Assembly (NCBI RefSeq): GCF_003990915.1
Contig: NZ_BHXQ01000001.1
Span: 113,402 to 177,401, forward strand
DNA: 64,000 nucleotides
Direction: 5' to 3'
Source of the DNA: Chryseotalea sanaruensis
Lineage (GTDB): Bacteria; Bacteroidota; Bacteroidia; Cytophagales; Cyclobacteriaceae
Of the stretch, positions 1 through 64,000 are shown piece by piece. The notes beneath the pieces were generated by a model, which saw nothing but the letters and a program-made list of their open reading frames with translations, was not told the origin of the DNA and did not search any database. Every line of letters starts with the position of its first letter. Within the stretch, counting starts at the first letter, position 1. Both the position numbers and the translations under genes were made by a program.

Positions 1-3000
1 CTACTACAGAGATATCATCCTCAGGGGCAAAAGCAGAGCCCTCAGCCCACGCTAAAGCCACACGTTTTTCTCCGTCTTTCACCAATGAAGTGAATTTAGT
101 TCCGGCAGCATTCGGTAACATGCTTCTAAGCACATAATTAAACTGCGTTTCACCCGATGGAACTGTTCCAATGGAGGTATTAAGACTGGTTAATATTTCC
201 TGCTCAACCACCATTACATGAAGCACCGTAGCTCTTGTACTAAGGTCAATCAGTGGCGTGAATTCAACGATTATACTATCCGCTTCTAATCCAGACTCGT
301 TCAAGGTTACGTTAATGTTTGCATCTGCCAGATCAAGAATGCGCTTATCGAATTCGCGTTGACCCCAATCACTAAACATTAAATTTTGTCCTACAGGTAT
401 TGAACCATCAAGCCTTGCATTAGGCACATCAGCGATACCATAATACAACGCACGAGCACCAGGATCATCCGGATTCATCGCATTAAATGGATCTGCTCCC
501 GGGAAGGCCGTATGATAGTTTACTTTAATAATCTCAACACCTTCTGAAGCAGAGACGAAATCATTGATCGCCTGATTCTCGGCAGCAATACGCGCGTCTG
601 ATGAACCGCTATTGGTGAAGCCTTCCACAAGTACAGTTCTTGTACCGTTACCAATGCGAACATTATCAATGGCAAAACCATCTTTCGTCTTCAGGGTAGC
701 CGTAGAAGCAATGGCAAATCGGAATACGATTTGAGTGTTATTGTTCAGTGGAAGACTCTGGCCATTTACATCTAGAAAATTTAACTTATGCTTGGCAGTT
801 CTCCAACCCGTAGCGGTTTCTGTCCATCCATAATCACCATCAGTTTGATCGCCAGGACGGGCAGCAATACCCACTTTGTTATACCATTCAACACCAGTGC
901 TTTCCTGATCTGCGAAGCTTCCCAAGCGGCTCCATACTTTGGCGGGGTCAGCAATGTTTAAATTGTCTGTAGAGTATTCCAAAACCACACCGTCAATATC
1001 ATCAAGATCAGTGAATAGGTCGAAGGTAATAATGGGTCTGTCTAATCCTGTAAGATCAAAATTAGGGCTATACAGTGCTGACGCTTCGTTGGCATTATAA
1101 GCGCCACTTAAGTTAGTGATCCAAACGTTATCGCCATTTTCACTTCCATTTAGGATGGTTGTTTTAGCGGCTTCACCACGCTCCCAAGAGACATTTGTAC
1201 CAAAAGGTATCCAGTCATTTTCATTGGCATCAGATTCAAAAGTATCTTCAAATGCACTGGATGCATCCGGAGCTGCCTGAGGTACCGTTACAACTGTTTT
1301 GGTAATTTCATCGACACAGCCTCCTGCAGAGGTAACCGTAAGCGTAATGTCGAAGACGCCTGAAGGTGTGGTATAGTCACTAAACACACTGGATGTAGTA
1401 GTGAGCGTATTAGGGAATACACCAGGTATTGACTGCAGATCTTTATTTCCGATATCTGAAAGATTGGTGACATCAATAGACGAGACTCCTTCAAATGAGA
1501 AATCAGCAACAGGGATGCTGCCTACTGTTACAGCTATGTTTGAAGTATTGCTACATCCAAATGTAGAAGTTGTAACCAATGATACATTATACTTCAAAGA
1601 TTGTGTAAAGGTATGTACCGTATCGATGCCAGTAGCTTCATTCGGATTGTTACCTGTGGCATTGACATCTCCAAAAGCCCAATGATATTCACTAATACTA
1701 CCATTGGCAATATTACTATTAGAGGCATTGAATTTTAAAGGAATTCCTTCACAGTAAGCGTCAACCGTTGGTGTGTTTATTGTTTCTTCGCTTTCGTAAG
1801 TAAACTGGCTTACTGGATTTGGCACAATTCGTATTGTCAATTCACCTATTGAAGAACATGGGGAATTATTCTCTTGATAAGTATAACGCACTATCAGGTT
1901 CTTATAACCATTGGTAATTCCAACATTTGTTGTTCCTAAAATAAGCATTGGATTTAGTGTTGAAGTACCGTTGCCATTATCAACGAATGCACTTCCCGGA
2001 TAATTAACAATTGGTTGACCGTCTTCAGAAACGAGTGTGAAAGTACCAACAGATGCTCCTGTTGATGCAGCAGGATAGCCGTTCAAGATAATAGCACCAC
2101 CAGCCTCACAAAATACAGGAATACTTTTACTATTGGCAACAATAGTATTTGTGATATTACTTGATCCGATTTCAATTACAGGGATGGCAGGAACAAAAAC
2201 TTCAACCTCTTGACGAATTGGTATTATAGAACTAGCATCAGCTTGACTCCTGTATTTACCTGTAAACTCAATTTTTCCTAAGGATCCACCATCATAATAG
2301 ATGCTTCCCTTAGGTGATAGTTTTCGGAATTTCTCATATGGATTCTCTGCTATACCCAACGCTTCACTGTTAGCATTTAATATTTTAGTATAGTCCATCT
2401 TATAGTCTCTGTATGGCTGAGATGGGATAGCTGGAATTTGCATTACCGGTATTGTGTTTACAAGACTCCTCCAGTCATTACCATTTATAGTTTGACTCGC
2501 TGGTGCAGTTTCGGGTATATCGGCATATAGCTCTAGCAAATCATAACCGTTTAAAGCGTTACCTAAAATTGTAGCAGAAAGCGGAAGTATGCTTACTGAT
2601 AATCCAGGAAACTGTTCGTTAATAATACACTGCTGAGTTGCCAAGCCTGGTATTGCCTCTACACTATTATAAATAGTATATTGTTCCGCAACGGTAGAAA
2701 CACAACCATTCATATCGGTATGGACCATTGTAATGTTGAACGCAGGATTTGTTTGCGCCAGACTTAACTCATCATTGGTAACGCTAAAGCCTGTAAAAAA
2801 GGAAGGTCCATAATCATTGGCAGGAACTTCCGGAATTAAACGAACAATAGAACGATCTGAGGAATTAAAATTGTTAGGGATTGCAGTTACGACATCTGTG
2901 ATTTCGATTGGCGGTGCTGCAAAATTGTTTGCCTCGGAATAGCTGTTGGTAAAACTTAAAGGGGTGGCCGCACTTGAAACAATGGTACCTAGTACAGCTC

Positions 3001-6000
3001 CTTCCGCCAATGTAGGGATTGCATTACCTGCAAAACGCCTAATGCTTCCATTAACATCTGCGTTATTTGCAATAACGAATAAATTGGAAATTGTAATGGC
3101 ATCCAGATCAACATTAGCGTCAACTAGGAAGGATATATTCAAGAGCGTATTGTTAAGAAAACTAAATTGAAGTTGTGTCGGATCAAAATCTGTCCCTGTC
3201 AAAACAATGTCAGGTTGCACATCTACATCAAATTGGAAACCGGTAGGAAGGATAATATTGAAATTTTGAGCACCAATATTAAATTCACTTACATTACTCT
3301 CAGCGATAATAATTGGATCTGCTAACAAGGCTTCACTATTAGCACATATCTGGTACAAAGGCTTATTTAAATATAGCGATGTAGGTGTAGGAGGTGCAGT
3401 TATTTTAAAAGTTGGATTTCCAACACTACCTAGACCAGCGCCATAGTTTGTATTTTTTGGGCCGAAAGGTGCCAAGGTTGGTACAGGTTGTGGTAAGGCA
3501 TCATTTTCTGCGTACATCCACACATCGTAGGTTGTACCCCCGATTAAATTCGTTGTAAATATTCCATGTTGTAATGCTTCAATCTGCTTAATTTCAATCA
3601 CCCCACTAGCAGCCACCGTTCCTAAATATCCAGATAAAATTGATGGATTTTTTATCTGTGCAGTCGTTGGAACTGGGTCATTCTCATCGACAATTAAGAA
3701 ATAGGCCTTTCCAAACTGATTAAAAGAAGCATTGATAGAACCTCCTGAAGGCGTGAAATAATACTTAGTCTCATCAGTGGTTATCATAGTAGGAGGGTTC
3801 TCACTGGCAATTTTAAAATATAGGGTACCATTATAGGAGATACCACCAAAGAGATTGGTGCCATCATCAGCAATACCAGTACCTGTATTTGTGAGAGGAT
3901 TGAATGTGCCTGGTTCAATGGTAAGATAGTAAACGCCATCTGCTTCAAGCACAGTGCCTGGAGGTATGTTGAAGGTAAGTGGGGTTGGATTAGTTACTGA
4001 TCCTGCTACGGGCTCGTTAAGTGCATATCTACCATTTGCAGCGGTAAGTGTAGCAACTAAACTATTGTCTTCGCGATTATAAAGTTTAGCAATACCATCG
4101 TAAGTCCACACAGGGACATCAAATGTTAGTGTAATCGTACTTTGAGCAGGATCAACATTTAATTGCCCATTCTCCGGATATGAGCTGATCAATATTGGGG
4201 GTCGCTTAGAGGCAAATGAATATTGTTTGCCAGTGACATTTGCTTTGGAACTTCCCGCAGTAGTATTTAGTAAATTATTTGTCAGAGAACCAAAGCCTTC
4301 ATCTAATACCTTAGGTGTAAGTCGTGAGCTATTGCTGTTTGCTGTTGGATCTACATCTACTAATAAGAAATAGGAGAGAGTTGAATTACTATTGTTAAGG
4401 TTTCTAGGTGTAGGGAAAGTAATAGTCACCATATCCTGTGCTGTGATAGACAATAGTGGATCAATAATTGGTGATCTGCCTTCTGTAACAATTCCTCCAT
4501 ATGCGGTTATATTCGTAGAGCCTGCGAACGTTCCTGTTGTAGACTCAAAAACCCTGAAATTTTTTAATATGGTTGTGGAAGAACTTTTATAAGGAAGATC
4601 AAATAGAATAGAGAAACCATTTAATGTTGGCTCGGATCCTGTCTTATGTAAGGCCTTAATATCAACTCCAAAAATAACTACGTTGGTTGACCCGCCTTGA
4701 ATGTTGGGTGAAACAACTACACCATTTGTATTCTCTATAGCGGTAACATGAATAACATCAACAACTGAACTGGCAGTTGACCCTCCTGTAATGCTCGATA
4801 AGCCATTGGATGTTACAGTGTATGTTCCTGAACCTGCAAATAAATATTGCAGACCTGTAAAATTCAGAATTCCATTAGTAAAGCTTCTGTTAACGCTTGT
4901 GACATTTGGCACTACACCATTTTCAATGGTTGCACTGAAATTGAAGTCAAGGTCTACTATACCATTGTTGTCTCGTGCTTCTACTACAGGCGTTACAGAA
5001 AGTGGTTGATCTATCCCTTCAATGGAAGCAGGTTGTGTTGTAAAGTCAAGACGAGTCGCTGTAACCTCAAGTAAATTCCTGTTAGCCGGAGCAGTAAGTG
5101 AACCAGGAGGGTTACCTGCTACGTATCCTACCACAGGCTCATAAAAACGTGAACCACCACCCAGTGTTGCGCTTACGATGGAAAGTCGAACAGGAATGTT
5201 ATCAATAATTACAGCAGGAGTATTGAAGAAAGTAGCCCTTAGTCTGAATAGCTTTCTACCGTCATCTGGGGCTGTTATGCCCAGCAATGGACCAAAGGTT
5301 ATCTGACCATCAGCGCCAACAATAACAAAGTCCGTGGCATCTTTCTCCTGTAATTCATTATCATTTTCATCGTAGATGGCAATTTTTCTTATTGTCTCAT
5401 GATTTTCGAAACTAAAGGTGATGGAATTGAGTATGGTTGCAGCACCATCTATATCACCCGGTATGCCATCACCATCACCATCAGATATTACAAGTTCCAA
5501 TAGATTAAAGCTGTTGTTGTTTTCAATATTGGTAGCCTGATAATCTTTGTATGGAATATTTTCAGGTAATTCATAACCATTTTCAGCAGTAATAAAAGAT
5601 TCAAATGACGCAGCCACGTCAAATTGTGTACTCACAGCAGCGGTTGGTAAAGCGCCTAGTTGATTATTTGTTGTCACAGGAACAGTGAGCGTGAGGTCTT
5701 CTCCATCTTGCTCAAATTGGAAATTAGGCGCTAAGATGGCAAAGTCATATACACCAGCTACGAAGTTTCCAGTTGGCTCATTGTTCATGACAAGTGTCAA
5801 TGAGTTCGTCACTGTACCTACAGCACCTGTGTAATCGCTATCCAGATTGTTATTGGCATCGCGCGCTCCAAGGACTATATATGGATTATCGATGTTCGTG
5901 AACGTACTGATGTTGGTAGCGTTGGGGTTGACAAGGAAATCAATCTTGGTAGCAACAACTTCAAGTTTATTCTCATCGCCATTTGCAGTACTCACAATAC

Positions 6001-9000
6001 CCACTGGACTTGTAGTGGCAAATTGTGAAGAGGTAACGTTACGGGCAGTTACACTAACTACTGAAAAGGTGATCACTTCATTATCACCAACAGTATTTAA
6101 GAAACTTCCTTTAACTGTAAGATCATTTTCATTATCATCATTAGCACTAAACTCAAATCCAGATAGTACAAGTTCACCAGTTATAATATTAATATTGGTG
6201 GCAACGTTCACCTCAACTAACTCAGTGCCGCCATCATATAGGGCGATGTTTCTTAAATTTTCCCAGTTGTTAATGGCTAATGTTATGCCGGTAAGTACTG
6301 TCTCAGTACCATCCGTATCATTGGCTGCCAAACCGCCATCTCTTACGAGGAATCTTTCTAATGAAACACCACTACCACCGGTAATATCAGCAGTTTGATG
6401 ATTGATGTATTGGATATCGGTAGGATAAGTGAAAGATGCGTCTTTGATTATATCAGAGGCGTTAGAGTAATTTACGGTAAAGGATATACTCTGTGCTGTG
6501 GTTAAACCAGCGGAGCTTACAAATAGATTTGTTATTCCTCCGGCTGGTCCGTTGCCAGCACTGGTTACATTAAAGGCAGGATCAAAAGTAATTATGCCGT
6601 TGTTGTTGGTTAATGTCGTATTTGCTAAAGTATAAGTGGCCGGAGTCTGACTTGTTACTGCAGGAGTACCCGCATAATCAGTATCAAGATTGCCATTTGC
6701 ATCCCTTGCCTTAACAACTGGTGATGGGTTTATAGGAGCATCATAGTTTTGAGAAGCGTTAGGTTGTGTGGTAAAATCTAATCTTGTGGCTACTACTTCA
6801 ACAGTATTGTTTCCATTTCCTGAAGAAGTGGTACTGGCTTGCAAAGCACTACTTTGTGGGCTAGCCAATATTGTAATGTCATTCTGATTTACATTAAAAA
6901 CAAAGTCCTTATTGTCAAGATCATCCACAATGGAACCATCGATTGGGTTTCCTGCAGGGCCTTTTAAGACAATTCTTAAACGGTATGTTTTAGAAGCACC
7001 ATCACTAATATATCCAAGATCAGATGCTAACGTATTGTTCATACCGGAGAAAGTAATTTCAGTTCCGGCTACGTTTATAACTCCATTAAGAATATTAACA
7101 CCATCACTTAATCTTACTGATGCTATCGCATTATTCCAATTGGCAAGTATTCCATCATTTCCAACACCTTGCGTAATTCTGATCTGACTGATTCTTGTTG
7201 GTAAACCATCGTTGTCTTCCAATGTTGTTCCATTAGCGCCAGCATCATCTGTAATGGTAAAGTCGAAGTTGTCTACAGCGCTAACTAATGTATTGCTTAA
7301 TGAAGAAATTGTGGCAGGCTCAGGTGCAGCACCTGCGGTAATTTGAGTTAGATTGGTGATTACTGCCGTAACGTTGGTACTGGTTGCCATTGAAACTGTT
7401 GTGGCACCTGTACCAATTACCCTGATCTGCGTTGTGCCTGTAGCTAAGAGTGAATAGTTGCTAAGTGTCAAAATACCACCTGCAGGAAAAGCCAAGTGTG
7501 TTGTTGTTTGCGCCAGCGCGTTTGTATTGTTAACTGTAATACTTTCGTTGTAGCCTAGATCTAGATTATTATTAGCATCAAGTGCGTATACCTTAGGGGC
7601 AGTTGCTATAGGGAAATTGGAGGCCACACCAATTTGTGGCTGAGGTTGAGTAGGTGTACCAGGTGTTCCTTGTGTACGGAATGCCAATTGAGAAGCGACT
7701 ACATTTACTCGGTTATTAAGAGCACCAGATTGAACTACTTGAGCTGCCTGAAGTGTTGTGCTTAGTTGATCGTTGCTAGTGTCGTTGTAAGCAAAACTCG
7801 AATTGTTAACTGCAAATGCGAAGTTCAGGCCATCAATGTTTGCAGGTAGCGTTCCTCCCAGTGAACTTTTAAGCCATATTTTAACCGTATAATTTTTAAA
7901 AGAAGCGTCATTGATAAAGCCAAGGTCTGCTGCTCCTGATGAAGGTATACCAGTGAAAATAATTTGATTATTAGTTATAGATGAGGCAACGATTGAATTG
8001 GTGCCATCACTTAATACTGCACCATCTATGGCTTGTGTCCAGTCAGTTATATCATTTCCAGTTCCCTGAAATACAGTGAGCGCTGAGAATTTAAAAGGAG
8101 CACTATCTGAATTAACAGTTTCATCAGTTATGACAAAAGCCATATTTCCATTGGTTTGTGCTTCAGCTTCTCCCTGAGTATCTACTAATGCACTTATAGT
8201 AGTGTTTATCCCTAATAGGTTAAGGGTTGCTGAGGCTGCTGTAGTTGTGTTAGTAGTGCCTGTCAAGACAGTACCTAAACGGTAGTCCAGTAGAAATTGG
8301 CTGTTGTATAATCCTGAAAAATTTACAGATATAATTCTGAAATCATAATCGATACCAGATTTGAGTGTTAGGGCGAAATAATTTAAAAGATCATACGGCA
8401 AAGTGGTGGTTGTGCTGATCACCTCGCTGAATGTACCATCACTTAGATCAGTGTCGGGGCTATATTCTCCATCAACGGGATCAGTAAATGCAAGACCACT
8501 TTCATTTATTTGAATTAGGTAATAGTTCGCAGGAACAAGTGGAGCTACTGGGTGATCAAGGTCTATTACAAGATTAAAGGGGGTTTGGGTAACTACATTG
8601 AAATTGGTAGCTGCATTGCTTGGCTCAGGAAATACTATTGTGAAATAATCATTAAAGGCATCATTCAATGGGTCAGCCGGGTATGCAATGCTACCCGTAA
8701 ATGCTCCATCACCAATGACAGGTCCCCCCAACGGATTACCTGCAGCATCAATTATGGAATTATTGTCCGTTACATTTAAAGCTAGCTGCGCATTACTAGA
8801 TGCATCTAAAAGTTGTACGTTGCTTAAGGTAACTGTATAAACAGAACCAGAGCCTGAGACCCCAAGAATTCCAAAAGTAAGATCAGCGTCTGTAGTTCTG
8901 TTAAGCGAAAAATCAGTAACGTCAACACCTGTTACATTCTCACTGAATGTAACGATCCATGTTAATGTTTGAGAAGATGTGGCATTGGTAAAATTGTTAC

Positions 9001-12000
9001 CGTTACCATCAACCCATAAAACGGTTGCAGGACTAATGCCTACTGAACTTATGGTAGGTACAACTGTGTCAATAGTAATAGCTTTATCATCACTGATGGA
9101 GTTTACTCCACCAGGCGCTGGCAAAGTAAGCACAGCATTGATATTAACAATATCGCGAATTAATGAAGTGCCTGGTAAGGTCAGTGAGTTAATATTTACA
9201 TAGTCAAGGTCAGTTGTGTTTTGTCCTGCTGCGACTATGTATCTAAATGTAAGTATAGTTGTACCAGATCCTGAAAAATAGTTAGCCACACCGCCTGAGT
9301 TAAGGGCTAATTGAGGAAAAGTATTTACAAATACATTTTCCGAAAATTCGACTTGTATATCAATTACATCACCTGTGTTATAACTACCATCAACAGCTGA
9401 TGTTGAAACTTCATTGATTGTAGGGGCCTGAGTATCAATTCTTATATTTCTTAAATCAATCAGGCGGTTTGGATTTATCGGTAGGGCAAGGTTGGCCGTA
9501 TTATTATTTAAATCTTTAATGGTTGCACCAGCTAAATTGAAATTGGTAACATCAAGATCAGCTGTATTTTCACCACCAACAACCGTGTAGATGAAATCGA
9601 TGTTGTTGGCACCTGCAGAGTTAAATGTGGCGGTTGCACCTGTGTTTAAGGTGAGTGTGGGTGTTCCGGAAAGACTTATGTTTTCATTGAAAACTACCCT
9701 CACAATTATATTTGCACCTGTGGTATAAGAACCATTAGCTGTAGGTGATGTAATACTTGTGATGGATGGAGGTCTGGTGTCAATAACAAAGGAAGGTGAG
9801 GCATCACCAACATCGGTATTACCAACAACATCAGTGGCTCCGCTGCCATTGCTCACAACTGCTGTTGCGGCTGCCTGAGTCTCAACGGTACCATTATGGG
9901 TAAATGTTTGAGTCCATACGGTGTTACCGACAGACCAGGCACCTGGGGCAGAAGTAAAATTATTAGTAGGAGAGAAGGTAATGGTTGGTGAGGTAGCAGG
10001 ATTCATAGCCTCATCGTAGGTTACAGTTACAACCTGGGTTAGCGCAGCAGGTGGGCCAACATTTACAGAGCTTGACGAAGTGGTAACTGTTGATAAAGGA
10101 TTTCGGGTATCTAATACGAAAGTTTCATTCCCGCCAACAAGGAGAAAATTGTTATTCAAATCGCGTGCATTTCCGGGATCAACAGTAAAGGTTTCCGGAT
10201 TGAGTGTTTGCCCAACGCCATTATGTTGATAAACCACGGTGTAAGTCGTGGCATTTGTCCAGCCTTGTGAGAATACACTCCAATTTCCCGAAGTGATGTT
10301 GAAAACTGGTGCGCAGAGACCACATTGTTGCATAGCTTCACTAAAGACTATTGTCATAGTCTGTCGTAGTAGCGGTGTGCCATCATAAAAAGGATCTGCA
10401 CTTGCCGTTAGACTGGCAATAGTAGGTGCTGTTACATCATCAAAATTATAAGACTGACTTGCGAATGCAGCACCACTTACCCCCGAAGAACCAGATATAC
10501 CAAGGTTTGATGTATTAGGTGTAATTGTTAATGTAATTGCGGGTGTTAATGCACTAACATTAGCTTCCACATCTGCTACAATAAAATAATAGGTTGGCGT
10601 TCCGTTAATTGGTGCTGTAAAACCGGTAAAGTCAATGGCATTTCCCGGAGTAGTTCCTGTAGCCAAGGTTGTGAGCGTTCCTGTAGTATAGTCGTTGGTT
10701 GTTGAGTGAATAAGGCGAATGTTGGTGAACTTTCCATCTGGATCCACATTAGTGCTAGCCGCCAACGAAGTAAAATCAAGATTACTTCCTGTTGTTGTTA
10801 ATGAGAATCCGAGTATGGCCACATTAGTACTGCTGCTATTTAAAGTAGGTCCAGGATTTACGCCACCGAATATTTCAGCAACAGTGGTATTGGAAGTAAC
10901 AGTTATGCTATTAGTATAAGCAGAGTTAATGGCATTGGCTGTTACCCGCATGGAAGATGTACCGGCATTAGGGAAATTAAAACCTGAAACTGTAAAGTCT
11001 GCAATACCTGAAGCAAAGGCTGGTAGTGGACTATTTGCACCAAGGTTATCAGGGTTAGTAGTACTTACTGTTAGCGCATTGCCAAAATTGATGTCACGGT
11101 TATTATTAACGTCAGTTGCTTCAAATATAGGCTGTGTAGCAAGAGCCTGCGTGGCAATTGCGGCTGCAGATGGCTGTTGAGTAACACGAATAGCTGATGC
11201 ATCAACATCTATTTCACCGTTAGCGCCTCCTGACTGAATAACAGTACCGTTTAAAATTTCACTGCTTGATACCCCAGAATTATTATAGGTAATATCTGCC
11301 TCATCCAGAGATAAGCTAAGGTTACGCCCGTCCACATTCATAGGTGTTGTCGATCCGAAACCACCAATTGTAGTTTTGAGCCAGATATTTAATGTCAGGT
11401 TTTTTTCATCCTCATCGTTAATTCTTCCTAAAGTATTTGATGAGTTACTACCTGCTCCGGAGCTAACTATGTTTGTAATTGTTATAGTATTAGCAGCGAT
11501 AGTGATATTAGTTGTTTGGGTATTGCCATACTGGTCTGTTAGGTCAGCTCCCAAAATCACGTCTCTAAAATCATCTATATCATTTCCTGTTCCTGCCCGG
11601 AAGATGAGAGATGTAAGCCTTGTTGCCGAGTTGTCAAGTCCATCATCATCAACCTTAAATGTAAGTATGGGCATTTTAGTGCCGATAGTATTGGAAACGG
11701 ACGATAATGTAGCTGCTGCAGAAACTGTAGTGAGTACACCAGCCACAGCTGTAGCCGTTGTTGATTGACTTGCAGCATTTACACCATCTGTTACAGTTGT
11801 GTTAAAGCAAACATTAGCATTGTTAAATTCATATGCCTTGAAGTGATAGCTTGTGGTCGCATTAAGATCAGTTACGGTTACGTTAACTCCTGTTCCAACG
11901 TAAATAGGAAAATAGTCTTCAGAAGGAACAACAATAGCTGGAGTACCTGCCCCATAAGTAGTACTTGCTGTATAAGAGGTGCCGTTGACAGGATTCTCAT

Positions 12001-15000
12001 TTGAAGATGCTCCATTTCTTGCAAATACTGCAATCTGATCTCCATTTCCACGCGTCCAATTTACCTGCATCTGACCCTCAGAAACAGTACTGAAACTAAT
12101 ACCACTTGCCTGTGTTGAGGGTTCGATACATGGTGTGGTCTGGTTTCCTTCCAGTGGTGAAGAGTCTTTATAATTGATTGACTCACCGCTACCTGCGAAT
12201 GAATATATTCTGTAATAATAATTGGTTACCGGATCTAATCCACTTTCGTTAAAGCTTGCAGCTGCTCCTGAATAAACAACCACTCCATTTCCTATTGCTT
12301 CTCCTGCGGTGTAAGTCGTTCCATCTACCGGGGCAGTGCTGGCAAATGCGCCTACTCTACGTACTGCGATAAACCCGGTTGAGGGACTGCCTCCGGAGTT
12401 TGCATTAAAGTTTACTGTAAATGAAGTCGGTGTAACTGAAGCAAAGCTAATATTATTGGGCGAGTTTGAGGGTTGTGTTGCCAGCGTACTGCGACTAGCG
12501 GTTGCAGCAGGTGTGAGGTAAGCAGCTGTGGATAATCCTGCACCATTGTATTCGTAAACGGCATAGTGATATACATTGCCGGCAGTAAGGGCTGTTACTG
12601 GTACTGAAGATCCGGTACCATCATACACAACCCTATTACCTGTGCCAATTTGTGTACCTGAACCAAAAGCCGGATTAGCATTGTAGTTAGTAAGATCTAC
12701 AGGATCAGCATCAACGGGCGCCCCTTGTTTAGCCAGAACAATTCTTCTGTCACCATTTCCATTTGTCCAAGATACAGTTGTGGTAGTTGTACCAACACTG
12801 GAAAATACTATTGCAGATGCTTGGGTAGTGGGCTCTGTGCTTCTGTTACCCGTTAAAGGTGTTGTGCGATAATTCTCTGCACCAGTGCCTAAAGTTCCAT
12901 TTACTTCATAGACAGCAAAATGATAGACGGCATCACCATTTAGACCTGTAACAACAATTGGTCCGCTGCCTGATCCCACCACTTTATTACCTTCTCCAAC
13001 AGGACCAACTTCCGTTCCTGCCGAATAGTCACCATTAACAGTATAAGATGTTCCATCGGTAGGTGTAAAACTCACAGCACTACCTTGACGCACAACAACA
13101 ATTCTTGACTCTGATGCGGCATTTGTATAATTAACTGTAATTGAATTATTCGTAATAGCACTAAATACCATTGCTGTAGATGAAGCACCAGGAGCCGATG
13201 ATTCAATAGTATAACGGCTACCTTCTAAAGGAGAAACAACATTGTAATTAATAGTTGCTCCACTGCCGTTAAAAGAAAAAATGTCGTAAAAATATTGTGT
13301 GTCCTCCGTTAAACTTGTTTCATTAAAAGTCACTGCTGCCCCTACAAAAGCCACTGTACTAGTTCCAATGGTATTACCTGCTGTGTATACGGTTCCATCA
13401 ACTGGAACGTCAACAGGGGAACTTCCTGTTCTTCTTAAGGCGATGTATCCTGCCGGGCTGCCAATTGCAGCTGTATAGTTTACTGTAAAAGTTGTTGAGG
13501 CAGGAACCGTAAAGTTAAGAGCTGTAGGTTGATTAGCAGGTTCAGTCGCCAAAGTAGATCTGTTTCCTTCCAGCGGTGCACTTCCTGTCAGATAATTAAA
13601 ACTTCCAGAAGATCCATTAAAAGAATAAATTTTATAATAATAAGTGGTGGCAGCACTTAAACTACCATCCGAAAAATTTGGTGCGGATCCAATGTAAACG
13701 ACTTCACCATCTCCTAAGGTTTGGCCTTCAGTGTAATCAACACCATCTGCGGGGTTTGTCGTAGGGGCTGCACCCGATCTGCGTACAGCAAAGTACCCAT
13801 CAGGCGCACTAGGAGCTGCTGTGAAGCTAACGTCTAATGAATTGTTTGTAACATTACTGAATACAATAGCTGTTGGTTGATCACCGGGTGCATTAGCCCA
13901 GGTAATTCTGCTGGCTTCAAGTGGCGATGTTGTAAGGTAGTTAATAGAAGCACCGCTGCCATTGTAAGCAAACACATCGTAATGGTAAACAGTATTAGCC
14001 GTGAGACCAGCATCATTTAAGGTACCAAAGGCGCCAACAAATTCTACTGTTCCATCTCCTAAAACTGCATTTACACCGTAGGTAACTCCATCAACCGGAA
14101 CAGCAGTAGGAGAGGCTCCACTATTTCTGATTATGATATAACCATCCGGTGCACCAACTGCGGCTGTGTAACTTAGGCTTAAAGTTGTTATACCAATCCC
14201 TGAGAATACGGGTGCTGTTGGCTGATTAGTGGGTTCTGTAGCCAACGTAATTCTGCTTCCTTCTAAAGGGGAGGCTCCAAGGTAATTAATGGCGTCACCT
14301 GTTCCGTTATAAGCATAAACATCGTAATGATATGTTGTAGCAGCTGTTAACGAAGCATCTGTAAATGGAACTGAGCCGATAGCGCCTATAAACTCAACGG
14401 TACCATCACCTAACACGTCATCAACTGCATAAGTTGTACCATCAACAGGTGCGTTAGAGGGAGATGCGCCTGTTCTTCTTATAACCAGATAGCCATCAGG
14501 ATCGCTGGCACCCGCTGTAAATCCTACATCGTAAGAAGTTGCATTCAAATTTGTAAAGCTAAGTGCAGTCGCCTGATTGGCAGGTTGGGCTGCGAGTGTA
14601 GTTCTGCTTGTAGTAGGGCCTGTAAGTAGAAAAGCCGGGCCGGTAGTATTGTATGCAAAAATTTTAAAGTGGTAAACAGTGGCCGAATTTAAACCAGTAT
14701 TCCATTCATATGTAGTAGTTGATGCGCCAACACTAATGGCACCAGAACCATCACCAAGATTTGCATCATCTGCAGGAATAGCTACAGGGTCTGCAAAAAC
14801 TCCGGTGGTATTTGCAAGAATAAGATAATTTGTTCGGTTTGCATCAGCAACGTTACTCCAGGTAAGGGTAAGAGAGGTTGTTGTAAAAGCGCTGACCGTA
14901 AAACTAGTTGCATTTTGTGTGGGGGCTTGGGCATGGCCAACCTTTACCAGCAGCATTATGAATGAAACAGTAAGAAATAAATGATATAAAGATGATCTCA

Positions 15001-15001
15001 T
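1..15001 (-). CDS. Giant modular secreted adhesin-like protein (C-terminus beyond window)
   Basis: One reading frame stays open from an ATG at 14999-15001 to the left edge (5000 codons); the phase at position 1 agrees with the start. Residues 1-25 form a signal peptide ending near HAQ. Modules in order (approximate residues): nine FN3-like repeats of about 115 residues (24-1083); a long module followed by a 'VDASAIRVTQQP' module (1085-1370); a 'YYFIVADV' module (1371-1520); five Ig-like units opening 'DTxxPxI' (1521-2118); an FN3-like unit; four more copies of the paired module (2250-3414); a second 'YFLLVDV' module; a Big_5-like unit (3600-3738); a PKD-like unit (4390-4570); a MAM/jelly-roll-like unit (4588-4780); and an Omp28/thioredoxin-like unit opening 'TVLVEGFTNSG' (4784-5000). 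The architecture is that of large secreted adhesins of gliding Bacteroidota. A T9SS sorting tail would lie outside the window. It is the last visible gene of the minus-strand run, 59 bp after the lipoprotein gene. Confidence 0.9.
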   Translation of the reverse strand, partial: MRSSLYHLFLTVSFIMLLVKVGHAQAPTQNATSFTVSAFTTTSLTLTWSNVADANRTNYLILANTTGVFADPVAIPADDANLGDGSGAISVGASTTTYEWNTGLNSATVYHFKIFAYNTTGPAFLLTGPTTSRTTLAAQPANQATALSFTNLNATSYDVGFTAGASDPDGYLVIRRTGASPSNAPVDGTTYAVDDVLGDGTVEFIGAIGSVPFTDASLTAATTYHYDVYAYNGTGDAINYLGASPLEGSRITLATEPTNQPTAPVFSGIGITTLSLSYTAAVGAPDGYIIIRNSGASPTAVPVDGVTYGVNAVLGDGTVEFVGAFGTLNDAGLTANTVYHYDVFAYNGSGASINYLTTSPLEASRITWANAPGDQPTAIVFSNVTNNSLDVSFTAAPSAPDGYFAVRRSGAAPTTNPADGVDYTEGQTLGDGEVVYIGSAPNFSDGSLSAATTYYYKIYSFNGSSGSFNYLTGSAPLEGNRSTLATEPANQPTALNFTVPASTTFTVNYTAAIGSPAGYIALRRTGSSPVDVPVDGTVYTAGNTIGTSTVAFVGAAVTFNETSLTEDTQYFYDIFSFNGSGATINYNVVSPLEGSRYTIESSAPGASSTAMVFSAITNNSITVNYTNAASESRIVVVRQGSAVSFTPTDGTSYTVNGDYSAGTEVGPVGEGNKVVGSGSGPIVVTGLNGDAVYHFAVYEVNGTLGTGAENYRTTPLTGNRSTEPTTQASAIVFSSVGTTTTTVSWTNGNGDRRIVLAKQGAPVDADPVDLTNYNANPAFGSGTQIGTGNRVVYDGTGSSVPVTALTAGNVYHYAVYEYNGAGLSTAAYLTPAATASRSTLATQPSNSPNNISFASVTPTSFTVNFNANSGGSPSTGFIAVRRVGAFASTAPVDGTTYTAGEAIGNGVVVYSGAAASFNESGLDPVTNYYYRIYSFAGSGESINYKDSSPLEGNQTTPCIEPSTQASGISFSTVSEGQMQVNWTRGNGDQIAVFARNGASSNENPVNGTSYTASTTYGAGTPAIVVPSEDYFPIYVGTGVNVTVTDLNATTSYHFKAYEFNNANVCFNTTVTDGVNAASQSTTATAVAGVLTTVSAAATLSSVSNTIGTKMPILTFKVDDDGLDNSATRLTSLIFRAGTGNDIDDFRDVILGADLTDQYGNTQTTNITIAANTITITNIVSSGAGSNSSNTLGRINDEDEKNLTLNIWLKTTIGGFGSTTPMNVDGRNLSLSLDEADITYNNSGVSSSEILNGTVIQSGGANGEIDVDASAIRVTQQPSAAAIATQALATQPIFEATDVNNNRDINFGNALTVSTTNPDNLGANSPLPAFASGIADFTVSGFNFPNAGTSSMRVTANAINSAYTNSITVTSNTTVAEIFGGVNPGPTLNSSSTNVAILGFSLTTTGSNLDFTSLAASTNVDPDGKFTNIRLIHSTTNDYTTGTLTTLATGTTPGNAIDFTGFTAPINGTPTYYFIVADVEANVSALTPAITLTITPNTSNLGISGSSGVSGAAFASQSYNFDDVTAPTIASLTASADPFYDGTPLLRQTMTIVFSEAMQQCGLCAPVFNITSGNWSVFSQGWTNATTYTVVYQHNGVGQTLNPETFTVDPGNARDLNNNFLLVGGNETFVLDTRNPLSTVTTSSSSVNVGPPAALTQVVTVTYDEAMNPATSPTITFSPTNNFTSAPGAWSVGNTVWTQTFTHNGTVETQAAATAVVSNGSGATDVVGNTDVGDASPSFVIDTRPPSITSITSPTANGSYTTGANIIVRVVFNENISLSGTPTLTLNTGATATFNSAGANNIDFIYTVVGGENTADLDVTNFNLAGATIKDLNNNTANLALPINPNRLIDLRNIRIDTQAPTINEVSTSAVDGSYNTGDVIDIQVEFSENVFVNTFPQLALNSGGVANYFSGSGTTILTFRYIVAAGQNTTDLDYVNINSLTLPGTSLIRDIVNINAVLTLPAPGGVNSISDDKAITIDTVVPTISSVGISPATVLWVDGNGNNFTNATSSQTLTWIVTFSENVTGVDVTDFSLNRTTDADLTFGILGVSGSGSVYTVTLSNVQLLDASSNAQLALNVTDNNSIIDAAGNPLGGPVIGDGAFTGSIAYPADPLNDAFNDYFTIVFPEPSNAATNFNVVTQTPFNLVIDLDHPVAPLVPANYYLIQINESGLAFTDPVDGEYSPDTDLSDGTFSEVISTTTTLPYDLLNYFALTLKSGIDYDFRIISVNFSGLYNSQFLLDYRLGTVLTGTTNTTTAASATLNLLGINTTISALVDTQGEAEAQTNGNMAFVITDETVNSDSAPFKFSALTVFQGTGNDITDWTQAIDGAVLSDGTNSIVASSITNNQIIFTGIPSSGAADLGFINDASFKNYTVKIWLKSSLGGTLPANIDGLNFAFAVNNSSFAYNDTSNDQLSTTLQAAQVVQSGALNNRVNVVASQLAFRTQGTPGTPTQPQPQIGVASNFPIATAPKVYALDANNNLDLGYNESITVNNTNALAQTTTHLAFPAGGILTLSNYSLLATGTTQIRVIGTGATTVSMATSTNVTAVITNLTQITAGAAPEPATISSLSNTLVSAVDNFDFTITDDAGANGTTLEDNDGLPTRISQIRITQGVGNDGILANWNNAIASVRLSDGVNILNGVINVAGTEITFSGMNNTLASDLGYISDGASKTYRLRIVLKGPAGNPIDGSIVDDLDNKDFVFNVNQNDITILASPQSSALQASTTSSGNGNNTVEVVATRLDFTTQPNASQNYDAPINPSPVVKARDANGNLDTDYAGTPAVTSQTPATYTLANTTLTNNNGIITFDPAFNVTSAGNGPAGGITNLFVSSAGLTTAQSISFTVNYSNASDIIKDASFTYPTDIQYINHQTADITGGSGVSLERFLVRDGGLAANDTDGTETVLTGITLAINNWENLRNIALYDGGTELVEVNVATNINIITGELVLSGFEFSANDDNENDLTVKGSFLNTVGDNEVITFSVVSVTARNVTSSQFATTSPVGIVSTANGDENKLEVVATKIDFLVNPNATNISTFTNIDNPYIVLGARDANNNLDSDYTGAVGTVTNSLTLVMNNEPTGNFVAGVYDFAILAPNFQFEQDGEDLTLTVPVTTNNQLGALPTAAVSTQFDVAASFESFITAENGYELPENIPYKDYQATNIENNNSFNLLELVISDGDGDGIPGDIDGAATILNSITFSFENHETIRKIAIYDENDNELQEKDATDFVIVGADGQITFGPLLGITAPDDGRKLFRLRATFFNTPAVIIDNIPVRLSIVSATLGGGSRFYEPVVGYVAGNPPGSLTAPANRNLLEVTATRLDFTTQPASIEGIDQPLSVTPVVEARDNNGIVDLDFNFSATIENGVVPNVTSVNRSFTNGILNFTGLQYLFAGSGTYTVTSNGLSSITGGSTASSVVDVIHVTAIENTNGVVVSPNIQGGSTNVVIFGVDIKALHKTGSEPTLNGFSILFDLPYKSSSTTILKNFRVFESTTGTFAGSTNITAYGGIVTEGRSPIIDPLLSITAQDMVTITFPTPRNLNNSNSTLSYFLLVDVDPTANSNSSRLTPKVLDEGFGSLTNNLLNTTAGSSKANVTGKQYSFASKRPPILISSYPENGQLNVDPAQSTITLTFDVPVWTYDGIAKLYNREDNSLVATLTAANGRYALNEPVAGSVTNPTPLTFNIPPGTVLEADGVYYLTIEPGTFNPLTNTGTGIADDGTNLFGGISYNGTLYFKIASENPPTMITTDETKYYFTPSGGSINASFNQFGKAYFLIVDENDPVPTTAQIKNPSILSGYLGTVAASGVIEIKQIEALQHGIFTTNLIGGTTYDVWMYAENDALPQPVPTLAPFGPKNTNYGAGLGSVGNPTFKITAPPTPTSLYLNKPLYQICANSEALLADPIIIAESNVSEFNIGAQNFNIILPTGFQFDVDVQPDIVLTGTDFDPTQLQFSFLNNTLLNISFLVDANVDLDAITISNLFVIANNADVNGSIRRFAGNAIPTLAEGAVLGTIVSSAATPLSFTNSYSEANNFAAPPIEITDVVTAIPNNFNSSDRSIVRLIPEVPANDYGPSFFTGFSVTNDELSLAQTNPAFNITMVHTDMNGCVSTVAEQYTIYNSVEAIPGLATQQCIINEQFPGLSVSILPLSATILGNALNGYDLLELYADIPETAPASQTINGNDWRSLVNTIPVMQIPAIPSQPYRDYKMDYTKILNANSEALGIAENPYEKFRKLSPKGSIYYDGGSLGKIEFTGKYRSQADASSIIPIRQEVEVFVPAIPVIEIGSSNITNTIVANSKSIPVFCEAGGAIILNGYPAASTGASVGTFTLVSEDGQPIVNYPGSAFVDNGNGTSTLNPMLILGTTNVGITNGYKNLIVRYTYQENNSPCSSIGELTIRIVPNPVSQFTYESEETINTPTVDAYCEGIPLKFNASNSNIANGSISEYHWAFGDVNATGNNPNEATGIDTVHTFTQSLKYNVSLVTTSTFGCSNTSNIAVTVGSIPVADFSFEGVSSIDVTNLSDIGNKDLQSIPGVFPNTLTTTSSVFSDYTTPSGVFDITLTVTSAGGCVDEITKTVVTVPQAAPDASSAFEDTFESDANENDWIPFGTNVSWERGEAAKTTILNGSENGDNVWITNLSGAYNANEASALYSPNFDLTGLDRPIITFDLFTDLDDIDGVVLEYSTDNLNIADPAKVWSRLGSFADQESTGVEWYNKVGIAARPGDQTDGDYGWTETATGWRTAKHKLNFLDVNGQSLPLNNNTQIVFRFAIASTATLKTKDGFAIDNVRIGNGTRTVLVEGFTNSGSSDARIAAENQAINDFVSASEGVEIIKVNYHTAFPGADPFNAMNPDDPGARALYYGIADVPNARLDGSIPVGQNLMFSDWGQREFDKRILDLADANINVTLNESGLEADSIIVEFTPLIDLSTRATVLHVMVVEQEILTSLNTSIGTVPSGETQFNYVLRSMLPNAAGTKFTSLVKDGEKRVALAWAEGSAFAPEDDISVV
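4770..8230 (-). repeat. Four tandem copies of an unidentified A+B domain pair
   Basis: Unit A is acidic and ends in a 'GTGND..W..AI.GA.LSDG'-like block. Unit B opens 'VVATRLDFTTQP' and continues 'VKARDANGNLDTDYAG'. Pairs lie at about 8230-7390, 7330-6480, 6470-5640 and 5640-4770. A fifth, older copy lies at about 11750-10900. They are coding repeats of the giant gene. I do not recognise unit A as a named family; unit B resembles bacterial Ig-like/invasin folds. Confidence 0.7.
11750..14950 (-). repeat. Nine tandem FN3-like coding repeats
   Basis: About 340-350 bp units, each encoding about 115 residues. Recurring blocks are 'GYxxxRRxGxxP', 'PVDGxTY', 'TxYHYxVYAYNGxG' and 'NYLxxSPLEGSR'. The linker block encoding 'SPLEGSR' and variants falls near 14590, 14250, 13910, 13570, 13220, 12850, 12490 and 12150. 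Neighbouring units look close enough at DNA level to recombine, so the copy number may vary between strains (inference). Confidence 0.8.
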
Positions 15002-15060
15002 ATTAACTGGGGGTCGTTAAAGCTGATTAAAGTGTTATTACTAGTGGTTTATTCTAAATT

Positions 15061-16383
15061 CTATAAATCTCCGTTAGCATCGAGCTTCAGGAGCATTACT
15101 TTTCTGAAGTCGATACCAAATTCAGATGAGCCAAGCACCAAATAGCCTCCATCTTTTGTTTGGATAACACAAGCGCCTTCTTCATCCTGTGAGCCGCCAT
15201 AATTTTTTGTCCAGATTTCTTCTCCAATGGTATTTAGTCTTGCGATAAACAAATCAGTTCCACCATTACCAGTAGTATTTACTGAAGCACCATTACCCAA
15301 TAAGATTAATCCACCATCGCTAGTACCCTCTATTGCTTTCCCTTCGTCATTTCCGGTTGCGAAATCTAAATTTTTAGAGAAAATAGGGGCGGTTTCCGTA
15401 GGGCTGAACTTAACCACATACATATCATTATCGGTTCCTGTAGAACTAGTTCCTATAAGCGCATAGCCAGAAAAACCTCCTTTAACCTCACAGGCATCAC
15501 TAGCGGTTTCTGTGGTGGTGTTGGGTTGATCAGGCTTTACCGAAATCGCCTGCTGATCATTTTGGTTATAAGTGAATAAACGCATTTCACTCTCAGTTGA
15601 ACCACCCCAAACAAGCTTCTCCTGGTTATTCACAAAAATTTTTCTTGCGACAACACCAATGCCATCTCCATAAAAGCGTTGCCAGATTCTTGTTAAGTCA
15701 GTAGTGGAAATTTCTGTGACCATCATTTTATTGGTGCCATAATTATTTACAGAAGAGAGTACTATAAAATTACCATTGGCATTAAGGGCAATACCTCTTC
15801 CGGTTATTGATATATCTTCTAATTCTACATTACCGGTTTCAGCAGCCAGATCAGTACCGCTAACAGATGTATGAGGCGTAAACATTCTTTCATCTCCTTC
15901 ACTTAAAACAACGCCATCTTTTATGGGTGCACCATCTTTGTTTACAAGTAGTAGTGCCAGGTTGGCAAGTGAGGTACTGCCTGTACTTGAAATATTCTGA
16001 TTTATTAATTCTTCGCCAACAATAGCGTAGTTGTCACCTTGCTGGATAATCATGAACCCCCTGAGACTATAAACATTTGCACCAGGTTGCTCTAATTCAT
16101 TTTCAGCCGGGAATTTAGGGTAAACTTCTTCCCATTGCAGGTTTCCATAGAAATCTGTTTTAATCAGTTTGATTTTGTAAAAAAAGACTGATTGATTATC
16201 CGTTCCTATTTGAATATTATTCAATAGCAGGTAGCCATCACTGGTTTCTATTACTTGTTGTGGTTGATGACTGTATTGACTTCCGAAATAGCGGATATAA
16301 GTGTTCTCATTTGCCAGATCAGCATTGTCTTCCGATTGGCAAGCGCTAACTATTATTAACAGGATAAGTATAAAGCGATTCAT
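15061..16383 (-). CDS. Secreted propeller-type lipoprotein
   Basis: A 440-residue protein with a lipoprotein signal: a hydrophobic stretch ending LIIVSAC puts the lipidated Cys at residue 15. The mature part carries repeats of the 'TxDGGYLLLG' kind (for example 'TSDGYLLLN', 'TSDGGLILLGNG', 'TKDGGYLVLGSS') spaced as in delta-60 or beta-propeller proteins, so a single propeller covering most of the chain is expected. Enzymatic residues are not evident. Its start is 1 bp from the stop of the upstream outer-membrane protein gene and its stop is 59 bp before the giant gene, so the three are probably co-transcribed and act together at the cell surface (inference). Exact function is unknown. Confidence 0.8.
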   Translation of the reverse strand: MNRFILILLIIVSACQSEDNADLANENTYIRYFGSQYSHQPQQVIETSDGYLLLNNIQIGTDNQSVFFYKIKLIKTDFYGNLQWEEVYPKFPAENELEQPGANVYSLRGFMIIQQGDNYAIVGEELINQNISSTGSTSLANLALLLVNKDGAPIKDGVVLSEGDERMFTPHTSVSGTDLAAETGNVELEDISITGRGIALNANGNFIVLSSVNNYGTNKMMVTEISTTDLTRIWQRFYGDGIGVVARKIFVNNQEKLVWGGSTESEMRLFTYNQNDQQAISVKPDQPNTTTETASDACEVKGGFSGYALIGTSSTGTDNDMYVVKFSPTETAPIFSKNLDFATGNDEGKAIEGTSDGGLILLGNGASVNTTGNGGTDLFIARLNTIGEEIWTKNYGGSQDEEGACVIQTKDGGYLVLGSSEFGIDFRKVMLLKLDANGDL

Positions 16384-16384
16384 T

Positions 16385-17491
16385 TTATTTAATCAATTTC
16401 TTAGGGTTGAAATAAGGGTAGATCAAACCAATAGAGATTGACGCCTGATTGATCTTGAAATCATTATTAACGTAACCATAGCGGGTTAATATTTCTATAT
16501 TATCCCCCTCCATTTTGTAACGATTATCGGTATTTACAATATTGTTTAAGCCATAGTAATAGCGCAAATCAGCCGTCAGGTATACCGTTGCGATCTTAAT
16601 TTTCCCGCCAACCAGTAGTACTCCGGCAAAATTGAGTGATTTATAATTGTCCGTATTATCAAGTTCAGCACCGCTCACATCATCGCCCCGAGGCTCTAAT
16701 TGAAGCTCGCCTAGAAATTTAGAGCTATTGGCCCCCATGTAAGATGTTGCTAGTCCTGCCCCTGCATAAGGTTGCACTAACCCGCGCAATAAGGTTTTCT
16801 TGAACATGTAATTACCAATCAGATTAAATTGGAAAGTGCTTTGCTGTATAATTGCTTCCAGACCGGTAGCATCACTTACATTGTCTGCTGTATTATCATC
16901 GCTAAAAGCTTCTTTATTAGCGTATGTAAATGAATGTCCACTTAGCAGGAATTCCGGAGCAAGTACAATTTTATCTTTCAGTATGCTTTTCTCAAAAGCA
17001 AGACCACCCACAAAGCGTGCATTGCTCTTATAGGTTCCTTTACCCTGACTATTTGCAAAAACAGTATAGTGCTCCTGCACGTGAACACGGGTTGAGAGCA
17101 TACCGCCTCTTACACCAATTGATAAAACTGGCTTGGTGCGGAACTTAGCATAAAGATTTCTGAATTCAGCAGGGTCAACATCGCTTGGTTTAAAAAAATT
17201 GTCAGTCCTTAAGAGATCTAACATAGCCTCATCAGCCTTTTGCGGTTCTTCCAGGTAGATGTAGGTTAGGACAAGTAGTTTATAGGCTTCAATTCTTTCA
17301 TTTTTTGAAAAGTTATTCAAGCAATCATCCAATAAACTTTGCATTTCATGCAAGCGACCCTGCTCATAGGTAGCACGTGCAGTACGTAGTGTTTGTACGC
17401 AACGGGGATCGGTAGTTTGCGCTACACCTATTGAAAAAGATAGAAATAGCAGGAACAGCGGTAAAACCGTTTTCATTGTAAGGGGTATCAT
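16385..17491 (-). CDS. Outer-membrane beta-barrel protein with TPR-like N-terminus
   Basis: A signal peptide (from MIPLTMKT, ending near GVAQ) is followed by a helical TPR-like section. That section contains a Cys pair and phrases such as 'EQGRLHEMQSLLDDCL' and 'IEAYKLLVLTYIYLEE'. After 'FRTKPVLSIGVRGGM' the rest reads as antiparallel membrane strands ending in 'ASISIGLIYPYF', as in the OMP beta-barrel (PorT-like) group. The frame is open to 17566, but that would overlap the NTPase gene by 59 bp. The ATG at 17489-17491 lies 17 bp after that gene's stop and gives a clean signal peptide; ATG 17476 is also possible. Pairing a short TPR with a barrel is common in Bacteroidota envelope proteins. 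The role here is unknown. Confidence 0.8.
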   Translation of the reverse strand: MIPLTMKTVLPLFLLFLSFSIGVAQTTDPRCVQTLRTARATYEQGRLHEMQSLLDDCLNNFSKNERIEAYKLLVLTYIYLEEPQKADEAMLDLLRTDNFFKPSDVDPAEFRNLYAKFRTKPVLSIGVRGGMLSTRVHVQEHYTVFANSQGKGTYKSNARFVGGLAFEKSILKDKIVLAPEFLLSGHSFTYANKEAFSDDNTADNVSDATGLEAIIQQSTFQFNLIGNYMFKKTLLRGLVQPYAGAGLATSYMGANSSKFLGELQLEPRGDDVSGAELDNTDNYKSLNFAGVLLVGGKIKIATVYLTADLRYYYGLNNIVNTDNRYKMEGDNIEILTRYGYVNNDFKINQASISIGLIYPYFNPKKLIK

Positions 17492-17507
17492 TTTTAAATC
17501 TAGTACT

Positions 17508-20500
17508 CTACTTATTGTCAGGAAGGTTGCTACATGTGATTTCGCGCGTAAGCGCTTTGTCAACATTAACTTCCCATTCTTCTTGCGTTAGGTTTCTGGT
17601 TAAATGCGTACATAATAAATTAGACATGGTCTTCATGTTGGTTGGCCAGGCATGAATTGTCTCACTTGATTTTTCAGAGTTGCTGTTCATACCAGCAAGT
17701 AATTGTTCATCATCTAAAGTAAACACTGCAGTTCTTACCCAGTCAGCATGATCATCTAATACAATAGGTTGCTGATTCAGCTGACTCAAATTCCAAAGTC
17801 GCACTGTTTTATCATAGCTGGCCGTAGCCATAAAGGTGCCTGTATGATTAAAAGTAATCTGTTCAATGGCAGAAGTATGCCCGGATAAAACACGCATAGG
17901 TATTGAGTTGTCCAGCGTAAGTATTCTTACTATCCCCTCTGCATCTCCAAACACTAACTTCTTATCATCACGTGTAAAGCCGGCTCCGGTTAACGGGACA
18001 GCTACTGATTTACCACCTCTTGTTTTAGGCGTAGTCTTAAATAGGGTAGTAGTAGTAAAGTTATTGTTGATATCCCAAATAAATAAAGTTCCATTGTTAC
18101 CTGTGCCGGCTAGTTTCTTGCCGTCTTTACTTAATGAAATGCTATTGATCTTTTCAGTGCTTTTGATTACTTCCTTCACCGAACTCAGATCAGAATATTT
18201 GATGCTGCTTCCAGCATTGTCGCGAGCAAAAAATCCTTTACCATCATTGGTAAAATTCAAATTGTCGATGTCAAAAGTAAAGCCTCCTATTTTTTTCGGT
18301 GGAGCCGACATGTTTCGTAGGTCATACAGCTCAACATAATTCTGGGTAGACAAGCCGTTAGCTAAACCACCTGCTATCATGTAATTTCCATCAGGACTTA
18401 CATCCAAGCTATAAACCAGATAGTTGCTACGCTTATCAACAAGTATTTCACTCGACCATTGGTTATTGCGATATGTCCAGGCAAGAATACGTCCATCGCT
18501 ACCTCCGGAGTAAATTTTTCTTGTTTTCGCATCACTGATTAATATCCGACAAGCACCGGCATCGTGACCTAATAGATTTTTAGTAAGTGGATCGTCTTGT
18601 TTTTTTAATGCACGGAACAAGCCGGTATAAATATCGTTGTCGTATTCATACCCGTTGTAGGTTTTGTTAAAAATGAAAGCCTGTTGTGCTAATAAAGATT
18701 GAAGCTCTTTGTCAGGTTGCTCCTTCGATTTTACTGCAATCTGTTTTGCTGTGGCAATGTATTGGCGCTCTTTCGCAAGTATGCTTTGTCTTAGCGCTTC
18801 ATCAGCATTGGTTTGCGCTAGCTTTTCATTATCCTCAGCACGCTGCTTTTCAAAATTTGCTATTTCCTCATTTTTTTCAGCGAGTAGTTTTTGAGCTTCT
18901 GCACGCTGCTTTTGAAGCAAGGCATTTTTCTCACTTTCTACAGCTGCTATTCTTGCTCTTTCAGCTTGTGCCTGCGCAATTTTGGCGCTATCTCTTTGTA
19001 TTTCAGCGTAATGCGCAGCGTCTTCAGCTCTTTTAGCATTATCATCAGCGAGTTGTTTTTGAACTAATGTCGCAGCTTGTGCTTTTTCCGCTTCAGTCAT
19101 CTGAATGAAAGCAAACACAATACCCACAAGTGCTACAATCATACCAGCAGCCAATACTAATGCTACAATCCGTGCGCGTTGTAACTTTCTTTTCTGCTCT
19201 AATTCCTTAATGCGCTGTTCTGTCTCGAATTCTTTTTTAGAATACTCAAGAAAGATCATCGTGCGTTCGAAGGCAGGATTGTAACGTTGTCCCCAAACCA
19301 GTGTTGGTTTGTGTTTAGCTTGCCAGTTAAGCGCTAATTGTAAATCAGGTGGTCTCCACAAACCTGCTTTTCCGACCTGGTACATAGCAGCTGCTTCTGC
19401 AAGACGCGTGTACATTTGTACAGCATCGGCTTCATCATCCACCCAGTTTTTTAAACGCACCCAAATGCGCATCAATGATTCATGCGAAATGTCGACCATT
19501 GATTTAGAGGCAATGGGCAAACCGTAGCCTGGTGTTAATAGTGAACGACCGGGTTCGCGGAATTTTTCAATGATAGCAACTACATCTTCTTCTGAACAAT
19601 CAGCAATAGCTGCAATTTCATTTAAACGGGTAGGGCGTCTGATACCAAAGTTTTCACCACGCTTTTCAGTAATGGCTTTAAAGAGAATTTCGCATACGCG
19701 TTTTTGCTCTTCATCCAATTCATCATAGGCTTCATTGGCGTGCATACTCAAGGCTTCGGACATGGTACCGATAGCCTCGTAATGCTTCAAATCAAGTGCC
19801 TCTGTATCGTAGTCTTTGTACTTGGCCCAGTACGACCATGTACGCATCAACGCGTGCTGCAGAATTGGTAATTGGTCAGGGTTATCCCCCAAATCATTTA
19901 ATAGTTGTTGCGATAGGCGAGGAGCAATGGTTGCACCGCCTACAGCTACCGGCCCTTCAATGGCTCTGCGCTTTTGATCGCGCGTCATCTGAGGAATCAG
20001 GTAGTGACTATCGTTTATTTTTCTGGTGAGCTCAGGAAACTGGGCACACTCACCAATAAAATCCGAACGCATAGTAATCGCCACATAAATGGGCGCGTCC
20101 GGATAGTTTACAGCCTCCATCAATAAATTGATAAAGGCTAATGATTCGTTTACTGAATTAGGATCAGTACCGTCTTTAAAACGGAATAATTCTTCAAACT
20201 GATCGACTAGGATCAAATAATTTACATCAGCTGAACGCCTTGATTGTTCAACAGCTTCAACCAAACCCAATGAAGAGCTACGAAGTAGTGTAGAGAAGAT
20301 GGTTCGCTTTATTCTTTTTTCTTCAGGATCTGCAGAGATGTATTCAGGATTGTTCTTGATCAGGGCCTCAGCCATATTATCAATAGGGCCACCACCTGGA
20401 CGTGTTACAACCACTTCCCAGTTAGGACTGGCATCAGTTAGGAAACCACCATACAATATTGGTAATACACCACAATAGATGAAGGATGACTTACCACTAC

Positions 20501-20663
20501 CACTTGGGCCGATAACACCTACGAATCTGCTCTTGGAGAGTTTAAGAAGCACTTCATCACTTTGGCCTTCACGACCAAAGAACAAGTGACTTTCATCGAT
20601 TTGAAAAGGTCGCAGCCCGGGGAAGGGGTTGGCGGCTACTTTATCTACAACTTCCATACTCAT
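17508..20663 (-). CDS. nSTAND1-type NTPase with transmembrane anchor, coiled coil and WD40 propeller
   Basis: A 1051-residue protein opening 'NPFPGLRPFQIDESHLFFGRE', the usual entry of nSTAND1 NTPases. Walker A is GPSGSGKSS (residues 52-60), Walker B is LILVDQFEELF (150-160), and an 'ITMRSDF' sensor-like block lies near 196. A winged-helix-like segment follows to about residue 420. A single transmembrane helix lies at about 498-520, then an Ala/Glu/Gln/Lys-rich coiled coil (about 520-680). A C-terminal WD40 propeller (about 700-1020) includes 'GHDAGACRILISDAKTRKIYSGGSDGRILAW' broken over two blades and 'ATASYDKTVRLWNL'. STAND proteins are signal-activated oligomerising switches. This one should be anchored in the inner membrane. 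It starts 9 bp after the TIR-like gene, which suggests the two proteins work as a pair. Confidence 0.88.
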   Translation of the reverse strand: MSMEVVDKVAANPFPGLRPFQIDESHLFFGREGQSDEVLLKLSKSRFVGVIGPSGSGKSSFIYCGVLPILYGGFLTDASPNWEVVVTRPGGGPIDNMAEALIKNNPEYISADPEEKRIKRTIFSTLLRSSSLGLVEAVEQSRRSADVNYLILVDQFEELFRFKDGTDPNSVNESLAFINLLMEAVNYPDAPIYVAITMRSDFIGECAQFPELTRKINDSHYLIPQMTRDQKRRAIEGPVAVGGATIAPRLSQQLLNDLGDNPDQLPILQHALMRTWSYWAKYKDYDTEALDLKHYEAIGTMSEALSMHANEAYDELDEEQKRVCEILFKAITEKRGENFGIRRPTRLNEIAAIADCSEEDVVAIIEKFREPGRSLLTPGYGLPIASKSMVDISHESLMRIWVRLKNWVDDEADAVQMYTRLAEAAAMYQVGKAGLWRPPDLQLALNWQAKHKPTLVWGQRYNPAFERTMIFLEYSKKEFETEQRIKELEQKRKLQRARIVALVLAAGMIVALVGIVFAFIQMTEAEKAQAATLVQKQLADDNAKRAEDAAHYAEIQRDSAKIAQAQAERARIAAVESEKNALLQKQRAEAQKLLAEKNEEIANFEKQRAEDNEKLAQTNADEALRQSILAKERQYIATAKQIAVKSKEQPDKELQSLLAQQAFIFNKTYNGYEYDNDIYTGLFRALKKQDDPLTKNLLGHDAGACRILISDAKTRKIYSGGSDGRILAWTYRNNQWSSEILVDKRSNYLVYSLDVSPDGNYMIAGGLANGLSTQNYVELYDLRNMSAPPKKIGGFTFDIDNLNFTNDGKGFFARDNAGSSIKYSDLSSVKEVIKSTEKINSISLSKDGKKLAGTGNNGTLFIWDINNNFTTTTLFKTTPKTRGGKSVAVPLTGAGFTRDDKKLVFGDAEGIVRILTLDNSIPMRVLSGHTSAIEQITFNHTGTFMATASYDKTVRLWNLSQLNQQPIVLDDHADWVRTAVFTLDDEQLLAGMNSNSEKSSETIHAWPTNMKTMSNLLCTHLTRNLTQEEWEVNVDKALTREITCSNLPDNK

Positions 20664-20672
20664 GTTGCTCGA

Positions 20673-22115
20673 TTAAAATTCTTTTAAGAATGATTTAACA
20701 TTTTCAAGTGAATGCTGTGCTTCGCCCTGAAATACTCTTATGTTTTGGCTACGATAACTTTCGGCATTAATAGCTGTGCCATCGCCAGTATAAATCGCTT
20801 TGCCCATAATGGGTTTCTTTCTACCAAAGCCGGGCGCTTTTAATAAGTCAAGCACCTTCATTCTCACCCATTGTTCGTTTACTTTACCTTTAAAGATTAT
20901 AGCTGCATCAAAGCTTCTTAAATTATCAATATGTTTTTTTCTTAGATCAAGCAATTCTCCTTCAAACTCGGGTAATAAAACTTTATAGCCCGATTTTTCT
21001 ATTACTTCCGCCAGTGCCTTTACTTCCTGCTGGTCTACCCGATCATGTACTAAGTAAACAGACTTGCCTAGTTCAGCGCCAGAGCCTTTGCGTTCAAGGG
21101 ATTCTACCAACTCTTCGCGCATAATATTTTTAAAGTCTTCCAACGGTGTTTGTAGAATTTCTGCACCTTCTTGCGCTTCAACATCGCGTTTAATGCTTTC
21201 TATAAACGATTTCTGACGATCACTGGCATTGGCAATTACTGGTGAAATCCAGATAAGACGGGAAAATTCACCATCACTTTGTTTGGCACGCGAACTTCTT
21301 TCTGCTGATAACCTATTTTGAATATCAACGATTGATCTTTCGGAGCCTTCTGGGATTTCACCATAAGCACTACCAATAAGGTGGATCGAAAGACTACATT
21401 CTTCTAAATCTTTCTTAACTACCTTTTCAAGTTCTCCCAAGGTCCCTGGCAAAGTTTGCTGTGGCATTACAATGTAGCCGTGTCGGATTAGTTCTCGCTT
21501 AATAATGTTGCGCTGTACTGAAAGGTCGTGACCAGTTTCGGCCAGATAAATATTTTTACGTTTGTAAATATTTCTGATTTCTGTACCCTTACCCATAGCC
21601 CGTAGTTGCATCAATGAATCAAAGATATCGTAGGCTAAATCCACCATCTTCATCCAATATTGACGTTCTGCTTCAAGGCTAAAGTAGTCAGTGTACTCTT
21701 TGGTATCCCCGGTTTCAGTATCGATCTGATACATTTCATAACCGATTAGCTCTCGTAATCTTGGTGGTTGTTCCTGGTTACTCAGTGGTGCTTTAAAAAC
21801 TTTAAACACTCTGTTGGCTTTTCTTTCAGAATTCTGAATAGCCTTATAAAATGTCTCAACATTGTCCAGGCATCTTCCGGACTGGATGAAATCTTTAGAA
21901 AGCACCGTTGCCAATACCCCCACGTTGGTCATATCCGGGGCAGTCACTGTATCGAATTCTGATTTTAACAGGATATTTGGTTTTTCCCCTAAAACCTGCA
22001 TGAGCATTAGCTCGAGAAAACGCTTAAAGTCAGACACCCAGCCTGAGGTCTTTTTTTTCTGAGGCTCATTATCGTTATCCGCAAAAATTATTAATACATC
22101 GACATCGATTTGCAT
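20673..22115 (-). CDS. Multi-domain TIR / DUF4062-like protein
   Basis: A 480-residue soluble protein with no signal peptide. Three Rossmann-like units are visible. Residues 4-150 read like a TIR fold ('DVDVLIIFADNDNEP', then 'WVSDFKRFLELML', then 'LSKDFIQSGRCLDNVETF'). Residues 188-345 resemble DUF4062 ('KNIYLAETGHDLSVQRNIIK' ... 'CSLSIHLIGSAYGEIPEG'). Residues 352-480 are another TIR-like unit ('KSVYLVHDRVDQQEVKALAE' ... 'SFDAAIIFKG'). In the first unit a Glu sits near the helix that carries the NAD-cleaving Glu in catalytic TIRs, but the spacing is not canonical, so enzymatic activity cannot be claimed. It lies 28 bp after the MFS-HEAT gene and 9 bp before the STAND gene. It could be the effector or the adaptor of that NTPase. 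Confidence 0.72.
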   Translation of the reverse strand: MQIDVDVLIIFADNDNEPQKKKTSGWVSDFKRFLELMLMQVLGEKPNILLKSEFDTVTAPDMTNVGVLATVLSKDFIQSGRCLDNVETFYKAIQNSERKANRVFKVFKAPLSNQEQPPRLRELIGYEMYQIDTETGDTKEYTDYFSLEAERQYWMKMVDLAYDIFDSLMQLRAMGKGTEIRNIYKRKNIYLAETGHDLSVQRNIIKRELIRHGYIVMPQQTLPGTLGELEKVVKKDLEECSLSIHLIGSAYGEIPEGSERSIVDIQNRLSAERSSRAKQSDGEFSRLIWISPVIANASDRQKSFIESIKRDVEAQEGAEILQTPLEDFKNIMREELVESLERKGSGAELGKSVYLVHDRVDQQEVKALAEVIEKSGYKVLLPEFEGELLDLRKKHIDNLRSFDAAIIFKGKVNEQWVRMKVLDLLKAPGFGRKKPIMGKAIYTGDGTAINAESYRSQNIRVFQGEAQHSLENVKSFLKEF

Positions 22116-22143
22116 GGAAGGGGGCAGTTATGGGTTTTAAAAA

Positions 22144-25100
22144 TTATAGGTTCGCTACTTTTGCTGATTGCGTTACATTCTTAATTAATTGTTGTACCAA
22201 CTCATGGTGGTTAGCTATTACAAAATAGAAATCTGTCAAACTTATTCTGAATACAATACTTCGCTCTGAGGCGATAACTGTATTGGCCTCTGGAGCAGGA
22301 GCATCTTGAAATAAGTCACCGTATACATCACCTTTTTTCATAACGGTTACCAATTGATCATTATGTTGAAGGCGTACTTCACCATGTGCTACCATCAACA
22401 GAGGAGTATCTATTGTGCTCGAAGTAAAGGTTATTGTTTCTCCAGCCCTTAATTCAAGTGGAGCAATCTTATCCACCAAATCACTTAACATTACACCATG
22501 GATATGTTGAAATGCTTTTAGTTCTTTAAGGAAGAAGACCATTTCTATTCCGAGGAAGAAACCATCATCCAAACCATCTAGCAGTTGGTTGTTTTCAATA
22601 GAGCCATCAAGGAATTTCTTGTCTTTTAAGGGAAGTCTGTCTACTACAGTTTGATAAGCTTTTTTATCCTTGTTGTAAATTACCCAGGCAGCAGTCTCCT
22701 GCAAGAGCCTATCTCTATTAAAAAGCTGAGCTATTAACCCCCGACTCACCCTGAACTCAGGCAGATAAGCAGCTGAATGTATAGCACACATTTTAGTCCA
22801 GCGATTATTCTGATTGAAATCGCGGTTAAGGATGTAGTTAATAACCTGTATAGGAGAATAGGTTTCTCTAGGGAAATACACCTGTAATTCTTCAAGTTTT
22901 ACTGAAACAGGCTTGTCATCAAAAAGCGGAAATAGTTTTGGTTTAAGGTCATTATCAACAAAAATATCCATCAACTCCAATGCGAAAGTGATGCCATCCG
23001 GATCGCCCGAGTCTATATTTTCTCTAACAAGCTGAATATTTTGTGGATCGTAAAGCAATGATAAGAGCAAGGTAATCTGATCGAAATTTTCAGCGATTTC
23101 TTCCTTCAATGCTTGTCTCAGGTATTGAAAATATTCGTTTTTGGGTAGCTCAGTAACAGCTGCCAGGTTCCACATGGTTTTGCCTATTTCTTCATCAAGC
23201 AAGACCATGACTTCCTGTGCTTCTCTGCCAATAGCTTTGTGGTTAATGTAACGTAGGGTGTATAAGATTTGCTTAACAATGCGTTTATCAGGGTAGTCTG
23301 CTTTTTTCCAGAGTAAATCCAATGCGGCAGGTCCTCCAATTCGCCCCATAATTTGGACTAACCGTAACATCACCAGATCACTCTGGCTACTTTTATGAAA
23401 AGCGGCATCTAATGAAGGGAGAACTGCTTCACCGGCCTCACGTAAAGCGGCAGCCGCATGATGACCATAAGCAGGGGAGTTAAGCAATTCAATCAATACT
23501 GGCCAAGTCTCAGAGCGTTTTACCTTACGCGCAGTTAACAGGGCTTCATAACGAACGCGTGGGTCCACATCGCGCATTAACTCAAGCAACACAAAAATTG
23601 TTCTTTGCGAAATTAATTTCCGTAAGAGCTTGGCAGCTAATATTCTATCCGGTGATTTATTGGATTTCCCCAGCTTCATTAATTTATCCGGAGAGATAGA
23701 AAGCAAATCGCTATCCTCAGATTCACCAATAGCGAGTAGTGCCAATGATTTTGTTTCTGAATTAGGTGCGAAGTCCTGATCTATACCAAGTTCCTGGATT
23801 TTGCCTTTAGCAAACTCACGAACTTTTTTATTCTCATTGTCAGCAAGTCTGATTAAAGAGGATTCGAACACTGCAGGCTCGAGTTTTTCCATCAGTTTAA
23901 GTCCGTAAATAACTTTCTCTTCACCGGAGCTATTCACCTCTAGTTCAAGAACATTATTAACAGTAAAAGCTTTTTCGTTTTTCTTTTCGGTTGTGGCTCG
24001 CTCTTTACCTTTACTAAGGGCACCCTGCAAGGTTTGTCTGTACGATGTATTTAATCGGTTTGCTACTAGGTACCAAATCACAAACATGGGGATAGCGAAA
24101 ATGGTAAAGTAGATCAGTTGCGTTAATTGCACTTTTAAGATCAATAAAATGAGGGCTCCGGCTAATAAGTTACCAAGGGCTAACACGGTTCCCTCCAGCT
24201 TGGTTTGCACATCCAGGCGGTGTTCACTATCTACTGGAAGCATGTAGAGCTTCATTACCGGTTCATCAAGTGCTTCGCGTGTGGCTTGCATTACCAGCTT
24301 ACTCATGGCAATCATGATGAAGAAAATAACAAATGATTGACCAGCAGCTGCAGTATAACCAAAAGAAAGCCCCAACAATAAGGCGCCTACAGTGAAAAGA
24401 CCAGTAAGGATAGGGTTGATGATGGAGGCCACCCGCATGCCGTACATTGAAACTATTTTATCGGCAGCAAATGTTTGGAAGAGGAAGCTGAATATAACCA
24501 CAACTGCCTCGAAGTAACTTAAGAAGGTTGGTACATAGTCTTTATCAAAGTAAATCTGTGTTGTCTGTAGAAAAGAGAAGTCTACAAATCGCAGAGCTAC
24601 CATGGTTATGATGACGAAAATTGACATGTAGAAGACATAGCGAATCTTGAAAATTTGCATGAAATCCAGCTTTTGGTGCTTTCTCTTCTCTTCAGCCAAA
24701 GAGGCACCATGAGATAAAAAACGAATAGATAAAATCGCAAAAAGTAAAAAGTATCCAGTTACTGAGACCAGGCCAATGGAGTAAAGCGCGGCTGTATCTA
24801 CATAATTTAAAATTTGGGGGATCGAGAAAAAAGCAATCAAGGAAGCTATCAAGAAACCGGCATCCACGCTTCCGAGTAATCGTTTGGATTCCCGGAGGTT
24901 AAACAAACGGCCAAAGGAACCCCAAAAAACCAATAGGGTAATAAAAGTAAAGGGTAAAATAAGGGTAAAACCGATGTAATGGATGGTATCAGGGTTGCTA
25001 AACAGGTTTTCGCCAAACTCAATGAGGGCTGTTAGCCCCATTATGGTAAGCAAACTTGCACAACCCAAAAGGATAAAGGGTATCCTGTTTTGGAAATAAT

Positions 25101-25317
25101 TGTAGATGAAGGTTGCCATAAGGGCAAAAAGTCCAGACACTACAAAAGCTGTCGCCAGGTCTTCCTGATCTGGGTAATGCTCTAGAAATAATGACTGCGC
25201 TGCTACAGATAGGCATGCAATAAACATCCCCATAAAAAAACCCATAACGAGCAACAGGGTCATTCTCCCAGATTCTTCAGGCTCAATGCCTAAGGTCTTA
25301 TATAGTTTAGATAGCAT
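22144..25317 (-). CDS. MFS/Npt-type transporter fused to HEAT repeats and a cNMP-binding-like domain
   Basis: A 1057-residue protein. Residues 1-420 contain about twelve hydrophobic helices and resemble MFS or Npt1/Npt2-type ATP/ADP translocases, including the amphipathic 'ATREALDEPVMKLYMLPV' block. Residues 440-900 are helical HEAT-type repeats ('VFVLLELMRDVDPRVRYEAL' type). Residues 940-1050 resemble a cyclic nucleotide-binding beta-roll ('LELRAGETITF' ... 'MVAHGEVRLQ' ... 'KKGDVYGDLF'). The Arg of the usual phosphate-binding 'RxA' is absent (EANTV instead), so cNMP binding is doubtful. Transporter-HEAT-cNMP fusions occur in Bacteroidota. It is the first gene of the minus-strand run and is divergent from the OmpA gene. 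Its substrate is unknown. Confidence 0.82.
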   Translation of the reverse strand: MLSKLYKTLGIEPEESGRMTLLLVMGFFMGMFIACLSVAAQSLFLEHYPDQEDLATAFVVSGLFALMATFIYNYFQNRIPFILLGCASLLTIMGLTALIEFGENLFSNPDTIHYIGFTLILPFTFITLLVFWGSFGRLFNLRESKRLLGSVDAGFLIASLIAFFSIPQILNYVDTAALYSIGLVSVTGYFLLFAILSIRFLSHGASLAEEKRKHQKLDFMQIFKIRYVFYMSIFVIITMVALRFVDFSFLQTTQIYFDKDYVPTFLSYFEAVVVIFSFLFQTFAADKIVSMYGMRVASIINPILTGLFTVGALLLGLSFGYTAAAGQSFVIFFIMIAMSKLVMQATREALDEPVMKLYMLPVDSEHRLDVQTKLEGTVLALGNLLAGALILLILKVQLTQLIYFTIFAIPMFVIWYLVANRLNTSYRQTLQGALSKGKERATTEKKNEKAFTVNNVLELEVNSSGEEKVIYGLKLMEKLEPAVFESSLIRLADNENKKVREFAKGKIQELGIDQDFAPNSETKSLALLAIGESEDSDLLSISPDKLMKLGKSNKSPDRILAAKLLRKLISQRTIFVLLELMRDVDPRVRYEALLTARKVKRSETWPVLIELLNSPAYGHHAAAALREAGEAVLPSLDAAFHKSSQSDLVMLRLVQIMGRIGGPAALDLLWKKADYPDKRIVKQILYTLRYINHKAIGREAQEVMVLLDEEIGKTMWNLAAVTELPKNEYFQYLRQALKEEIAENFDQITLLLSLLYDPQNIQLVRENIDSGDPDGITFALELMDIFVDNDLKPKLFPLFDDKPVSVKLEELQVYFPRETYSPIQVINYILNRDFNQNNRWTKMCAIHSAAYLPEFRVSRGLIAQLFNRDRLLQETAAWVIYNKDKKAYQTVVDRLPLKDKKFLDGSIENNQLLDGLDDGFFLGIEMVFFLKELKAFQHIHGVMLSDLVDKIAPLELRAGETITFTSSTIDTPLLMVAHGEVRLQHNDQLVTVMKKGDVYGDLFQDAPAPEANTVIASERSIVFRISLTDFYFVIANHHELVQQLIKNVTQSAKVANL

Positions 25318-25373
25318 AGTTTGCGACCAACATCCCTAAAATTCGGTATAATCAATTAAAAATCCTATAGATT

Positions 25374-25381
25374 TACTTTTG
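25374..25381 (+). promoter_or_regulatory. Possible -7 box (TAnnTTTG type)
   Basis: TACTTTTG matches the Bacteroidota -7 consensus and lies 94 bp before the OmpA start, in the 158 bp divergent gap. I see no TTTG at the expected -33 position. Confidence 0.3.
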
Positions 25382-25475
25382 CAAATTCTTGCAACTTTAC
25401 GGCTATTATTACATTCGGTTGCATTTTTTAATGATTCATAACAGATTGGTACTTTATTTGCCAACAAGCGATTCT

Positions 25476-27797
25476 ATGAAACTACAGATTATCAACACCT
25501 TCTCTTCAATAATCCTGCTTTTCTTGTTTGTATCCAGTATGGTTACAGAGGTTCAGGCGCAAACTAAAGTCCTGGCTGATGCAGAGCGCTACTTCAGTAT
25601 TCGAAACTACGAGCAAGCGCTACCTCTTTACGAACAAGCAATACAGGAGGGTACTAAAGACCCAGGCGTTTATTATAAAGCTGGACTATGCCTGCAAAAA
25701 TCCACTAACCTCAATGATCAGATAAAAGCAATACCCTACCTTGAATTTGCTTTATCAAATTCTAAGGACATTCCGGTAATCACCTATTTTGAATTGGGAG
25801 AGCTTCACTTAAAAAATGAAAGTATTGACAAGGCTATAGAGAACTATGATAAATATAAGAGCCTGACGCAGCCAGATAAAAAAGCGCAGGCAATGGCTGA
25901 CAATGCCATAACCACAGCTCGTAATGCTATTACCTTTATGTCTGTTCCGCGAGATTTTAAAGTGCATAGTATGGGGCAGAATGTAAATACTGCCTATACA
26001 GAATACAATCCTGTTGTATCAGCAGATGAAAGTGTACTTGCTTTTACTGCTTTGCGACCTAACACAGGTAAAACCAGAAGTGGAGATAAATTTATTGAAG
26101 AGATTTTGATCTCAAACAATCAATCTGGGATATGGTCACTACCTCAGGTAGTAAATGTGTACTCTGATTACAACGTAGGTACTGCTGGTATTTCTCCTGA
26201 CGGCCAGAAAATGTTGATTTTTATAGGAGGAGCAAGTGACCCAGGTAATTTATTTCAAATCAACAGAGCAGGCAGCGATTGGTCTAAACCAACTTTAATT
26301 ACACCAGTACTCAATTCACCATCTTTGGAAACCACTGCCAGCATTACTCCCGATGGCAAAACAATATATTTTGCCAGCGATAGAAAGGGTGGTAAAGGTG
26401 GCTTAGATATTTATAAAACTACCCTTCAGTCTAATGGTGCATGGGGCCCTGCAGTAAATTTAGGTGCCCCTGTTAATACTGAAGCGAACGAAGATGCTCC
26501 ATTTATACATCCGAATCAGACAACCCTTTATTTCACTTCCGATGGACATAATTCAATGGGGGGTAGAGATATTTTTAAAACCACTCTGGTTAGCAATGCA
26601 TGGTCAAATCCGGAGAACATGGGTTATCCTGTAAACACAACGGCTAACGATAATTACTTTACCTTATTAGCAGATGGCCGCAGGGCTTATTTCTCTTCCG
26701 ACCGTAAAGGAGGCCTTGGCGCACAGGATATCTATTATATAGACATGCCAGAATCTTCCAGTATTCCATTAACCATGATAAAGGGTAAGATATTAGATGC
26801 TGAAACGAATAAACCAATTCCGACTAAAATCTATTTGATCGATAATGAGACAGATAAAAAACTTGATTTCGTTTATCATCCTGACCCAGAGACTGGTGCA
26901 TACCTGGTTATATTACCACCAGCCAAAAACTATGATATGGTTATTGAAAGTGAAGGTTTTCTGCCTTATACATTAAATGTTAATGTTCCCAATCAAACAT
27001 ATTTCTATGAATTGTATCAACAGATTAAATTAAAGACGATTAAACAATTTGATGTAGTAGTTGGACAGGAAGTGCAGGTAAAAAACGCATTCTACGACAC
27101 AAATCAGGATGCAAAAACAGATATCAGAAAAACACATGAATCTAAACTGGTACAATCAGGTACTGTAGATGTGTACGATATGATGTTGGATCTGATGGCA
27201 TCATCTGACAAAGAAGGCATTGACTATCTGGTTGATTTAATTCAGTTGGATAATTCTGTAGATGAAATAAATTTTGACGAAAGAACTAATAGCAAATTGG
27301 AAGTTGCTGCACGCACTTATTACTATGATGAGAGTGATGAAAGCAAATTTGAGAAAAAGGTAGTCGATGGACAGACTATCTTATCACTACCCACTTTTAT
27401 GGTGGCTGAAGAAGCGAAGAAACAAAAAGATCAACCACAGAAAAAAGAACTGACAGATAAAAGTGTCTTAAACAAGTCTGCAAAGATTTTCTTTGATGCA
27501 GGCAAGAGTGATATCAAAGCACAGTATAACACTTCGTTAGATGCCTTGTTAGTAGAGTTAGAGAAATATCCTGAATTAGGTATAGAAATTTCGGGCTTTG
27601 CTTCTGCAGAGGGTTCTGAAGAATTAAATAGAGAGCTTTCTAATAAACGCGCTATTGCAGTACTGGAATATTTCAATCACAAAGGTATTGTAAGAAGACG
27701 CGTAGTTGCTAAAGGTTTGGGGGTTACCAAAGATGCCGTAGCTGCTAAAGAGGAGGGAAGACGTGTAGAGGTAAGGTTAGTTGAATTAGAGCGATAG
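25476..27797 (+). CDS. OmpA-family protein with TPR, PD40 propeller and CRD (PorE-like)
   Basis: The start at MKLQIINTF (25476) gives a signal peptide ending VQAQ; the frame is open further upstream but that adds a non-signal extension. After it come TPR-like helices ('AERYFSIRNYEQALPLYEQA') and a PD40/WD40-like propeller ('SPDGQKMLIFIGG', 'TPDGKTIYFASDRKGG', 'LADGRRAYFSSDRKGG'). A carboxypeptidase-regulatory-like domain ('IKGKILDAETNKPIPTKIYL') and a C-terminal OmpA peptidoglycan-binding domain ('IFFDAGKSDIKAQYNTSL' ... 'NRELSNKRAIAVLEYF') complete the chain. This is the domain order of the T9SS component PorE, but many paralogues share it, so T9SS membership is only inferred. It is monocistronic, ending at a strong terminator. 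Confidence 0.88.
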   Translation: MKLQIINTFSSIILLFLFVSSMVTEVQAQTKVLADAERYFSIRNYEQALPLYEQAIQEGTKDPGVYYKAGLCLQKSTNLNDQIKAIPYLEFALSNSKDIPVITYFELGELHLKNESIDKAIENYDKYKSLTQPDKKAQAMADNAITTARNAITFMSVPRDFKVHSMGQNVNTAYTEYNPVVSADESVLAFTALRPNTGKTRSGDKFIEEILISNNQSGIWSLPQVVNVYSDYNVGTAGISPDGQKMLIFIGGASDPGNLFQINRAGSDWSKPTLITPVLNSPSLETTASITPDGKTIYFASDRKGGKGGLDIYKTTLQSNGAWGPAVNLGAPVNTEANEDAPFIHPNQTTLYFTSDGHNSMGGRDIFKTTLVSNAWSNPENMGYPVNTTANDNYFTLLADGRRAYFSSDRKGGLGAQDIYYIDMPESSSIPLTMIKGKILDAETNKPIPTKIYLIDNETDKKLDFVYHPDPETGAYLVILPPAKNYDMVIESEGFLPYTLNVNVPNQTYFYELYQQIKLKTIKQFDVVVGQEVQVKNAFYDTNQDAKTDIRKTHESKLVQSGTVDVYDMMLDLMASSDKEGIDYLVDLIQLDNSVDEINFDERTNSKLEVAARTYYYDESDESKFEKKVVDGQTILSLPTFMVAEEAKKQKDQPQKKELTDKSVLNKSAKIFFDAGKSDIKAQYNTSLDALLVELEKYPELGIEISGFASAEGSEELNRELSNKRAIAVLEYFNHKGIVRRRVVAKGLGVTKDAVAAKEEGRRVEVRLVELER

Positions 27798-27815
27798 AGT
27801 TTTTCTTACGCTATA

Positions 27816-27851
27816 AATAAATAAAGGAGGCTCTAGCCTCCTTTATTTATT
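27816..27851. terminator. Bidirectional intrinsic terminator
   Basis: A 17 bp perfect stem (27816-27832 with 27835-27851) has the GC core GGAGGCT/AGCCTCC flanked by A/T arms. It lies between the convergent OmpA and queA genes and overlaps the last codons of queA. It has U-tracts on both strands. Confidence 0.85.
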
Positions 27852-29027
27852 CCAGAGTATTGAGCTGTCTCCATAACTAAGAAAACGATAATCGTTGCTC
27901 AATGCTTCATTATAGATACTTTTCCAGTCATCGCCAACAAATGCTGCCACCAATAGCATGAGGGTTGAACCTGGTTGATGAAAATTGGTTACTAAAGCAT
28001 TACAGATTTTAAACTGATAACCAGGATGAATATAAATGGCTGTACTGGCCATCAAAAGATCAATCTCTTCAGCATTTAGGTAATTAACAATAGCCTCAAT
28101 TGCTTCTTTGGCATCAGGAACAAGCGTATGCTGTTGATAAGCAAAATGCTGATCAATGAAAAAAGGATCAGCCAGCTTGTTTAATAATTTCAATCCTATC
28201 CAGTACAAACTCTCCAGGGTGCGCATAGAGGTAGTCCCTACAGGAATAATCGGACCTTCATGATTTATAAGTGATCTCAGACTTTCTATGTTTACAACAA
28301 TCTGTTCCTGGTGCATGCTGTGTTCCAATGCATTTAGGGTTTTAACCGGTTGAAAAGTTCCGGCACTCACATGTAGGGTTACATAAAGCTGATTTACTCC
28401 TTTATTTTGCAGTTGTTTTATTGTGCCATCGGTAAAATGCAGCCCCGCAGTTGGTGCGGCCACTGCACCCTCATGAGCAGAGTAAACCGTTTGGTAACGT
28501 TGTTTATCCTCTGCTTCTGGCGAGCGTTTCAAATAGGGGGGTAGTGGCGTTTCGCCTGATAAACTAATAATTTCAGCAAAACTAAGATCGCCATCCCAGC
28601 TGAATTCTACAACATGACTTTCTCTGTTCAGGAGTTTTGCATTAAGGCTATGTAAGCCGATTACCTTTTTTAAAATCACATCCTGATTCCACCGTTTAAG
28701 ATTGCCAATCGTACAATGCCACTGACAAGTCTTTTTGCTTTGCATTGCCTCAATTAGCAATGCCGAGGGTTGGGTTGGGTTAAGCAGGAAAAGTTCAATA
28801 CTCGCACCCGTATCTTTAATGAAATGTAGTCTGGCTGGGATTACCTTAGTGTTATTAAAAACCATAAGTGCTCCCGTTGGTATTTCCTTAACAATGGATG
28901 TAAAGCGGTCATGCCTAATCACTCCATCTTTATAAATCAATAATTTTGATTGATCTCTCTCCGGTAAAGGGTATTTGGCAATTCTTTCTTCGGGAAGGGA
29001 GTAACTATATGCTTCAATATTAATCAT
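27843..29027 (-). CDS. queA: S-adenosylmethionine:tRNA ribosyltransferase-isomerase
   Basis: A 394-residue cytoplasmic enzyme that transfers and isomerises the ribosyl moiety of SAM onto preQ1 at tRNA wobble position 34, giving epoxyqueuosine. Family hallmarks are 'SYSLPEERIAKYPLPERDQSKLL' (split here as the N-terminal block), 'VFNNTKVIPARL', 'AAPTAGLHFT', 'LHVSAGTFQPVK' and the C-terminal 'TNFHQPGSTLMLLVAAF'. Length is in the range of long Bacteroidota QueA proteins. It is divergent from menC with a 43 bp gap and ends in the shared terminator. Confidence 0.95.
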   Translation of the reverse strand: MINIEAYSYSLPEERIAKYPLPERDQSKLLIYKDGVIRHDRFTSIVKEIPTGALMVFNNTKVIPARLHFIKDTGASIELFLLNPTQPSALLIEAMQSKKTCQWHCTIGNLKRWNQDVILKKVIGLHSLNAKLLNRESHVVEFSWDGDLSFAEIISLSGETPLPPYLKRSPEAEDKQRYQTVYSAHEGAVAAPTAGLHFTDGTIKQLQNKGVNQLYVTLHVSAGTFQPVKTLNALEHSMHQEQIVVNIESLRSLINHEGPIIPVGTTSMRTLESLYWIGLKLLNKLADPFFIDQHFAYQQHTLVPDAKEAIEAIVNYLNAEEIDLLMASTAIYIHPGYQFKICNALVTNFHQPGSTLMLLVAAFVGDDWKSIYNEALSNDYRFLSYGDSSILWNK

Positions 29028-29034
29028 ACCGTTG

Positions 29035-29042
29035 CAAAAATA
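29035..29042 (-). promoter_or_regulatory. Probable -7 box for queA
   Basis: On the minus strand this reads TATTTTTG, a match to TAnnTTTG, 7 bp before the queA ATG. The leader would be very short or absent. No clear -33 TTTG is seen. Confidence 0.4.
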
Positions 29043-29070
29043 AGTGCTAACATGTTAACTTAACAGCTTT

Positions 29071-30186
29071 ATGGCCTTACAAACAGCGTACACTAGCCAA
29101 GTATTTCACTTTAATTTTCAAGCCCGGACCTCACGTGGCGCTATGCGCGAACGCAAGAGTTGGTTTGTAAAAATTTGGGATGACGTTAATACTGAAGTCT
29201 TTGGACTTGGTGAATGTGCTCCCTTACCAGGCTTGAGTATTGACGATGTGCCGGATTATGAGGAGCAGTTAAGAGAAACACTGCAACGTCTTCAGGAATT
29301 GACTATTGACAATGGACAATTGACAACGGACAAAATCCAACTATTGATAAAGCAAGTAATTTCTCCACAGTACCCTTCAATCATTTTCGGTTTAGAAACG
29401 GCCTTGCTTGACTTGATGAACGGGGGAAGACGAATCATATTTCAGAATGATTTTCAAAAAGGTCGGGAATTACCAATAAATGGATTGATTTGGATGGCGG
29501 ATATGGACTTAATGTTGCAACAAATTGCCATTAAAGTCTATGATGGATTCAATTGCATCAAGATGAAAGTTGGTGGTCTTAATTTTGAAAAAGAGTGCGA
29601 CATCCTCCATTATGTGCGCAAGAAATATTACCGCGAGGACATTACCATAAGGTTGGATGCTAACGGTGCGTTTAAACCAGATGACTGCTTATACAAACTT
29701 AAAGAATTGTCAAAGTTTGGTATTCACTCTATAGAGCAACCGATTAAAGCAGGCCAACGAAGTCTGATGCGTGAACTCAGTGAGCAATCTCCTATACCAA
29801 TCGCATTGGATGAAGAACTGATAGGTGTAAATACGTTGGAAGAAAAACAACTTTTGCTTGAAGAGTGTGGCGCACCGTACATTATTTTAAAACCTAGCCT
29901 GCATGGAGGAATACAATCAAGTTTAGAATGGATTAAAGTGGCGGAAGAAAAGAAAATTGGTTGGTGGATCACCTCTGCACTTGAGTCTAATATCGGTTTG
30001 AATGCCATTTGTCAAATGACAGCTCAATTTCCAGTTGAGATACCTCAGGGCTTAGGTACAGGCCAGTTGTATGACAATAACATTGAATCACCACTTTTGG
30101 TAAAAAAGGGAAACATCAGCTTGTCCCAAAGTCAAGAGTGGAATATTGAAAGCTTAAATTTTATAACTATACAAAACAATGGCTAA
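29071..30186 (+). CDS. menC: o-Succinylbenzoate synthase (enolase superfamily)
   Basis: A 371-residue protein with the muconate-lactonizing fold. The catalytic lysine pair is in 'CIKMKVG' (K164/K166), metal ligands D196 (RLDANG), E222 (SIEQP) and D247 (ALDEEL), and a second-face lysine K274 lies in 'ILKPSLHGG', a MenC signature. The reaction dehydrates SHCHC to o-succinylbenzoate for menaquinone synthesis. A dipeptide epimerase is the main alternative, but the KPxxxGG block and the N-terminal 'GLGECAPLPGLS' favour MenC. Residues 78-89 are encoded by a short GACAATTGAC-type repeat (29299-29334), probably an inserted loop. The next gene overlaps its end by 8 bp. No other men genes are in the window. 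Confidence 0.85.
   Translation: MALQTAYTSQVFHFNFQARTSRGAMRERKSWFVKIWDDVNTEVFGLGECAPLPGLSIDDVPDYEEQLRETLQRLQELTIDNGQLTTDKIQLLIKQVISPQYPSIIFGLETALLDLMNGGRRIIFQNDFQKGRELPINGLIWMADMDLMLQQIAIKVYDGFNCIKMKVGGLNFEKECDILHYVRKKYYREDITIRLDANGAFKPDDCLYKLKELSKFGIHSIEQPIKAGQRSLMRELSEQSPIPIALDEELIGVNTLEEKQLLLEECGAPYIILKPSLHGGIQSSLEWIKVAEEKKIGWWITSALESNIGLNAICQMTAQFPVEIPQGLGTGQLYDNNIESPLLVKKGNISLSQSQEWNIESLNFITIQNNG
29299..29334 (+). repeat. GACAATTGAC-type short repeat inside menC
   Basis: Imperfect tandem copies of a 7-10 bp TTGACAATGGACAA-like unit lie in frame and encode 'TIDNGQLTTDK'. Similar repeats are known between and inside genes of several bacterial groups. Confidence 0.55.
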
Positions 30187-31000
30187 TTGCATCAATTGCA
30201 ATCAAGAAGTAAGCACGGCATACTGTCCAGCATGTGGACAACGCAATCCGGTTAAGAAAATTAACATGGTAAATATGTGGTCAGATTTTGCTGCGCGTAT
30301 TTATGGTTTTGATGGAATGCTCCCCAGAACCCTAAGCGATCTTACCATACGTCCAGGACAGGTAGCACATGATTATATCATTGGTAATCGAGTTAAATAT
30401 TACGGACCACTGGGATATTTCTTTCTAACGCTTACTGTTTATTTATTGTTGGCTTCATTGTTAGAAGTGGATTTGGTAAACTTCATGATGCAGACAAATC
30501 CATCAAATGTTGAAGAACAAGGTGGGGGCGTTCAGGAGGTGGTTAGAGAAATCACTAGGTGGACAATTGATAATATGCGCAGCATTTCGTTTTTTATAAC
30601 CCTATTCACTGTGTTTTTTACTTGGCTGCTTTTTAAAAAAAGCAGATACAATTTTGTTGAAACTGGTGCGTTAGTGTTCTTTACAACAGGGCACTTCATG
30701 TGGGTAAGTATTGTCCTAATAGTTGTTTATAAAATGAGCGGCCTCGTGTTAGATTCCTTCTACCTATTGCTCGCTTCCATGGCGTTTATGATTTATGCCT
30801 TTGTCAATTTCTATAGCCACCTAAGTAAGTGGAAAATTATTGTCAGGGGTATTTTTGTACATATTTTATCTTATACAGTTCTTGCTTTTGTTATTATAGG
30901 GGCTACCATTTATAGAATTTCTACTGATAAAGCGCTATACGAAAAAATAAGACCTTCTAACAACAAACCTAAAGTTGAGCAAAGTCCTGCAGTGAAGTAG
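30179..31000 (+). CDS. DUF3667-family membrane protein with N-terminal zinc ribbon
   Basis: A 273-residue protein. The N-terminus has two CxxC pairs, 'CINCNQ' and 'CPACGQ', which form a zinc ribbon. 'DLTIRPGQVAHDYIIGNR' is typical of DUF3667. Four to five hydrophobic helices follow (starting 'YYGPLGYFFLTLTVYLLLA'), then a Lys-rich tail. It overlaps menC by 8 bp, so the two are probably translated from one mRNA; a functional link to menaquinone is not established. The last ten or so codons overlap, on the opposite strand, the remnant end of a pseudogene. The protein's role is unknown. Confidence 0.8.
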   Translation: MANCINCNQEVSTAYCPACGQRNPVKKINMVNMWSDFAARIYGFDGMLPRTLSDLTIRPGQVAHDYIIGNRVKYYGPLGYFFLTLTVYLLLASLLEVDLVNFMMQTNPSNVEEQGGGVQEVVREITRWTIDNMRSISFFITLFTVFFTWLLFKKSRYNFVETGALVFFTTGHFMWVSIVLIVVYKMSGLVLDSFYLLLASMAFMIYAFVNFYSHLSKWKIIVRGIFVHILSYTVLAFVIIGATIYRISTDKALYEKIRPSNNKPKVEQSPAVK

Positions 31001-31566
31001 TGGGCTTACTCAATTCTAGCCAGGTTTTGTCCGCTTCAAATTTTTCCGGATAATTATTGAGTGTCTCAATAATGTTTGCTCCGTAGTTAACAGGTTAAAG
31101 TTATCCATAAAAGTAGAAGGATAAAATATAGTATAAGGTATTCCTGATTGTTTAACCATATCCACTGCCTTACGCTTAACGTCAAACACCCACCAGTTAA
31201 AATTATTCATACCCTGATAATTCATGATCGGAGAACTGATAAATCCTATACGTTTAATCTTTTTTTGTTTTGCAAATTGCAATATGTTTTACAAACCTTC
31301 AGCTTCAGTATGAAACTCATTTAATTTTTCATGCTGTTGTAAATTAAGATTGAGGTAAAGGTATTCGGTTTGATCAAGAAATTTTTCGAGACTACCTGGA
31401 TCTGCAATGTCACCGTTTACTATCTGAACGTTTTCTGGAAGTAGCTTGCTTGCTTTAGCCGCATTTCGAATGAGCGCACTAACTTCATATCTGTGCTTAA
31501 CGAAAGCTTGAGTAAAGGGGAGTCCCAACAGAGCAGTGCCCCAATAATTGAAATCTTTTTTGTCAT
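30969..31566 (-). pseudogene. Decayed NmrA-like NAD(P)-binding protein
   Basis: Start ATG 31564-31566 overlaps the permease stop (ATGA). 'MTKKISIIGA' begins a Rossmann fold, but a frameshift near 31530 throws the frame off; the correct continuation 'LGLPFTQAFVKHRYEVSAL' is in another frame. A TAA at 31289-31291 interrupts 'HTEAEGL*NILQFAKQKKIKRIGFISS' in frame. After 'STFMDNFNLLT' the middle of the protein is missing and another frame gives an apparent C-terminus, 'LNNYPEKFEADKTWLELS' ending at a TAG at 30969-30971. With at least three lesions the gene is dead. The family (NmrA/SDR-like) senses or reduces NAD(P)-linked substrates. It once lay in an operon with the permease and Rieske genes. 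Confidence 0.8.
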
Positions 31567-33008
31567 TGCCTTTCTTTTTTCTTAAAGTAAAAATATAATG
31601 GCGTGCCCAACACCACCAGCAGCAAACCGAAAAGAGAATTAATGATTGGGGCTCTGCCTGTCAGATAATTAGTAATATCATTTGCAAGGGTGAGGATCAG
31701 AAAGAAAAATGTAATAATCACAAAAGTGGCAGGAACAAATGGGTAGCCCCATACTTTATAGGGGCGGTGGGCATCGGGCATCTTTTTCCTAAGTACAAAA
31801 ACACCAAAAGCACTTAATCCATAAAATAACCAGCTAACAAATATCAACATGTCAGTAAGCATATCGAATGATCCACTAAGGACTAAGAGACAAGTCCAAA
31901 TTGCGTGAAGCGCCAATGCATTGGCAGGTGTTTGAAAAGCCGGATGTATGTTGGCAGTCCAACTAAAAAATCTCTTTTCTTGTGCCATGGCAAAAGTTAC
32001 TCTCGCTGTAGCCATAATGTTTGCGTTGGTTGAACCAATGCCAGAAAAAATAACCAGTAACGCAATTAATGCTCCACCTATACCACCCATTGCAAGCTGT
32101 GCAGCATCAGAAGCCACAAAGGAAGCACTCGCGATTGCACTGATATCCATCACAAATAAATATGCCATGATAATCAACGCATAGATGACTATACAAGAGA
32201 GTAGTCCGATCAATAAACTTTTGACAATATTTTGTTGGGGGTTTTTAATCTCACCTGCAACAAAGGTGATATTATTCCATCCATCGTATCCCCAAAAGGC
32301 ACCCGATAATGCTGCAACAATGGCGAGAACTAATGCCCAACCTTCAGGAGCAGTTGCAGCAGAGGTTACATAGTTATTCGGTGAGCCATCACCTATGGTG
32401 AAGATGCCAAAAATAAGAAGCATTATTGACGCTACTTTGATAAGCGTGAAGAGTACTTGTAAGCCTGCACCTGCTTTTGTGCTTCGGTAGTTGATGAATG
32501 TTAGTATTAAGACAATACCAATTGTGAAGAGTTTTACTCCGATGTTCACTAAAGGATATATTCTACCGATACCTGGTATGTATAAATAAACGGCTTGTTC
32601 AACTTCAATTGAAAATCGAGGAAGGCTGATATAATACTCTGCATAAGTACCAGCTACATAGGCAATAGATGCCACGCCAGCCGTATTAATTACTATAAAG
32701 GCAGACCAACCGTAAAGGAAGGCAACGAAATCGCCATACATTTTTTTGAAGAAGATGTATTGGCCACCTGTTTCAGGTATCATGGCAGCCACTTCAGCGT
32801 TGCTCAGCGCACCAAATAAGGTAATGACACCGGCCAATATCCATACAAAAAGCAAAAGCAAAGGAGATCCAAGTTGAGAGGCCATTAGAGATGGCTTAAG
32901 AAAAATACCAGAGCCAATAACACCACCAACTACCAATGCAATGGTTGACCAAAGCCCAAGTGTTCTGGCAAGATGTGCTTTTTCCTTCGGTACTGACATA
33001 ATTTTCAC
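31563..33008 (-). CDS. APC-family amino acid permease
   Basis: A 481-residue protein with about twelve transmembrane helices. The APC signature at the first helix is 'VVGGVIGSGIFLKP', followed by 'LSNAEVAAMIPETGGQYIF', and the helix-6 region has 'ALSGAFWGYDGWNNITFVAGEIKNP'. These resemble the SteT/LAT-like branch of amino acid exchangers. The start is a GTG at 33006-33008 overlapping the stop of the Rieske gene (GTGA), or the ATG three codons on. Co-translation with the oxygenase suggests linked uptake and breakdown of an amino-acid-like compound (inference). Substrate unknown. Confidence 0.88.
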   Translation of the reverse strand: MKIMSVPKEKAHLARTLGLWSTIALVVGGVIGSGIFLKPSLMASQLGSPLLLLFVWILAGVITLFGALSNAEVAAMIPETGGQYIFFKKMYGDFVAFLYGWSAFIVINTAGVASIAYVAGTYAEYYISLPRFSIEVEQAVYLYIPGIGRIYPLVNIGVKLFTIGIVLILTFINYRSTKAGAGLQVLFTLIKVASIMLLIFGIFTIGDGSPNNYVTSAATAPEGWALVLAIVAALSGAFWGYDGWNNITFVAGEIKNPQQNIVKSLLIGLLSCIVIYALIIMAYLFVMDISAIASASFVASDAAQLAMGGIGGALIALLVIFSGIGSTNANIMATARVTFAMAQEKRFFSWTANIHPAFQTPANALALHAIWTCLLVLSGSFDMLTDMLIFVSWLFYGLSAFGVFVLRKKMPDAHRPYKVWGYPFVPATFVIITFFFLILTLANDITNYLTGRAPIINSLFGLLLVVLGTPLYFYFKKKERQ

Positions 33009-34084
33009 TGCATGAATTCTGCCAGTAAGCGATGAAAATGATGTGTACCCATTTCACGCTTTACCGAATACCGCCCATGTTGGTAAAAACGTGAGCGAAT
33101 CCCTTTTTGCACCTGATGCACTACTTCTTCATCCTCTTTCTCTACTTCATCAAGATTCGCACCGGCACCTTGTCTCAGTTTGTTTTCATCCCAAACATAA
33201 GAGAGGAAGGAGACTCTAGTTTTATTAATGCTAAGGGGCCTGATGATGTTGATCGATAATCCCCATGGATAAAAGTTGAACATCATATTTGGGAAAACCC
33301 AGAAATAGTAAGCGGCTACTTGTTTACCATAATCAACAGAGCTGGGTGGCAAATCGAAAGTGATGTCACCTTCTTTGGCCAATGCCAGTTGGAGATTACT
33401 GTATCGGTAAAGCTCTGTCGTATAATTACCATAGTCAATGATGCTGTTTAAACCTGCATGTATAAAGGGTATATGGAAACCTTCAAGATAGTTTTCGCAA
33501 TACAAAGCCCAATGTGCATCTACTTGATAGTCTTTCGATAAATCAGGTCTGAAGTGAAATTGTTCTAATGGCATCCAGCCAATACGATTTTGCATATCGG
33601 CAAAAAAGTGTTGTGGATTACTTTTGTTACTGAGTGATGTAAAAAGCCATTTACCCATTTGGTGAAGCGGCAGATGTTTTAGATGATCATCGCTTGTAGG
33701 AAAATTCTCAACCTCCTTGAATTCCGGCATTGAATGAAAAGTACCATCTAATTTGAAACGCCTGCCATGGTAACGGCAGCGGATGTCGTTTAACTTACAA
33801 GCACGCTCAACAAGTATGTTGCCACGATGAGTACATACATTTGATAGACAATGAATAGTCTTATTCTCATCGCGTGTAATAACAATGGGTTCATTGAGAT
33901 GCTCTTCTAACAAGTTGACAGGTGTTGTCCACCCCACTTCTTTTACCTGATCGGTATCCCCAATAAATTGCCATGTTGAGGCGAATATTTTTTCCTTACC
34001 CTCTTCAAAATGAGCTGAGCTGAGGTAAAAATCAGTATGAATGGTTTTTGCCTTGGCTATGTCCGGATGTACATCGAATTTCAT
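33005..34084 (-). CDS. Rieske-type ring-hydroxylating oxygenase alpha subunit
   Basis: A protein of about 359 residues from MKFDVHPDIA (ATG 34082-34084; an upstream ATG at 34108 adds eight residues). The Rieske [2Fe-2S] ligands are in 'CTHRGN' (Cys84, His86) and 'CRYHGRRF' (Cys103, His106). The mononuclear iron site is 'ENYLEGFHIPFIHAGL' (two His). The C-terminal catalytic domain is the SRPBCC fold of aromatic dioxygenases and of choline or carnitine mono-oxygenases. No reductase or ferredoxin gene is next to it. It is followed by a coupled amino acid permease, so a quaternary-amine or amino-acid-type substrate is more likely than a plain aromatic (inference). Confidence 0.88.
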   Translation of the reverse strand: MKFDVHPDIAKAKTIHTDFYLSSAHFEEGKEKIFASTWQFIGDTDQVKEVGWTTPVNLLEEHLNEPIVITRDENKTIHCLSNVCTHRGNILVERACKLNDIRCRYHGRRFKLDGTFHSMPEFKEVENFPTSDDHLKHLPLHQMGKWLFTSLSNKSNPQHFFADMQNRIGWMPLEQFHFRPDLSKDYQVDAHWALYCENYLEGFHIPFIHAGLNSIIDYGNYTTELYRYSNLQLALAKEGDITFDLPPSSVDYGKQVAAYYFWVFPNMMFNFYPWGLSINIIRPLSINKTRVSFLSYVWDENKLRQGAGANLDEVEKEDEEVVHQVQKGIRSRFYQHGRYSVKREMGTHHFHRLLAEFMQ

Positions 34085-34167
34085 AAAGATGCTTTGTGCA
34101 AAATACAAATTCTTTGTGTCTCTTGGCAGACAAACTTAAAGTCATACTATTCGTAAAATTGTATTGT

Positions 34168-34566
34168 ATGAAAAACCAAGTGATTTTTCCCGCTGTAGCA
34201 CGCTACCTTTCAGCACTTATTCTGGTTCAAACCTTGTTTTTTAAGTTTAGTGCTTCTCCAGAATCTGTTTACATTTTTCAAACAGTTGGCATGGAGCCTT
34301 GGGGGAGAATTATGGTTGGAGTTGCTGAATTGATAGCAGCACTTTTGTTGATTTATAAACCTCTTAGTTGGTTAGGTTCGATACTATCAATTTTCATGAT
34401 GGCAGGAGCCATAATGATGCATGTTTTCCTTATAGGAATAGAAGTAATGGGGGACGGAGGTGAGTTGTTCTTATTGGCTGTAGTTGTATTTATTCTGTGC
34501 AGCTATGTACTATATGAACAACGAGCTATATGGCTTGACCTATTAAGGAATCGCTTTAGATTATAA
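34168..34566 (+). CDS. DoxX-like small membrane protein
   Basis: A 132-residue protein from MKNQVIFPAVARY (ATG 34168), with four hydrophobic helices. 'LILVQTLFFKFSASPESVYIF' and 'GVAELIAALLLI' match the DoxX/DoxX-like layout. The frame is open upstream to 34096, but that segment is not membrane-like and would run into the divergent oxygenase gene. It is convergent with the following gene; the two stops share the sequence TTATAA at 34561-34566. Function unknown; DoxX-like proteins are often tied to respiratory or thiol redox balance. Confidence 0.72.
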   Translation: MKNQVIFPAVARYLSALILVQTLFFKFSASPESVYIFQTVGMEPWGRIMVGVAELIAALLLIYKPLSWLGSILSIFMMAGAIMMHVFLIGIEVMGDGGELFLLAVVVFILCSYVLYEQRAIWLDLLRNRFRL

Positions 34567-35325
34567 GCCTTCAAGCGCTTTGACAAGATCAGCTGTTAGA
34601 CCCTCATCATTTTTCAGAGCAGCTTTTAAGGCTTCAGATAAAAATTTGGGTATCTGCTCTCCTTTTTCCAATTTGTTTTTAAGGTCTTTAATCATATCAA
34701 TTGCATCATTCTTATCAGGTAGCGCGCTGTTCAGAACTTTTACTTCTAAGGCGTTCCATGGATCAAGGTTAACATTAGATAAACCTTTCGGCTTAGTGGA
34801 TTGTGCAATAGTTTTATCATTTATACAAGCATTAAACTGATTGATGATCTCATCCAAATCACTGTATCCATATTTTCCTTCTTCTATTTGCGCAGCTAGT
34901 TCAGAGCATTCACTTAAAAAACGTGTCATGTTTCGTTTAAAGCCGAGATTAGGTACTTCCATGCCCTGACCATCCATTTTTAATAAATACTGGCCATCAT
35001 AACTTAGCTGACCATTCATTTGAAAAGCATACAAACTTAAATAGCCCTGCTTGAGCAGTTTCATAAATACATAGGTGTCAGCAAATTTCACAGGTCTGTA
35101 AAATTCCTTTTCTAAAACAAAGCCCCTTACTTGCAAAATGGTGTATGTTATTTTTTTCTTATTAGGCTGGCTAACTTGAACTCTTTTGTCAAGACCATTT
35201 ACAAATATTTTAACCTGACCGTTTAGGGTGTCACCTTTTGCAGTAATAAGATAATCCTGTGCAGTTGCTGAATTACAAAGGAGAATAAACAATGTCAGTA
35301 ATGGGTATGTAAACAGATGCTTCAT
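34561..35325 (-). CDS. Hypothetical secreted protein
   Basis: A 254-residue protein with a signal peptide (MKHLFTYPLL...ATAQ). The mature start, 'DYLITAKGDTLNGQVKI', is a phrase seen in many Bacteroidota secreted proteins that are poorly characterised. The middle is predicted beta-rich ('GYLSLYAFQMNGQLSYDGQYLL') and the last third helical and charged. I recognise no catalytic residues. It is monocistronic and ends tail to tail with the DoxX-like gene. Confidence 0.7.
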   Translation of the reverse strand: MKHLFTYPLLTLFILLCNSATAQDYLITAKGDTLNGQVKIFVNGLDKRVQVSQPNKKKITYTILQVRGFVLEKEFYRPVKFADTYVFMKLLKQGYLSLYAFQMNGQLSYDGQYLLKMDGQGMEVPNLGFKRNMTRFLSECSELAAQIEEGKYGYSDLDEIINQFNACINDKTIAQSTKPKGLSNVNLDPWNALEVKVLNSALPDKNDAIDMIKDLKNKLEKGEQIPKFLSEALKAALKNDEGLTADLVKALEGL

Positions 35326-35448
35326 AGCTATATATATTCTTGCAAACTAAGCTGAAATCAGCTTACAGCCAAAGAAAATGCGTTTAGAAAAGGTATTTTT
35401 GAAATCAATTATTCTTATCCTTTATTTGCAGCCTTCTGTATTAGCTAT

Positions 35449-36327
35449 ATGATTAATTATAACCCCAAAGTTTGGTTTTCGCTTATCTTCCACAGCTACT
35501 CAAAGCATGTAATGAGAACGCTTTTGCCCGTACTCATTTTTATGGCATTGTTCACTTTTGCAGTAGAGGTTATTTATGATGTTTTTGAGCTGGAAGAGAA
35601 GAATTTCCCCGGCACCATTGCCATGCACTCACTTTTGGGTATTGTTTTGGGTCTATTCCTGGTGTTTAGAATAAATTCGGCCTATGACCGCTGGTGGGAA
35701 GGGCGAAAAATGTGGGGAGGTATGGTAAACAGTACTAGAAATTTTGCCCTAAAGCTAAATGCCTACATCAGTAAAGAAGACCATGAAGAAAGAGAGTGGT
35801 TCGCAAAAATGATTCCTAACTTTATTATTGCCACTAAAGAACATCTCAGAAAAGGAACGCAGATAAGCGAACTTGATCCGCCAACCGATGACTTTGTTAA
35901 TATTTTAAAGAAGTACAAGCATAAACCTAATCACATCTCTGCCATGATGTACAACAGAGTGAATGAGCTGTATAAGAAGGGTGATTTTTCAGGTTATCAG
36001 CTAATGAATCTTGACAAAGAACTAAAGGACTTTACCGATTTAATAGGAGCATGTGAGCGCATTAAGAACACACCTATTCCATATTCTTATTCCATGTATA
36101 TAAAAAAGTTTCTTTTTATATATGTGATAACCTTGCCCTTCGCCTTTATTAATAACTTCGGTTATTATACCGAGATTATTGTTGTACTCATTACTTTCGT
36201 ATTACTAAGCGTTGAATTAATTGCTGAAGAAATTGAAGACCCTTTTGGTACAGACGTTAACGATTTGCCTACAGATGAGCTGGCGGATAAAATCAAAGAT
36301 AATGTTGAAGAAATTCTCTTAGCTTAG
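35449..36327 (+). CDS. Bestrophin-family ion channel
   Basis: A 292-residue inner-membrane protein. Family signs are the N-terminal 'MINYNPKVWFSLIFHSYSK', 'HSLLGIVLGLFLVFRINSAYDRWWEGRKMWGG' (split, with the conserved NSAYDRWWEGR), and the C-terminal 'EEIEDPFGTDVNDLPTDELA'. Bacterial bestrophins form pentameric channels for ions. A 41-codon ORF on the other strand overlaps its stop by 3 bp. Confidence 0.92.
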   Translation: MINYNPKVWFSLIFHSYSKHVMRTLLPVLIFMALFTFAVEVIYDVFELEEKNFPGTIAMHSLLGIVLGLFLVFRINSAYDRWWEGRKMWGGMVNSTRNFALKLNAYISKEDHEEREWFAKMIPNFIIATKEHLRKGTQISELDPPTDDFVNILKKYKHKPNHISAMMYNRVNELYKKGDFSGYQLMNLDKELKDFTDLIGACERIKNTPIPYSYSMYIKKFLFIYVITLPFAFINNFGYYTEIIVVLITFVLLSVELIAEEIEDPFGTDVNDLPTDELADKIKDNVEEILLA

Positions 36328-36449
36328 TCAAATGCTACGCTCACTATAAAGTAGATCACAATCATCAAAATCAAAACAGCATACATAATAAGGTCTACCC
36401 TTATATATTCCTTATACTCCTGATAAAGCGCTTTTATTTTTTTAATCAT
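36324..36449 (-). CDS. Possible 41-residue single-span membrane peptide
   Basis: ATG 36447-36449 to TAA 36324-36326. The peptide has a basic, amphipathic front (MIKKIKALYQEYKEYIRVD) followed by one strongly hydrophobic helix (LIMYAVLILMIVIYFIVSVA) and FD at the end. The 'KK..K' front with a clean transmembrane span is typical of real small membrane proteins. It is convergent with bestrophin and has A-rich sequence before the ATG. No homologue can be checked here. Confidence 0.5.
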   Translation of the reverse strand: MIKKIKALYQEYKEYIRVDLIMYAVLILMIVIYFIVSVAFD

Positions 36450-36610
36450 ACTTTTCAATGGCTCAATTTACGAATTCGTAACAGTAAATCACATCAACTT
36501 AAGCTTCGCTAATAAGAAAAGTGGCTTTATTAATTAACCATTGTTAACAAATAATTAAATGGTATAACTCTTTGTAATCCTGCGCGTTTACATCCGACAT
36601 ACAACGCGCT

Positions 36611-39001
36611 ATGCAAAAACTATATTATTTTTTGATCATTTGTTTCTTTCAAACGATTTCGGTAACAGCTCAAGACAAAGTAACCATTAACGGTTACATT
36701 AAAGACGCCAGCAATGGCGAAGCACTTATTGGAGCAACAGTGTATGTTCGATCACTTTCAGCAGGAACTACTACCAATGTGTATGGTTTCTACTCACTTA
36801 CCTTACCAGCAGGGACTTACGATGTTGAATTTACCTACATCGGCTATGCTAAACAGGTTAGTAATCAAGAGCTTATCAAAAATATAAGGTTTGATGTTGA
36901 AATGGAATCGCAAGGTGAGCAACTTAAAGAAGTTGTAATATCAGCCGAAAAGGAGCAGTCAATTGTTCAGTCAGTCGAAATGAGTGTCAACAAACTTGAC
37001 ATCAAGACTATTTCCAAAATCCCTGCATTTTTGGGCGAGGTAGATGTCATCCGAAGCTTGCAGCAATTGCCTGGTGTGGCAACGGTGGGTGAGGGCGCTT
37101 CAGGTTTTAATGTTAGGGGGGGTAGCGTTGGTCAAAATCTTATTTTACTGGACGAGGCCTCGGTTTACAACTCTTCACATTTGTTAGGCTTCTTCTCTGT
37201 CTTTAATCCTGATGCAGTTAAAGATACTAAGTTATATAAGGCAGCTATCCCTGCCCAATACGGTGGTCGTCTGGCATCTTTGTTAGATGTACGTATGAAA
37301 GAAGGGAATAACAAAGAGTTTGAAGCCAATGGTGGTATCGGTACTATTTTTAGTCGTCTGGCGCTTGAGGCACCTATCGTTAAAGATAAAGGCTCTTTTA
37401 TTGTGGCGGGTCGTAGGTCTTATATAGATGTGTTGGCACGACCATTCGTGGAGGTATTGCAGGATGGTGCCAAACTTAACTTTTACGATTTGACTGGCAA
37501 AGCCAATTACAGCATCAACGAGAAAAATAAAATTTTCTTATCAGGATATTTTGGTAGGGATGTTTTCTTCTTTGATGGAGATCAGGGTTTTTCATGGGGA
37601 AATAAAACTGGCACCTTACGTTACAATAGAATATTTAACGACAGATTGTTTGCTAACTTTTCTGCCATATTTAGCGAATACGACTATTCCCTCCAATTTG
37701 GTGAAGATGATCAAGACTACTTTCGATGGAAGTCATCCATCACAAATTATACTTTCAAACCAAATTTTAGTTATTTCTTAAATAGCGATAATGAAATCTC
37801 GTTTGGGGCGGAGGCAACTTATTATGAATTTACTCCCGCAGATGCAGTGGCTTCTTCAGGTGGAGGACCTATTCCACTTACGGTCGACAGAAAATATAAC
37901 TTAGAAAATTCGTTCTATCTCTCCAATGATCAAAAGATTGGTGATGCGTTTACGCTACAATATGGTCTTCGTTACTCATCGTTTTATAGTTTTGGTCCAG
38001 GTAAAAATGTAATCTATTACGATACAATTCCTGGTAAAAGAAGAAGACCCAATACTTCTCTTGAACAGGAAGTCTCGTCTGGTGATGTATTAAGTCAATA
38101 TTCAAACCTTGAGCCACGTTTATCAATAAAAGCGCAGTTAAATAACACCACTTCAATAAAGGCTAGTTATAATAGAATGGTGCAATACCTGCATTTGATT
38201 TCAAACACAACAGCATCCAATCCTTTGGATGTATGGACACCAAGTTCTAACAATATTCTTCCTGAAATTGGAGACCAACTGGCCGTTGGATATTTTAAGT
38301 CGTTCGGCAATAACGATTTATATCAATTCTCAGCTGAAACATACTACAGACAAACTGAGAACCAGATAGATTATATTGATGGTGCTAATCTTTTAATTAA
38401 CCAATACCTTGAGGGTGAATTGTTAAGTGGCAGAGGTCGTGCTTATGGATTGGAGTTGTATTTCCAAAAACAGGAAGGGAGGTTTAACGGGTGGATATCC
38501 TACACTTTAGGTAAGACTGAACTACAAGTAGAGGGCATCAATAGAGGAGACTGGTACGCTACACGTTATGACCAGCGCCATAATTTAAAATTGACAGGTT
38601 TCTACGAGCTCAATAAAAGGTTATCACTCTCCGCCAACTTTACCTATGTAAGCGGAACACCTGCAACATTTCCAACATCGCGATATGTTGTTCAAGGCAT
38701 ACTAATACCTTATAATGCGAATGAAAGCAGGGGTAATGTTCGTCTGCCTGATTTTCACCGATTAGACTTATCCGTTCGACTGGATGGAAAAGCAGAGAAG
38801 GCAAATGGAAAGCAACGAAAGAATACAGACTACTGGGTATTTGGTTTATATAACGTCTATGCCCGTAAGAATCCCTTCTCTATTTATTTCACTCAAGGAA
38901 GTGAGCGGGTTCCTGTAGGTAGTGCCATAAACAGTGAAGCCAGGCAGTTGGCCATCATAGGCACAATCATACCATCTATTTCTTATAACTTTCATTTCTA
39001 A
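36611..39001 (+). CDS. TonB-dependent outer-membrane receptor with carboxypeptidase-like N-domain
   Basis: A 796-residue protein. The signal peptide ends VTAQ. Residues 24-105 are a CarbopepD_reg_2-type beta-sandwich ('INGYIKDASNGEALIGATVYV'). The plug domain contains 'GEVDVIRSLQQLPGVATVGEGASGFNVRGG' (split) and 'QNLILLDEASVYNSSHLLGFFSVFNPDAV'. A 22-strand barrel follows, ending in 'IIPSISYNFHF' with the terminal aromatic. It lies 4 bp before a DUF4249 lipoprotein, a common pairing in which the lipoprotein probably acts as a surface partner or lid (inference). No FecIR-type regulators are adjacent, and the substrate is unknown. Confidence 0.92.
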   Translation: MQKLYYFLIICFFQTISVTAQDKVTINGYIKDASNGEALIGATVYVRSLSAGTTTNVYGFYSLTLPAGTYDVEFTYIGYAKQVSNQELIKNIRFDVEMESQGEQLKEVVISAEKEQSIVQSVEMSVNKLDIKTISKIPAFLGEVDVIRSLQQLPGVATVGEGASGFNVRGGSVGQNLILLDEASVYNSSHLLGFFSVFNPDAVKDTKLYKAAIPAQYGGRLASLLDVRMKEGNNKEFEANGGIGTIFSRLALEAPIVKDKGSFIVAGRRSYIDVLARPFVEVLQDGAKLNFYDLTGKANYSINEKNKIFLSGYFGRDVFFFDGDQGFSWGNKTGTLRYNRIFNDRLFANFSAIFSEYDYSLQFGEDDQDYFRWKSSITNYTFKPNFSYFLNSDNEISFGAEATYYEFTPADAVASSGGGPIPLTVDRKYNLENSFYLSNDQKIGDAFTLQYGLRYSSFYSFGPGKNVIYYDTIPGKRRRPNTSLEQEVSSGDVLSQYSNLEPRLSIKAQLNNTTSIKASYNRMVQYLHLISNTTASNPLDVWTPSSNNILPEIGDQLAVGYFKSFGNNDLYQFSAETYYRQTENQIDYIDGANLLINQYLEGELLSGRGRAYGLELYFQKQEGRFNGWISYTLGKTELQVEGINRGDWYATRYDQRHNLKLTGFYELNKRLSLSANFTYVSGTPATFPTSRYVVQGILIPYNANESRGNVRLPDFHRLDLSVRLDGKAEKANGKQRKNTDYWVFGLYNVYARKNPFSIYFTQGSERVPVGSAINSEARQLAIIGTIIPSISYNFHF

Positions 39002-39005
39002 TAAT

Positions 39006-39944
39006 ATGAAGAACAATATTTTAAAATCTATTTTGTTTACAGCTACATTCGGAGCATTGGTGGCATGTGAAGAACAGATATTTCCCGAACTAGAAAGTGC
39101 AGAACCAGTATTGGTAATTGATGCATGGGTTACAAATCGTGATCAACCGCAGGTAATAAAGATTACACGTTCTCAACCTTATTTCGATGAGGTGTTGCCC
39201 ACAGGAGTAGCGGGTGCTTCGGTTTCAGTCAGCGATAACCTTGGTAACGTTTTTACTTTTACAGAAGGTGCAACACAAGGTGAATACGTTTGGACGCCTG
39301 TAGGGAATGTTGGTTTTGGAACGGTTGGTAACAGCTATGAATTGACGGTGACAGTTAATGGCGAGACCTTTTTGGCAAATGCCCGTATGAACGATGTGCC
39401 TCCTGTTGATAGTATCACATTTAATAAGCAAGAAGGAACTCAGTTTTTCGATGATCTCTATTTTGCGGAATTTTGGGGAACAGATTTATTACCCGTGGGT
39501 GACGCTTATTGGATCAAAACATATAAGAATGGTCAATTGTTAAATAAGCCCTCCGAAATAAGTTTGGCATATGATGCAGCATTCTCCAGAGGTGCTGATT
39601 ACAGCGGAGAAAAATTTATAACACCCATAAGAACCAGTATTAATCCATTTGATGAGGGTGCTGATGGAAGTCTTTTATCACCATACAGTGTTGGAGATTC
39701 TCTTTATGTAGAGATAAACTCTTTATCGCAGGAAGCCTTTGACTTTTTGACTGAGGTACAGTTACAAACAGACAGACCTGGTGGTTTTGGTGAATTATTC
39801 TCTACACCTATTGCCAACGTTCCCACCAACGTACGAAACGTAAATGCTAGTGGAAGCAAAGTGGTTGGCTTTTTTAATGTGGCAGCAGTAGCAGGCAATG
39901 GCAGACGTTTTAAAAGTCTGGATGAAGTAAGTAGGGTGTATTAA
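39006..39944 (+). CDS. DUF4249 surface lipoprotein, partner of TonB receptor
   Basis: A 312-residue lipoprotein: 'FGALVAC' puts the lipidated Cys at residue 21. The mature part begins 'EEQIFPELESAEPVLVIDAW' and carries DUF4249 phrases such as 'YELTVTVNGETFLANARM' and 'VPPVDSITF'. It starts 4 bp after the receptor gene and so is co-transcribed with it. Its end is followed by a hairpin at 39969-40011. Confidence 0.85.
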   Translation: MKNNILKSILFTATFGALVACEEQIFPELESAEPVLVIDAWVTNRDQPQVIKITRSQPYFDEVLPTGVAGASVSVSDNLGNVFTFTEGATQGEYVWTPVGNVGFGTVGNSYELTVTVNGETFLANARMNDVPPVDSITFNKQEGTQFFDDLYFAEFWGTDLLPVGDAYWIKTYKNGQLLNKPSEISLAYDAAFSRGADYSGEKFITPIRTSINPFDEGADGSLLSPYSVGDSLYVEINSLSQEAFDFLTEVQLQTDRPGGFGELFSTPIANVPTNVRNVNASGSKVVGFFNVAAVAGNGRRFKSLDEVSRVY

Positions 39945-39968
39945 TAAGAAATTCTAATATCACCTCTT

Positions 39969-40011
39969 TGCGTCTGACCGATGATATTGAAAAATTCATC
40001 GATCGGACGCA
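39969..40011 (+). terminator. Hairpin after the receptor/DUF4249 pair
   Basis: Two 16-base arms (39969-39984 and 39996-40011) pair with two G-U wobbles around an 11-base loop. The downstream sequence is only moderately T-rich. The arm shares the core GTCTGACCG with the palindrome at 50092-50137, so it may be a dispersed repeat as well as a terminator. Confidence 0.5.
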
Positions 40012-40091
40012 TTTGCTATTTTATGTTGGTAAGAATCGTATCAGTTTACAATTGAATCTTATTTCTTGAACAAACCTTTTTATATTTAGAT

Positions 40092-40604
40092 ATGAATAAG
40101 TTGTCAGCAAGAATAAAACTAAGGCCTGCAAGCATAGCAGACATAACATTGCTTAATCACTGGGACAAACAACAACACAATATCGATTCAGATCCTAATG
40201 ATGACTGGAATTGGGAGCATGAGTTGATGCATAAACCAGCCTGGAGAGAACAACTTATGGCAGAACTTGATGGAAGACCTATAGGCTTTGTTCAGATCAT
40301 AGATCCCCATGAAGAAGAGTCCCATTATTGGGGTGAAGTCGAAAGGGATTTGAGAGCCATAGATATTTGGTTGGGAGAGGAGGAAGATCTTGGTAAGGGT
40401 TACGGGTCTGTAATTATGACTCAAGCTATAGAACGTTGTTTTGAAGCCAGCGAAGTGACGGCTATTTTAATTGATCCATTGGTAAGTAACGTTAAAGCCC
40501 ATCGTTTTTATGAACGTTTCGGCTTTCGTTTTGTTGAAAGGAGATTTTTTGGTGAAGACGATTGTTTTGTTTTTCAGCTTAAAAGAGAGGAGTGGAGAAG
40601 CTAG
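40092..40604 (+). CDS. GNAT acetyltransferase, AAC(6')-like
   Basis: A 170-residue protein with the GNAT fold. The N-terminal strand is 'IKLRPASIADITLLNHWDK'. The acetyl-CoA site is 'DLGKGYGSVIMTQAI' (Q/RxxGxG/A type). The C-terminal block is 'VSNVKAHRFYERFGFRFVERRFF'. The order 'IDIWLGEEEDLGKGYGS' then 'ILIDPLVSNVKAHRFYE' resembles aminoglycoside 6'-N-acetyltransferases and siderophore-type acyltransferases (Acetyltransf_8). The true acceptor cannot be told from sequence, and drug resistance should not be assumed. It is monocistronic with a terminator downstream. Confidence 0.8.
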   Translation: MNKLSARIKLRPASIADITLLNHWDKQQHNIDSDPNDDWNWEHELMHKPAWREQLMAELDGRPIGFVQIIDPHEEESHYWGEVERDLRAIDIWLGEEEDLGKGYGSVIMTQAIERCFEASEVTAILIDPLVSNVKAHRFYERFGFRFVERRFFGEDDCFVFQLKREEWRS

Positions 40605-40648
40605 CTAAATGTTAATAGACTAATTTAAACGGTTTTACTCTCACTAAT

Positions 40649-40680
40649 CAGAGAAAAACACTTCTCTGTTTTTTCTTTTA
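40649..40680 (+). terminator. Intrinsic terminator after the GNAT gene
   Basis: A 7 bp stem CAGAGAA/TTCTCTG (40649-40655 with 40662-40668) with a 6-base loop is followed at once by an 11-base run that is almost all T. Confidence 0.65.
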
Positions 40681-40700
40681 GCATAAATCTCATTTTCATC

Positions 40701-40708
40701 TATATTTG
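40701..40708 (+). promoter_or_regulatory. Probable -7 box
   Basis: TATATTTG matches TAnnTTTG, 13 bp before the ATG of the peptidase-propeller-barrel gene. There is no exact TTTG at -33. It comes directly after the terminator. Confidence 0.45.
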
Positions 40709-40721
40709 AATATTAGGTGAT

Positions 40722-43688
40722 ATGAGAAATTTCGCAATACTACTTTGTTTTATAGCTATACAAGCGCACAGCCAAATAGGTGTTTTAAACAACAATCCAC
40801 CAGCCATAAAGTGGCAACAGGTTAACACTCCATCGATTAGAGTAATATATCCAAGAGGTGTTGAAGCAGAAGCCCAACGTGTCGCAAATACGCTTGAGCA
40901 CATCCGACTTGCAGAATCCAGAACATTGGGTAAAGCACCCAGAAAGATATCCGTAATCCTGCAAAACCAATCTTCTATTTCCAATGCCTTTGTTTCAATA
41001 GCACCGCGTAGAAGTGAGTTTTTTATGATGCCTTCTCAAAACTATAATTTCTTGGGAAGTAATGATTGGTTAAACCTTTTGGCGGTTCATGAATACCGAC
41101 ACGTAGTTCAATTTGAAAATGCTATAACAGGATTTAATAAATTATTTTATTATGCTTTTGGTCCCGCTACTACTGCGGCCATGGCTAATGTTGCCGTGCC
41201 ATCCTGGTTTTGGGAGGGTGATGCCGTTGCGTTGGAAACCGGGTTAACCAAGAGTGGCCGTGGTCGCATTCCTAATTTCAATATGAACTTCCGTACTAAT
41301 TTGTTGGAAGGGCGCACTTTCAACTACGACAAACAATACTTACGTTCTTACAAACATTTTATTCCAGATCATTATGTGCTGGGTTATCATATGGTTAGTT
41401 ATCTGCGAGAACGCAGCAACGACCCTGAGATATGGGGTAAAATAACCAAGCGTGCATGGAACGTTCCCTTTCTTCCTTTTCGCTTTTCAAATTCTATACA
41501 CAAGTATGCTGACATAAGGGTTAGTAAGTTGTATAAGGAAATGGCGAATGAATACAAAACAAGGTGGGAGAATAAATTGAAAGAACTTTCCTTAACGAGT
41601 TTTGAAACAGTTAACAAACGCAAGTCAAAAGCTTTTACCAATTACCATTATCCAAATCTTTTAGATGATGGCAGTGTAATTGCAATGAAGAGTGGTATAG
41701 GAGATGTTGATCATCTCGTACTGATTAAAGATGGTGTCGAAACGCGAATACATACACAAGGTGTTGTAAATGATGGAGGAATGCTTTCCACCGCAAATAC
41801 AAAAGTAGTTTGGAATGAATATGAGTTTGATCCACGTTACAGGGTAAAAACATATTCAGTTATAAAAGCATACGATGTAGCAACAAAACAATTATGGAAA
41901 CTAAGTAGTAAATCACGTTATGGTGCTGCTGCATTATCACCAGATGGTTATCAGGTAGTGACAGTAGAAACTAATACTGGTTATCAAACAACTGTGGTTA
42001 TTATTGATTTCTTCTCAAAACAAGAAAAAAAGCGATTTGAAAATGCAGAGAATCATTTTTATGCCATGCCAAGGTTTTCTAATGATGGCAAGTCTGTAGT
42101 AGTAACCAAGACAACACCGCAAGGAAAAACCATTAGCACCATAGATGTTGCGAGTGGCCTGGAGAGAGACATACTTCCTGTTACAAACGAAAATATCGGG
42201 CATCCTGTTTTAGAAGGAGACATCCTGTATTTCAACTCACCAGTAAGTGGTATTGATAATATCTATGCATATGATCTTAAAACAGAAAAGCGGTATCAGG
42301 TTACTTCAAGTAAGTATGGCGCTTTTAACCCAGCGCTAAGTGCAGACGGTAAGACACTTTTTTATAATGATCAAGGAAGAGATGGATTAGATGTTGTTAA
42401 AATGCCTGTAGATCCAGTGTTATGGAAAGAGGTCAGTTTTACAAAACCAGTTAAAACCTTCTTTGAGTTTTTAGCAGAACAGGAGGGCAGACCAAATCTA
42501 CTTGACAGCATTCCTCAGATAGAACTTAGTACTAAGCGTTATTCAAAACTGAGTGGCATTATTAATCCTGTAAGTTGGGGGGCATATTTTGATAGTAATT
42601 TAACAAGCACAACACTGGGTATAACCTCAAGAAATATTTTAAGTACAACGGCAGTCTCAGCCGGCTACGATTATAACATTGCCGAAAATAGTGGATCGTG
42701 GAATACAACCCTAAGTTATCAGGCATGGCTGCCCATTGTAGATATTAGTGCCTCATTTGCCAATCGATCAGTTAATGAAGGTGACGTACAGATTCGTGTT
42801 ATTGAGCGCAACCCTACACCTCCACAGGATACAACACGCAATGAATTAATAAAACGTAATCTTACTTTAGACTGGGAGGAGAGAAATGTATCAGTAGGGT
42901 TGAGGATTCCCCTCTTACTCACACGTTCAAAATATAATAGCGGTCTTACTATTAGTAACAATATAGGGTATACCAAAGTAAGCAGCTTTACCAACTCGTT
43001 GTATCAGGATGCACGATTTGCTCCTGCTGAAACCTTGAACGATACCATAACACGTGTTTATACTTTACGCAATTACGTAGGCAATAATAATTTAGTCTTT
43101 AATAGGTTTAGGGTTAATGCATTCCGCTATTTCAGACAAAGCAGCCGTGATTTTTTACCTAGATGGGGCCAAACAATTAATCTAGACTGGTATAAATCTG
43201 GCTTTGGGAGTGATTTAAATGGTTCACTCTTTGCCTTTTACTCACAATTATTTTTCCCTGGGTTATTTAAACATCATTCCTTCAATGGATATTGGGCGTA
43301 TCAAAGAACTTTGTACACCGATGATTTTAGGACGAATTATGTTTTCTCTAACAGGATTCCAGTGCCAAGAGGACAATCTATTTTTCGGGCCCAGCAGTTT
43401 TATTCTATGTCGGCTAACTACGCTTTACCCCTTTGGTATCCAGATGTTAACATTGGACCACTTGTTAATTTCCAGCGATTAAGACTTAACGCATTTGTTG
43501 ATTATGGCTTTGCCAATTCTCCATCATTCGACTCAAGCCAATCTTATTTGACTGTTGGTACTGAAGTAAAGCTGGACATGAACATTCTTCGATTTGTCCC
43601 TCAATTAGACATTGGATTCCGTGTAAGCTATGGCCTAAGGCCATCAGTGTCAACGTTTGAATTTTTACTGGGTACGATAAATTTCTAA
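40722..43688 (+). CDS. Outer-membrane protein: peptidase-like domain + propeller + C-terminal barrel
   Basis: A 988-residue protein. The signal peptide ends AHSQ. The N-terminal domain (about 30-290) has a zinc-protease motif HEYRH (123-127, HExxH) and a later 'WFWEGDA' whose Glu165 is a plausible third ligand, as in gluzincins. A TolB/PD40-like propeller follows (about 310-600: 'SPDGYQVVTVET', 'FSNDGKSVVVTKT', 'LSADGKTLFYNDQGRDG'). The last 380 residues read as alternating barrel strands ending 'FEFLLGTINF', like an Omp85/surface-antigen barrel. Both metal-binding motifs are intact, so protease activity is plausible. Orientation would place the peptidase on one side of the outer membrane. 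No substrate is known. Confidence 0.82.
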   Translation: MRNFAILLCFIAIQAHSQIGVLNNNPPAIKWQQVNTPSIRVIYPRGVEAEAQRVANTLEHIRLAESRTLGKAPRKISVILQNQSSISNAFVSIAPRRSEFFMMPSQNYNFLGSNDWLNLLAVHEYRHVVQFENAITGFNKLFYYAFGPATTAAMANVAVPSWFWEGDAVALETGLTKSGRGRIPNFNMNFRTNLLEGRTFNYDKQYLRSYKHFIPDHYVLGYHMVSYLRERSNDPEIWGKITKRAWNVPFLPFRFSNSIHKYADIRVSKLYKEMANEYKTRWENKLKELSLTSFETVNKRKSKAFTNYHYPNLLDDGSVIAMKSGIGDVDHLVLIKDGVETRIHTQGVVNDGGMLSTANTKVVWNEYEFDPRYRVKTYSVIKAYDVATKQLWKLSSKSRYGAAALSPDGYQVVTVETNTGYQTTVVIIDFFSKQEKKRFENAENHFYAMPRFSNDGKSVVVTKTTPQGKTISTIDVASGLERDILPVTNENIGHPVLEGDILYFNSPVSGIDNIYAYDLKTEKRYQVTSSKYGAFNPALSADGKTLFYNDQGRDGLDVVKMPVDPVLWKEVSFTKPVKTFFEFLAEQEGRPNLLDSIPQIELSTKRYSKLSGIINPVSWGAYFDSNLTSTTLGITSRNILSTTAVSAGYDYNIAENSGSWNTTLSYQAWLPIVDISASFANRSVNEGDVQIRVIERNPTPPQDTTRNELIKRNLTLDWEERNVSVGLRIPLLLTRSKYNSGLTISNNIGYTKVSSFTNSLYQDARFAPAETLNDTITRVYTLRNYVGNNNLVFNRFRVNAFRYFRQSSRDFLPRWGQTINLDWYKSGFGSDLNGSLFAFYSQLFFPGLFKHHSFNGYWAYQRTLYTDDFRTNYVFSNRIPVPRGQSIFRAQQFYSMSANYALPLWYPDVNIGPLVNFQRLRLNAFVDYGFANSPSFDSSQSYLTVGTEVKLDMNILRFVPQLDIGFRVSYGLRPSVSTFEFLLGTINF

Positions 43689-43693
43689 ATCAC

Positions 43694-43723
43694 TTGAAAA
43701 TCGGCTCTGATGCCTTATTTTTG
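43694..43723 (+). promoter_or_regulatory. Promoter for pdhC (TTG-N19-TATTTTTG)
   Basis: TTG at 43694-43696 and TATTTTTG at 43716-43723 are separated by 19 bp, the Bacteroidota sigma-ABfr layout. The ATG follows 32 bp downstream. Confidence 0.6.
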
Positions 43724-43755
43724 GCTGTTTAACAGAGATATAAAAGAAAAGCTAC

Positions 43756-45387
43756 ATGGCAGAGATAGTAAGAATGCCCAAAATGAGCGATACAATGACA
43801 GAGGGCGTCATTGCAAAATGGCATAAGAAGGTGGGCGATACCATAAAATCAGGTGAACTGATGGCTGAAATCGAAACAGATAAGGCCACAATGGACTATG
43901 AATCTTTTAACGAAGGTACTGTATTATATATTGGGGCACCTGAAGGTCAGGCAGTTAAAGTAAACGATGTGCTTGCCATTGTTGGTAAGAAGGGTGAAGA
44001 TTATAAAGCATTGTTAGAGAGTGCCGGCCAAGCTGCTACTTCGGGTGGAGCGCAGGAAGAGGCACCTAAACAAGAAGCAAAACCAACAAGCGCTGCCCCT
44101 GTTGCGGCCATTGATACCTCAGGAATTAAAGCTGAAATTGTATTGATGCCTAAAATGAGTGACACCATGAACGAAGGTGTTATAGCTGCATGGCATAAAA
44201 AGGTTGGTGATACTGTAAAAACGGGTGAGCTGATGGCCGAGATTGAGACGGACAAAGCCACCATGGAATATGAATCGTATAACACAGGAACAGTCTTATA
44301 CATTGGCGCAGACGCTGGTAAATCAATTGCTGTTAACGGTGTATTGGCTATTGTGGGAGAGAAGGGTGCTGACTGGGCAACCTTATTAAAAGCACACGAA
44401 GCTAAAGGCAAAGGGGAGGCTCAGCCTGCCAAAGCAGAAGCTCCAGGAGCATCAAACAATGATGCAACGAGTAAGAACACTGCAGTTGTTGAGGAGCATA
44501 GTACAAATGGACGCATTAAAGCATCTCCTTTAGCGAAATCAATGGCTAAAGAAAAAGGCTATGATCTAAACCAGATAAAAGGCACTGGCGATAACGGCCG
44601 CATCACAAAACAAGATATCGAAAACTTTAAACCTGGTGCTGCTCCTTCAGCAACTAAGTCTGCATCAGCTGGTGCTGCTGTGGTTTTACCGACTGTTGTA
44701 GGGCAGGAGAGTTTTGAAGAAGTAGCAGTTTCACAAATGCGCAAGGTAATTGCTAAGCGCCTGAGTGAAAGCATGTATACAGCACCTCACTTCTACCTGA
44801 CCATGGAAATTAACATGGACAAAGCAATCGAAGCGAGAAAAAGTATTAATGAAATCAGTCCTGTTAAAGTAAGCTTTAATGATTTAGTGCTAAAGGCAGC
44901 CGCAGCCGCTTTACGTCAGCATCCTGATGTAAACGTAAGCTGGTTAGGCGATAAGATCAGAAAGAACAACCACATACACATTGGTGTGGCTGTGGCTGTA
45001 AAGGATGGCTTATTGGTGCCGGTGGTTCGCTTTGCAGATAATAAGTCATTGTCTCATATTTCTGCTGAAGTAAAGGACCTGGCACAACGTGCACACGATA
45101 AGAAACTACAACCTAAGGACTGGGAAGGATCAACTTTCTCTATCTCTAATCTTGGTATGTTTGGTATCGATGAATTCACAGCCATTATCAATCCTCCTGA
45201 TGCTTGTATTTTGGCGGTAGGTGGTATTAAGGAAACGGCTGTTGTTAAAAATGGTCAGCTGGTACCAGGTAGCGTAATGAAGGTTACCCTATCCTGCGAT
45301 CACCGTGCAGTAGATGGAGCTGTGGGTTCTGCTTTCCTTAAGACTTTAAAAGGCTTGCTTGAAGATCCCGTTAGGATTTTGATATAA
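43756..45387 (+). CDS. pdhC: Pyruvate dehydrogenase E2, dihydrolipoamide acetyltransferase
   Basis: A 543-residue protein with two lipoyl domains, each with the lipoylated Lys in 'ETDKATM' (K43 and K167). An Ala/Pro/Glu-rich linker leads to a peripheral subunit-binding domain ('ASPLAKSMAKEKGYDLNQIKG'-type, about 255-292). The catalytic domain has the active-site block DHRAVDGA (His516, Asp520). E2 moves the acetyl group from lipoamide to CoA as the core of the complex. The duplicated lipoyl domains are very alike. E1 and E3 genes are not adjacent; a fused E1 lies 15 kb away at 60483. Branched-chain E2 is the alternative, but two lipoyl domains and 'MPKMSDTM' favour PDH. Confidence 0.92.
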   Translation: MAEIVRMPKMSDTMTEGVIAKWHKKVGDTIKSGELMAEIETDKATMDYESFNEGTVLYIGAPEGQAVKVNDVLAIVGKKGEDYKALLESAGQAATSGGAQEEAPKQEAKPTSAAPVAAIDTSGIKAEIVLMPKMSDTMNEGVIAAWHKKVGDTVKTGELMAEIETDKATMEYESYNTGTVLYIGADAGKSIAVNGVLAIVGEKGADWATLLKAHEAKGKGEAQPAKAEAPGASNNDATSKNTAVVEEHSTNGRIKASPLAKSMAKEKGYDLNQIKGTGDNGRITKQDIENFKPGAAPSATKSASAGAAVVLPTVVGQESFEEVAVSQMRKVIAKRLSESMYTAPHFYLTMEINMDKAIEARKSINEISPVKVSFNDLVLKAAAAALRQHPDVNVSWLGDKIRKNNHIHIGVAVAVKDGLLVPVVRFADNKSLSHISAEVKDLAQRAHDKKLQPKDWEGSTFSISNLGMFGIDEFTAIINPPDACILAVGGIKETAVVKNGQLVPGSVMKVTLSCDHRAVDGAVGSAFLKTLKGLLEDPVRILI

Positions 45388-45424
45388 GTTCTCATAAGAG
45401 ATTTCTCACTTGTTAATTAAGGCA

Positions 45425-46072
45425 ATGATAGAAATTCGTGAACCGATAGTAGCTTATGGAAAAAAGAAACTCACCATTGAGGAGTACTTGGCTTTTGAGC
45501 GATCTTCGGAGCAGAAACACGAATACTTCCAAGGCGAGGTTTTTTTGATGCTTGATGAGCTTCCTAGTACCACTTCGGAGTTAGAAGTATATGCTAGATC
45601 AGGAGCCAGCCAAACTCATAATATCATTTCAGTTAATGTTATTGGTGAGTTATACATTAGGTTAAAGGGTAAACCATGTAGACCTTATGGAAGTGATATG
45701 CGGGTTTTTATCCCGGAGAATACACTTTATACCTATCCCGATATTTCTGTTTTCTGTGGTGATGTAGAACAAACCAATGAAGATTCAGTTGTTGACCCAA
45801 CAATAATCATAGAAATCCTTTCTCCCTCAACTAAAAATTATGATCGGGGAAGTAAGTTCAAGTTGTATAGGGATATTCCATCACTAAAAGAATACATACT
45901 TGTAGAAACTGAAACGATAAATATCGAAGCGTTTCGAATCAACAAATCAGGGCACTGGGAATTAGAGGAGTATAAATCGCTACATGATAAATTAGAAGTA
46001 GCTGCAATTGGTGTTGATCTGCCAATCGAGTTTATTTATCAAAATACTTCATTGACAAAAAATGCAAAGTAA
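45425..46072 (+). CDS. Uma2-family (DUF820) putative nuclease
   Basis: A 215-residue protein from ATG 45425 ([15 protein letters not shown]). '[23 protein letters not shown]' starts the family fold, and the PD-(D/E)XK-like core is '[12 protein letters not shown]' followed by '[20 protein letters not shown]'. The family is abundant in cyanobacteria and some Bacteroidota. Members are predicted restriction-like nucleases, but activity is rarely shown. It overlaps the next gene by 11 bp. Confidence 0.85.
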
Positions 46073-46706
46073 AAGTTTTTGCTTGTTGTATTTGCTCTTA
46101 CTTCTTGCATTCATGAGTGCCTCTGCGCAATTTGATCCACTAACTGTATATGCTAATGGCAGTGGAACGTATTCTCGGTCGAAAAATACGGAGTTGTCAG
46201 GTAATTCAGAAAATACATTGCAAAATGCAGTCGGTATGTTCTCATTAGGAATATTTCCTATACCTAAATTCTTAACTGGTATTGGGTTTTCGTTGGTCAA
46301 TACTAATGAGGAGGCGAAAAATGTTGGTTCATCATCAATTACCTATTTATATTATTTGAGTAAATCTACCTCTAGAAACATCGGGCCATTTGTACGCTAC
46401 TATATAGCCAAAGGCTTTTTTTGTGAGGCAAATTACATGTTTGGTCATCAGGAAACTTTTCTTGAACAAACCATTGTTTCAAATCAATTCTTAGGGGTTA
46501 TTACTTCCTCTTCCCAAAAGACTGAAGTGAGTTTGAGAGGATTTTCTGTTGGCGCTGGCTACTCCTTCTTTGTAGGCAAATCACGGAACTTGTCAATCGA
46601 TGCAGGTGTTTTCTATCAATCATACAAAGCTTCTTCTAAGTATGCTGCATTATCGGCAGGATTAGGGGTGAGCGGTTTCATTTTTAAAAAAGATAATAAT
46701 GACTAA
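46062..46706 (+). CDS. Small outer-membrane beta-barrel (porin-like) protein
   Basis: A 214-residue protein. The signal peptide ends SASAQ, followed by about eight amphipathic strands ('[22 protein letters not shown]', '[19 protein letters not shown]', '[14 protein letters not shown]'). It starts inside the Uma2 gene (11 bp overlap) and ends inside hslV (8 bp overlap). It belongs to the OmpW/OMP_b-brl type of fold, with no sign of a specific ligand. Confidence 0.78.
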
Positions 46707-47235
46707 AATACATTCTACAACTGTTCTTGCGGTGTTACATAATAACCAGGTGGCTATTGGTGCCGATGGTCAGGCTACCATGGGTAATTACGTGGCCAAA
46801 AGCAATGTGAAAAAAATCAGAAAGCTGCTTGATGGCAAAATTGTTACAGGTTTTGCTGGCTCCACTGCCGATGCCTTTACTTTATTAGAGCGCTTTGAAG
46901 AGAAGCTGAGTGCTTATGGTGGTAATATGAAGCGCGCAGCCATTGAGTTGGCTAAAGACTGGCGAACAGATCGCTACTTACGCAGATTAGAATCTATGTT
47001 GATTACAGCCAGTAAAGATGAGTTGCTGATTCTCTCAGGTACTGGTGATGTACTGGAGCCGGATAACAACGTGGCCGCTATCGGTTCAGGAGCCATGTAT
47101 GCACAGGCTGCAGCACTGGCACTTAAAAAGCATGCACCACAACTTACCGCTGAAGAAATTGTAAGAGAAAGTCTGAACATCGCTGCAGACATCTGCATTT
47201 ATACCAATCACAACCTGGTGGTTGAAAAAGTTTGA
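46699..47235 (+). CDS. hslV: ATP-dependent protease subunit HslV
   Basis: A 178-residue N-terminal nucleophile hydrolase, the proteolytic ring of HslUV. The N-terminus '[12 protein letters not shown]' should be processed before Thr7 to free the catalytic Thr. Signature blocks are '[13 protein letters not shown]', '[26 protein letters not shown]' (split), '[18 protein letters not shown]', '[16 protein letters not shown]' and 'ADICIYTNH'. The ATPase partner gene hslU is not adjacent. The gene overlaps those on both sides (8 bp and 4 bp). Confidence 0.96.
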
Positions 47236-47705
47236 TACGGAGTTTATTACTGATTGTTGTTCTAGCCTCAGCCTGCATGCCTGATAAATCTGATAAGAAG
47301 GATATGAAAGTTGAGACCATCAGACTAAAACCGGGTGAAGATCTTTACGTTGCACTGCAAGACTTTGTAGCACGCGAAAAGATTGAAGCAGCCTTTATCA
47401 TCACTTGTGTGGGGAGTTTAACAGGGGCCAACATCCGTTATGCTAATCAGGGAACACCAACGCTAATATCAGGTCATTTTGAGATTCTATCCCTGGTAGG
47501 AACTCTCTCTATTAATGGAACACATTTGCACATAACTGTAGCAGACGGTGAGGGAAATTGTAAAGGAGGTCACCTGACCAAGGGTTCTACAATTTATACC
47601 ACTGCCGAAATCGTATTAGGCGTACTACCAGAAATACGTTACTTGCGTGAGTTGGATAGCACATATGGATACAAAGAATTAGTTGTTAAGAAGCTGGGGG
47701 AGTAG
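47232..47705 (+). CDS. PPC (DUF296)-domain putative lipoprotein
   Basis: A 157-residue protein from a TTG at 47232-47234 overlapping the hslV stop (TTGA). This start gives '[15 protein letters not shown]', a short lipoprotein signal with Cys at residue 15; a stop lies just upstream in the frame. Residues 26-150 are a PPC domain ('[17 protein letters not shown]', '[19 protein letters not shown]', '[13 protein letters not shown]', '[17 protein letters not shown]'). PPC proteins are usually cytoplasmic and some bind DNA, so an exported form is unexpected. If translation starts instead at ATG 47277 (MPDKSDKK) the protein is cytoplasmic. It ends in a 20 bp convergent overlap with the next gene. 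Confidence 0.72.
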
Positions 47706-48783
47706 TAATTTCTTCATCGGCTGAACTTTTCTCAATCTTTTGTTTGGAATTTCCACCATTGGTGTCTTCTAAAAGAATAACAAAGGCTTTTAAATGTTCA
47801 GTGTGTCCTAAAATTATTTTAAACACACCAATTGCCGGAACAGCTAGTATCATACCTGCAATACCCAACAATTTACCTCCTAGTAATAAGGCGACAATCG
47901 CGGCAAGTGCATTAATACTTACTTTAGAGCCGGTAATACGAGGTGTAATAAAGTTACCTTCCAGAAATTGAACAAATGAGAAAATGCCAACAACACCAAC
48001 CGCATACCAGGCACTATCTTTGGTTACCAGCGCTAAGAAGGCTGGCAAGGCTGCACCGATGAATATACCTACATAAGGTATAATCGTAAGTAGTCCGGAA
48101 AGCAAGCCAAAGAAAATAGCATGTTCAATACCAAGGAGGGCTAAGCCTATAGTATTTAATGAGGCTATAATCATAGTAACTAATGCCAGCCCAATCACAT
48201 AACCTTGTAATACATTCTCCAATTCTGTCTTCCACAAAAAATCTTCCTGATCGGGTAATAGTTTTTGAAAGAATAACTTAAACTTATCCCTATATATTAG
48301 GAACAGAAAAATGTATATCGGTATCTGAATAATAAGTGAAATGAGATTTCCGGTTGAAACCAAGATATCACCTATATAAGTGCTGACACTTTTAACCGCA
48401 TCTTTCACCAGGTTATTTTGGTCTAATATGCTCACACCAAAATCTTTTCTCAGCGAACTTCTGATGCTATCGGTAAACAATTCCAGTCTTGTTTGAATAT
48501 CAGGAAGGTCATTAACCAGTGCTACAATCTGATCGATAATCAACCAGCCGAGTAAGGAAAGACAAATAGTAAAGCCAAGCAATACGAGCGTTATAGCAAG
48601 CACAGTATTGATTTTTTTGCGCTCCATCCATTTAACGGCAGGTAGCATGACAACAGCAATAAACCCTGCAAAAGCTATGGGTATAAATATATCCTTAGCC
48701 AGTATCAGTGCTACAATGCTTAGCGCAATAACAATGAAAAGCTTGTAAGTATAATCTAATCTATTGAAGGTCTTATTTTCCAT
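47686..48783 (-). CDS. AI-2E family transporter (PerM-type permease)
   Basis: A 365-residue inner-membrane protein with about eight helices. Family blocks are 'FIAVVMLPAVKWMERKKINT', 'LLTIIPYVGIFIGAALPAFLAL', 'FVQFLEGNFITPRITGSKV' and 'NALAAIVALLLGGKLLGIAG'. The family includes TqsA (autoinducer-2 export) and cation/proton antiporters, so the substrate is open. It lies 32 bp after the aminotransferase gene on the same strand. Confidence 0.9.
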   Translation of the reverse strand: MENKTFNRLDYTYKLFIVIALSIVALILAKDIFIPIAFAGFIAVVMLPAVKWMERKKINTVLAITLVLLGFTICLSLLGWLIIDQIVALVNDLPDIQTRLELFTDSIRSSLRKDFGVSILDQNNLVKDAVKSVSTYIGDILVSTGNLISLIIQIPIYIFLFLIYRDKFKLFFQKLLPDQEDFLWKTELENVLQGYVIGLALVTMIIASLNTIGLALLGIEHAIFFGLLSGLLTIIPYVGIFIGAALPAFLALVTKDSAWYAVGVVGIFSFVQFLEGNFITPRITGSKVSINALAAIVALLLGGKLLGIAGMILAVPAIGVFKIILGHTEHLKAFVILLEDTNGGNSKQKIEKSSADEEITTPPAS

Positions 48784-48815
48784 TGCTTAAATATATATAC
48801 TCTACTGTTGAACTG

Positions 48816-50000
48816 CTATGCCTTATCGATAGCCTCTAAAATAATATTACAAGCTTCATGTATTTCGCTTTCGCTGATGATAAGTGGTGGTGCAATGCGG
48901 AAGCTGTTCGGGTGAGATAAAAACCAATAGCAGATCACTCCCTTTTGTTTTGCATACTCCACAATCCGATTTACCACCTCATCAGTTTCAAAGTCGATGG
49001 CAAACATTAAACCGATACGCCTGATGGCTTTTATTTTTGGGTTTTGCAAAAGTGATTCAATGAGCTGTCCTTTGGACTCAACGCCCGATAACAGTTTTTC
49101 TTGTTCTATTACTTCCAATGTTGCCAAAGCAGAGGCGCAGCAAACCGGGTTGCCACCAAAAGTAGTAATATGACCTAATGGTGGGTTGTAAGTAAGTTCT
49201 TTCATTAGCTTTTCATCGGCTATAAAGGCACCAATGGGCAACCCACCTCCAAACGCTTTACCAATGGTTAATACATCAGGTACCACATCAAATTGTTCGA
49301 AGGCGAATAAGGTACCTGTCCGTCCCATCCCACATTGAATCTCATCGAATATTAACAAGGCTCCTTTCTCTGAGCAGCGTTTACGCAAGGCTTTGATGTA
49401 TTCTTTTGAAGGAATGCGCACTCCCGCATCGCCTTGTATGGTTTCTACAATAACACATGCTGTTTTTTCGCTTATTTGCTCAAGGTCATCTATAACATTG
49501 AAATCAAGAAAATACACATCGGGCAGTAAAGGTCTATAGGCTGCCTTTTTCATTTCATTTCCGGAAACGCTTAAAGAACCATGCGTACTGCCATGATAAG
49601 ACTTGCGCATGGAAATGATTTGTGTCCTTCCAGTAACACGTTTAGCAAGTTTTAAAGCGCCTTCATTGGCTTCTGTACCTGAGTTTACAAAATAGGAGCA
49701 GTTCAGAGACTTGGGCAACAGACTGGCTAATTTTTCGGCAAGGGCATTAGGGCTGTTTTGAATAAACTCACCATATACCATTACGTGCAAATGCTTATCA
49801 ACCTGATCTTTTATGGCTTTTATAACATGAGCATTACCATGGCCAATACTACTTACGCCAATACCGGAAATCATATCGATATAGCGTTTGCCATCAGGAG
49901 AAAAGAGATAAACGCCCTTCGCGCTTTCTATACTAATGTTGTAAGGGTAAGGTGTGGTCTGCGCCAGTTTATGCAGAAACACCTCTTCACTGAAATTCAT
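48816..50000 (-). CDS. Class III PLP aminotransferase
   Basis: A 394-residue fold-type I enzyme. Visible blocks are 'YIDMISGIGVSSIGHGN', 'YFVNSGTEANEGALKLAKR' (cofactor phosphate site), 'LLIFDEIQCGMGRTG' (Asp to the pyridine nitrogen) and 'LTIGKAFGGGLPIGAF' with the Schiff-base Lys. The family covers acetylornithine, ornithine and 4-aminobutyrate aminotransferases. No arginine-pathway neighbours are present, so the substrate is not assigned. It is divergent from the polysaccharide cluster across a gap containing a perfect palindrome. Confidence 0.88.
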   Translation of the reverse strand: MNFSEEVFLHKLAQTTPYPYNISIESAKGVYLFSPDGKRYIDMISGIGVSSIGHGNAHVIKAIKDQVDKHLHVMVYGEFIQNSPNALAEKLASLLPKSLNCSYFVNSGTEANEGALKLAKRVTGRTQIISMRKSYHGSTHGSLSVSGNEMKKAAYRPLLPDVYFLDFNVIDDLEQISEKTACVIVETIQGDAGVRIPSKEYIKALRKRCSEKGALLIFDEIQCGMGRTGTLFAFEQFDVVPDVLTIGKAFGGGLPIGAFIADEKLMKELTYNPPLGHITTFGGNPVCCASALATLEVIEQEKLLSGVESKGQLIESLLQNPKIKAIRRIGLMFAIDFETDEVVNRIVEYAKQKGVICYWFLSHPNSFRIAPPLIISESEIHEACNIILEAIDKA

Positions 50001-50091
50001 GATTCAAATTAAGTGATTCTCAATTAAAAATCTGCAAATCCATTTGAATACCACTAGTTTTAAAAATAGTAGAGATTTCATAATATGGATC

Positions 50092-50137
50092 ATCCGTCTG
50101 ACCGCTGAAAGCAGAAGCTAACAGCGGTCAGACGGAT
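50092..50137. repeat. Perfect 16-bp intergenic palindrome
   Basis: Arms 50092-50107 and 50122-50137 are exact inverted copies around a 14-base loop, with core GTCTGACCG. It sits between two divergent starts, where a terminator is not needed. The core recurs in the hairpin at 39969-40011. Confidence 0.75.
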
Positions 50138-50180
50138 TTTAGGTAAAGACGCGGATTAGTAGTTTTAAAAATTAGGTTTA

Positions 50181-50188
50181 TAGGTTTG
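50181..50188 (+). promoter_or_regulatory. Possible -7 box
   Basis: TAGGTTTG matches TAnnTTTG, 44 bp before the glycosyltransferase ATG. No -33 element is evident. Confidence 0.3.
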
Positions 50189-50232
50189 CTAAGACCATTT
50201 GAAAGTTGAATTTTGAGTTTTAATTGAACAGA

Positions 50233-51537
50233 ATGTCCGACCCCGAAGAAGAAAGTGAGAGCAAAAAAGTAATGGTGATTACTTACTATTGGCCTCCAAG
50301 CGGAGGTAGCGGGGTGCAGCGCTGGCTCAAGTTTGTTAAGTACCTGCCGCAGTTCGGCTGGCAGCCTTATGTTTTCACACCAGAAAATCCGGCATTCGAT
50401 TTAAAAGACGAATCATTACTAAAAGACATACCACCTGAAGCTGAGGTGCTACACTTTCCTATCTGGGAGCCATACGGTTTGTTTAATAAACTATCGGGTG
50501 GGGGAGTTCAGGTTAGCGCCAACTCAGCCCCAAAAGCAGATTCGTTGTTTAGTAAACTAAGCATTTGGATCAGAGGTAATTTCTTTATACCCGATCCACG
50601 TGTTTTTTGGGTGCGGCCTAGTGTTAAATTTTTAGATGATTTCTTAAGAGAAAAAAGAATCAGACACATTATCACTACAGGTCCACCACATAGTGTGCAT
50701 CTCATAGGCTTAGGTTTAAAAAAGCGAAACCCCTCTTTGAAATGGACAGCCGATTTCCGAGATCCTTGGAGCGAATGGGGTTTTTTGGATACTTTAAAGC
50801 TTAGCAAGCTGGCCAGAAAAACGCACCAGCAATTAGAAAAGAAAGTACTCACTACAGCAGATAAAGTGACCACTATCACTCCATTTTATGTCAGACATTT
50901 TCAGCGGTTGGGCGGCCGAAAAGTTAATCTGCTCACCAATGGTTACGATGAAGAGGACTTTCAGGATTTCAAAACTGAAAGACCGGATCGTTTTGTAATC
51001 CGTCATGTGGGTATTGTTAACGAAAAGTGTAATCCAATTCCGTTCATGGAAGCATTAGCTTCCTTATGCGTTAAGCATGCTGAATTTAAAAATGCAGTTC
51101 AGGTAGATTTTGTAGGGCAGGTTAATGCACGCTTTGCAAATTATGTGAAAGAACATGCTGTTTTAAAGACGATTACAACATTAACCCCAAACATACCTCA
51201 CAAAGAAGTGGTGAAGCTATACGGCAAAAGCGCCTTATTACTTTTGGTGCTTACAGGCTACAAAGATGCAGAAGGCTACATGCCTGGGAAGTTATTCGAA
51301 TACCTGGCAACGGGCCTGCCAGTATTAGGCATTGGGCCAGAGCAGGGCGATGCGGCTGATTTGCTAAACAAGTCTGGAGCTGGTGTAATGATTCATGAGA
51401 GTCAACAGCAACAGATCAAGGATATTTTACTTCATCATTTTATAGTGTGGGAAAATTCAGGTAGTAATTCCTCGCAGTTAGGAAATGAATATTCACGAAA
51501 AGCTATGACGGCTAGGTTGACCGAAATTCTAGACTAA
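50233..51537 (+). CDS. GT4-type glycosyltransferase
   Basis: A 434-residue protein from ATG 50233 (MSDPEEESESKK). The GT-B N-domain starts 'VMVITYYWPPSGGSGVQRWLK' and contains 'ITTGPPHSVHLIGLGLKKR' and 'WTADFRDPWSEWG'. The C-domain has 'VRHVGIVNEKCNPIPFMEAL'-like beginnings and a sugar-nucleotide site 'MPGKLFEYLATGLPVLGIGPE'. The 'DFRDPW' block is typical of exopolysaccharide glycosyltransferases in Bacteroidota. First gene of the surface polysaccharide cluster. Confidence 0.85.
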   Translation: MSDPEEESESKKVMVITYYWPPSGGSGVQRWLKFVKYLPQFGWQPYVFTPENPAFDLKDESLLKDIPPEAEVLHFPIWEPYGLFNKLSGGGVQVSANSAPKADSLFSKLSIWIRGNFFIPDPRVFWVRPSVKFLDDFLREKRIRHIITTGPPHSVHLIGLGLKKRNPSLKWTADFRDPWSEWGFLDTLKLSKLARKTHQQLEKKVLTTADKVTTITPFYVRHFQRLGGRKVNLLTNGYDEEDFQDFKTERPDRFVIRHVGIVNEKCNPIPFMEALASLCVKHAEFKNAVQVDFVGQVNARFANYVKEHAVLKTITTLTPNIPHKEVVKLYGKSALLLLVLTGYKDAEGYMPGKLFEYLATGLPVLGIGPEQGDAADLLNKSGAGVMIHESQQQQIKDILLHHFIVWENSGSNSSQLGNEYSRKAMTARLTEILD

Positions 51538-51557
51538 AGAAAATTTTATAAAAATGT

Positions 51558-52712
51558 TTATGAGCTGATCAGATGATCAATCACCAACTTGAATTTTCTC
51601 TCATTCTCTTCTGCATTCAATATTTTTGAGGCGCTTACAGCATTTTGTTTAAAGAGCCTAATTTGTTCAGTACTTAAATTACTTAATTCATTTGCCAAAC
51701 TTGCAGCTGTAAAAGCTTTTGACACAACTCCTAACTTGTGTTCATTAACAATGTTAGCCATTTCAGGTGTTGGCCCTACGGCAATGGCTAAACGCGCTTG
51801 AATAAAATCAAATAATTTATTTGGTAGCGTATTGGCGTAGTTGAAGTTAATCGGGGGTAACAGGAATACGCCCATGTCATATTGATTGATCGTTTTCACT
51901 ACATCTTTACTGGCAACTGATGGTAATATCCTTATTCTTGGATCCAGTGAAGCTGTTGACTTTAAAGTTTCAATATATGCTTTGGTTTGCCCGGAAGCAT
52001 AGTTGGAAGTTATCAGCATAAGATCTAGGGTAAAACGATCATCAAGCAACTTCATCATGTCAATCATTAGCTCCAATTTACGTGAGGCATTGGCGATGCC
52101 ATGATGAATCAGTCTGATTCTGTTTCCAATCATTGGGCTAGGCTCTACTTCATGATATCGGGCTGCATTGGTAATAATGGTAGGTTTAATGTTGAAGTTT
52201 TTTTCGTATTCATTTGATAAACCTTGCCCCACTGTAAGCATTGCATCAACTTTTCGAATATATAATTTACAGAGGTGCATGTTAAATGGTTGAAAAAATA
52301 AGCGCCAGATGAGTTTATCTTCAAAATGACGTGGTGCATATTCATGGGCATCAAAAATTACTTTTGCTTTTCCCTTTAAACTGAAGGCAAGGGGGAGGGT
52401 ATCCACATCATTTGCTATAATCAGGTCGAAGGCTTTATGAGCCAGAATGGAATGAAGATACTTTTCATAATCATGAAAAAGTTTGTAGGCCAATTTATAT
52501 ATTCTGAATACCAAAGCCAGGCTAAGTAAACCTTTGCGAAAAAGGGTAAGTTTTGTTTGGTTAATCTTGAAAAGCGTAACATGATCTAATGGATCTGCAT
52601 TAAAGGCCACTAATGAAACCATATAGTGCTTTGCTAAAAATTGAACCTGACGCATTACTCTTGCATCGTGCTTAAGGTTACTAAAAACCAGCACCAGAAC
52701 TTGTTTTCTCAT
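51558..52712 (-). CDS. GT4-like glycosyltransferase
   Basis: A 384-residue protein with a GT-B fold. The N-terminus 'VLVLVFSNLKHDARVMRQVQFL' is a characteristic block of GT4 relatives. 'KVIFDAHEYAPRHFE' and 'VDAMLTVGQGLSNEYEKNF' follow, and the C-domain carries 'YANTLPNKLFDFIQARLAIAVGP' (donor site). It is the only gene of the polysaccharide cluster on the minus strand, convergent with the first glycosyltransferase and divergent from the flippase. Confidence 0.82.
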   Translation of the reverse strand: MRKQVLVLVFSNLKHDARVMRQVQFLAKHYMVSLVAFNADPLDHVTLFKINQTKLTLFRKGLLSLALVFRIYKLAYKLFHDYEKYLHSILAHKAFDLIIANDVDTLPLAFSLKGKAKVIFDAHEYAPRHFEDKLIWRLFFQPFNMHLCKLYIRKVDAMLTVGQGLSNEYEKNFNIKPTIITNAARYHEVEPSPMIGNRIRLIHHGIANASRKLELMIDMMKLLDDRFTLDLMLITSNYASGQTKAYIETLKSTASLDPRIRILPSVASKDVVKTINQYDMGVFLLPPINFNYANTLPNKLFDFIQARLAIAVGPTPEMANIVNEHKLGVVSKAFTAASLANELSNLSTEQIRLFKQNAVSASKILNAEENERKFKLVIDHLISS

Positions 52713-52775
52713 CTGACGCGAAGATAATTAAGTTTTAGTAGCCTTTTCATATGCCTCCCTATCCATCTAAAACAC

Positions 52776-52783
52776 TATTTTTG
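52776..52783 (+). promoter_or_regulatory. Probable -7 box for the flippase operon
   Basis: TATTTTTG matches TAnnTTTG, 8 bp before the ATG at 52792. There is no clear -33 TTTG, and the leader would be very short. Confidence 0.4.
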
Positions 52784-52791
52784 CCTGTTAC

Positions 52792-54252
52792 ATGGTACGA
52801 ATTAGTCGGTCATTCATTAAGGGATCATTAATCTATACATTGATAGGATCATTGCCTATGGCAAGTGCTATTCTGTTAATTCCCTTTTATATGGCCGATT
52901 TGTCCATGGCAAATTTTGGAGCGCTTTCTATATACATGGCGTTTTCGCTACTGATACAATTACTGGTTAATTATAGTTTTGATGCTTCTCTCTACATTCA
53001 TTACCATGAGTATAAATCAGATCCCCCAAAGCTTGCCAGTTTTATAAGCTCTGCTTTTGTTTTCATGTTACTATCTGGAGGTATTCTTTTAATTTCCTTC
53101 GAATTAATAGGAGATTGGGTTTTTGCCAGATTTTTCAGTGACAAAGATCTGTCCTTTCATCCGTATGGTCAATTAGCTGTGCTAGGGGGTATTTGTCAGG
53201 CAATCTTTAAAGTGCATAGTAATTTACTTCAAACCCGCGAAAAGCCAGAGACCTTTTTTTGGGCAAACCTTTTTGTGTTTTCGGGAATAGCAATTTTTAC
53301 AATAGCCGGACTTCAGTATTATCCTCAAACATTGATGGGGCCATTAGGGGGTAGACTTCTCGCATTAGCCTTAGCAGCAGTTTGGGTATTATTCAGAATT
53401 TTCAAAGCCTATAAGATTCAATTCAACTTCAGGCTATTGACCGCCTCTTTTAGTTTTAACTTCTACACCTTCATCTATCAGTTGCAGCAATGGCTTATTA
53501 ATTATTTTGACAGGGTATTGATGTTATATTTTATCCCTTTAACATCAGTAGGCGTATATGATTTTGCACTTAAAGCATTGATAGCTATAGAATTTTTTAT
53601 GAATGGGCTCCATAGTTCATTCTTCCCAAAAGTTGTTAAAGAAGTAATGTCTCAAAGCTTAAAGACAACCACTACAAACATTAACCGCTATTATCATGGT
53701 CTAATAGCTGCAGTAATGGTTGTTGTTAGCATTTCAGTTCTTATAATCCCTCATTTGATTGAGTGGCTTGCTGACCATTTTCACAGGCCTGAATATAAAC
53801 TTTCGATCTCACTAGTTCCATATATCGCGGCATGGTACTTAATAAAAGTTGTGAGAAATTATTTTGGCTTTCCCTACAGCGTTTTAAAATATACCAAGCC
53901 TTTGCCAGTTATTTATACAATAACAACCATTATAAAACTGGCAGGAGTAGTAATTGTTATACGTAATTTTGGCCTAGTGGGTATTATTCTGATTAGTATG
54001 TTTGGTTCCGCAATTGAAGTTTTATTGCTTCACTATCAGATCAAAAAGAAGTTTAACTTTCACTTTAATAAATTAAAAATATTGATAGCCCCTTTATTAC
54101 TTGTGTTAATTTTTATAGGAGGTGAATTTTTACTTAACTCTGTAGATCAAAACTTAAGACATGCGGGCTATTTTATTTCATGCCTCATTATTTTGATGGG
54201 TATTTATAAAAATGAATTTAAGTACATTAAGCCATTTCAAATCCTTAAATGA
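52792..54252 (+). CDS. Wzx-like oligosaccharide flippase
   Basis: A 486-residue protein with about 12-14 hydrophobic helices. It opens 'FIKGSLIYTLIGSLPMASAILLIPFYM', the MATE/MVF-type start of lipopolysaccharide and O-antigen flippases. The pattern 'LINYFDRVLMLYFIPLTSVGVYDFALK' is typical of Polysacc_synt members. It would move lipid-linked repeat units across the inner membrane. Its stop overlaps the start of the FkbM gene (ATGA, 4 bp). Confidence 0.85.
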   Translation: MVRISRSFIKGSLIYTLIGSLPMASAILLIPFYMADLSMANFGALSIYMAFSLLIQLLVNYSFDASLYIHYHEYKSDPPKLASFISSAFVFMLLSGGILLISFELIGDWVFARFFSDKDLSFHPYGQLAVLGGICQAIFKVHSNLLQTREKPETFFWANLFVFSGIAIFTIAGLQYYPQTLMGPLGGRLLALALAAVWVLFRIFKAYKIQFNFRLLTASFSFNFYTFIYQLQQWLINYFDRVLMLYFIPLTSVGVYDFALKALIAIEFFMNGLHSSFFPKVVKEVMSQSLKTTTTNINRYYHGLIAAVMVVVSISVLIIPHLIEWLADHFHRPEYKLSISLVPYIAAWYLIKVVRNYFGFPYSVLKYTKPLPVIYTITTIIKLAGVVIVIRNFGLVGIILISMFGSAIEVLLLHYQIKKKFNFHFNKLKILIAPLLLVLIFIGGEFLLNSVDQNLRHAGYFISCLIILMGIYKNEFKYIKPFQILK

Positions 54253-55154
54253 CAAAATTTCAAATACTTCTTGCTTATTGGTTTCGCGCGTCTAATAGCA
54301 AACTGGTAAAGCCCCAACCTATACTATTAGAAAAATTCCGGAAAATTATCTTTTTCCTATCCGTGTTGTTTTTTAAGCGTTGGATAACGAAAAGTCAGTC
54401 TACTAGTCTTCAATTAGTAGACAATGTTGACGATGACTTAAAGATGCAATTGGATATCACAAAAAAAATGGGTGCAGCTTTTTTTTGGATTGGGTATCAT
54501 GAATTTAATGAATGGCGTTACCTCCATCGCTTTTTAAAGCACGATATGGTTTTTGTCGATGTAGGAGCAAATCAGGGTGAGTATGCTTTATTTGCCGCTA
54601 AACGCTTGAAAAAAGGAATAGTACTTGCATTCGAACCTGTGGATTCATTCTTTAACCAACTAGGTATAAATATAAAGCTTAATGGGTTTACTAACATACG
54701 GTGTTTCAATTGTGGATTGGGACAAACAGCTGCATCCATGCCAATCTACATGGCCAAAGAGACGCAAGCTATGGCTCATGAAGGTCTAGCTACTATCTAT
54801 CCATCTAACGACAGAGGGCATTTCGTACAAGATATTCAAATAGAAGTTTTTGATGATATGGACAATACCCTTGCTTTAAATCGTTTGGATATTGTCAAAA
54901 TTGATGTGGAAGGAGCGGAGCTTTCTGTACTTAATGGTATGAAAAATGCAATTTTAAAGTTTAGACCACACATACTAATTGAAATGAACGAGATTACTTT
55001 TAACACAGCTGGTTATGAATTAAATACTGTTTTAGAATTCTTTTCCAAATTGAATTACACTGCATACAGTATAAATAAAAAGGGTGGACTTTCGGTCGTT
55101 GAACAAATTAGTGGGGTGGTTAATTGTGTATTTGTGCCAAACAAGATTGACTAA
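54249..55154 (+). CDS. FkbM-family methyltransferase
   Basis: A 301-residue SAM-dependent methyltransferase. Motif I is 'MVFVDVGANQGEYALFAAKRL', then 'VLAFEPVDSFFNQLGINI' (the acidic ribose-binding strand) and 'RLDIVKIDVEGAELSVLNGM', the FkbM signature. The family often O-methylates sugars in surface polysaccharides, which fits its neighbours. It overlaps the flippase gene by 4 bp. Confidence 0.9.
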   Translation: MTKFQILLAYWFRASNSKLVKPQPILLEKFRKIIFFLSVLFFKRWITKSQSTSLQLVDNVDDDLKMQLDITKKMGAAFFWIGYHEFNEWRYLHRFLKHDMVFVDVGANQGEYALFAAKRLKKGIVLAFEPVDSFFNQLGINIKLNGFTNIRCFNCGLGQTAASMPIYMAKETQAMAHEGLATIYPSNDRGHFVQDIQIEVFDDMDNTLALNRLDIVKIDVEGAELSVLNGMKNAILKFRPHILIEMNEITFNTAGYELNTVLEFFSKLNYTAYSINKKGGLSVVEQISGVVNCVFVPNKID

Positions 55155-55194
55155 GTAATTATGCTTAATTTCTCTAATGCTAAGCACTAGATCA

Positions 55195-56319
55195 ATGAAA
55201 ATACTCTTCCTTACGCCATGGTATCCAGATAACAAGGTATCAAACCACGGTATTTTTATAAAAGAGCAGGCGATGGCAGTTGCTGAGGAAAATAGTGTTT
55301 TTTTGATTTCATCAAAAATTGACTACTCAAAATTTCGATTATTTTCTTGGTCGGTAACTGAATCGCTCTCAGGAAATTTGAAAGAGTTCAGAATAGTGAT
55401 TCCAAGATCTTTGCCAATTATAAATCAGCTAAATTATTTCATTATTAGTGCTTACGTTTCTTATAAGATTGGTCGTGCATTTAATCCACAAATCGTTCAT
55501 GGTAATATTGGTTATCCTGGTGGTTTTTGGTCGTATTGCGTTTCAAAAATACTAGGAGTTCCCTTTATAATTTCAGAGCACTACTCTCGTTTTAAATACA
55601 ACTTCAGAAGCCCTATACACAAGTTTCTTACTTTGTTCTCTATGAAACGTGCAACTCGAGTGCTATCTGTAAGTAGTCACTCTGCTGAAGAAATTGAAGG
55701 TAATATAAATAGGAGCGTAGACATTGTACCCAATATGATTGATGTCAAGCGCTTTTCTTTAAAAAACAACCTAGATGATTCTTTGCAAATCGGATTTTTA
55801 GGAAGTCTTGATTCCGACACCCATCAGAAGGGATTGGATTTATTATTAGACGCACTGAAAGATTTTGATCTTGACTTCATACTGCACGTAGGCGGATCTG
55901 GTCGCTATTTGAATTACTATAAAACTTTGACTAAAGAGTACGGTATTGAATCTAAATGTCAATTTTATGGATTCATTGCTTATGAAAGCATTCCTGTGTT
56001 TATGAATAAGCTTCACTTTTTTGTAAGTGCAAGTAGATTTGAAAGTTTTGGAATAGCCATGATAGAGGCAATGGCATCAGGCTTACCAGTGATAGCAACA
56101 AATAGTGGAGGGCCTAAAGATTTTATTAAGGATTTTAATGGTCTAATGGTTGAGGTAAATAGCGCCTTTGCTATGCAATTGGCGATTCAGAAAATGGCTC
56201 ACAATCTTGAAAAATATAAAAGCGAAGAAATCCGATCCTACATTGAGGAAAATTACGACAAAGAGAATTTTAAAAGACAAATAACTGAGATCTATCAAGA
56301 GTCTATCTTAGAAAAGTAA
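55195..56319 (+). CDS. GT4 glycosyltransferase
   Basis: A 374-residue protein from ATG 55195 (MKILFLTPWYPDNKVSNHG). Two GT-B halves: 'VHGNIGYPGGFWSYCVSKIL' and 'PFIISEHYSRF' in the first, 'IGFLGSLDSDTHQKGLDLLLDAL' and 'FFVSASRFESFGIAMIEAMASGLPVIATNSGG' (split; the E-x7-E donor motif) in the second. It is 40 bp after the FkbM gene and probably in the same operon. Confidence 0.9.
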   Translation: MKILFLTPWYPDNKVSNHGIFIKEQAMAVAEENSVFLISSKIDYSKFRLFSWSVTESLSGNLKEFRIVIPRSLPIINQLNYFIISAYVSYKIGRAFNPQIVHGNIGYPGGFWSYCVSKILGVPFIISEHYSRFKYNFRSPIHKFLTLFSMKRATRVLSVSSHSAEEIEGNINRSVDIVPNMIDVKRFSLKNNLDDSLQIGFLGSLDSDTHQKGLDLLLDALKDFDLDFILHVGGSGRYLNYYKTLTKEYGIESKCQFYGFIAYESIPVFMNKLHFFVSASRFESFGIAMIEAMASGLPVIATNSGGPKDFIKDFNGLMVEVNSAFAMQLAIQKMAHNLEKYKSEEIRSYIEENYDKENFKRQITEIYQESILEK

Positions 56320-56383
56320 ATTCAGAGGCAGTGGATGAGAGATTAAGATTCGTACATATCAGAACACTAGTATTTCTTCTAAA

Positions 56384-56429
56384 AATAAAAGGTCCACACC
56401 AACGATAAAGTTAGTGCAGACCTTTTATT
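56384..56429 (-). terminator. Terminator after the LamG lipoprotein gene
   Basis: Two 20-base arms (56384-56403 and 56410-56429) pair with a 6-base loop. Three positions are C-A or A-C on the plus strand but become G-U pairs in minus-strand RNA, so it works best for the minus gene. A short U-rich stretch follows on the minus strand. Confidence 0.7.
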
Positions 56430-56445
56430 ATAAAAAGACAGAATA

Positions 56446-57909
56446 TTAATTTAAAGCAGGTATGCCGGATGTAACTCTTTGAGCATCTCCATTAATTACA
56501 CCATTGAATCCGTTAGTTGATTGATCTAACACGACATTACCCTGTGTTTCATTGAAAGACCAATGGCCAATAAGTCCCGGATGAGAAGCACTTATCTTTT
56601 TTGTATAAATGTCTGCAACTTCAACAGCGCTTAATGCCCTGTTCCAAATCCTTAATTCGTCAAGCTGCCCCTTGAAGTAGTAAGTTATATCGTTACTAAA
56701 CCAAGAACCAATTTTAGCAACTTCACTAGGAGAATTGGAATTCATAGGATTGTTTGAACTTCCTTCATAGGCACCCCCTTTGTTTACTCCGTTCAAGAAT
56801 AAATCCATATCGGTTGCTCCACGAATAATAGCTGTCAAATTTACCCATTGTCCCCTTGTATCATCAATGGGTGCAGATTTGGCGCGTCTAAAGGCTGAAT
56901 TATTCCCTCCTAAACCATCTCCATAGGTAATTCCCATATGTTGTTGCGACATGGTGAGTGTTATTCCATTATAAACGTTTAGATTATCTTGACTGTCAAA
57001 GATGGCGATATTGCCATTACTTGAAGCGTCTAAATTAACCCATACTGATATTGTGACAGGCAATATTAAATCATCATAAATATTACCTAAATCGACATAA
57101 TCATTAATACCGTCTAAAAGGATGGCGTTGTTTACTGTGCTAGTAAATAACAGAGTTGTGAGCGGTGTGTTTTTATAATTTTTTAATTCAGCGCTAGTAA
57201 AATCTGCTATGCTTGTCTCGAAACCTTCTTTTTTGACCACTACTCGATAGCCTGAATAGCCATCACGAATGGTTGTTAAAGTTGTATTATTTTGTTTGTC
57301 ACCGGTAAAAAGGGTATCTGTTTCTTCACCAATCACCGTTAAAGTGTGGTCAGTCAAATCAAAAGTTTTCGCCACTTCATTATAAATCATTGCTGATGAT
57401 AAGAAAGAAAAAGTTTCAACAACATTAAATCCAAAAGTAGTATATCCAAAATCAACTCCGGCAAATCCTTCTGCACTGATTACCTCAGGACTTAAATTCG
57501 TAACCTGATCGGTTTGAACTATGAAATCTATAGCAAGGGGAGTGTTAACTAAATAAGCCAACGAGGAACCACTTTTAGGTGCCACATACAAGACTTGGTT
57601 AGACGCATCAAGTACTATAAATTCTTCCAGGGTATAGTTTCCAACTCCTAAAACAAGGGGTTCACTGATGTATTCTCCAGAAATGCTGTAAAGACTAATC
57701 TCTTCTTTATCCTTAATTAGTTCGCCACCACTATTTTTGATACTGACAAGAATTTTACTGGCAGTTTCCTGTACACGGGCATTTCCAGCTGAGTTATTTG
57801 TATAAGAAAAGGTGATTGTGCCTTGTTTGGCTCCTTCATCATTACATGAAAGTATAATGAAAAATAGTGGTGCTAAAAGCAAAAAGGTTTTGGTTCTTAG
57901 ATTACGCAT
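56446..57909 (-). CDS. LamG-domain surface lipoprotein
   Basis: A 487-residue protein with lipobox 'FFIILSC' (Cys22). The first 260 residues contain beta-rich segments resembling DUF4493/DUF4382-type domains ('TITFSYTNNSAGNARVQETA', 'VGNYTLEEFIVLDASNQVLY'). Residues 265-480 are a LamG/concanavalin-like domain ('GINDYVDLGNIYDDLILPVTISVWV'-type start, 'GQLDELRIWNRALSAVEVADIY', 'GLIGHWSFNETQGNVVLDQS'). LamG domains bind glycans or proteins. It is monocistronic with its own strong promoter and terminator. Confidence 0.85.
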   Translation of the reverse strand: MRNLRTKTFLLLAPLFFIILSCNDEGAKQGTITFSYTNNSAGNARVQETASKILVSIKNSGGELIKDKEEISLYSISGEYISEPLVLGVGNYTLEEFIVLDASNQVLYVAPKSGSSLAYLVNTPLAIDFIVQTDQVTNLSPEVISAEGFAGVDFGYTTFGFNVVETFSFLSSAMIYNEVAKTFDLTDHTLTVIGEETDTLFTGDKQNNTTLTTIRDGYSGYRVVVKKEGFETSIADFTSAELKNYKNTPLTTLLFTSTVNNAILLDGINDYVDLGNIYDDLILPVTISVWVNLDASSNGNIAIFDSQDNLNVYNGITLTMSQQHMGITYGDGLGGNNSAFRRAKSAPIDDTRGQWVNLTAIIRGATDMDLFLNGVNKGGAYEGSSNNPMNSNSPSEVAKIGSWFSNDITYYFKGQLDELRIWNRALSAVEVADIYTKKISASHPGLIGHWSFNETQGNVVLDQSTNGFNGVINGDAQRVTSGIPALN

Positions 57910-57941
57910 ACATTTAGGTTAAGTACTGACAACTAGTAACT

Positions 57942-57972
57942 CAAAAGTAATTGTTTTAATAAGTTTAGCAAA
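57942..57972 (-). promoter_or_regulatory. Consensus Bacteroidota promoter for the LamG lipoprotein
   Basis: On the minus strand TTTG (57969-57972) and TACTTTTG (57942-57949) are separated by exactly 19 bp, matching the TTTG-N19-TAnnTTTG consensus of the Bacteroidota primary sigma factor. The start codon is 32 bp downstream of the -7 box. Confidence 0.75.
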
Positions 57973-57976
57973 ATAT

Positions 57977-59431
57977 CTAATTATCTTTAGGCTCAAGTAG
58001 TATTGTAAACGTACTACCAACCCCAGGTTTACTGCTTACTTTAATGCTGCCTCCTAAACTTTCGGCTTGCAGCTTAACTAAAAATAGCCCTAATCCTTTT
58101 CCTTCTGTGTGGGTATGAAATCTTTTATACAAACCAAAGAGTTTGTCTTTATACTGAACTAAGTCTATCCCTAAGCCATTATCCTGCACTTCTATTTGTA
58201 TTTGTTTGCCAATCCTTTGCGACCTTAGGGTAATGACTAAAGGGCGTTCGTACGACCGATACTTTATGGCATTACTAATCAGGTTATACAATATGCTGTG
58301 AACCATTGGTTTAACACTCTCAAATTCACTTAGGCCAAACTCATGAGTAATAGTTACTTCCTGCTCTATAATCTCACGCTGTAGTAAGGTTTTTATTTGT
58401 GTCAGTTCTGCTAGTAAAGACACTTTATCGCGCACGCTTGATACATCATTCTTTAATTCAATAATGTGACTTAAATCTTTAATTGTGCCATCTAATGCTT
58501 TTATAGAATTATTAAAATGCGCAAAGAGTTCTTTATTATTTTCACCTAGTTCTTTTGGGTTGAGTAAACTAAATAAACCTTGCAAGCTAGCCACTGGACC
58601 CCTAAGGTTATGGCTTATGGTATAAGAAAACTGTTGCAGGTTGTTGTTATGACTTATTAGTTCATGATTCATTTCAGTTAGTGTTGCATTCGACTGAAGC
58701 AAACTACTGTTAAGTTGAATATTCTCCTTTTCAAGTTGCGCGCGGTGTTTTTCAACGAGACTAGTGGCCAACATAAGCTCTTCCTGCTTGCCTGAAAGCT
58801 GATTAATCAAGTCAACATTTTCCTGTTCAGATTTCTCAAAGCTATATTTTAAAAAATAGGTACTGGCAGCAATGATCAGATAAGTTGCAGCAACAATAAA
58901 GTTGATGAAATAGTAATTGGGGCCTTCAAACCCCAGATTGTAATAACCTACACCAAAGAATTCATGGATAGGATCATATAGTAGAATGCAAAGTAAATTG
59001 ATGATTAGGGCGCTTATCCAGAGTTTGCGCTCGCTAAGATCAAATAGAATGAAAGGAATAATTGTAGCTGTAAGCAGCGTTAGCCGGAACTCGAAGTATT
59101 GCATTTCTTCCAGTATGCGGTAGTTGAATTTATCTAATACCGATATAACAAGAGAACCAATACTGAGAAAGATTGCAAGTAAGATACGGCTGGCATCGGT
59201 ATGGCCAATTTTGTTTAATAAAAGTGGTGTAAGAAATAGCAGTGTAAAAGCAAAACCGGTCATGGTAGAATTGATCAGACCGAAAAAACTGAATGAAACA
59301 ATGGTGAGGAAGCTTGTAAAAATGGCTATTAACAGGCAAACACGATTGCTTAGCAGGATAGTCCTTTTTTCCATTGAAGAATAATGTGATTCAATACCCC
59401 AGTAGCTTAGGGTCTGCCAAAGACTTACCAT
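57977..59431 (-). CDS. Membrane histidine kinase with 7TM-type sensor region
   Basis: A 484-residue protein. The N-terminal 'WGIESHYSSMEKRTILLSNR' before the first helix matches the start of related Bacteroidota kinases, which favours the ATG at 59431 over 59374. Six to seven hydrophobic helices fill residues 30-195. A coiled coil (200-265) leads to the H-box 'YTISHNLRGPVASLQ' (His274), then the N-box 'ILYNLISNAIKYRS', G1 'DNGLGID' and G2 'GKGLGLFLV'. No response-regulator gene is adjacent, so this is an orphan kinase. hemF lies 33 bp upstream on the same strand. Confidence 0.9.
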   Translation of the reverse strand: MVSLWQTLSYWGIESHYSSMEKRTILLSNRVCLLIAIFTSFLTIVSFSFFGLINSTMTGFAFTLLFLTPLLLNKIGHTDASRILLAIFLSIGSLVISVLDKFNYRILEEMQYFEFRLTLLTATIIPFILFDLSERKLWISALIINLLCILLYDPIHEFFGVGYYNLGFEGPNYYFINFIVAATYLIIAASTYFLKYSFEKSEQENVDLINQLSGKQEELMLATSLVEKHRAQLEKENIQLNSSLLQSNATLTEMNHELISHNNNLQQFSYTISHNLRGPVASLQGLFSLLNPKELGENNKELFAHFNNSIKALDGTIKDLSHIIELKNDVSSVRDKVSLLAELTQIKTLLQREIIEQEVTITHEFGLSEFESVKPMVHSILYNLISNAIKYRSYERPLVITLRSQRIGKQIQIEVQDNGLGIDLVQYKDKLFGLYKRFHTHTEGKGLGLFLVKLQAESLGGSIKVSSKPGVGSTFTILLEPKDN

Positions 59432-59464
59432 ACAAACAATTAGGGAAGTTAGTGGCTTGTTCAG

Positions 59465-60364
59465 TTAAATCCAATTAATTCCTTTTTTCAAAAGACTTAA
59501 TGTTTTGGCTTCGTTGCTATCAGGTTCTGGTTGATGACTATATGCCCAGTTAGCCTGGGGGGGAAGACTCATTAAAATTGATTCAGTACGTCCATCAGTC
59601 TCTAAACCAAATTTGGTACCCCTGTCCCATACTAAATTAAACTCAACATATCGTCCTCTTCTCAAATATTGCCACTGCTTCTCTTTCTCACCATAAGGCA
59701 ACGCTTTATTCTTGGTCATAAAGTAAGTGTAAAGAGGGGCAAAGGCTGTTCCTACAGATTTTACAAAATCAAAACGATCTTGCTTTGTAAACTTCTCGTC
59801 CTCGGTTAGGTAATCAAAGAATATTCCGCCAACACCTCTCGTCTCTTGTCTGTGTTTAATGTAGAAGTAATCATCAGCCCACTTTTTAAAATCGGCATAG
59901 TACGATTCGTGATGTAGGTCGCAAGCCTGTTTTAATTGTGTATGAAAATAGCGTGCATCTTCCTCAACTACATAGTGAGGGGTTAGATCTATGCCACCAC
60001 CGAACCAATATTGACCTGTACTCATTTCAAAATAGCGCACATTCATGTGAATGATGGGTACCAACGGGCTATGTGGATGAATAACAATTGAAACCCCCGT
60101 TGCAAAAAAGTCTGCCGAAGTCTCGTTTAGCTTAAGCATTTTTAACGTATGCTCAGGTGCTTTGCCCCATACGGCCGAAAAATTGACTCCACCTTTTTCA
60201 ATAACAGCACCATTAGTAATGATGCGTGAAACGCCACCTCCACCACCTGGTCTATCCCATTTGTCACTAATAAATTTACCCTGACCATCTGCTTTTTCTA
60301 ATTGGTCGCAAATAGATTGTTGTAAAGAAATGAACCAATCGTGTATCTCTTCTCTGCCTGGCAT
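59465..60364 (-). CDS. hemF: Oxygen-dependent coproporphyrinogen III oxidase
   Basis: A 299-residue protein from MPGREEIHDWF (ATG 60362-60364), the usual HemF length; an upstream ATG at 60394 adds ten unusual residues. Signatures are 'WDRPGGGGGVSRI', 'STGQYWFGGGIDLTPHYV', 'GVGGIFFDYL' and 'YVEFNLVWDRGTKFGLETDGRTESILMSLPP' (split). It converts coproporphyrinogen III to protoporphyrinogen IX using O2, which suggests aerobic growth. It may be co-transcribed with the kinase gene downstream. Confidence 0.96.
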   Translation of the reverse strand: MPGREEIHDWFISLQQSICDQLEKADGQGKFISDKWDRPGGGGGVSRIITNGAVIEKGGVNFSAVWGKAPEHTLKMLKLNETSADFFATGVSIVIHPHSPLVPIIHMNVRYFEMSTGQYWFGGGIDLTPHYVVEEDARYFHTQLKQACDLHHESYYADFKKWADDYFYIKHRQETRGVGGIFFDYLTEDEKFTKQDRFDFVKSVGTAFAPLYTYFMTKNKALPYGEKEKQWQYLRRGRYVEFNLVWDRGTKFGLETDGRTESILMSLPPQANWAYSHQPEPDSNEAKTLSLLKKGINWI

Positions 60365-60482
60365 ATTCTTAATTAAAACACTGCAAATTAGCACAACTTC
60401 CGTAACCTATTCCTGTAAAATTAAAAGGGTATTTTGATGTTTTACTTATCTTTAAGGTCTCAATAAAAGATAGGAAAGCGAG

Positions 60483-62576
60483 ATGGAAATATCCCAGTCA
60501 AAAGCGAAAAGTCGAGTATTGAAATCCCCAATTGAGCGCAAAATTTTGCTCAAAGCTTATGAATTAATGCATACTGCTAAGCGTATGGCGGAGACCTACG
60601 ATGAGAACCGTGAAGTTTGCAGTAAATATGTACACAGTACCTCTCGAGGTCATGAGGCCATACAATTAGCTGCAGGTCTGCAACTTAAGCCTTTCGATTA
60701 TGCCTCGCTATACTACCGCGATGAATCTATGTTATTGGGCATGGGATTGCAGCCCTACGAGTTGATGTTACAACTCATGGCTAAGCGCGATGATCCTTTC
60801 TCAGGTGGCAGAACCTACTATGGGCATCCATCACTCAAACGAGAAGGGTTTCCACTAATTCCGCACCAAAGTTCAGCTACAGGCATGCAAGCCATTCCGG
60901 CTACGGGTATGGCGCATGGTATCGCCTACTTGGAATCACAAGATTTACTGAGAGCAGAAGAACCTCCAGTCACAATTTGTTCATTGGGTGATGGCTCAGT
61001 GACCGAGGGTGAGGTGGCAGAGGCTTTTCAGATGGCAGTACTAAAGAAGCTACCCATCATTTATCTTATTCAGGACAATGATTGGGGAATTTCAGCTACC
61101 GGTAAGGAAATGCGGGCCATGGATGCTTACGAATATGCAGAAGGATTTAAAGGCCTTGAAAGAATGGCTGTTGATGGCTCTGATTTCGAAGATTCGTACC
61201 TGGGTATAAAAAAAGCAATAGACTATGTACGTAAAAAACGTGCACCAATTCTAGTACATGCAAAATGCCCTTTGTTGGGGCATCATACTTCAGGGGTACG
61301 CAAAGAATGGTATCGTGAAGATTTGGAGCAACATCAAAAATTCGATCCGCTAGATAAGCTTCATGCTTACCTCCTCGAAAAGGGTGAGACTGAAGAACAA
61401 CTTGATGAGATAAAACAAACTGCTGCCGATATAGTAGCCGGTGATTATTTAAAAGCAGTAGCCGCTGCAGATCCGGACGTTAATGATTTCGATTCGCATG
61501 AATTTGCAAACACACCTGTAACTGAAGAAAGTGGTAACCGAAGCCCGCAGGGAGGTGAGAAGGTGGTGATGGTGGATGCGGCATTGCATGCTGTTGATGA
61601 AATTTTAAAGAAGCATCCGGAGGCATTATTCTATGGTCAGGATGTAGGTAGAAGGCTAGGGGGAGTATTCAGAGAAGCCGCAACCCTGGCACAGAAGTAC
61701 GGAGACGATCGTGTTTTCAACACACCCATTCAAGAGGCCTATATTGTTGGTTCAACAGCCGGTATGTCTGCCGTTGGTGCCAAGCCTATTGTAGAAATAC
61801 AATTTGCCGATTATATATGGCCTGGTATAAACCAGTTGGTTGAGGAGCTCTCCAAAAGCTGTTACCTGTCGAAAGGTAAGTTCCCTATTCAATCAGTTAT
61901 ACGTGTACCTATTGGTGCTTATGGTGGCGGTGGTCCTTACCATAGCGGTAGCGTTGAAAGCACGTTGCTAACGATAAGAGGGATTAAAATAGTTTATCCT
62001 TCTAATGCAGCTGATATGAAAGGCTTGATGAAAGCATCTTTTTATGATCCTAATCCGGTAGTAATGCTGGAGCATAAAGGCTTGTATTGGTCTAAAGTAC
62101 CAGGTACGCTCGAAGCAAAAACAATTGAACCTGACGCTGATTATATTATTCCGCTGGGTAAAGCAAGAGTAGTTGAGCATGCTAGTGAAGAGAAGATTGA
62201 AGCGGGTGAATCGTGTGTTGTGATTACATATGGTATGGGCGTGTATTGGGCGAAAGAAGCTGCGAAATCTTTTCCTGGACAGGTTGAAATTATTGACCTG
62301 AGAACATTAAACCCAATAGACTGGGAATGCATTGCTGATTCAGTAAAGAAACACAGTCGTGCTTTTGTACTTACAGAAGAACCACTGATGAATTCATTTG
62401 CTGAATCACTCGCAGGAAGAATCTCTAAGGAATTTTTTCAATATTTAGATGCACCTGTATGGACTTTGGGTGCAGTCAATTTACCAGCTATACCTTTAAA
62501 TGTTGAGCTTGAAAAAATGATGCTGCCAAATGCAGATAAAGTAAAGGACGCTTTAGGACAATTATTGACTTACTAG
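60483..62576 (+). CDS. 2-Oxoacid dehydrogenase E1, fused alpha and beta subunits
   Basis: A 697-residue fusion. Residues 20-330 are the alpha part: TPP/Mg site 'CSLGDGSVTEGEVAEAFQMA' with 'IYLIQDNDWGIS', and 'HTSGVRKEWYR' near the phosphorylation-loop position. Residues 355-697 are the beta part: 'ALFYGQDVGRRLGGVFREA', 'FNTPIQEAYIVGSTAGMS' (cofactor Glu) and 'VPIGAYGGGGPYHSGSVES'. It decarboxylates a 2-oxoacid and passes the acyl group to E2 lipoamide. Whether it serves pyruvate or branched-chain substrates cannot be decided; the E2 at 43756 is a possible partner. No E2 or E3 gene is next to it. Confidence 0.9.
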   Translation: MEISQSKAKSRVLKSPIERKILLKAYELMHTAKRMAETYDENREVCSKYVHSTSRGHEAIQLAAGLQLKPFDYASLYYRDESMLLGMGLQPYELMLQLMAKRDDPFSGGRTYYGHPSLKREGFPLIPHQSSATGMQAIPATGMAHGIAYLESQDLLRAEEPPVTICSLGDGSVTEGEVAEAFQMAVLKKLPIIYLIQDNDWGISATGKEMRAMDAYEYAEGFKGLERMAVDGSDFEDSYLGIKKAIDYVRKKRAPILVHAKCPLLGHHTSGVRKEWYREDLEQHQKFDPLDKLHAYLLEKGETEEQLDEIKQTAADIVAGDYLKAVAAADPDVNDFDSHEFANTPVTEESGNRSPQGGEKVVMVDAALHAVDEILKKHPEALFYGQDVGRRLGGVFREAATLAQKYGDDRVFNTPIQEAYIVGSTAGMSAVGAKPIVEIQFADYIWPGINQLVEELSKSCYLSKGKFPIQSVIRVPIGAYGGGGPYHSGSVESTLLTIRGIKIVYPSNAADMKGLMKASFYDPNPVVMLEHKGLYWSKVPGTLEAKTIEPDADYIIPLGKARVVEHASEEKIEAGESCVVITYGMGVYWAKEAAKSFPGQVEIIDLRTLNPIDWECIADSVKKHSRAFVLTEEPLMNSFAESLAGRISKEFFQYLDAPVWTLGAVNLPAIPLNVELEKMMLPNADKVKDALGQLLTY

Positions 62577-62906
62577 GACTATCATTATTAGGTTGTATAA
62601 TAGTTTACAACGAATATTGATAGGAGGATTACGAAAGTGGCGATAACAATGTGTTTGGTTTAAAACTGACCAACTTTGTAAAGTACCTTGCTACAGATTT
62701 AAGACTGCTCAATTAATTCGCTGAAATGTTTTTTTTAAAACCGCTGTATTGAAAAACTAAATGAAAGCCGTTCAGTTTATTGATAACAATTTCGTAATAA
62801 GTGGGCTATGCCCGGGTAATACTCGCACATTACTTTTGAGTATTACTTCTTCATAGGTTTAGGTTCCCCTGGGTTGAGAGGCCTTGGGGAATCCTTTTAT
62901 AATGGC
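62577..62906 (+). other. 330-bp intergenic region with two inverted repeats
   Basis: No coding sequence or tRNA is seen. It contains an 8-bp inverted repeat TAATACTC/GAGTATTA (62817-62824 and 62838-62845) with a -7-like box TACTTTTG (62831-62838) partly inside its loop. A second hairpin (62861-62869 with 62886-62895, one bulge) followed by TTTT lies just before the next start codon. Confidence 0.5.
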
Positions 62907-63764
62907 ATGGCTAAAAGACAAAAAAAGCGCGAAGTAGAAATAGTGGTGTTATCTGATATACACCTAGGAACCTATGGCTGTCATGCAGAAGAGCTTCTTA
63001 AGTATCTTAAAACTATCAAACCTAAAAAACTTATTCTGAATGGTGACATAATTGATATGTGGCAGTTCAGTAAACGCTACTGGCCAAAATCCCACATGCA
63101 GGTGGTAAAACATATTACAGGTCTGTTAGCAAAGAATACCAAAATCATTTACCTAACTGGTAACCACGATGAAATGCTGCGCAAATTTGCGGGCTTTAAG
63201 CTTGGTTCTTTTGTAATAGATAACAAAGTAGTTTTAAAACTTAATCAGAAGCGCGCATGGGTTTTTCATGGTGATGTGTTTGACATTACCATGCAATACT
63301 CTAAGTGGCTGGCTAAACTCGGTGCAATAGGCTACGACACACTTATTGTTTTAAACACCTTTGTAAATTGGATATTAACCAGGGTTGGCAGGCAGAAAAT
63401 TTCACTTTCTAAAAAAGTAAAAGACAGCGTGAAGAGTGCTGTTAAGTTTATCAATAATTTTGAAACTACTGCCGCAGATATAGCCATAGAGAATGGGTAC
63501 GATTATGTGATTTGCGGTCACATTCATCAGCCTGAAATAAAGCATATACAAACAGAAAAGGGAGAAGTGCTCTACCTGAACTCGGGTGATTGGGTGGAGA
63601 ACTTAACGGCACTTGAATTTGATGGTGTAGCGTGGCGCATTTACAGGTACTTTGAAGATGAACACGCCAAAACAATTAAGTTACCTAAAAGACTTCGGGA
63701 TAAGTTGGATAATGATGAGATATTCCGCGATCTTGTTAATGAATTTTTAACGGTTCGAAAGTGA
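62907..63764 (+). CDS. LpxH-like metallophosphoesterase
   Basis: A 285-residue protein from ATG 62907 (MAKRQKKREVE); a TTG further upstream is less likely. The calcineurin-like metal site is complete: 'VVLSDIHLG' (DxH), 'LILNGDIIDMW' (GDxxD), 'YLTGNHDEM' (GNHD), 'VFHGDVFD' and 'VICGHIHQPE' (GHxH). It resembles UDP-2,3-diacylglucosamine pyrophosphohydrolases of the LpxH/LpxG type, which cleave UDP from a lipid A precursor, though Bacteroidota have paralogues of uncertain role. It overlaps the next gene by 4 bp (GTGA). Confidence 0.82.
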   Translation: MAKRQKKREVEIVVLSDIHLGTYGCHAEELLKYLKTIKPKKLILNGDIIDMWQFSKRYWPKSHMQVVKHITGLLAKNTKIIYLTGNHDEMLRKFAGFKLGSFVIDNKVVLKLNQKRAWVFHGDVFDITMQYSKWLAKLGAIGYDTLIVLNTFVNWILTRVGRQKISLSKKVKDSVKSAVKFINNFETTAADIAIENGYDYVICGHIHQPEIKHIQTEKGEVLYLNSGDWVENLTALEFDGVAWRIYRYFEDEHAKTIKLPKRLRDKLDNDEIFRDLVNEFLTVRK

Positions 63765-64000
63765 AAATACTCTACGCAATTCAGGGCACAGGCAATGGTC
63801 ACCTGGCCAGGGCTGAAGACATTATTCCCGAACTGCAAAAGCATGGCAAACTTGATTTATTTGTTAGCGGGGCACAGGCAGATATTAAGTTAGATCATCC
63901 TGTAAAATATAAATCAAAAGGCTTAAGTTTTTATTTTGGTAAAGGTGGTGGAGTTGATTTGTTGAAGACATTTCGTAAGAATAGCTCCAAAGATGTTTAC
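63761..64000 (+). CDS. Glycosyltransferase (GT1/GT28-like), 3' end beyond window
   Basis: The first 80 codons are visible, from a GTG at 63761-63763 that overlaps the LpxH-like stop. The N-terminus 'MKILYAIQGTGNGHLARAED' is the nucleotide-sugar transferase opening seen in MurG and COG1819 proteins ('GxGNGHxxRA'). Coupling to an LpxH-like gene suggests a joint role in envelope lipid or glycan synthesis (inference). Confidence 0.75.
   Translation, partial: MKILYAIQGTGNGHLARAEDIIPELQKHGKLDLFVSGAQADIKLDHPVKYKSKGLSFYFGKGGGVDLLKTFRKNSSKDVY

Follow-up and report, generated by a model that had tools for sequence, protein, structure and literature searches.

The window, i.e., the whole stretch of 64,000 nucleotides of Chryseotalea sanaruensis that was analysed, begins with a run of six genes on the minus strand. 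They are given below from the first gene of the run to the last, followed by a divergent neighbour located outside the run.

22144..25317, minus strand: NTT-like transporter with HEAT repeats and a cyclic-nucleotide-binding-like domain, 1057 aa
20673..22115, minus strand: triple TIR-like protein (TIR1 - DUF4062 - TIR3), 480 aa, predicted catalytically dead accessory
17508..20663, minus strand: nSTAND1 NTPase - transmembrane segment - rod - WD40 propeller, 1051 aa
16385..17566, minus strand: TPR - outer-membrane beta-barrel protein, likely start 17491 (OMP_b-brl_2, 33.7 bits, cut-off 27)
15061..16383, minus strand: predicted lipoprotein with delta-60-like propeller repeats (delta_60_rpt weak, 21.4 bits for a cut-off of 76.5)
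1..15001, minus strand: giant T9SS cargo with fn3 and PKD domains, 5116 aa, the last 350 bp lying beyond the window
25389..27797, plus strand: PorE/CHU_0125-like TPR-PD40-OmpA protein

All six open reading frames of the initial annotation were found, with gaps of 28, 9, 1 and 59 bp as it had given them. Its third gap of 17 bp is in fact an overlap of the STAND and barrel genes, or, with the inner ATG (17491) as start of the barrel gene, a gap of 16 bp. The giant gene is the last of the run, as described, and extends past the window start to a T9SS type A end. No terminator-like site is present in any gap of the run, and promoter-like matches in 8000-27500 are not in excess (42 vs. a mean of 49.2 in shuffles). 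The motif TTG-N17-23-TAnnTTTG does not occur on the minus strand between 14901 and 25500. The divergent neighbour matches NF052230 (266 bits, cut-off 600) and NF053607 (255 bits, cut-off 620); a gene of this PorE/CHU_0125-like type adjoins the run in many loci, not all.

The STAND protein and the barrel protein contain the following parts.

19095..19175, minus strand: predicted transmembrane segment of the STAND protein, about residues 497-523
18720..19094, minus strand: alanine-heptad rod of the STAND protein, about residues 524-648, one helix in the model
17604..18581, minus strand: WD40 propeller of the STAND protein, predicted periplasmic
17117..17413, minus strand: TPR domain of the barrel protein, residues 52-150, predicted periplasmic docking domain

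The STAND protein belongs to nSTAND1 (325.4 bits, cut-off 27.1), WD40 being also matched in Pfam. Walker A is present in 97 of the 98 type I STAND proteins and the Walker B Asp in all 98. Apaf-1 is the nearest full-length fold. The AlphaFold model has a mean pLDDT of 84.3 and a pTM of just 0.48, so that the relative placement of the domains is uncertain; helix 465-648 is unbroken in it. Hydropathy of the segment exceeds 1.6 in 98/98 type I and 12/12 type II proteins, and in all of these Lys and Arg are more numerous before the segment than after it. On the basis of hydropathy and charge, the NTPase is predicted to be cytoplasmic and the propeller periplasmic.

In the window's protein, 16 of the 17 heptad positions of the rod are Ala. 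Measured from landmark to landmark, its length is 206 +- 3.6 residues (n=98). Such a rod, about 19 nm long and of nearly constant length, is predicted to set the propeller near the outer membrane. Strict heptad quantisation of the length is ruled out by values of 207, 208, 214 and 215 residues (6/98), which are off whole-heptad steps. Operon members have the Ala-heptad rod, and so does L148, which lies next to a TonB receptor; 8 of the 11 STANDs in the no-barrel set lack it, a class that includes contig-cut loci in the counts of rod length, topology and identity, and Ala periodicity. The periodicity ranges from 3 to 17 in type I STANDs, at least one of which is not above shuffles.

At its C-terminus the giant protein carries a type A T9SS signal (TIGR04183, 50.3 bits, cut-off 23) and SprA is encoded in the genome (2461 bits); with both sorting domain and translocon, it is classed as a T9SS cargo. 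The C-terminal signal was found in 9 of 10 loci tested, all with a giant frame that ends inside the stretch read. No tandem DNA repeats were found in the giant gene. The VSAC near the N-terminus of the lipoprotein is presumably lipobox-like. In one relative, G014 (L156), the lipoprotein gene is followed by a gene for a CIS tape-measure-like protein. Such proteins occur in 18 of 59 relatives, and the own genome has none; a general link to contractile injection was rejected, only G014 having one beside the STAND operon (in G017 the nearest is about 24 kb off).

The existence of the six-gene run and its conservation are confirmed, and it is no chance merger. All six genes occur in order in 59 of 80 related loci, plus 4 further loci with a split frame, and the order recurs in dozens of Chryseolinea-related bacteria as well as in distant genomes. 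The tight spacing recurs too: median gaps in relatives are 16, 5, 3, −4 and 34 bp (102-117 gene pairs, taking as start the first start codon after a stop and as giant the largest ORF beginning at most 1500 bp after the lipoprotein gene). The order of the six genes, which the initial annotation proposed to check, is therefore kept in relatives. Among 59 relatives, a TPR-barrel gene lies within 300 bp of 44 of the 46 high-scoring STAND genes (rows of at least 700 bits, split pieces joined for G010, G011 and G036; 46 of 60 TPR-barrel rows entered). In 241 genomes of the order, STAND and TPR domains are both present in 72, TPR only in 7, STAND only in 3 and neither in 159. The trees of STAND, barrel and lipoprotein contain the same ten-member TIR-less clade.

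The nSTAND1 NTPase and the TPR-barrel gene are the core of the run. The TIR-like gene is missing beside STAND and surface genes in the genome's own second operon (L155), and conversely some TIR-STAND pairs have no small barrel gene (e.g., L133, L145, L172); the TIR-STAND pair is thus not the core, and the expectation that this pair and the surface genes stay together is contradicted in part. The TIR-less operons L164 and L166 are also devoid of the NTT gene, and some TIR-like genes stand alone (L101, L117, L126, L138). These dispensable genes are what could be put forward for a loose neighbourhood, i.e., an adhesin operon and a signalling pair sharing a transcript without joint function. Kept order, congruent clades, co-occurrence even where the genes are unlinked and re-use of the domains in new fusions argue against it. 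A chance association is strongly disfavoured, to the point of being hardly credible, and the defence pair merged by chance into an adhesin operon, as considered initially, is abandoned on the counts of order and of STAND-barrel pairing.

The TPR domain extends this pairing beyond the run. Its two Cys are invariant in 12 chosen sequences. When 95 of 104 TPR rows (the 9 weakest left out) were compared with 101 STAND entries (split rows merged, E cut 1e-60), 21 of the 95 were not near a STAND, some genomes carrying the STAND and TPR genes apart from each other. Eleven of the 13 long-frame TPR genes entered adjoin a STAND. Two of the nine rows left out (G595, G619) adjoin TIR-type proteins. In other families the TPR was seen without a STAND nearby (L187-L190, L193, L194, L197, L198), which, like the unlinked genes, counts against the receptor proposed below; matches were marked in 18 of the 20 loci fetched, with none in L195 and L196. 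In other lineages, a TPR homologue is found at the N-terminus of TonB-dependent receptors adjoining STANDs. Finally, the rod-propeller half is fused to three TIRs, without NTPase, in six proteins, with an adjacent TPR-barrel gene in three.

The run probably encodes a trans-envelope receptor, in which the outer-membrane barrel and its TPR would be coupled to the inner-membrane nSTAND1 NTPase, surface events switching the NTPase. Sensing across the envelope through an inner-membrane STAND had been one of the initial readings; it is supported here and made more specific. At the level of sequence, the gene order, the succession of NTPase, hydrophobic segment, rod and propeller, the TPR-barrel layout and the T9SS signal of the giant protein are established. 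We infer the direction of the signal, its ligand and its output. The giant T9SS protein and the lipoprotein would form the part in contact with the surface, and this contact would alter the barrel and its TPR. The likely periplasmic docking site of the TPR is the WD40 propeller of the STAND; the propeller may relay the change along the rod, and the NTPase domains would then assemble as in Apaf-1. The output might be passed to the NTT-HEAT-cNBD protein, which is the weakest step.

The same parts could also work from the inside outwards, the STAND rod and propeller driving or gating the steps by which the giant T9SS protein is exported, assembled or anchored at the barrel. The giant cargo and T9SS genes, the PorE/CHU_0125-like gene often beside the run and a weak resemblance of the rod to TolA (15.7 bits, cut-off 213) are consistent with it. 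It is nevertheless unlikely: (i) the same STAND-TPR coupling exists with TonB-dependent receptors; (ii) the rod-propeller also occurs with TIR domains replacing the NTPase; (iii) none of the ORFs seen in L178, L182 and L185 was recognised as a giant; (iv) STANDs are known as switches, not motors.

With respect to the output of the putative receptor, the first two genes of the run must be considered. The "MFS" part of the initial annotation is closest to NTT nucleotide translocases. Homology rests on profile matches to ATP/ADP translocases NTT1 (E 9.4e-19 and 8.6e-18) covering residues ~113-428 only, the first ~112 residues being outside the match, and the top five Foldseek hits are also NTT-type; any ATP/ADP exchange is putative. 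The HEAT and cNMP-like parts stand, HEAT_2 being over its cut-off and cNMP_binding just below. The phosphate-binding Arg of the cNMP-like domain is mostly missing (any Arg in the stretch in 9/86), which weakens gating by cAMP. Most TIR-less operons also contain the NTT-HEAT-cNBD gene, as do some operons with a TonB receptor. Its role as output partner is weakened by its absence in L164 and L166 and by the TonB-type loci L178, L182 and L185, where none was found in the stretch read.

In the TIR-like protein, DUF4062 is over its cut-off (28.4 bits, cut-off 24.7), as annotated. TIR_2 in the third part is under its own (24.3, cut-off 28), and the first TIR-like part was recognised through a weak profile similarity to the TIR domains of TLRs and plants (E 0.001). 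A TIR_2 search of the own genome gave four TIRs elsewhere and none in the window. In the SxWCxxE motif of TIR1, Trp is kept in 0/96 and Glu in 5/96 operon members, and the protein was not assigned to the TIR NADases; in TIR-STAND pairs without small barrel gene the values are 8/12 and 11/12. The DUF4062 Glu column, assigned by eye, is Gln in 90/96 operon members and 11/12 of these pairs. In these counts, contig-cut loci were separated from true no-barrel loci by hand-made lists. The protein is predicted to be an accessory whose TIR motifs look dead, and may serve as an optional scaffold. Killing by TIR is an unlikely mode of action since the motif is lost in the window's protein.

This loss also counts against a self-harming system triggered by contact, i.e., a sensor of non-self or phage adsorption whose STAND would open the NTT-like protein or another effector and arrest the cell. 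In its favour, roles in bacterial immunity are described for STAND and TIR relatives (PMC13174449, PMC10907252). Identity over 58 relatives is 86% for the predicted cytoplasmic NTPase, 60% for the periplasmic TPR, 25% for the barrel and 23% for the lipoprotein: surface parts vary fast and the NTPase is conserved. These figures, with the TPR far less variable than its barrel, also count for the receptor reading. In addition, the TIR-fused rod-propeller relatives retain the catalytic Glu motif, and some distant TIR-STAND pairs adjoin predicted lipase or TIR effectors (L145, L172). Against this, kept order and joint inheritance over many genera differ from the patchy spread of DUF4062 defence genes in the available part of PMC13174449, and PADLOC-DB gives no convincing match: the best is a match of the cNBD region of the first gene to PycTIR-type models (E 2.4e-5), the others having E 5.7e-4 or weaker, with no curated cut-offs. 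Identity with a known anti-phage system was rejected on these weak matches, and we hold self-harm to be quite improbable.

The receptor reading may be widened, tentatively and with somewhat less than an even chance: Bacteroidota would hold a whole class of modular trans-envelope receptors of innate type, with an exchangeable outer-membrane detector and an exchangeable cytoplasmic output on a common stem. A TonB-dependent receptor might serve as detector, or else the small barrel together with its giant T9SS protein, linked by the common TPR. The stem might be the common propeller-rod-membrane part, and the output either three TIR domains or the Apaf-1-like NTPase. Discussion of STAND and TIR proteins in bacteria centres mainly on intracellular phage sensing. 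If they are wired through both membranes, logic of NLR and Toll type also reads external contact or nutrients, and the class would be a bacterial counterpart of NOD-like or Toll-like receptors reading the outside of a two-membrane cell. Such a family would give a testable route from outer-membrane events to the cytoplasm in Bacteroidota, and the natural swaps around the same stem (NTPase or TIRs, small barrel or TonB receptor) point to its interfaces. No description of this operon was found in the titles and abstract openings of the open-access literature searched.

In FecA-FecR, the outer-membrane receptor bears an additional periplasmic domain at its N-terminus and signals to a protein of the inner membrane. 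The proposed receptor resembles it in passing from an outer-membrane receptor to an inner-membrane partner, some relatives even using a TonB-dependent receptor, and differs in having a TPR as N-terminal domain and an nSTAND1 NTPase as partner; no Pfam match to FecR, STN or sigma factors was found in the five smaller proteins of the run or the first 5000 aa of the giant. As in PorP/SprF-type T9SS pairs, as generally known, a giant with a T9SS signal is encoded beside a barrel; however, a type B/PorP-SprF pairing was not found, the signal being type A and the barrel, which carries a TPR, matching OMP_b-brl_2 only.

The first gene has the same domain order as the NTT-HEAT-cNBD fusions described as uncharacterised in PMC5381601, the available part of which does not mention the link to STAND and surface genes observed here. 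The TIR-like protein shares DUF4062 with the Swarozyc/DUF4062-TIR NADase defence, as far as the available part of PMC13174449 describes it, and differs by the lost TIR1 catalytic motif, Gln in the DUF4062 Glu column (by eye) and the fixed operon context.

Like Apaf-1 and NLR-type STANDs, the core protein combines a P-loop STAND NTPase and a propeller; unlike them, it has a transmembrane segment and a long rod between the two, and its propeller is predicted to be periplasmic. The likeness to Toll-like receptors as generally known, i.e., cytoplasmic TIRs, one membrane segment and an outer sensor, concerns only L202 and L204-L208; the sensor is here a propeller on a rod, and the window's protein bears an NTPase in place of the TIRs.

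The six open reading frames proposed in the initial annotation are all present at their positions on the minus strand. The region is organized as follows:

1-25317, minus strand: run of six genes encoding, in order, an NTT-HEAT-cNBD fusion, a TIR-like protein (TIR1-DUF4062-TIR3), an nSTAND1-WD40 protein (STAND), a TPR-barrel protein, a lipoprotein and a giant protein
25389-27797, plus strand: divergent neighbour, a TPR-PD40-OmpA protein akin to PorE and CHU_0125, under both NCBIfam cut-offs

The gaps are 28, 9, an overlap or 16, 1 and 59 bp. No terminator-like site was found within any of the five, and promoter-like sites in the run region are no more numerous than in shuffles. The giant gene codes for 5116 aa and overruns position 1 of the window by 350 bp. 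Its product contains fn3 and PKD domains (Pfam) and ends in a match to TIGR04183, the T9SS type A sorting domain (50.3 bits, cut-off 23); the genome also encodes sprA, a T9SS translocon gene. Pfam further recognizes HEAT_2 in the first gene (cNMP_binding being slightly sub-threshold), DUF4062 in the TIR-like protein (TIR_2 sub-threshold), nSTAND1 and WD40 in the STAND and OMP_b-brl_2 in the barrel protein; the lipoprotein has no firm Pfam match. The positions of the run thus stand, but the label «MFS» given to the membrane part of the first protein does not: this part is nearest to NTT1 ATP/ADP translocases, both by profile (E = 9.4e-19 and 8.6e-18 for those of Arabidopsis and Chlamydia) and by fold (ATP/ADP translocases are the top five matches). 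NTT-HEAT-cNBD fusions are already known and are termed uncharacterised in PMC5381601.

Conservation of the gene order was looked for in relatives, using 80 of the 92 loci with a TIR-like protein in named records. The same order and strand are found in 59 of them, and four more have the six genes with a split frame. The remaining 17 comprise 15 contig-cut loci, L113 (where there is room for the giant gene, yet none was recognised) and L101 (a solitary TIR-like gene). In another 59 loci, with paralogues and deliberately chosen pairs among them, the exact order occurs in 22; these 22 include genomes whose TIR-like protein is ~28% identical (L137). Elsewhere the TIR-like family is rare: a phylum-wide sample of 395 genomes gave matches in 18, mostly partial. 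Many of the 80 loci have the TPR-PD40-OmpA gene next to the run. TIR-like genes without an adjoining STAND occur in L101, L117, L126 and L138, the first three still near queA/menC, i.e., the flanks of the full run elsewhere.

The STAND and the TPR-barrel gene form the core of the run. A second operon of the same genome (L155) has the order NTT-STAND-barrel-lipoprotein-giant, without the TIR-like gene. Ten of 12 such TIR-less operons form one clade (support 100 for STAND, 97 for barrel and 93 for lipoprotein, in trees made by a quick method and with many forks open), L156 and L160 being placed outside it; no NTT gene is present in the stretch covered for two operons of this set, L164 and L166. 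Among 59 relatives, a barrel gene lies within 300 bp of 44 of 46 high-scoring STANDs. The two exceptions are G026 (contig end) and G054, where the TIR-like, STAND and barrel genes are on three separate contigs. In a profile search of 241 genomes of the order, TPR was found in 79, STAND in 75, both in 72 and neither in 159 (Fisher p = 4.6e-49, a figure that ignores kinship among genomes). A STAND lies within 2.5 kb of 74 of the 95 TPR matches entered, and 17 of the other 21 are in genomes holding a STAND elsewhere. In genome G506, one STAND (L213) is apart from two barrel-lipoprotein sets (L214 and L215), a layout resembling a single switch for several surface parts. It must also be noted that in genome G014 (L156) a contractile-injection tape-measure-like protein (PF19268, 304 bits) directly follows the lipoprotein gene and a T9SS-tagged, Omp28-like protein precedes the NTT gene.

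The STAND model (mean pLDDT 84.3; pTM 0.48, so that relative domain placement is uncertain) contains the NTPase, a single unbroken helix (465-648) and the propeller, and its closest full-length solved fold is Apaf-1. A hydrophobic segment (~497-523) lies inside the helix. Lys and Arg are more abundant before than after it in 98/98 type I, 12/12 type II and 9/11 «noBarrel» STANDs (those without the small barrel gene, contig-cut loci included); the propeller is therefore predicted outside the inner membrane. The part of the helix after this segment counts ~125 residues and, with 1.5 A per residue, would span ~19 nm. L472 and the propeller landmark are 206 +- 3.6 residues apart (n = 98): 205/206 in 70, 212/213 in 20 and other values in 8, so that most length changes of the rod correspond to one or more heptads (non-heptad lengths of 207, 208, 214 and 215 account for 6/98). 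Type II adds 184 and 191, and the «noBarrel» median is 254 (sd 32.6, n = 11). Ala occupies one heptad position in 16 of 17 turns of the window rod. The Ala-heptad count has a median of 16 in type I (range 3-17) and 13 in type II (11-16). Of the 11 «noBarrel» STANDs, eight have counts of 1-5, L146 has 9, and both L148, which adjoins a TonB receptor gene, and L150, where the contig ends, have 15. L153, L154 and L174 have a distant TIR-like protein (with an N-terminal extension in L154), then two tandem ~1350-aa STANDs without the Ala rod.

Mean identity to the window, for the same 58 relatives throughout, is 86% for NTPase, 70% for DUF4062, 66% for HEAT, 64% for TIR1, 60% for TPR and for TIR3, 50% for the NTT membrane part, 49% for the propeller, 46% for cNBD, 36% for rod, 25% for barrel and 23% for lipoprotein. 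On the whole, the inner parts are conserved and the outer ones variable. Two Cys of the TPR are invariant across 12 chosen sequences. A conserved TPR beside a fast-evolving barrel is, as a sequence pattern, what would be expected of a docking domain.

In other lineages the STAND is followed by a TonB-dependent receptor that carries this TPR N-terminally (L178, L181, L182 and L184; in L185, L186 and L191 the call is by length and TPR match only). Order-wide, 11 of the 13 TPR genes entered with frames of 870-900 aa adjoin a STAND. An NTT-like gene belongs to the cluster in L181, L184, L186, L200 and L201; the stretches covered for L178, L182, L185 and L191 showed none. In L181 (G046) a GNAT acetyltransferase gene lies between the receptor and NTT-like genes. 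In six proteins (L202, L204-L208), three TIR domains replace the NTPase on the membrane-rod-propeller half. L202 matches the TIR profile by construction, the profile being built from it, and was the one run against Pfam (TIR_2, 254 bits). The motif S-x-x-C-x-x-E is present in all three TIRs of four proteins and in two TIRs of the other two. L202, L204 and L205 have a TPR-barrel gene next door, L206 has one two ORFs off, and none was found near L207 and L208. From these swaps, detector and output both seem to be interchangeable modules on a shared TPR/propeller-rod stem. However, the same TPR also occurs without a STAND nearby, in shorter proteins and other families (L187-L190, L193, L194, L197, L198). 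All these except L194 are proteins of ~200-440 aa, plus one T9SS-tagged protein of 742 aa; a T9SS-type PKD protein adjoins the TPR gene of L187.

The TIR motifs of the TIR-like protein appear inactive. In TIR1 of operon members, Trp is found in 0/96 and Glu in 5/96 at the respective catalytic columns; among 12 TIR-STAND pairs that lack the small barrel, Glu is retained in 11 and Trp in 8. The corresponding position of TIR3 is Lys in 95/96. DUF4062 is reported as a TIR-like NADase in PMC13174449. Its presumed Glu column (assigned by eye) is Gln in 90/96 here and in 11/12 of the other pairs; thus it does not separate the two sets. The protein would be a pseudo-TIR scaffold, which may go back to a TIR-STAND pair with an active TIR. 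Of the pairs lacking the small barrel, L147 and L148 adjoin a TonB-receptor gene or fragment. The L145 pair adjoins a TPR-S/patatin/TIR protein and the L172 pair a TPR-S/hydrolase protein.

The sequence shows the layout of the run, and the membrane topology of its proteins is predicted. Signalling is proposed to go from the outside in: (i) the giant protein or the lipoprotein would make surface contact; (ii) the barrel-TPR would pass the signal to the STAND propeller; (iii) the signal would travel along the rod to the NTPase; (iv) the NTPase domains would then assemble; (v) output would occur through the HEAT/NTT protein, the pseudo-TIR protein serving as scaffold. The main alternative works from the inside out, and the STAND would then act in displaying the giant protein.

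Compared with known systems, the domains of the run are individually known and the NTPase is a genuine member of nSTAND1. In the titles and abstract openings listed in searches of open-access literature, no description was found of an outer-membrane receptor coupled to an NLR-like or TIR output via a shared stem. The modular class as a whole, i.e., an outer-membrane detector, a shared stem and an exchangeable output, may be new.
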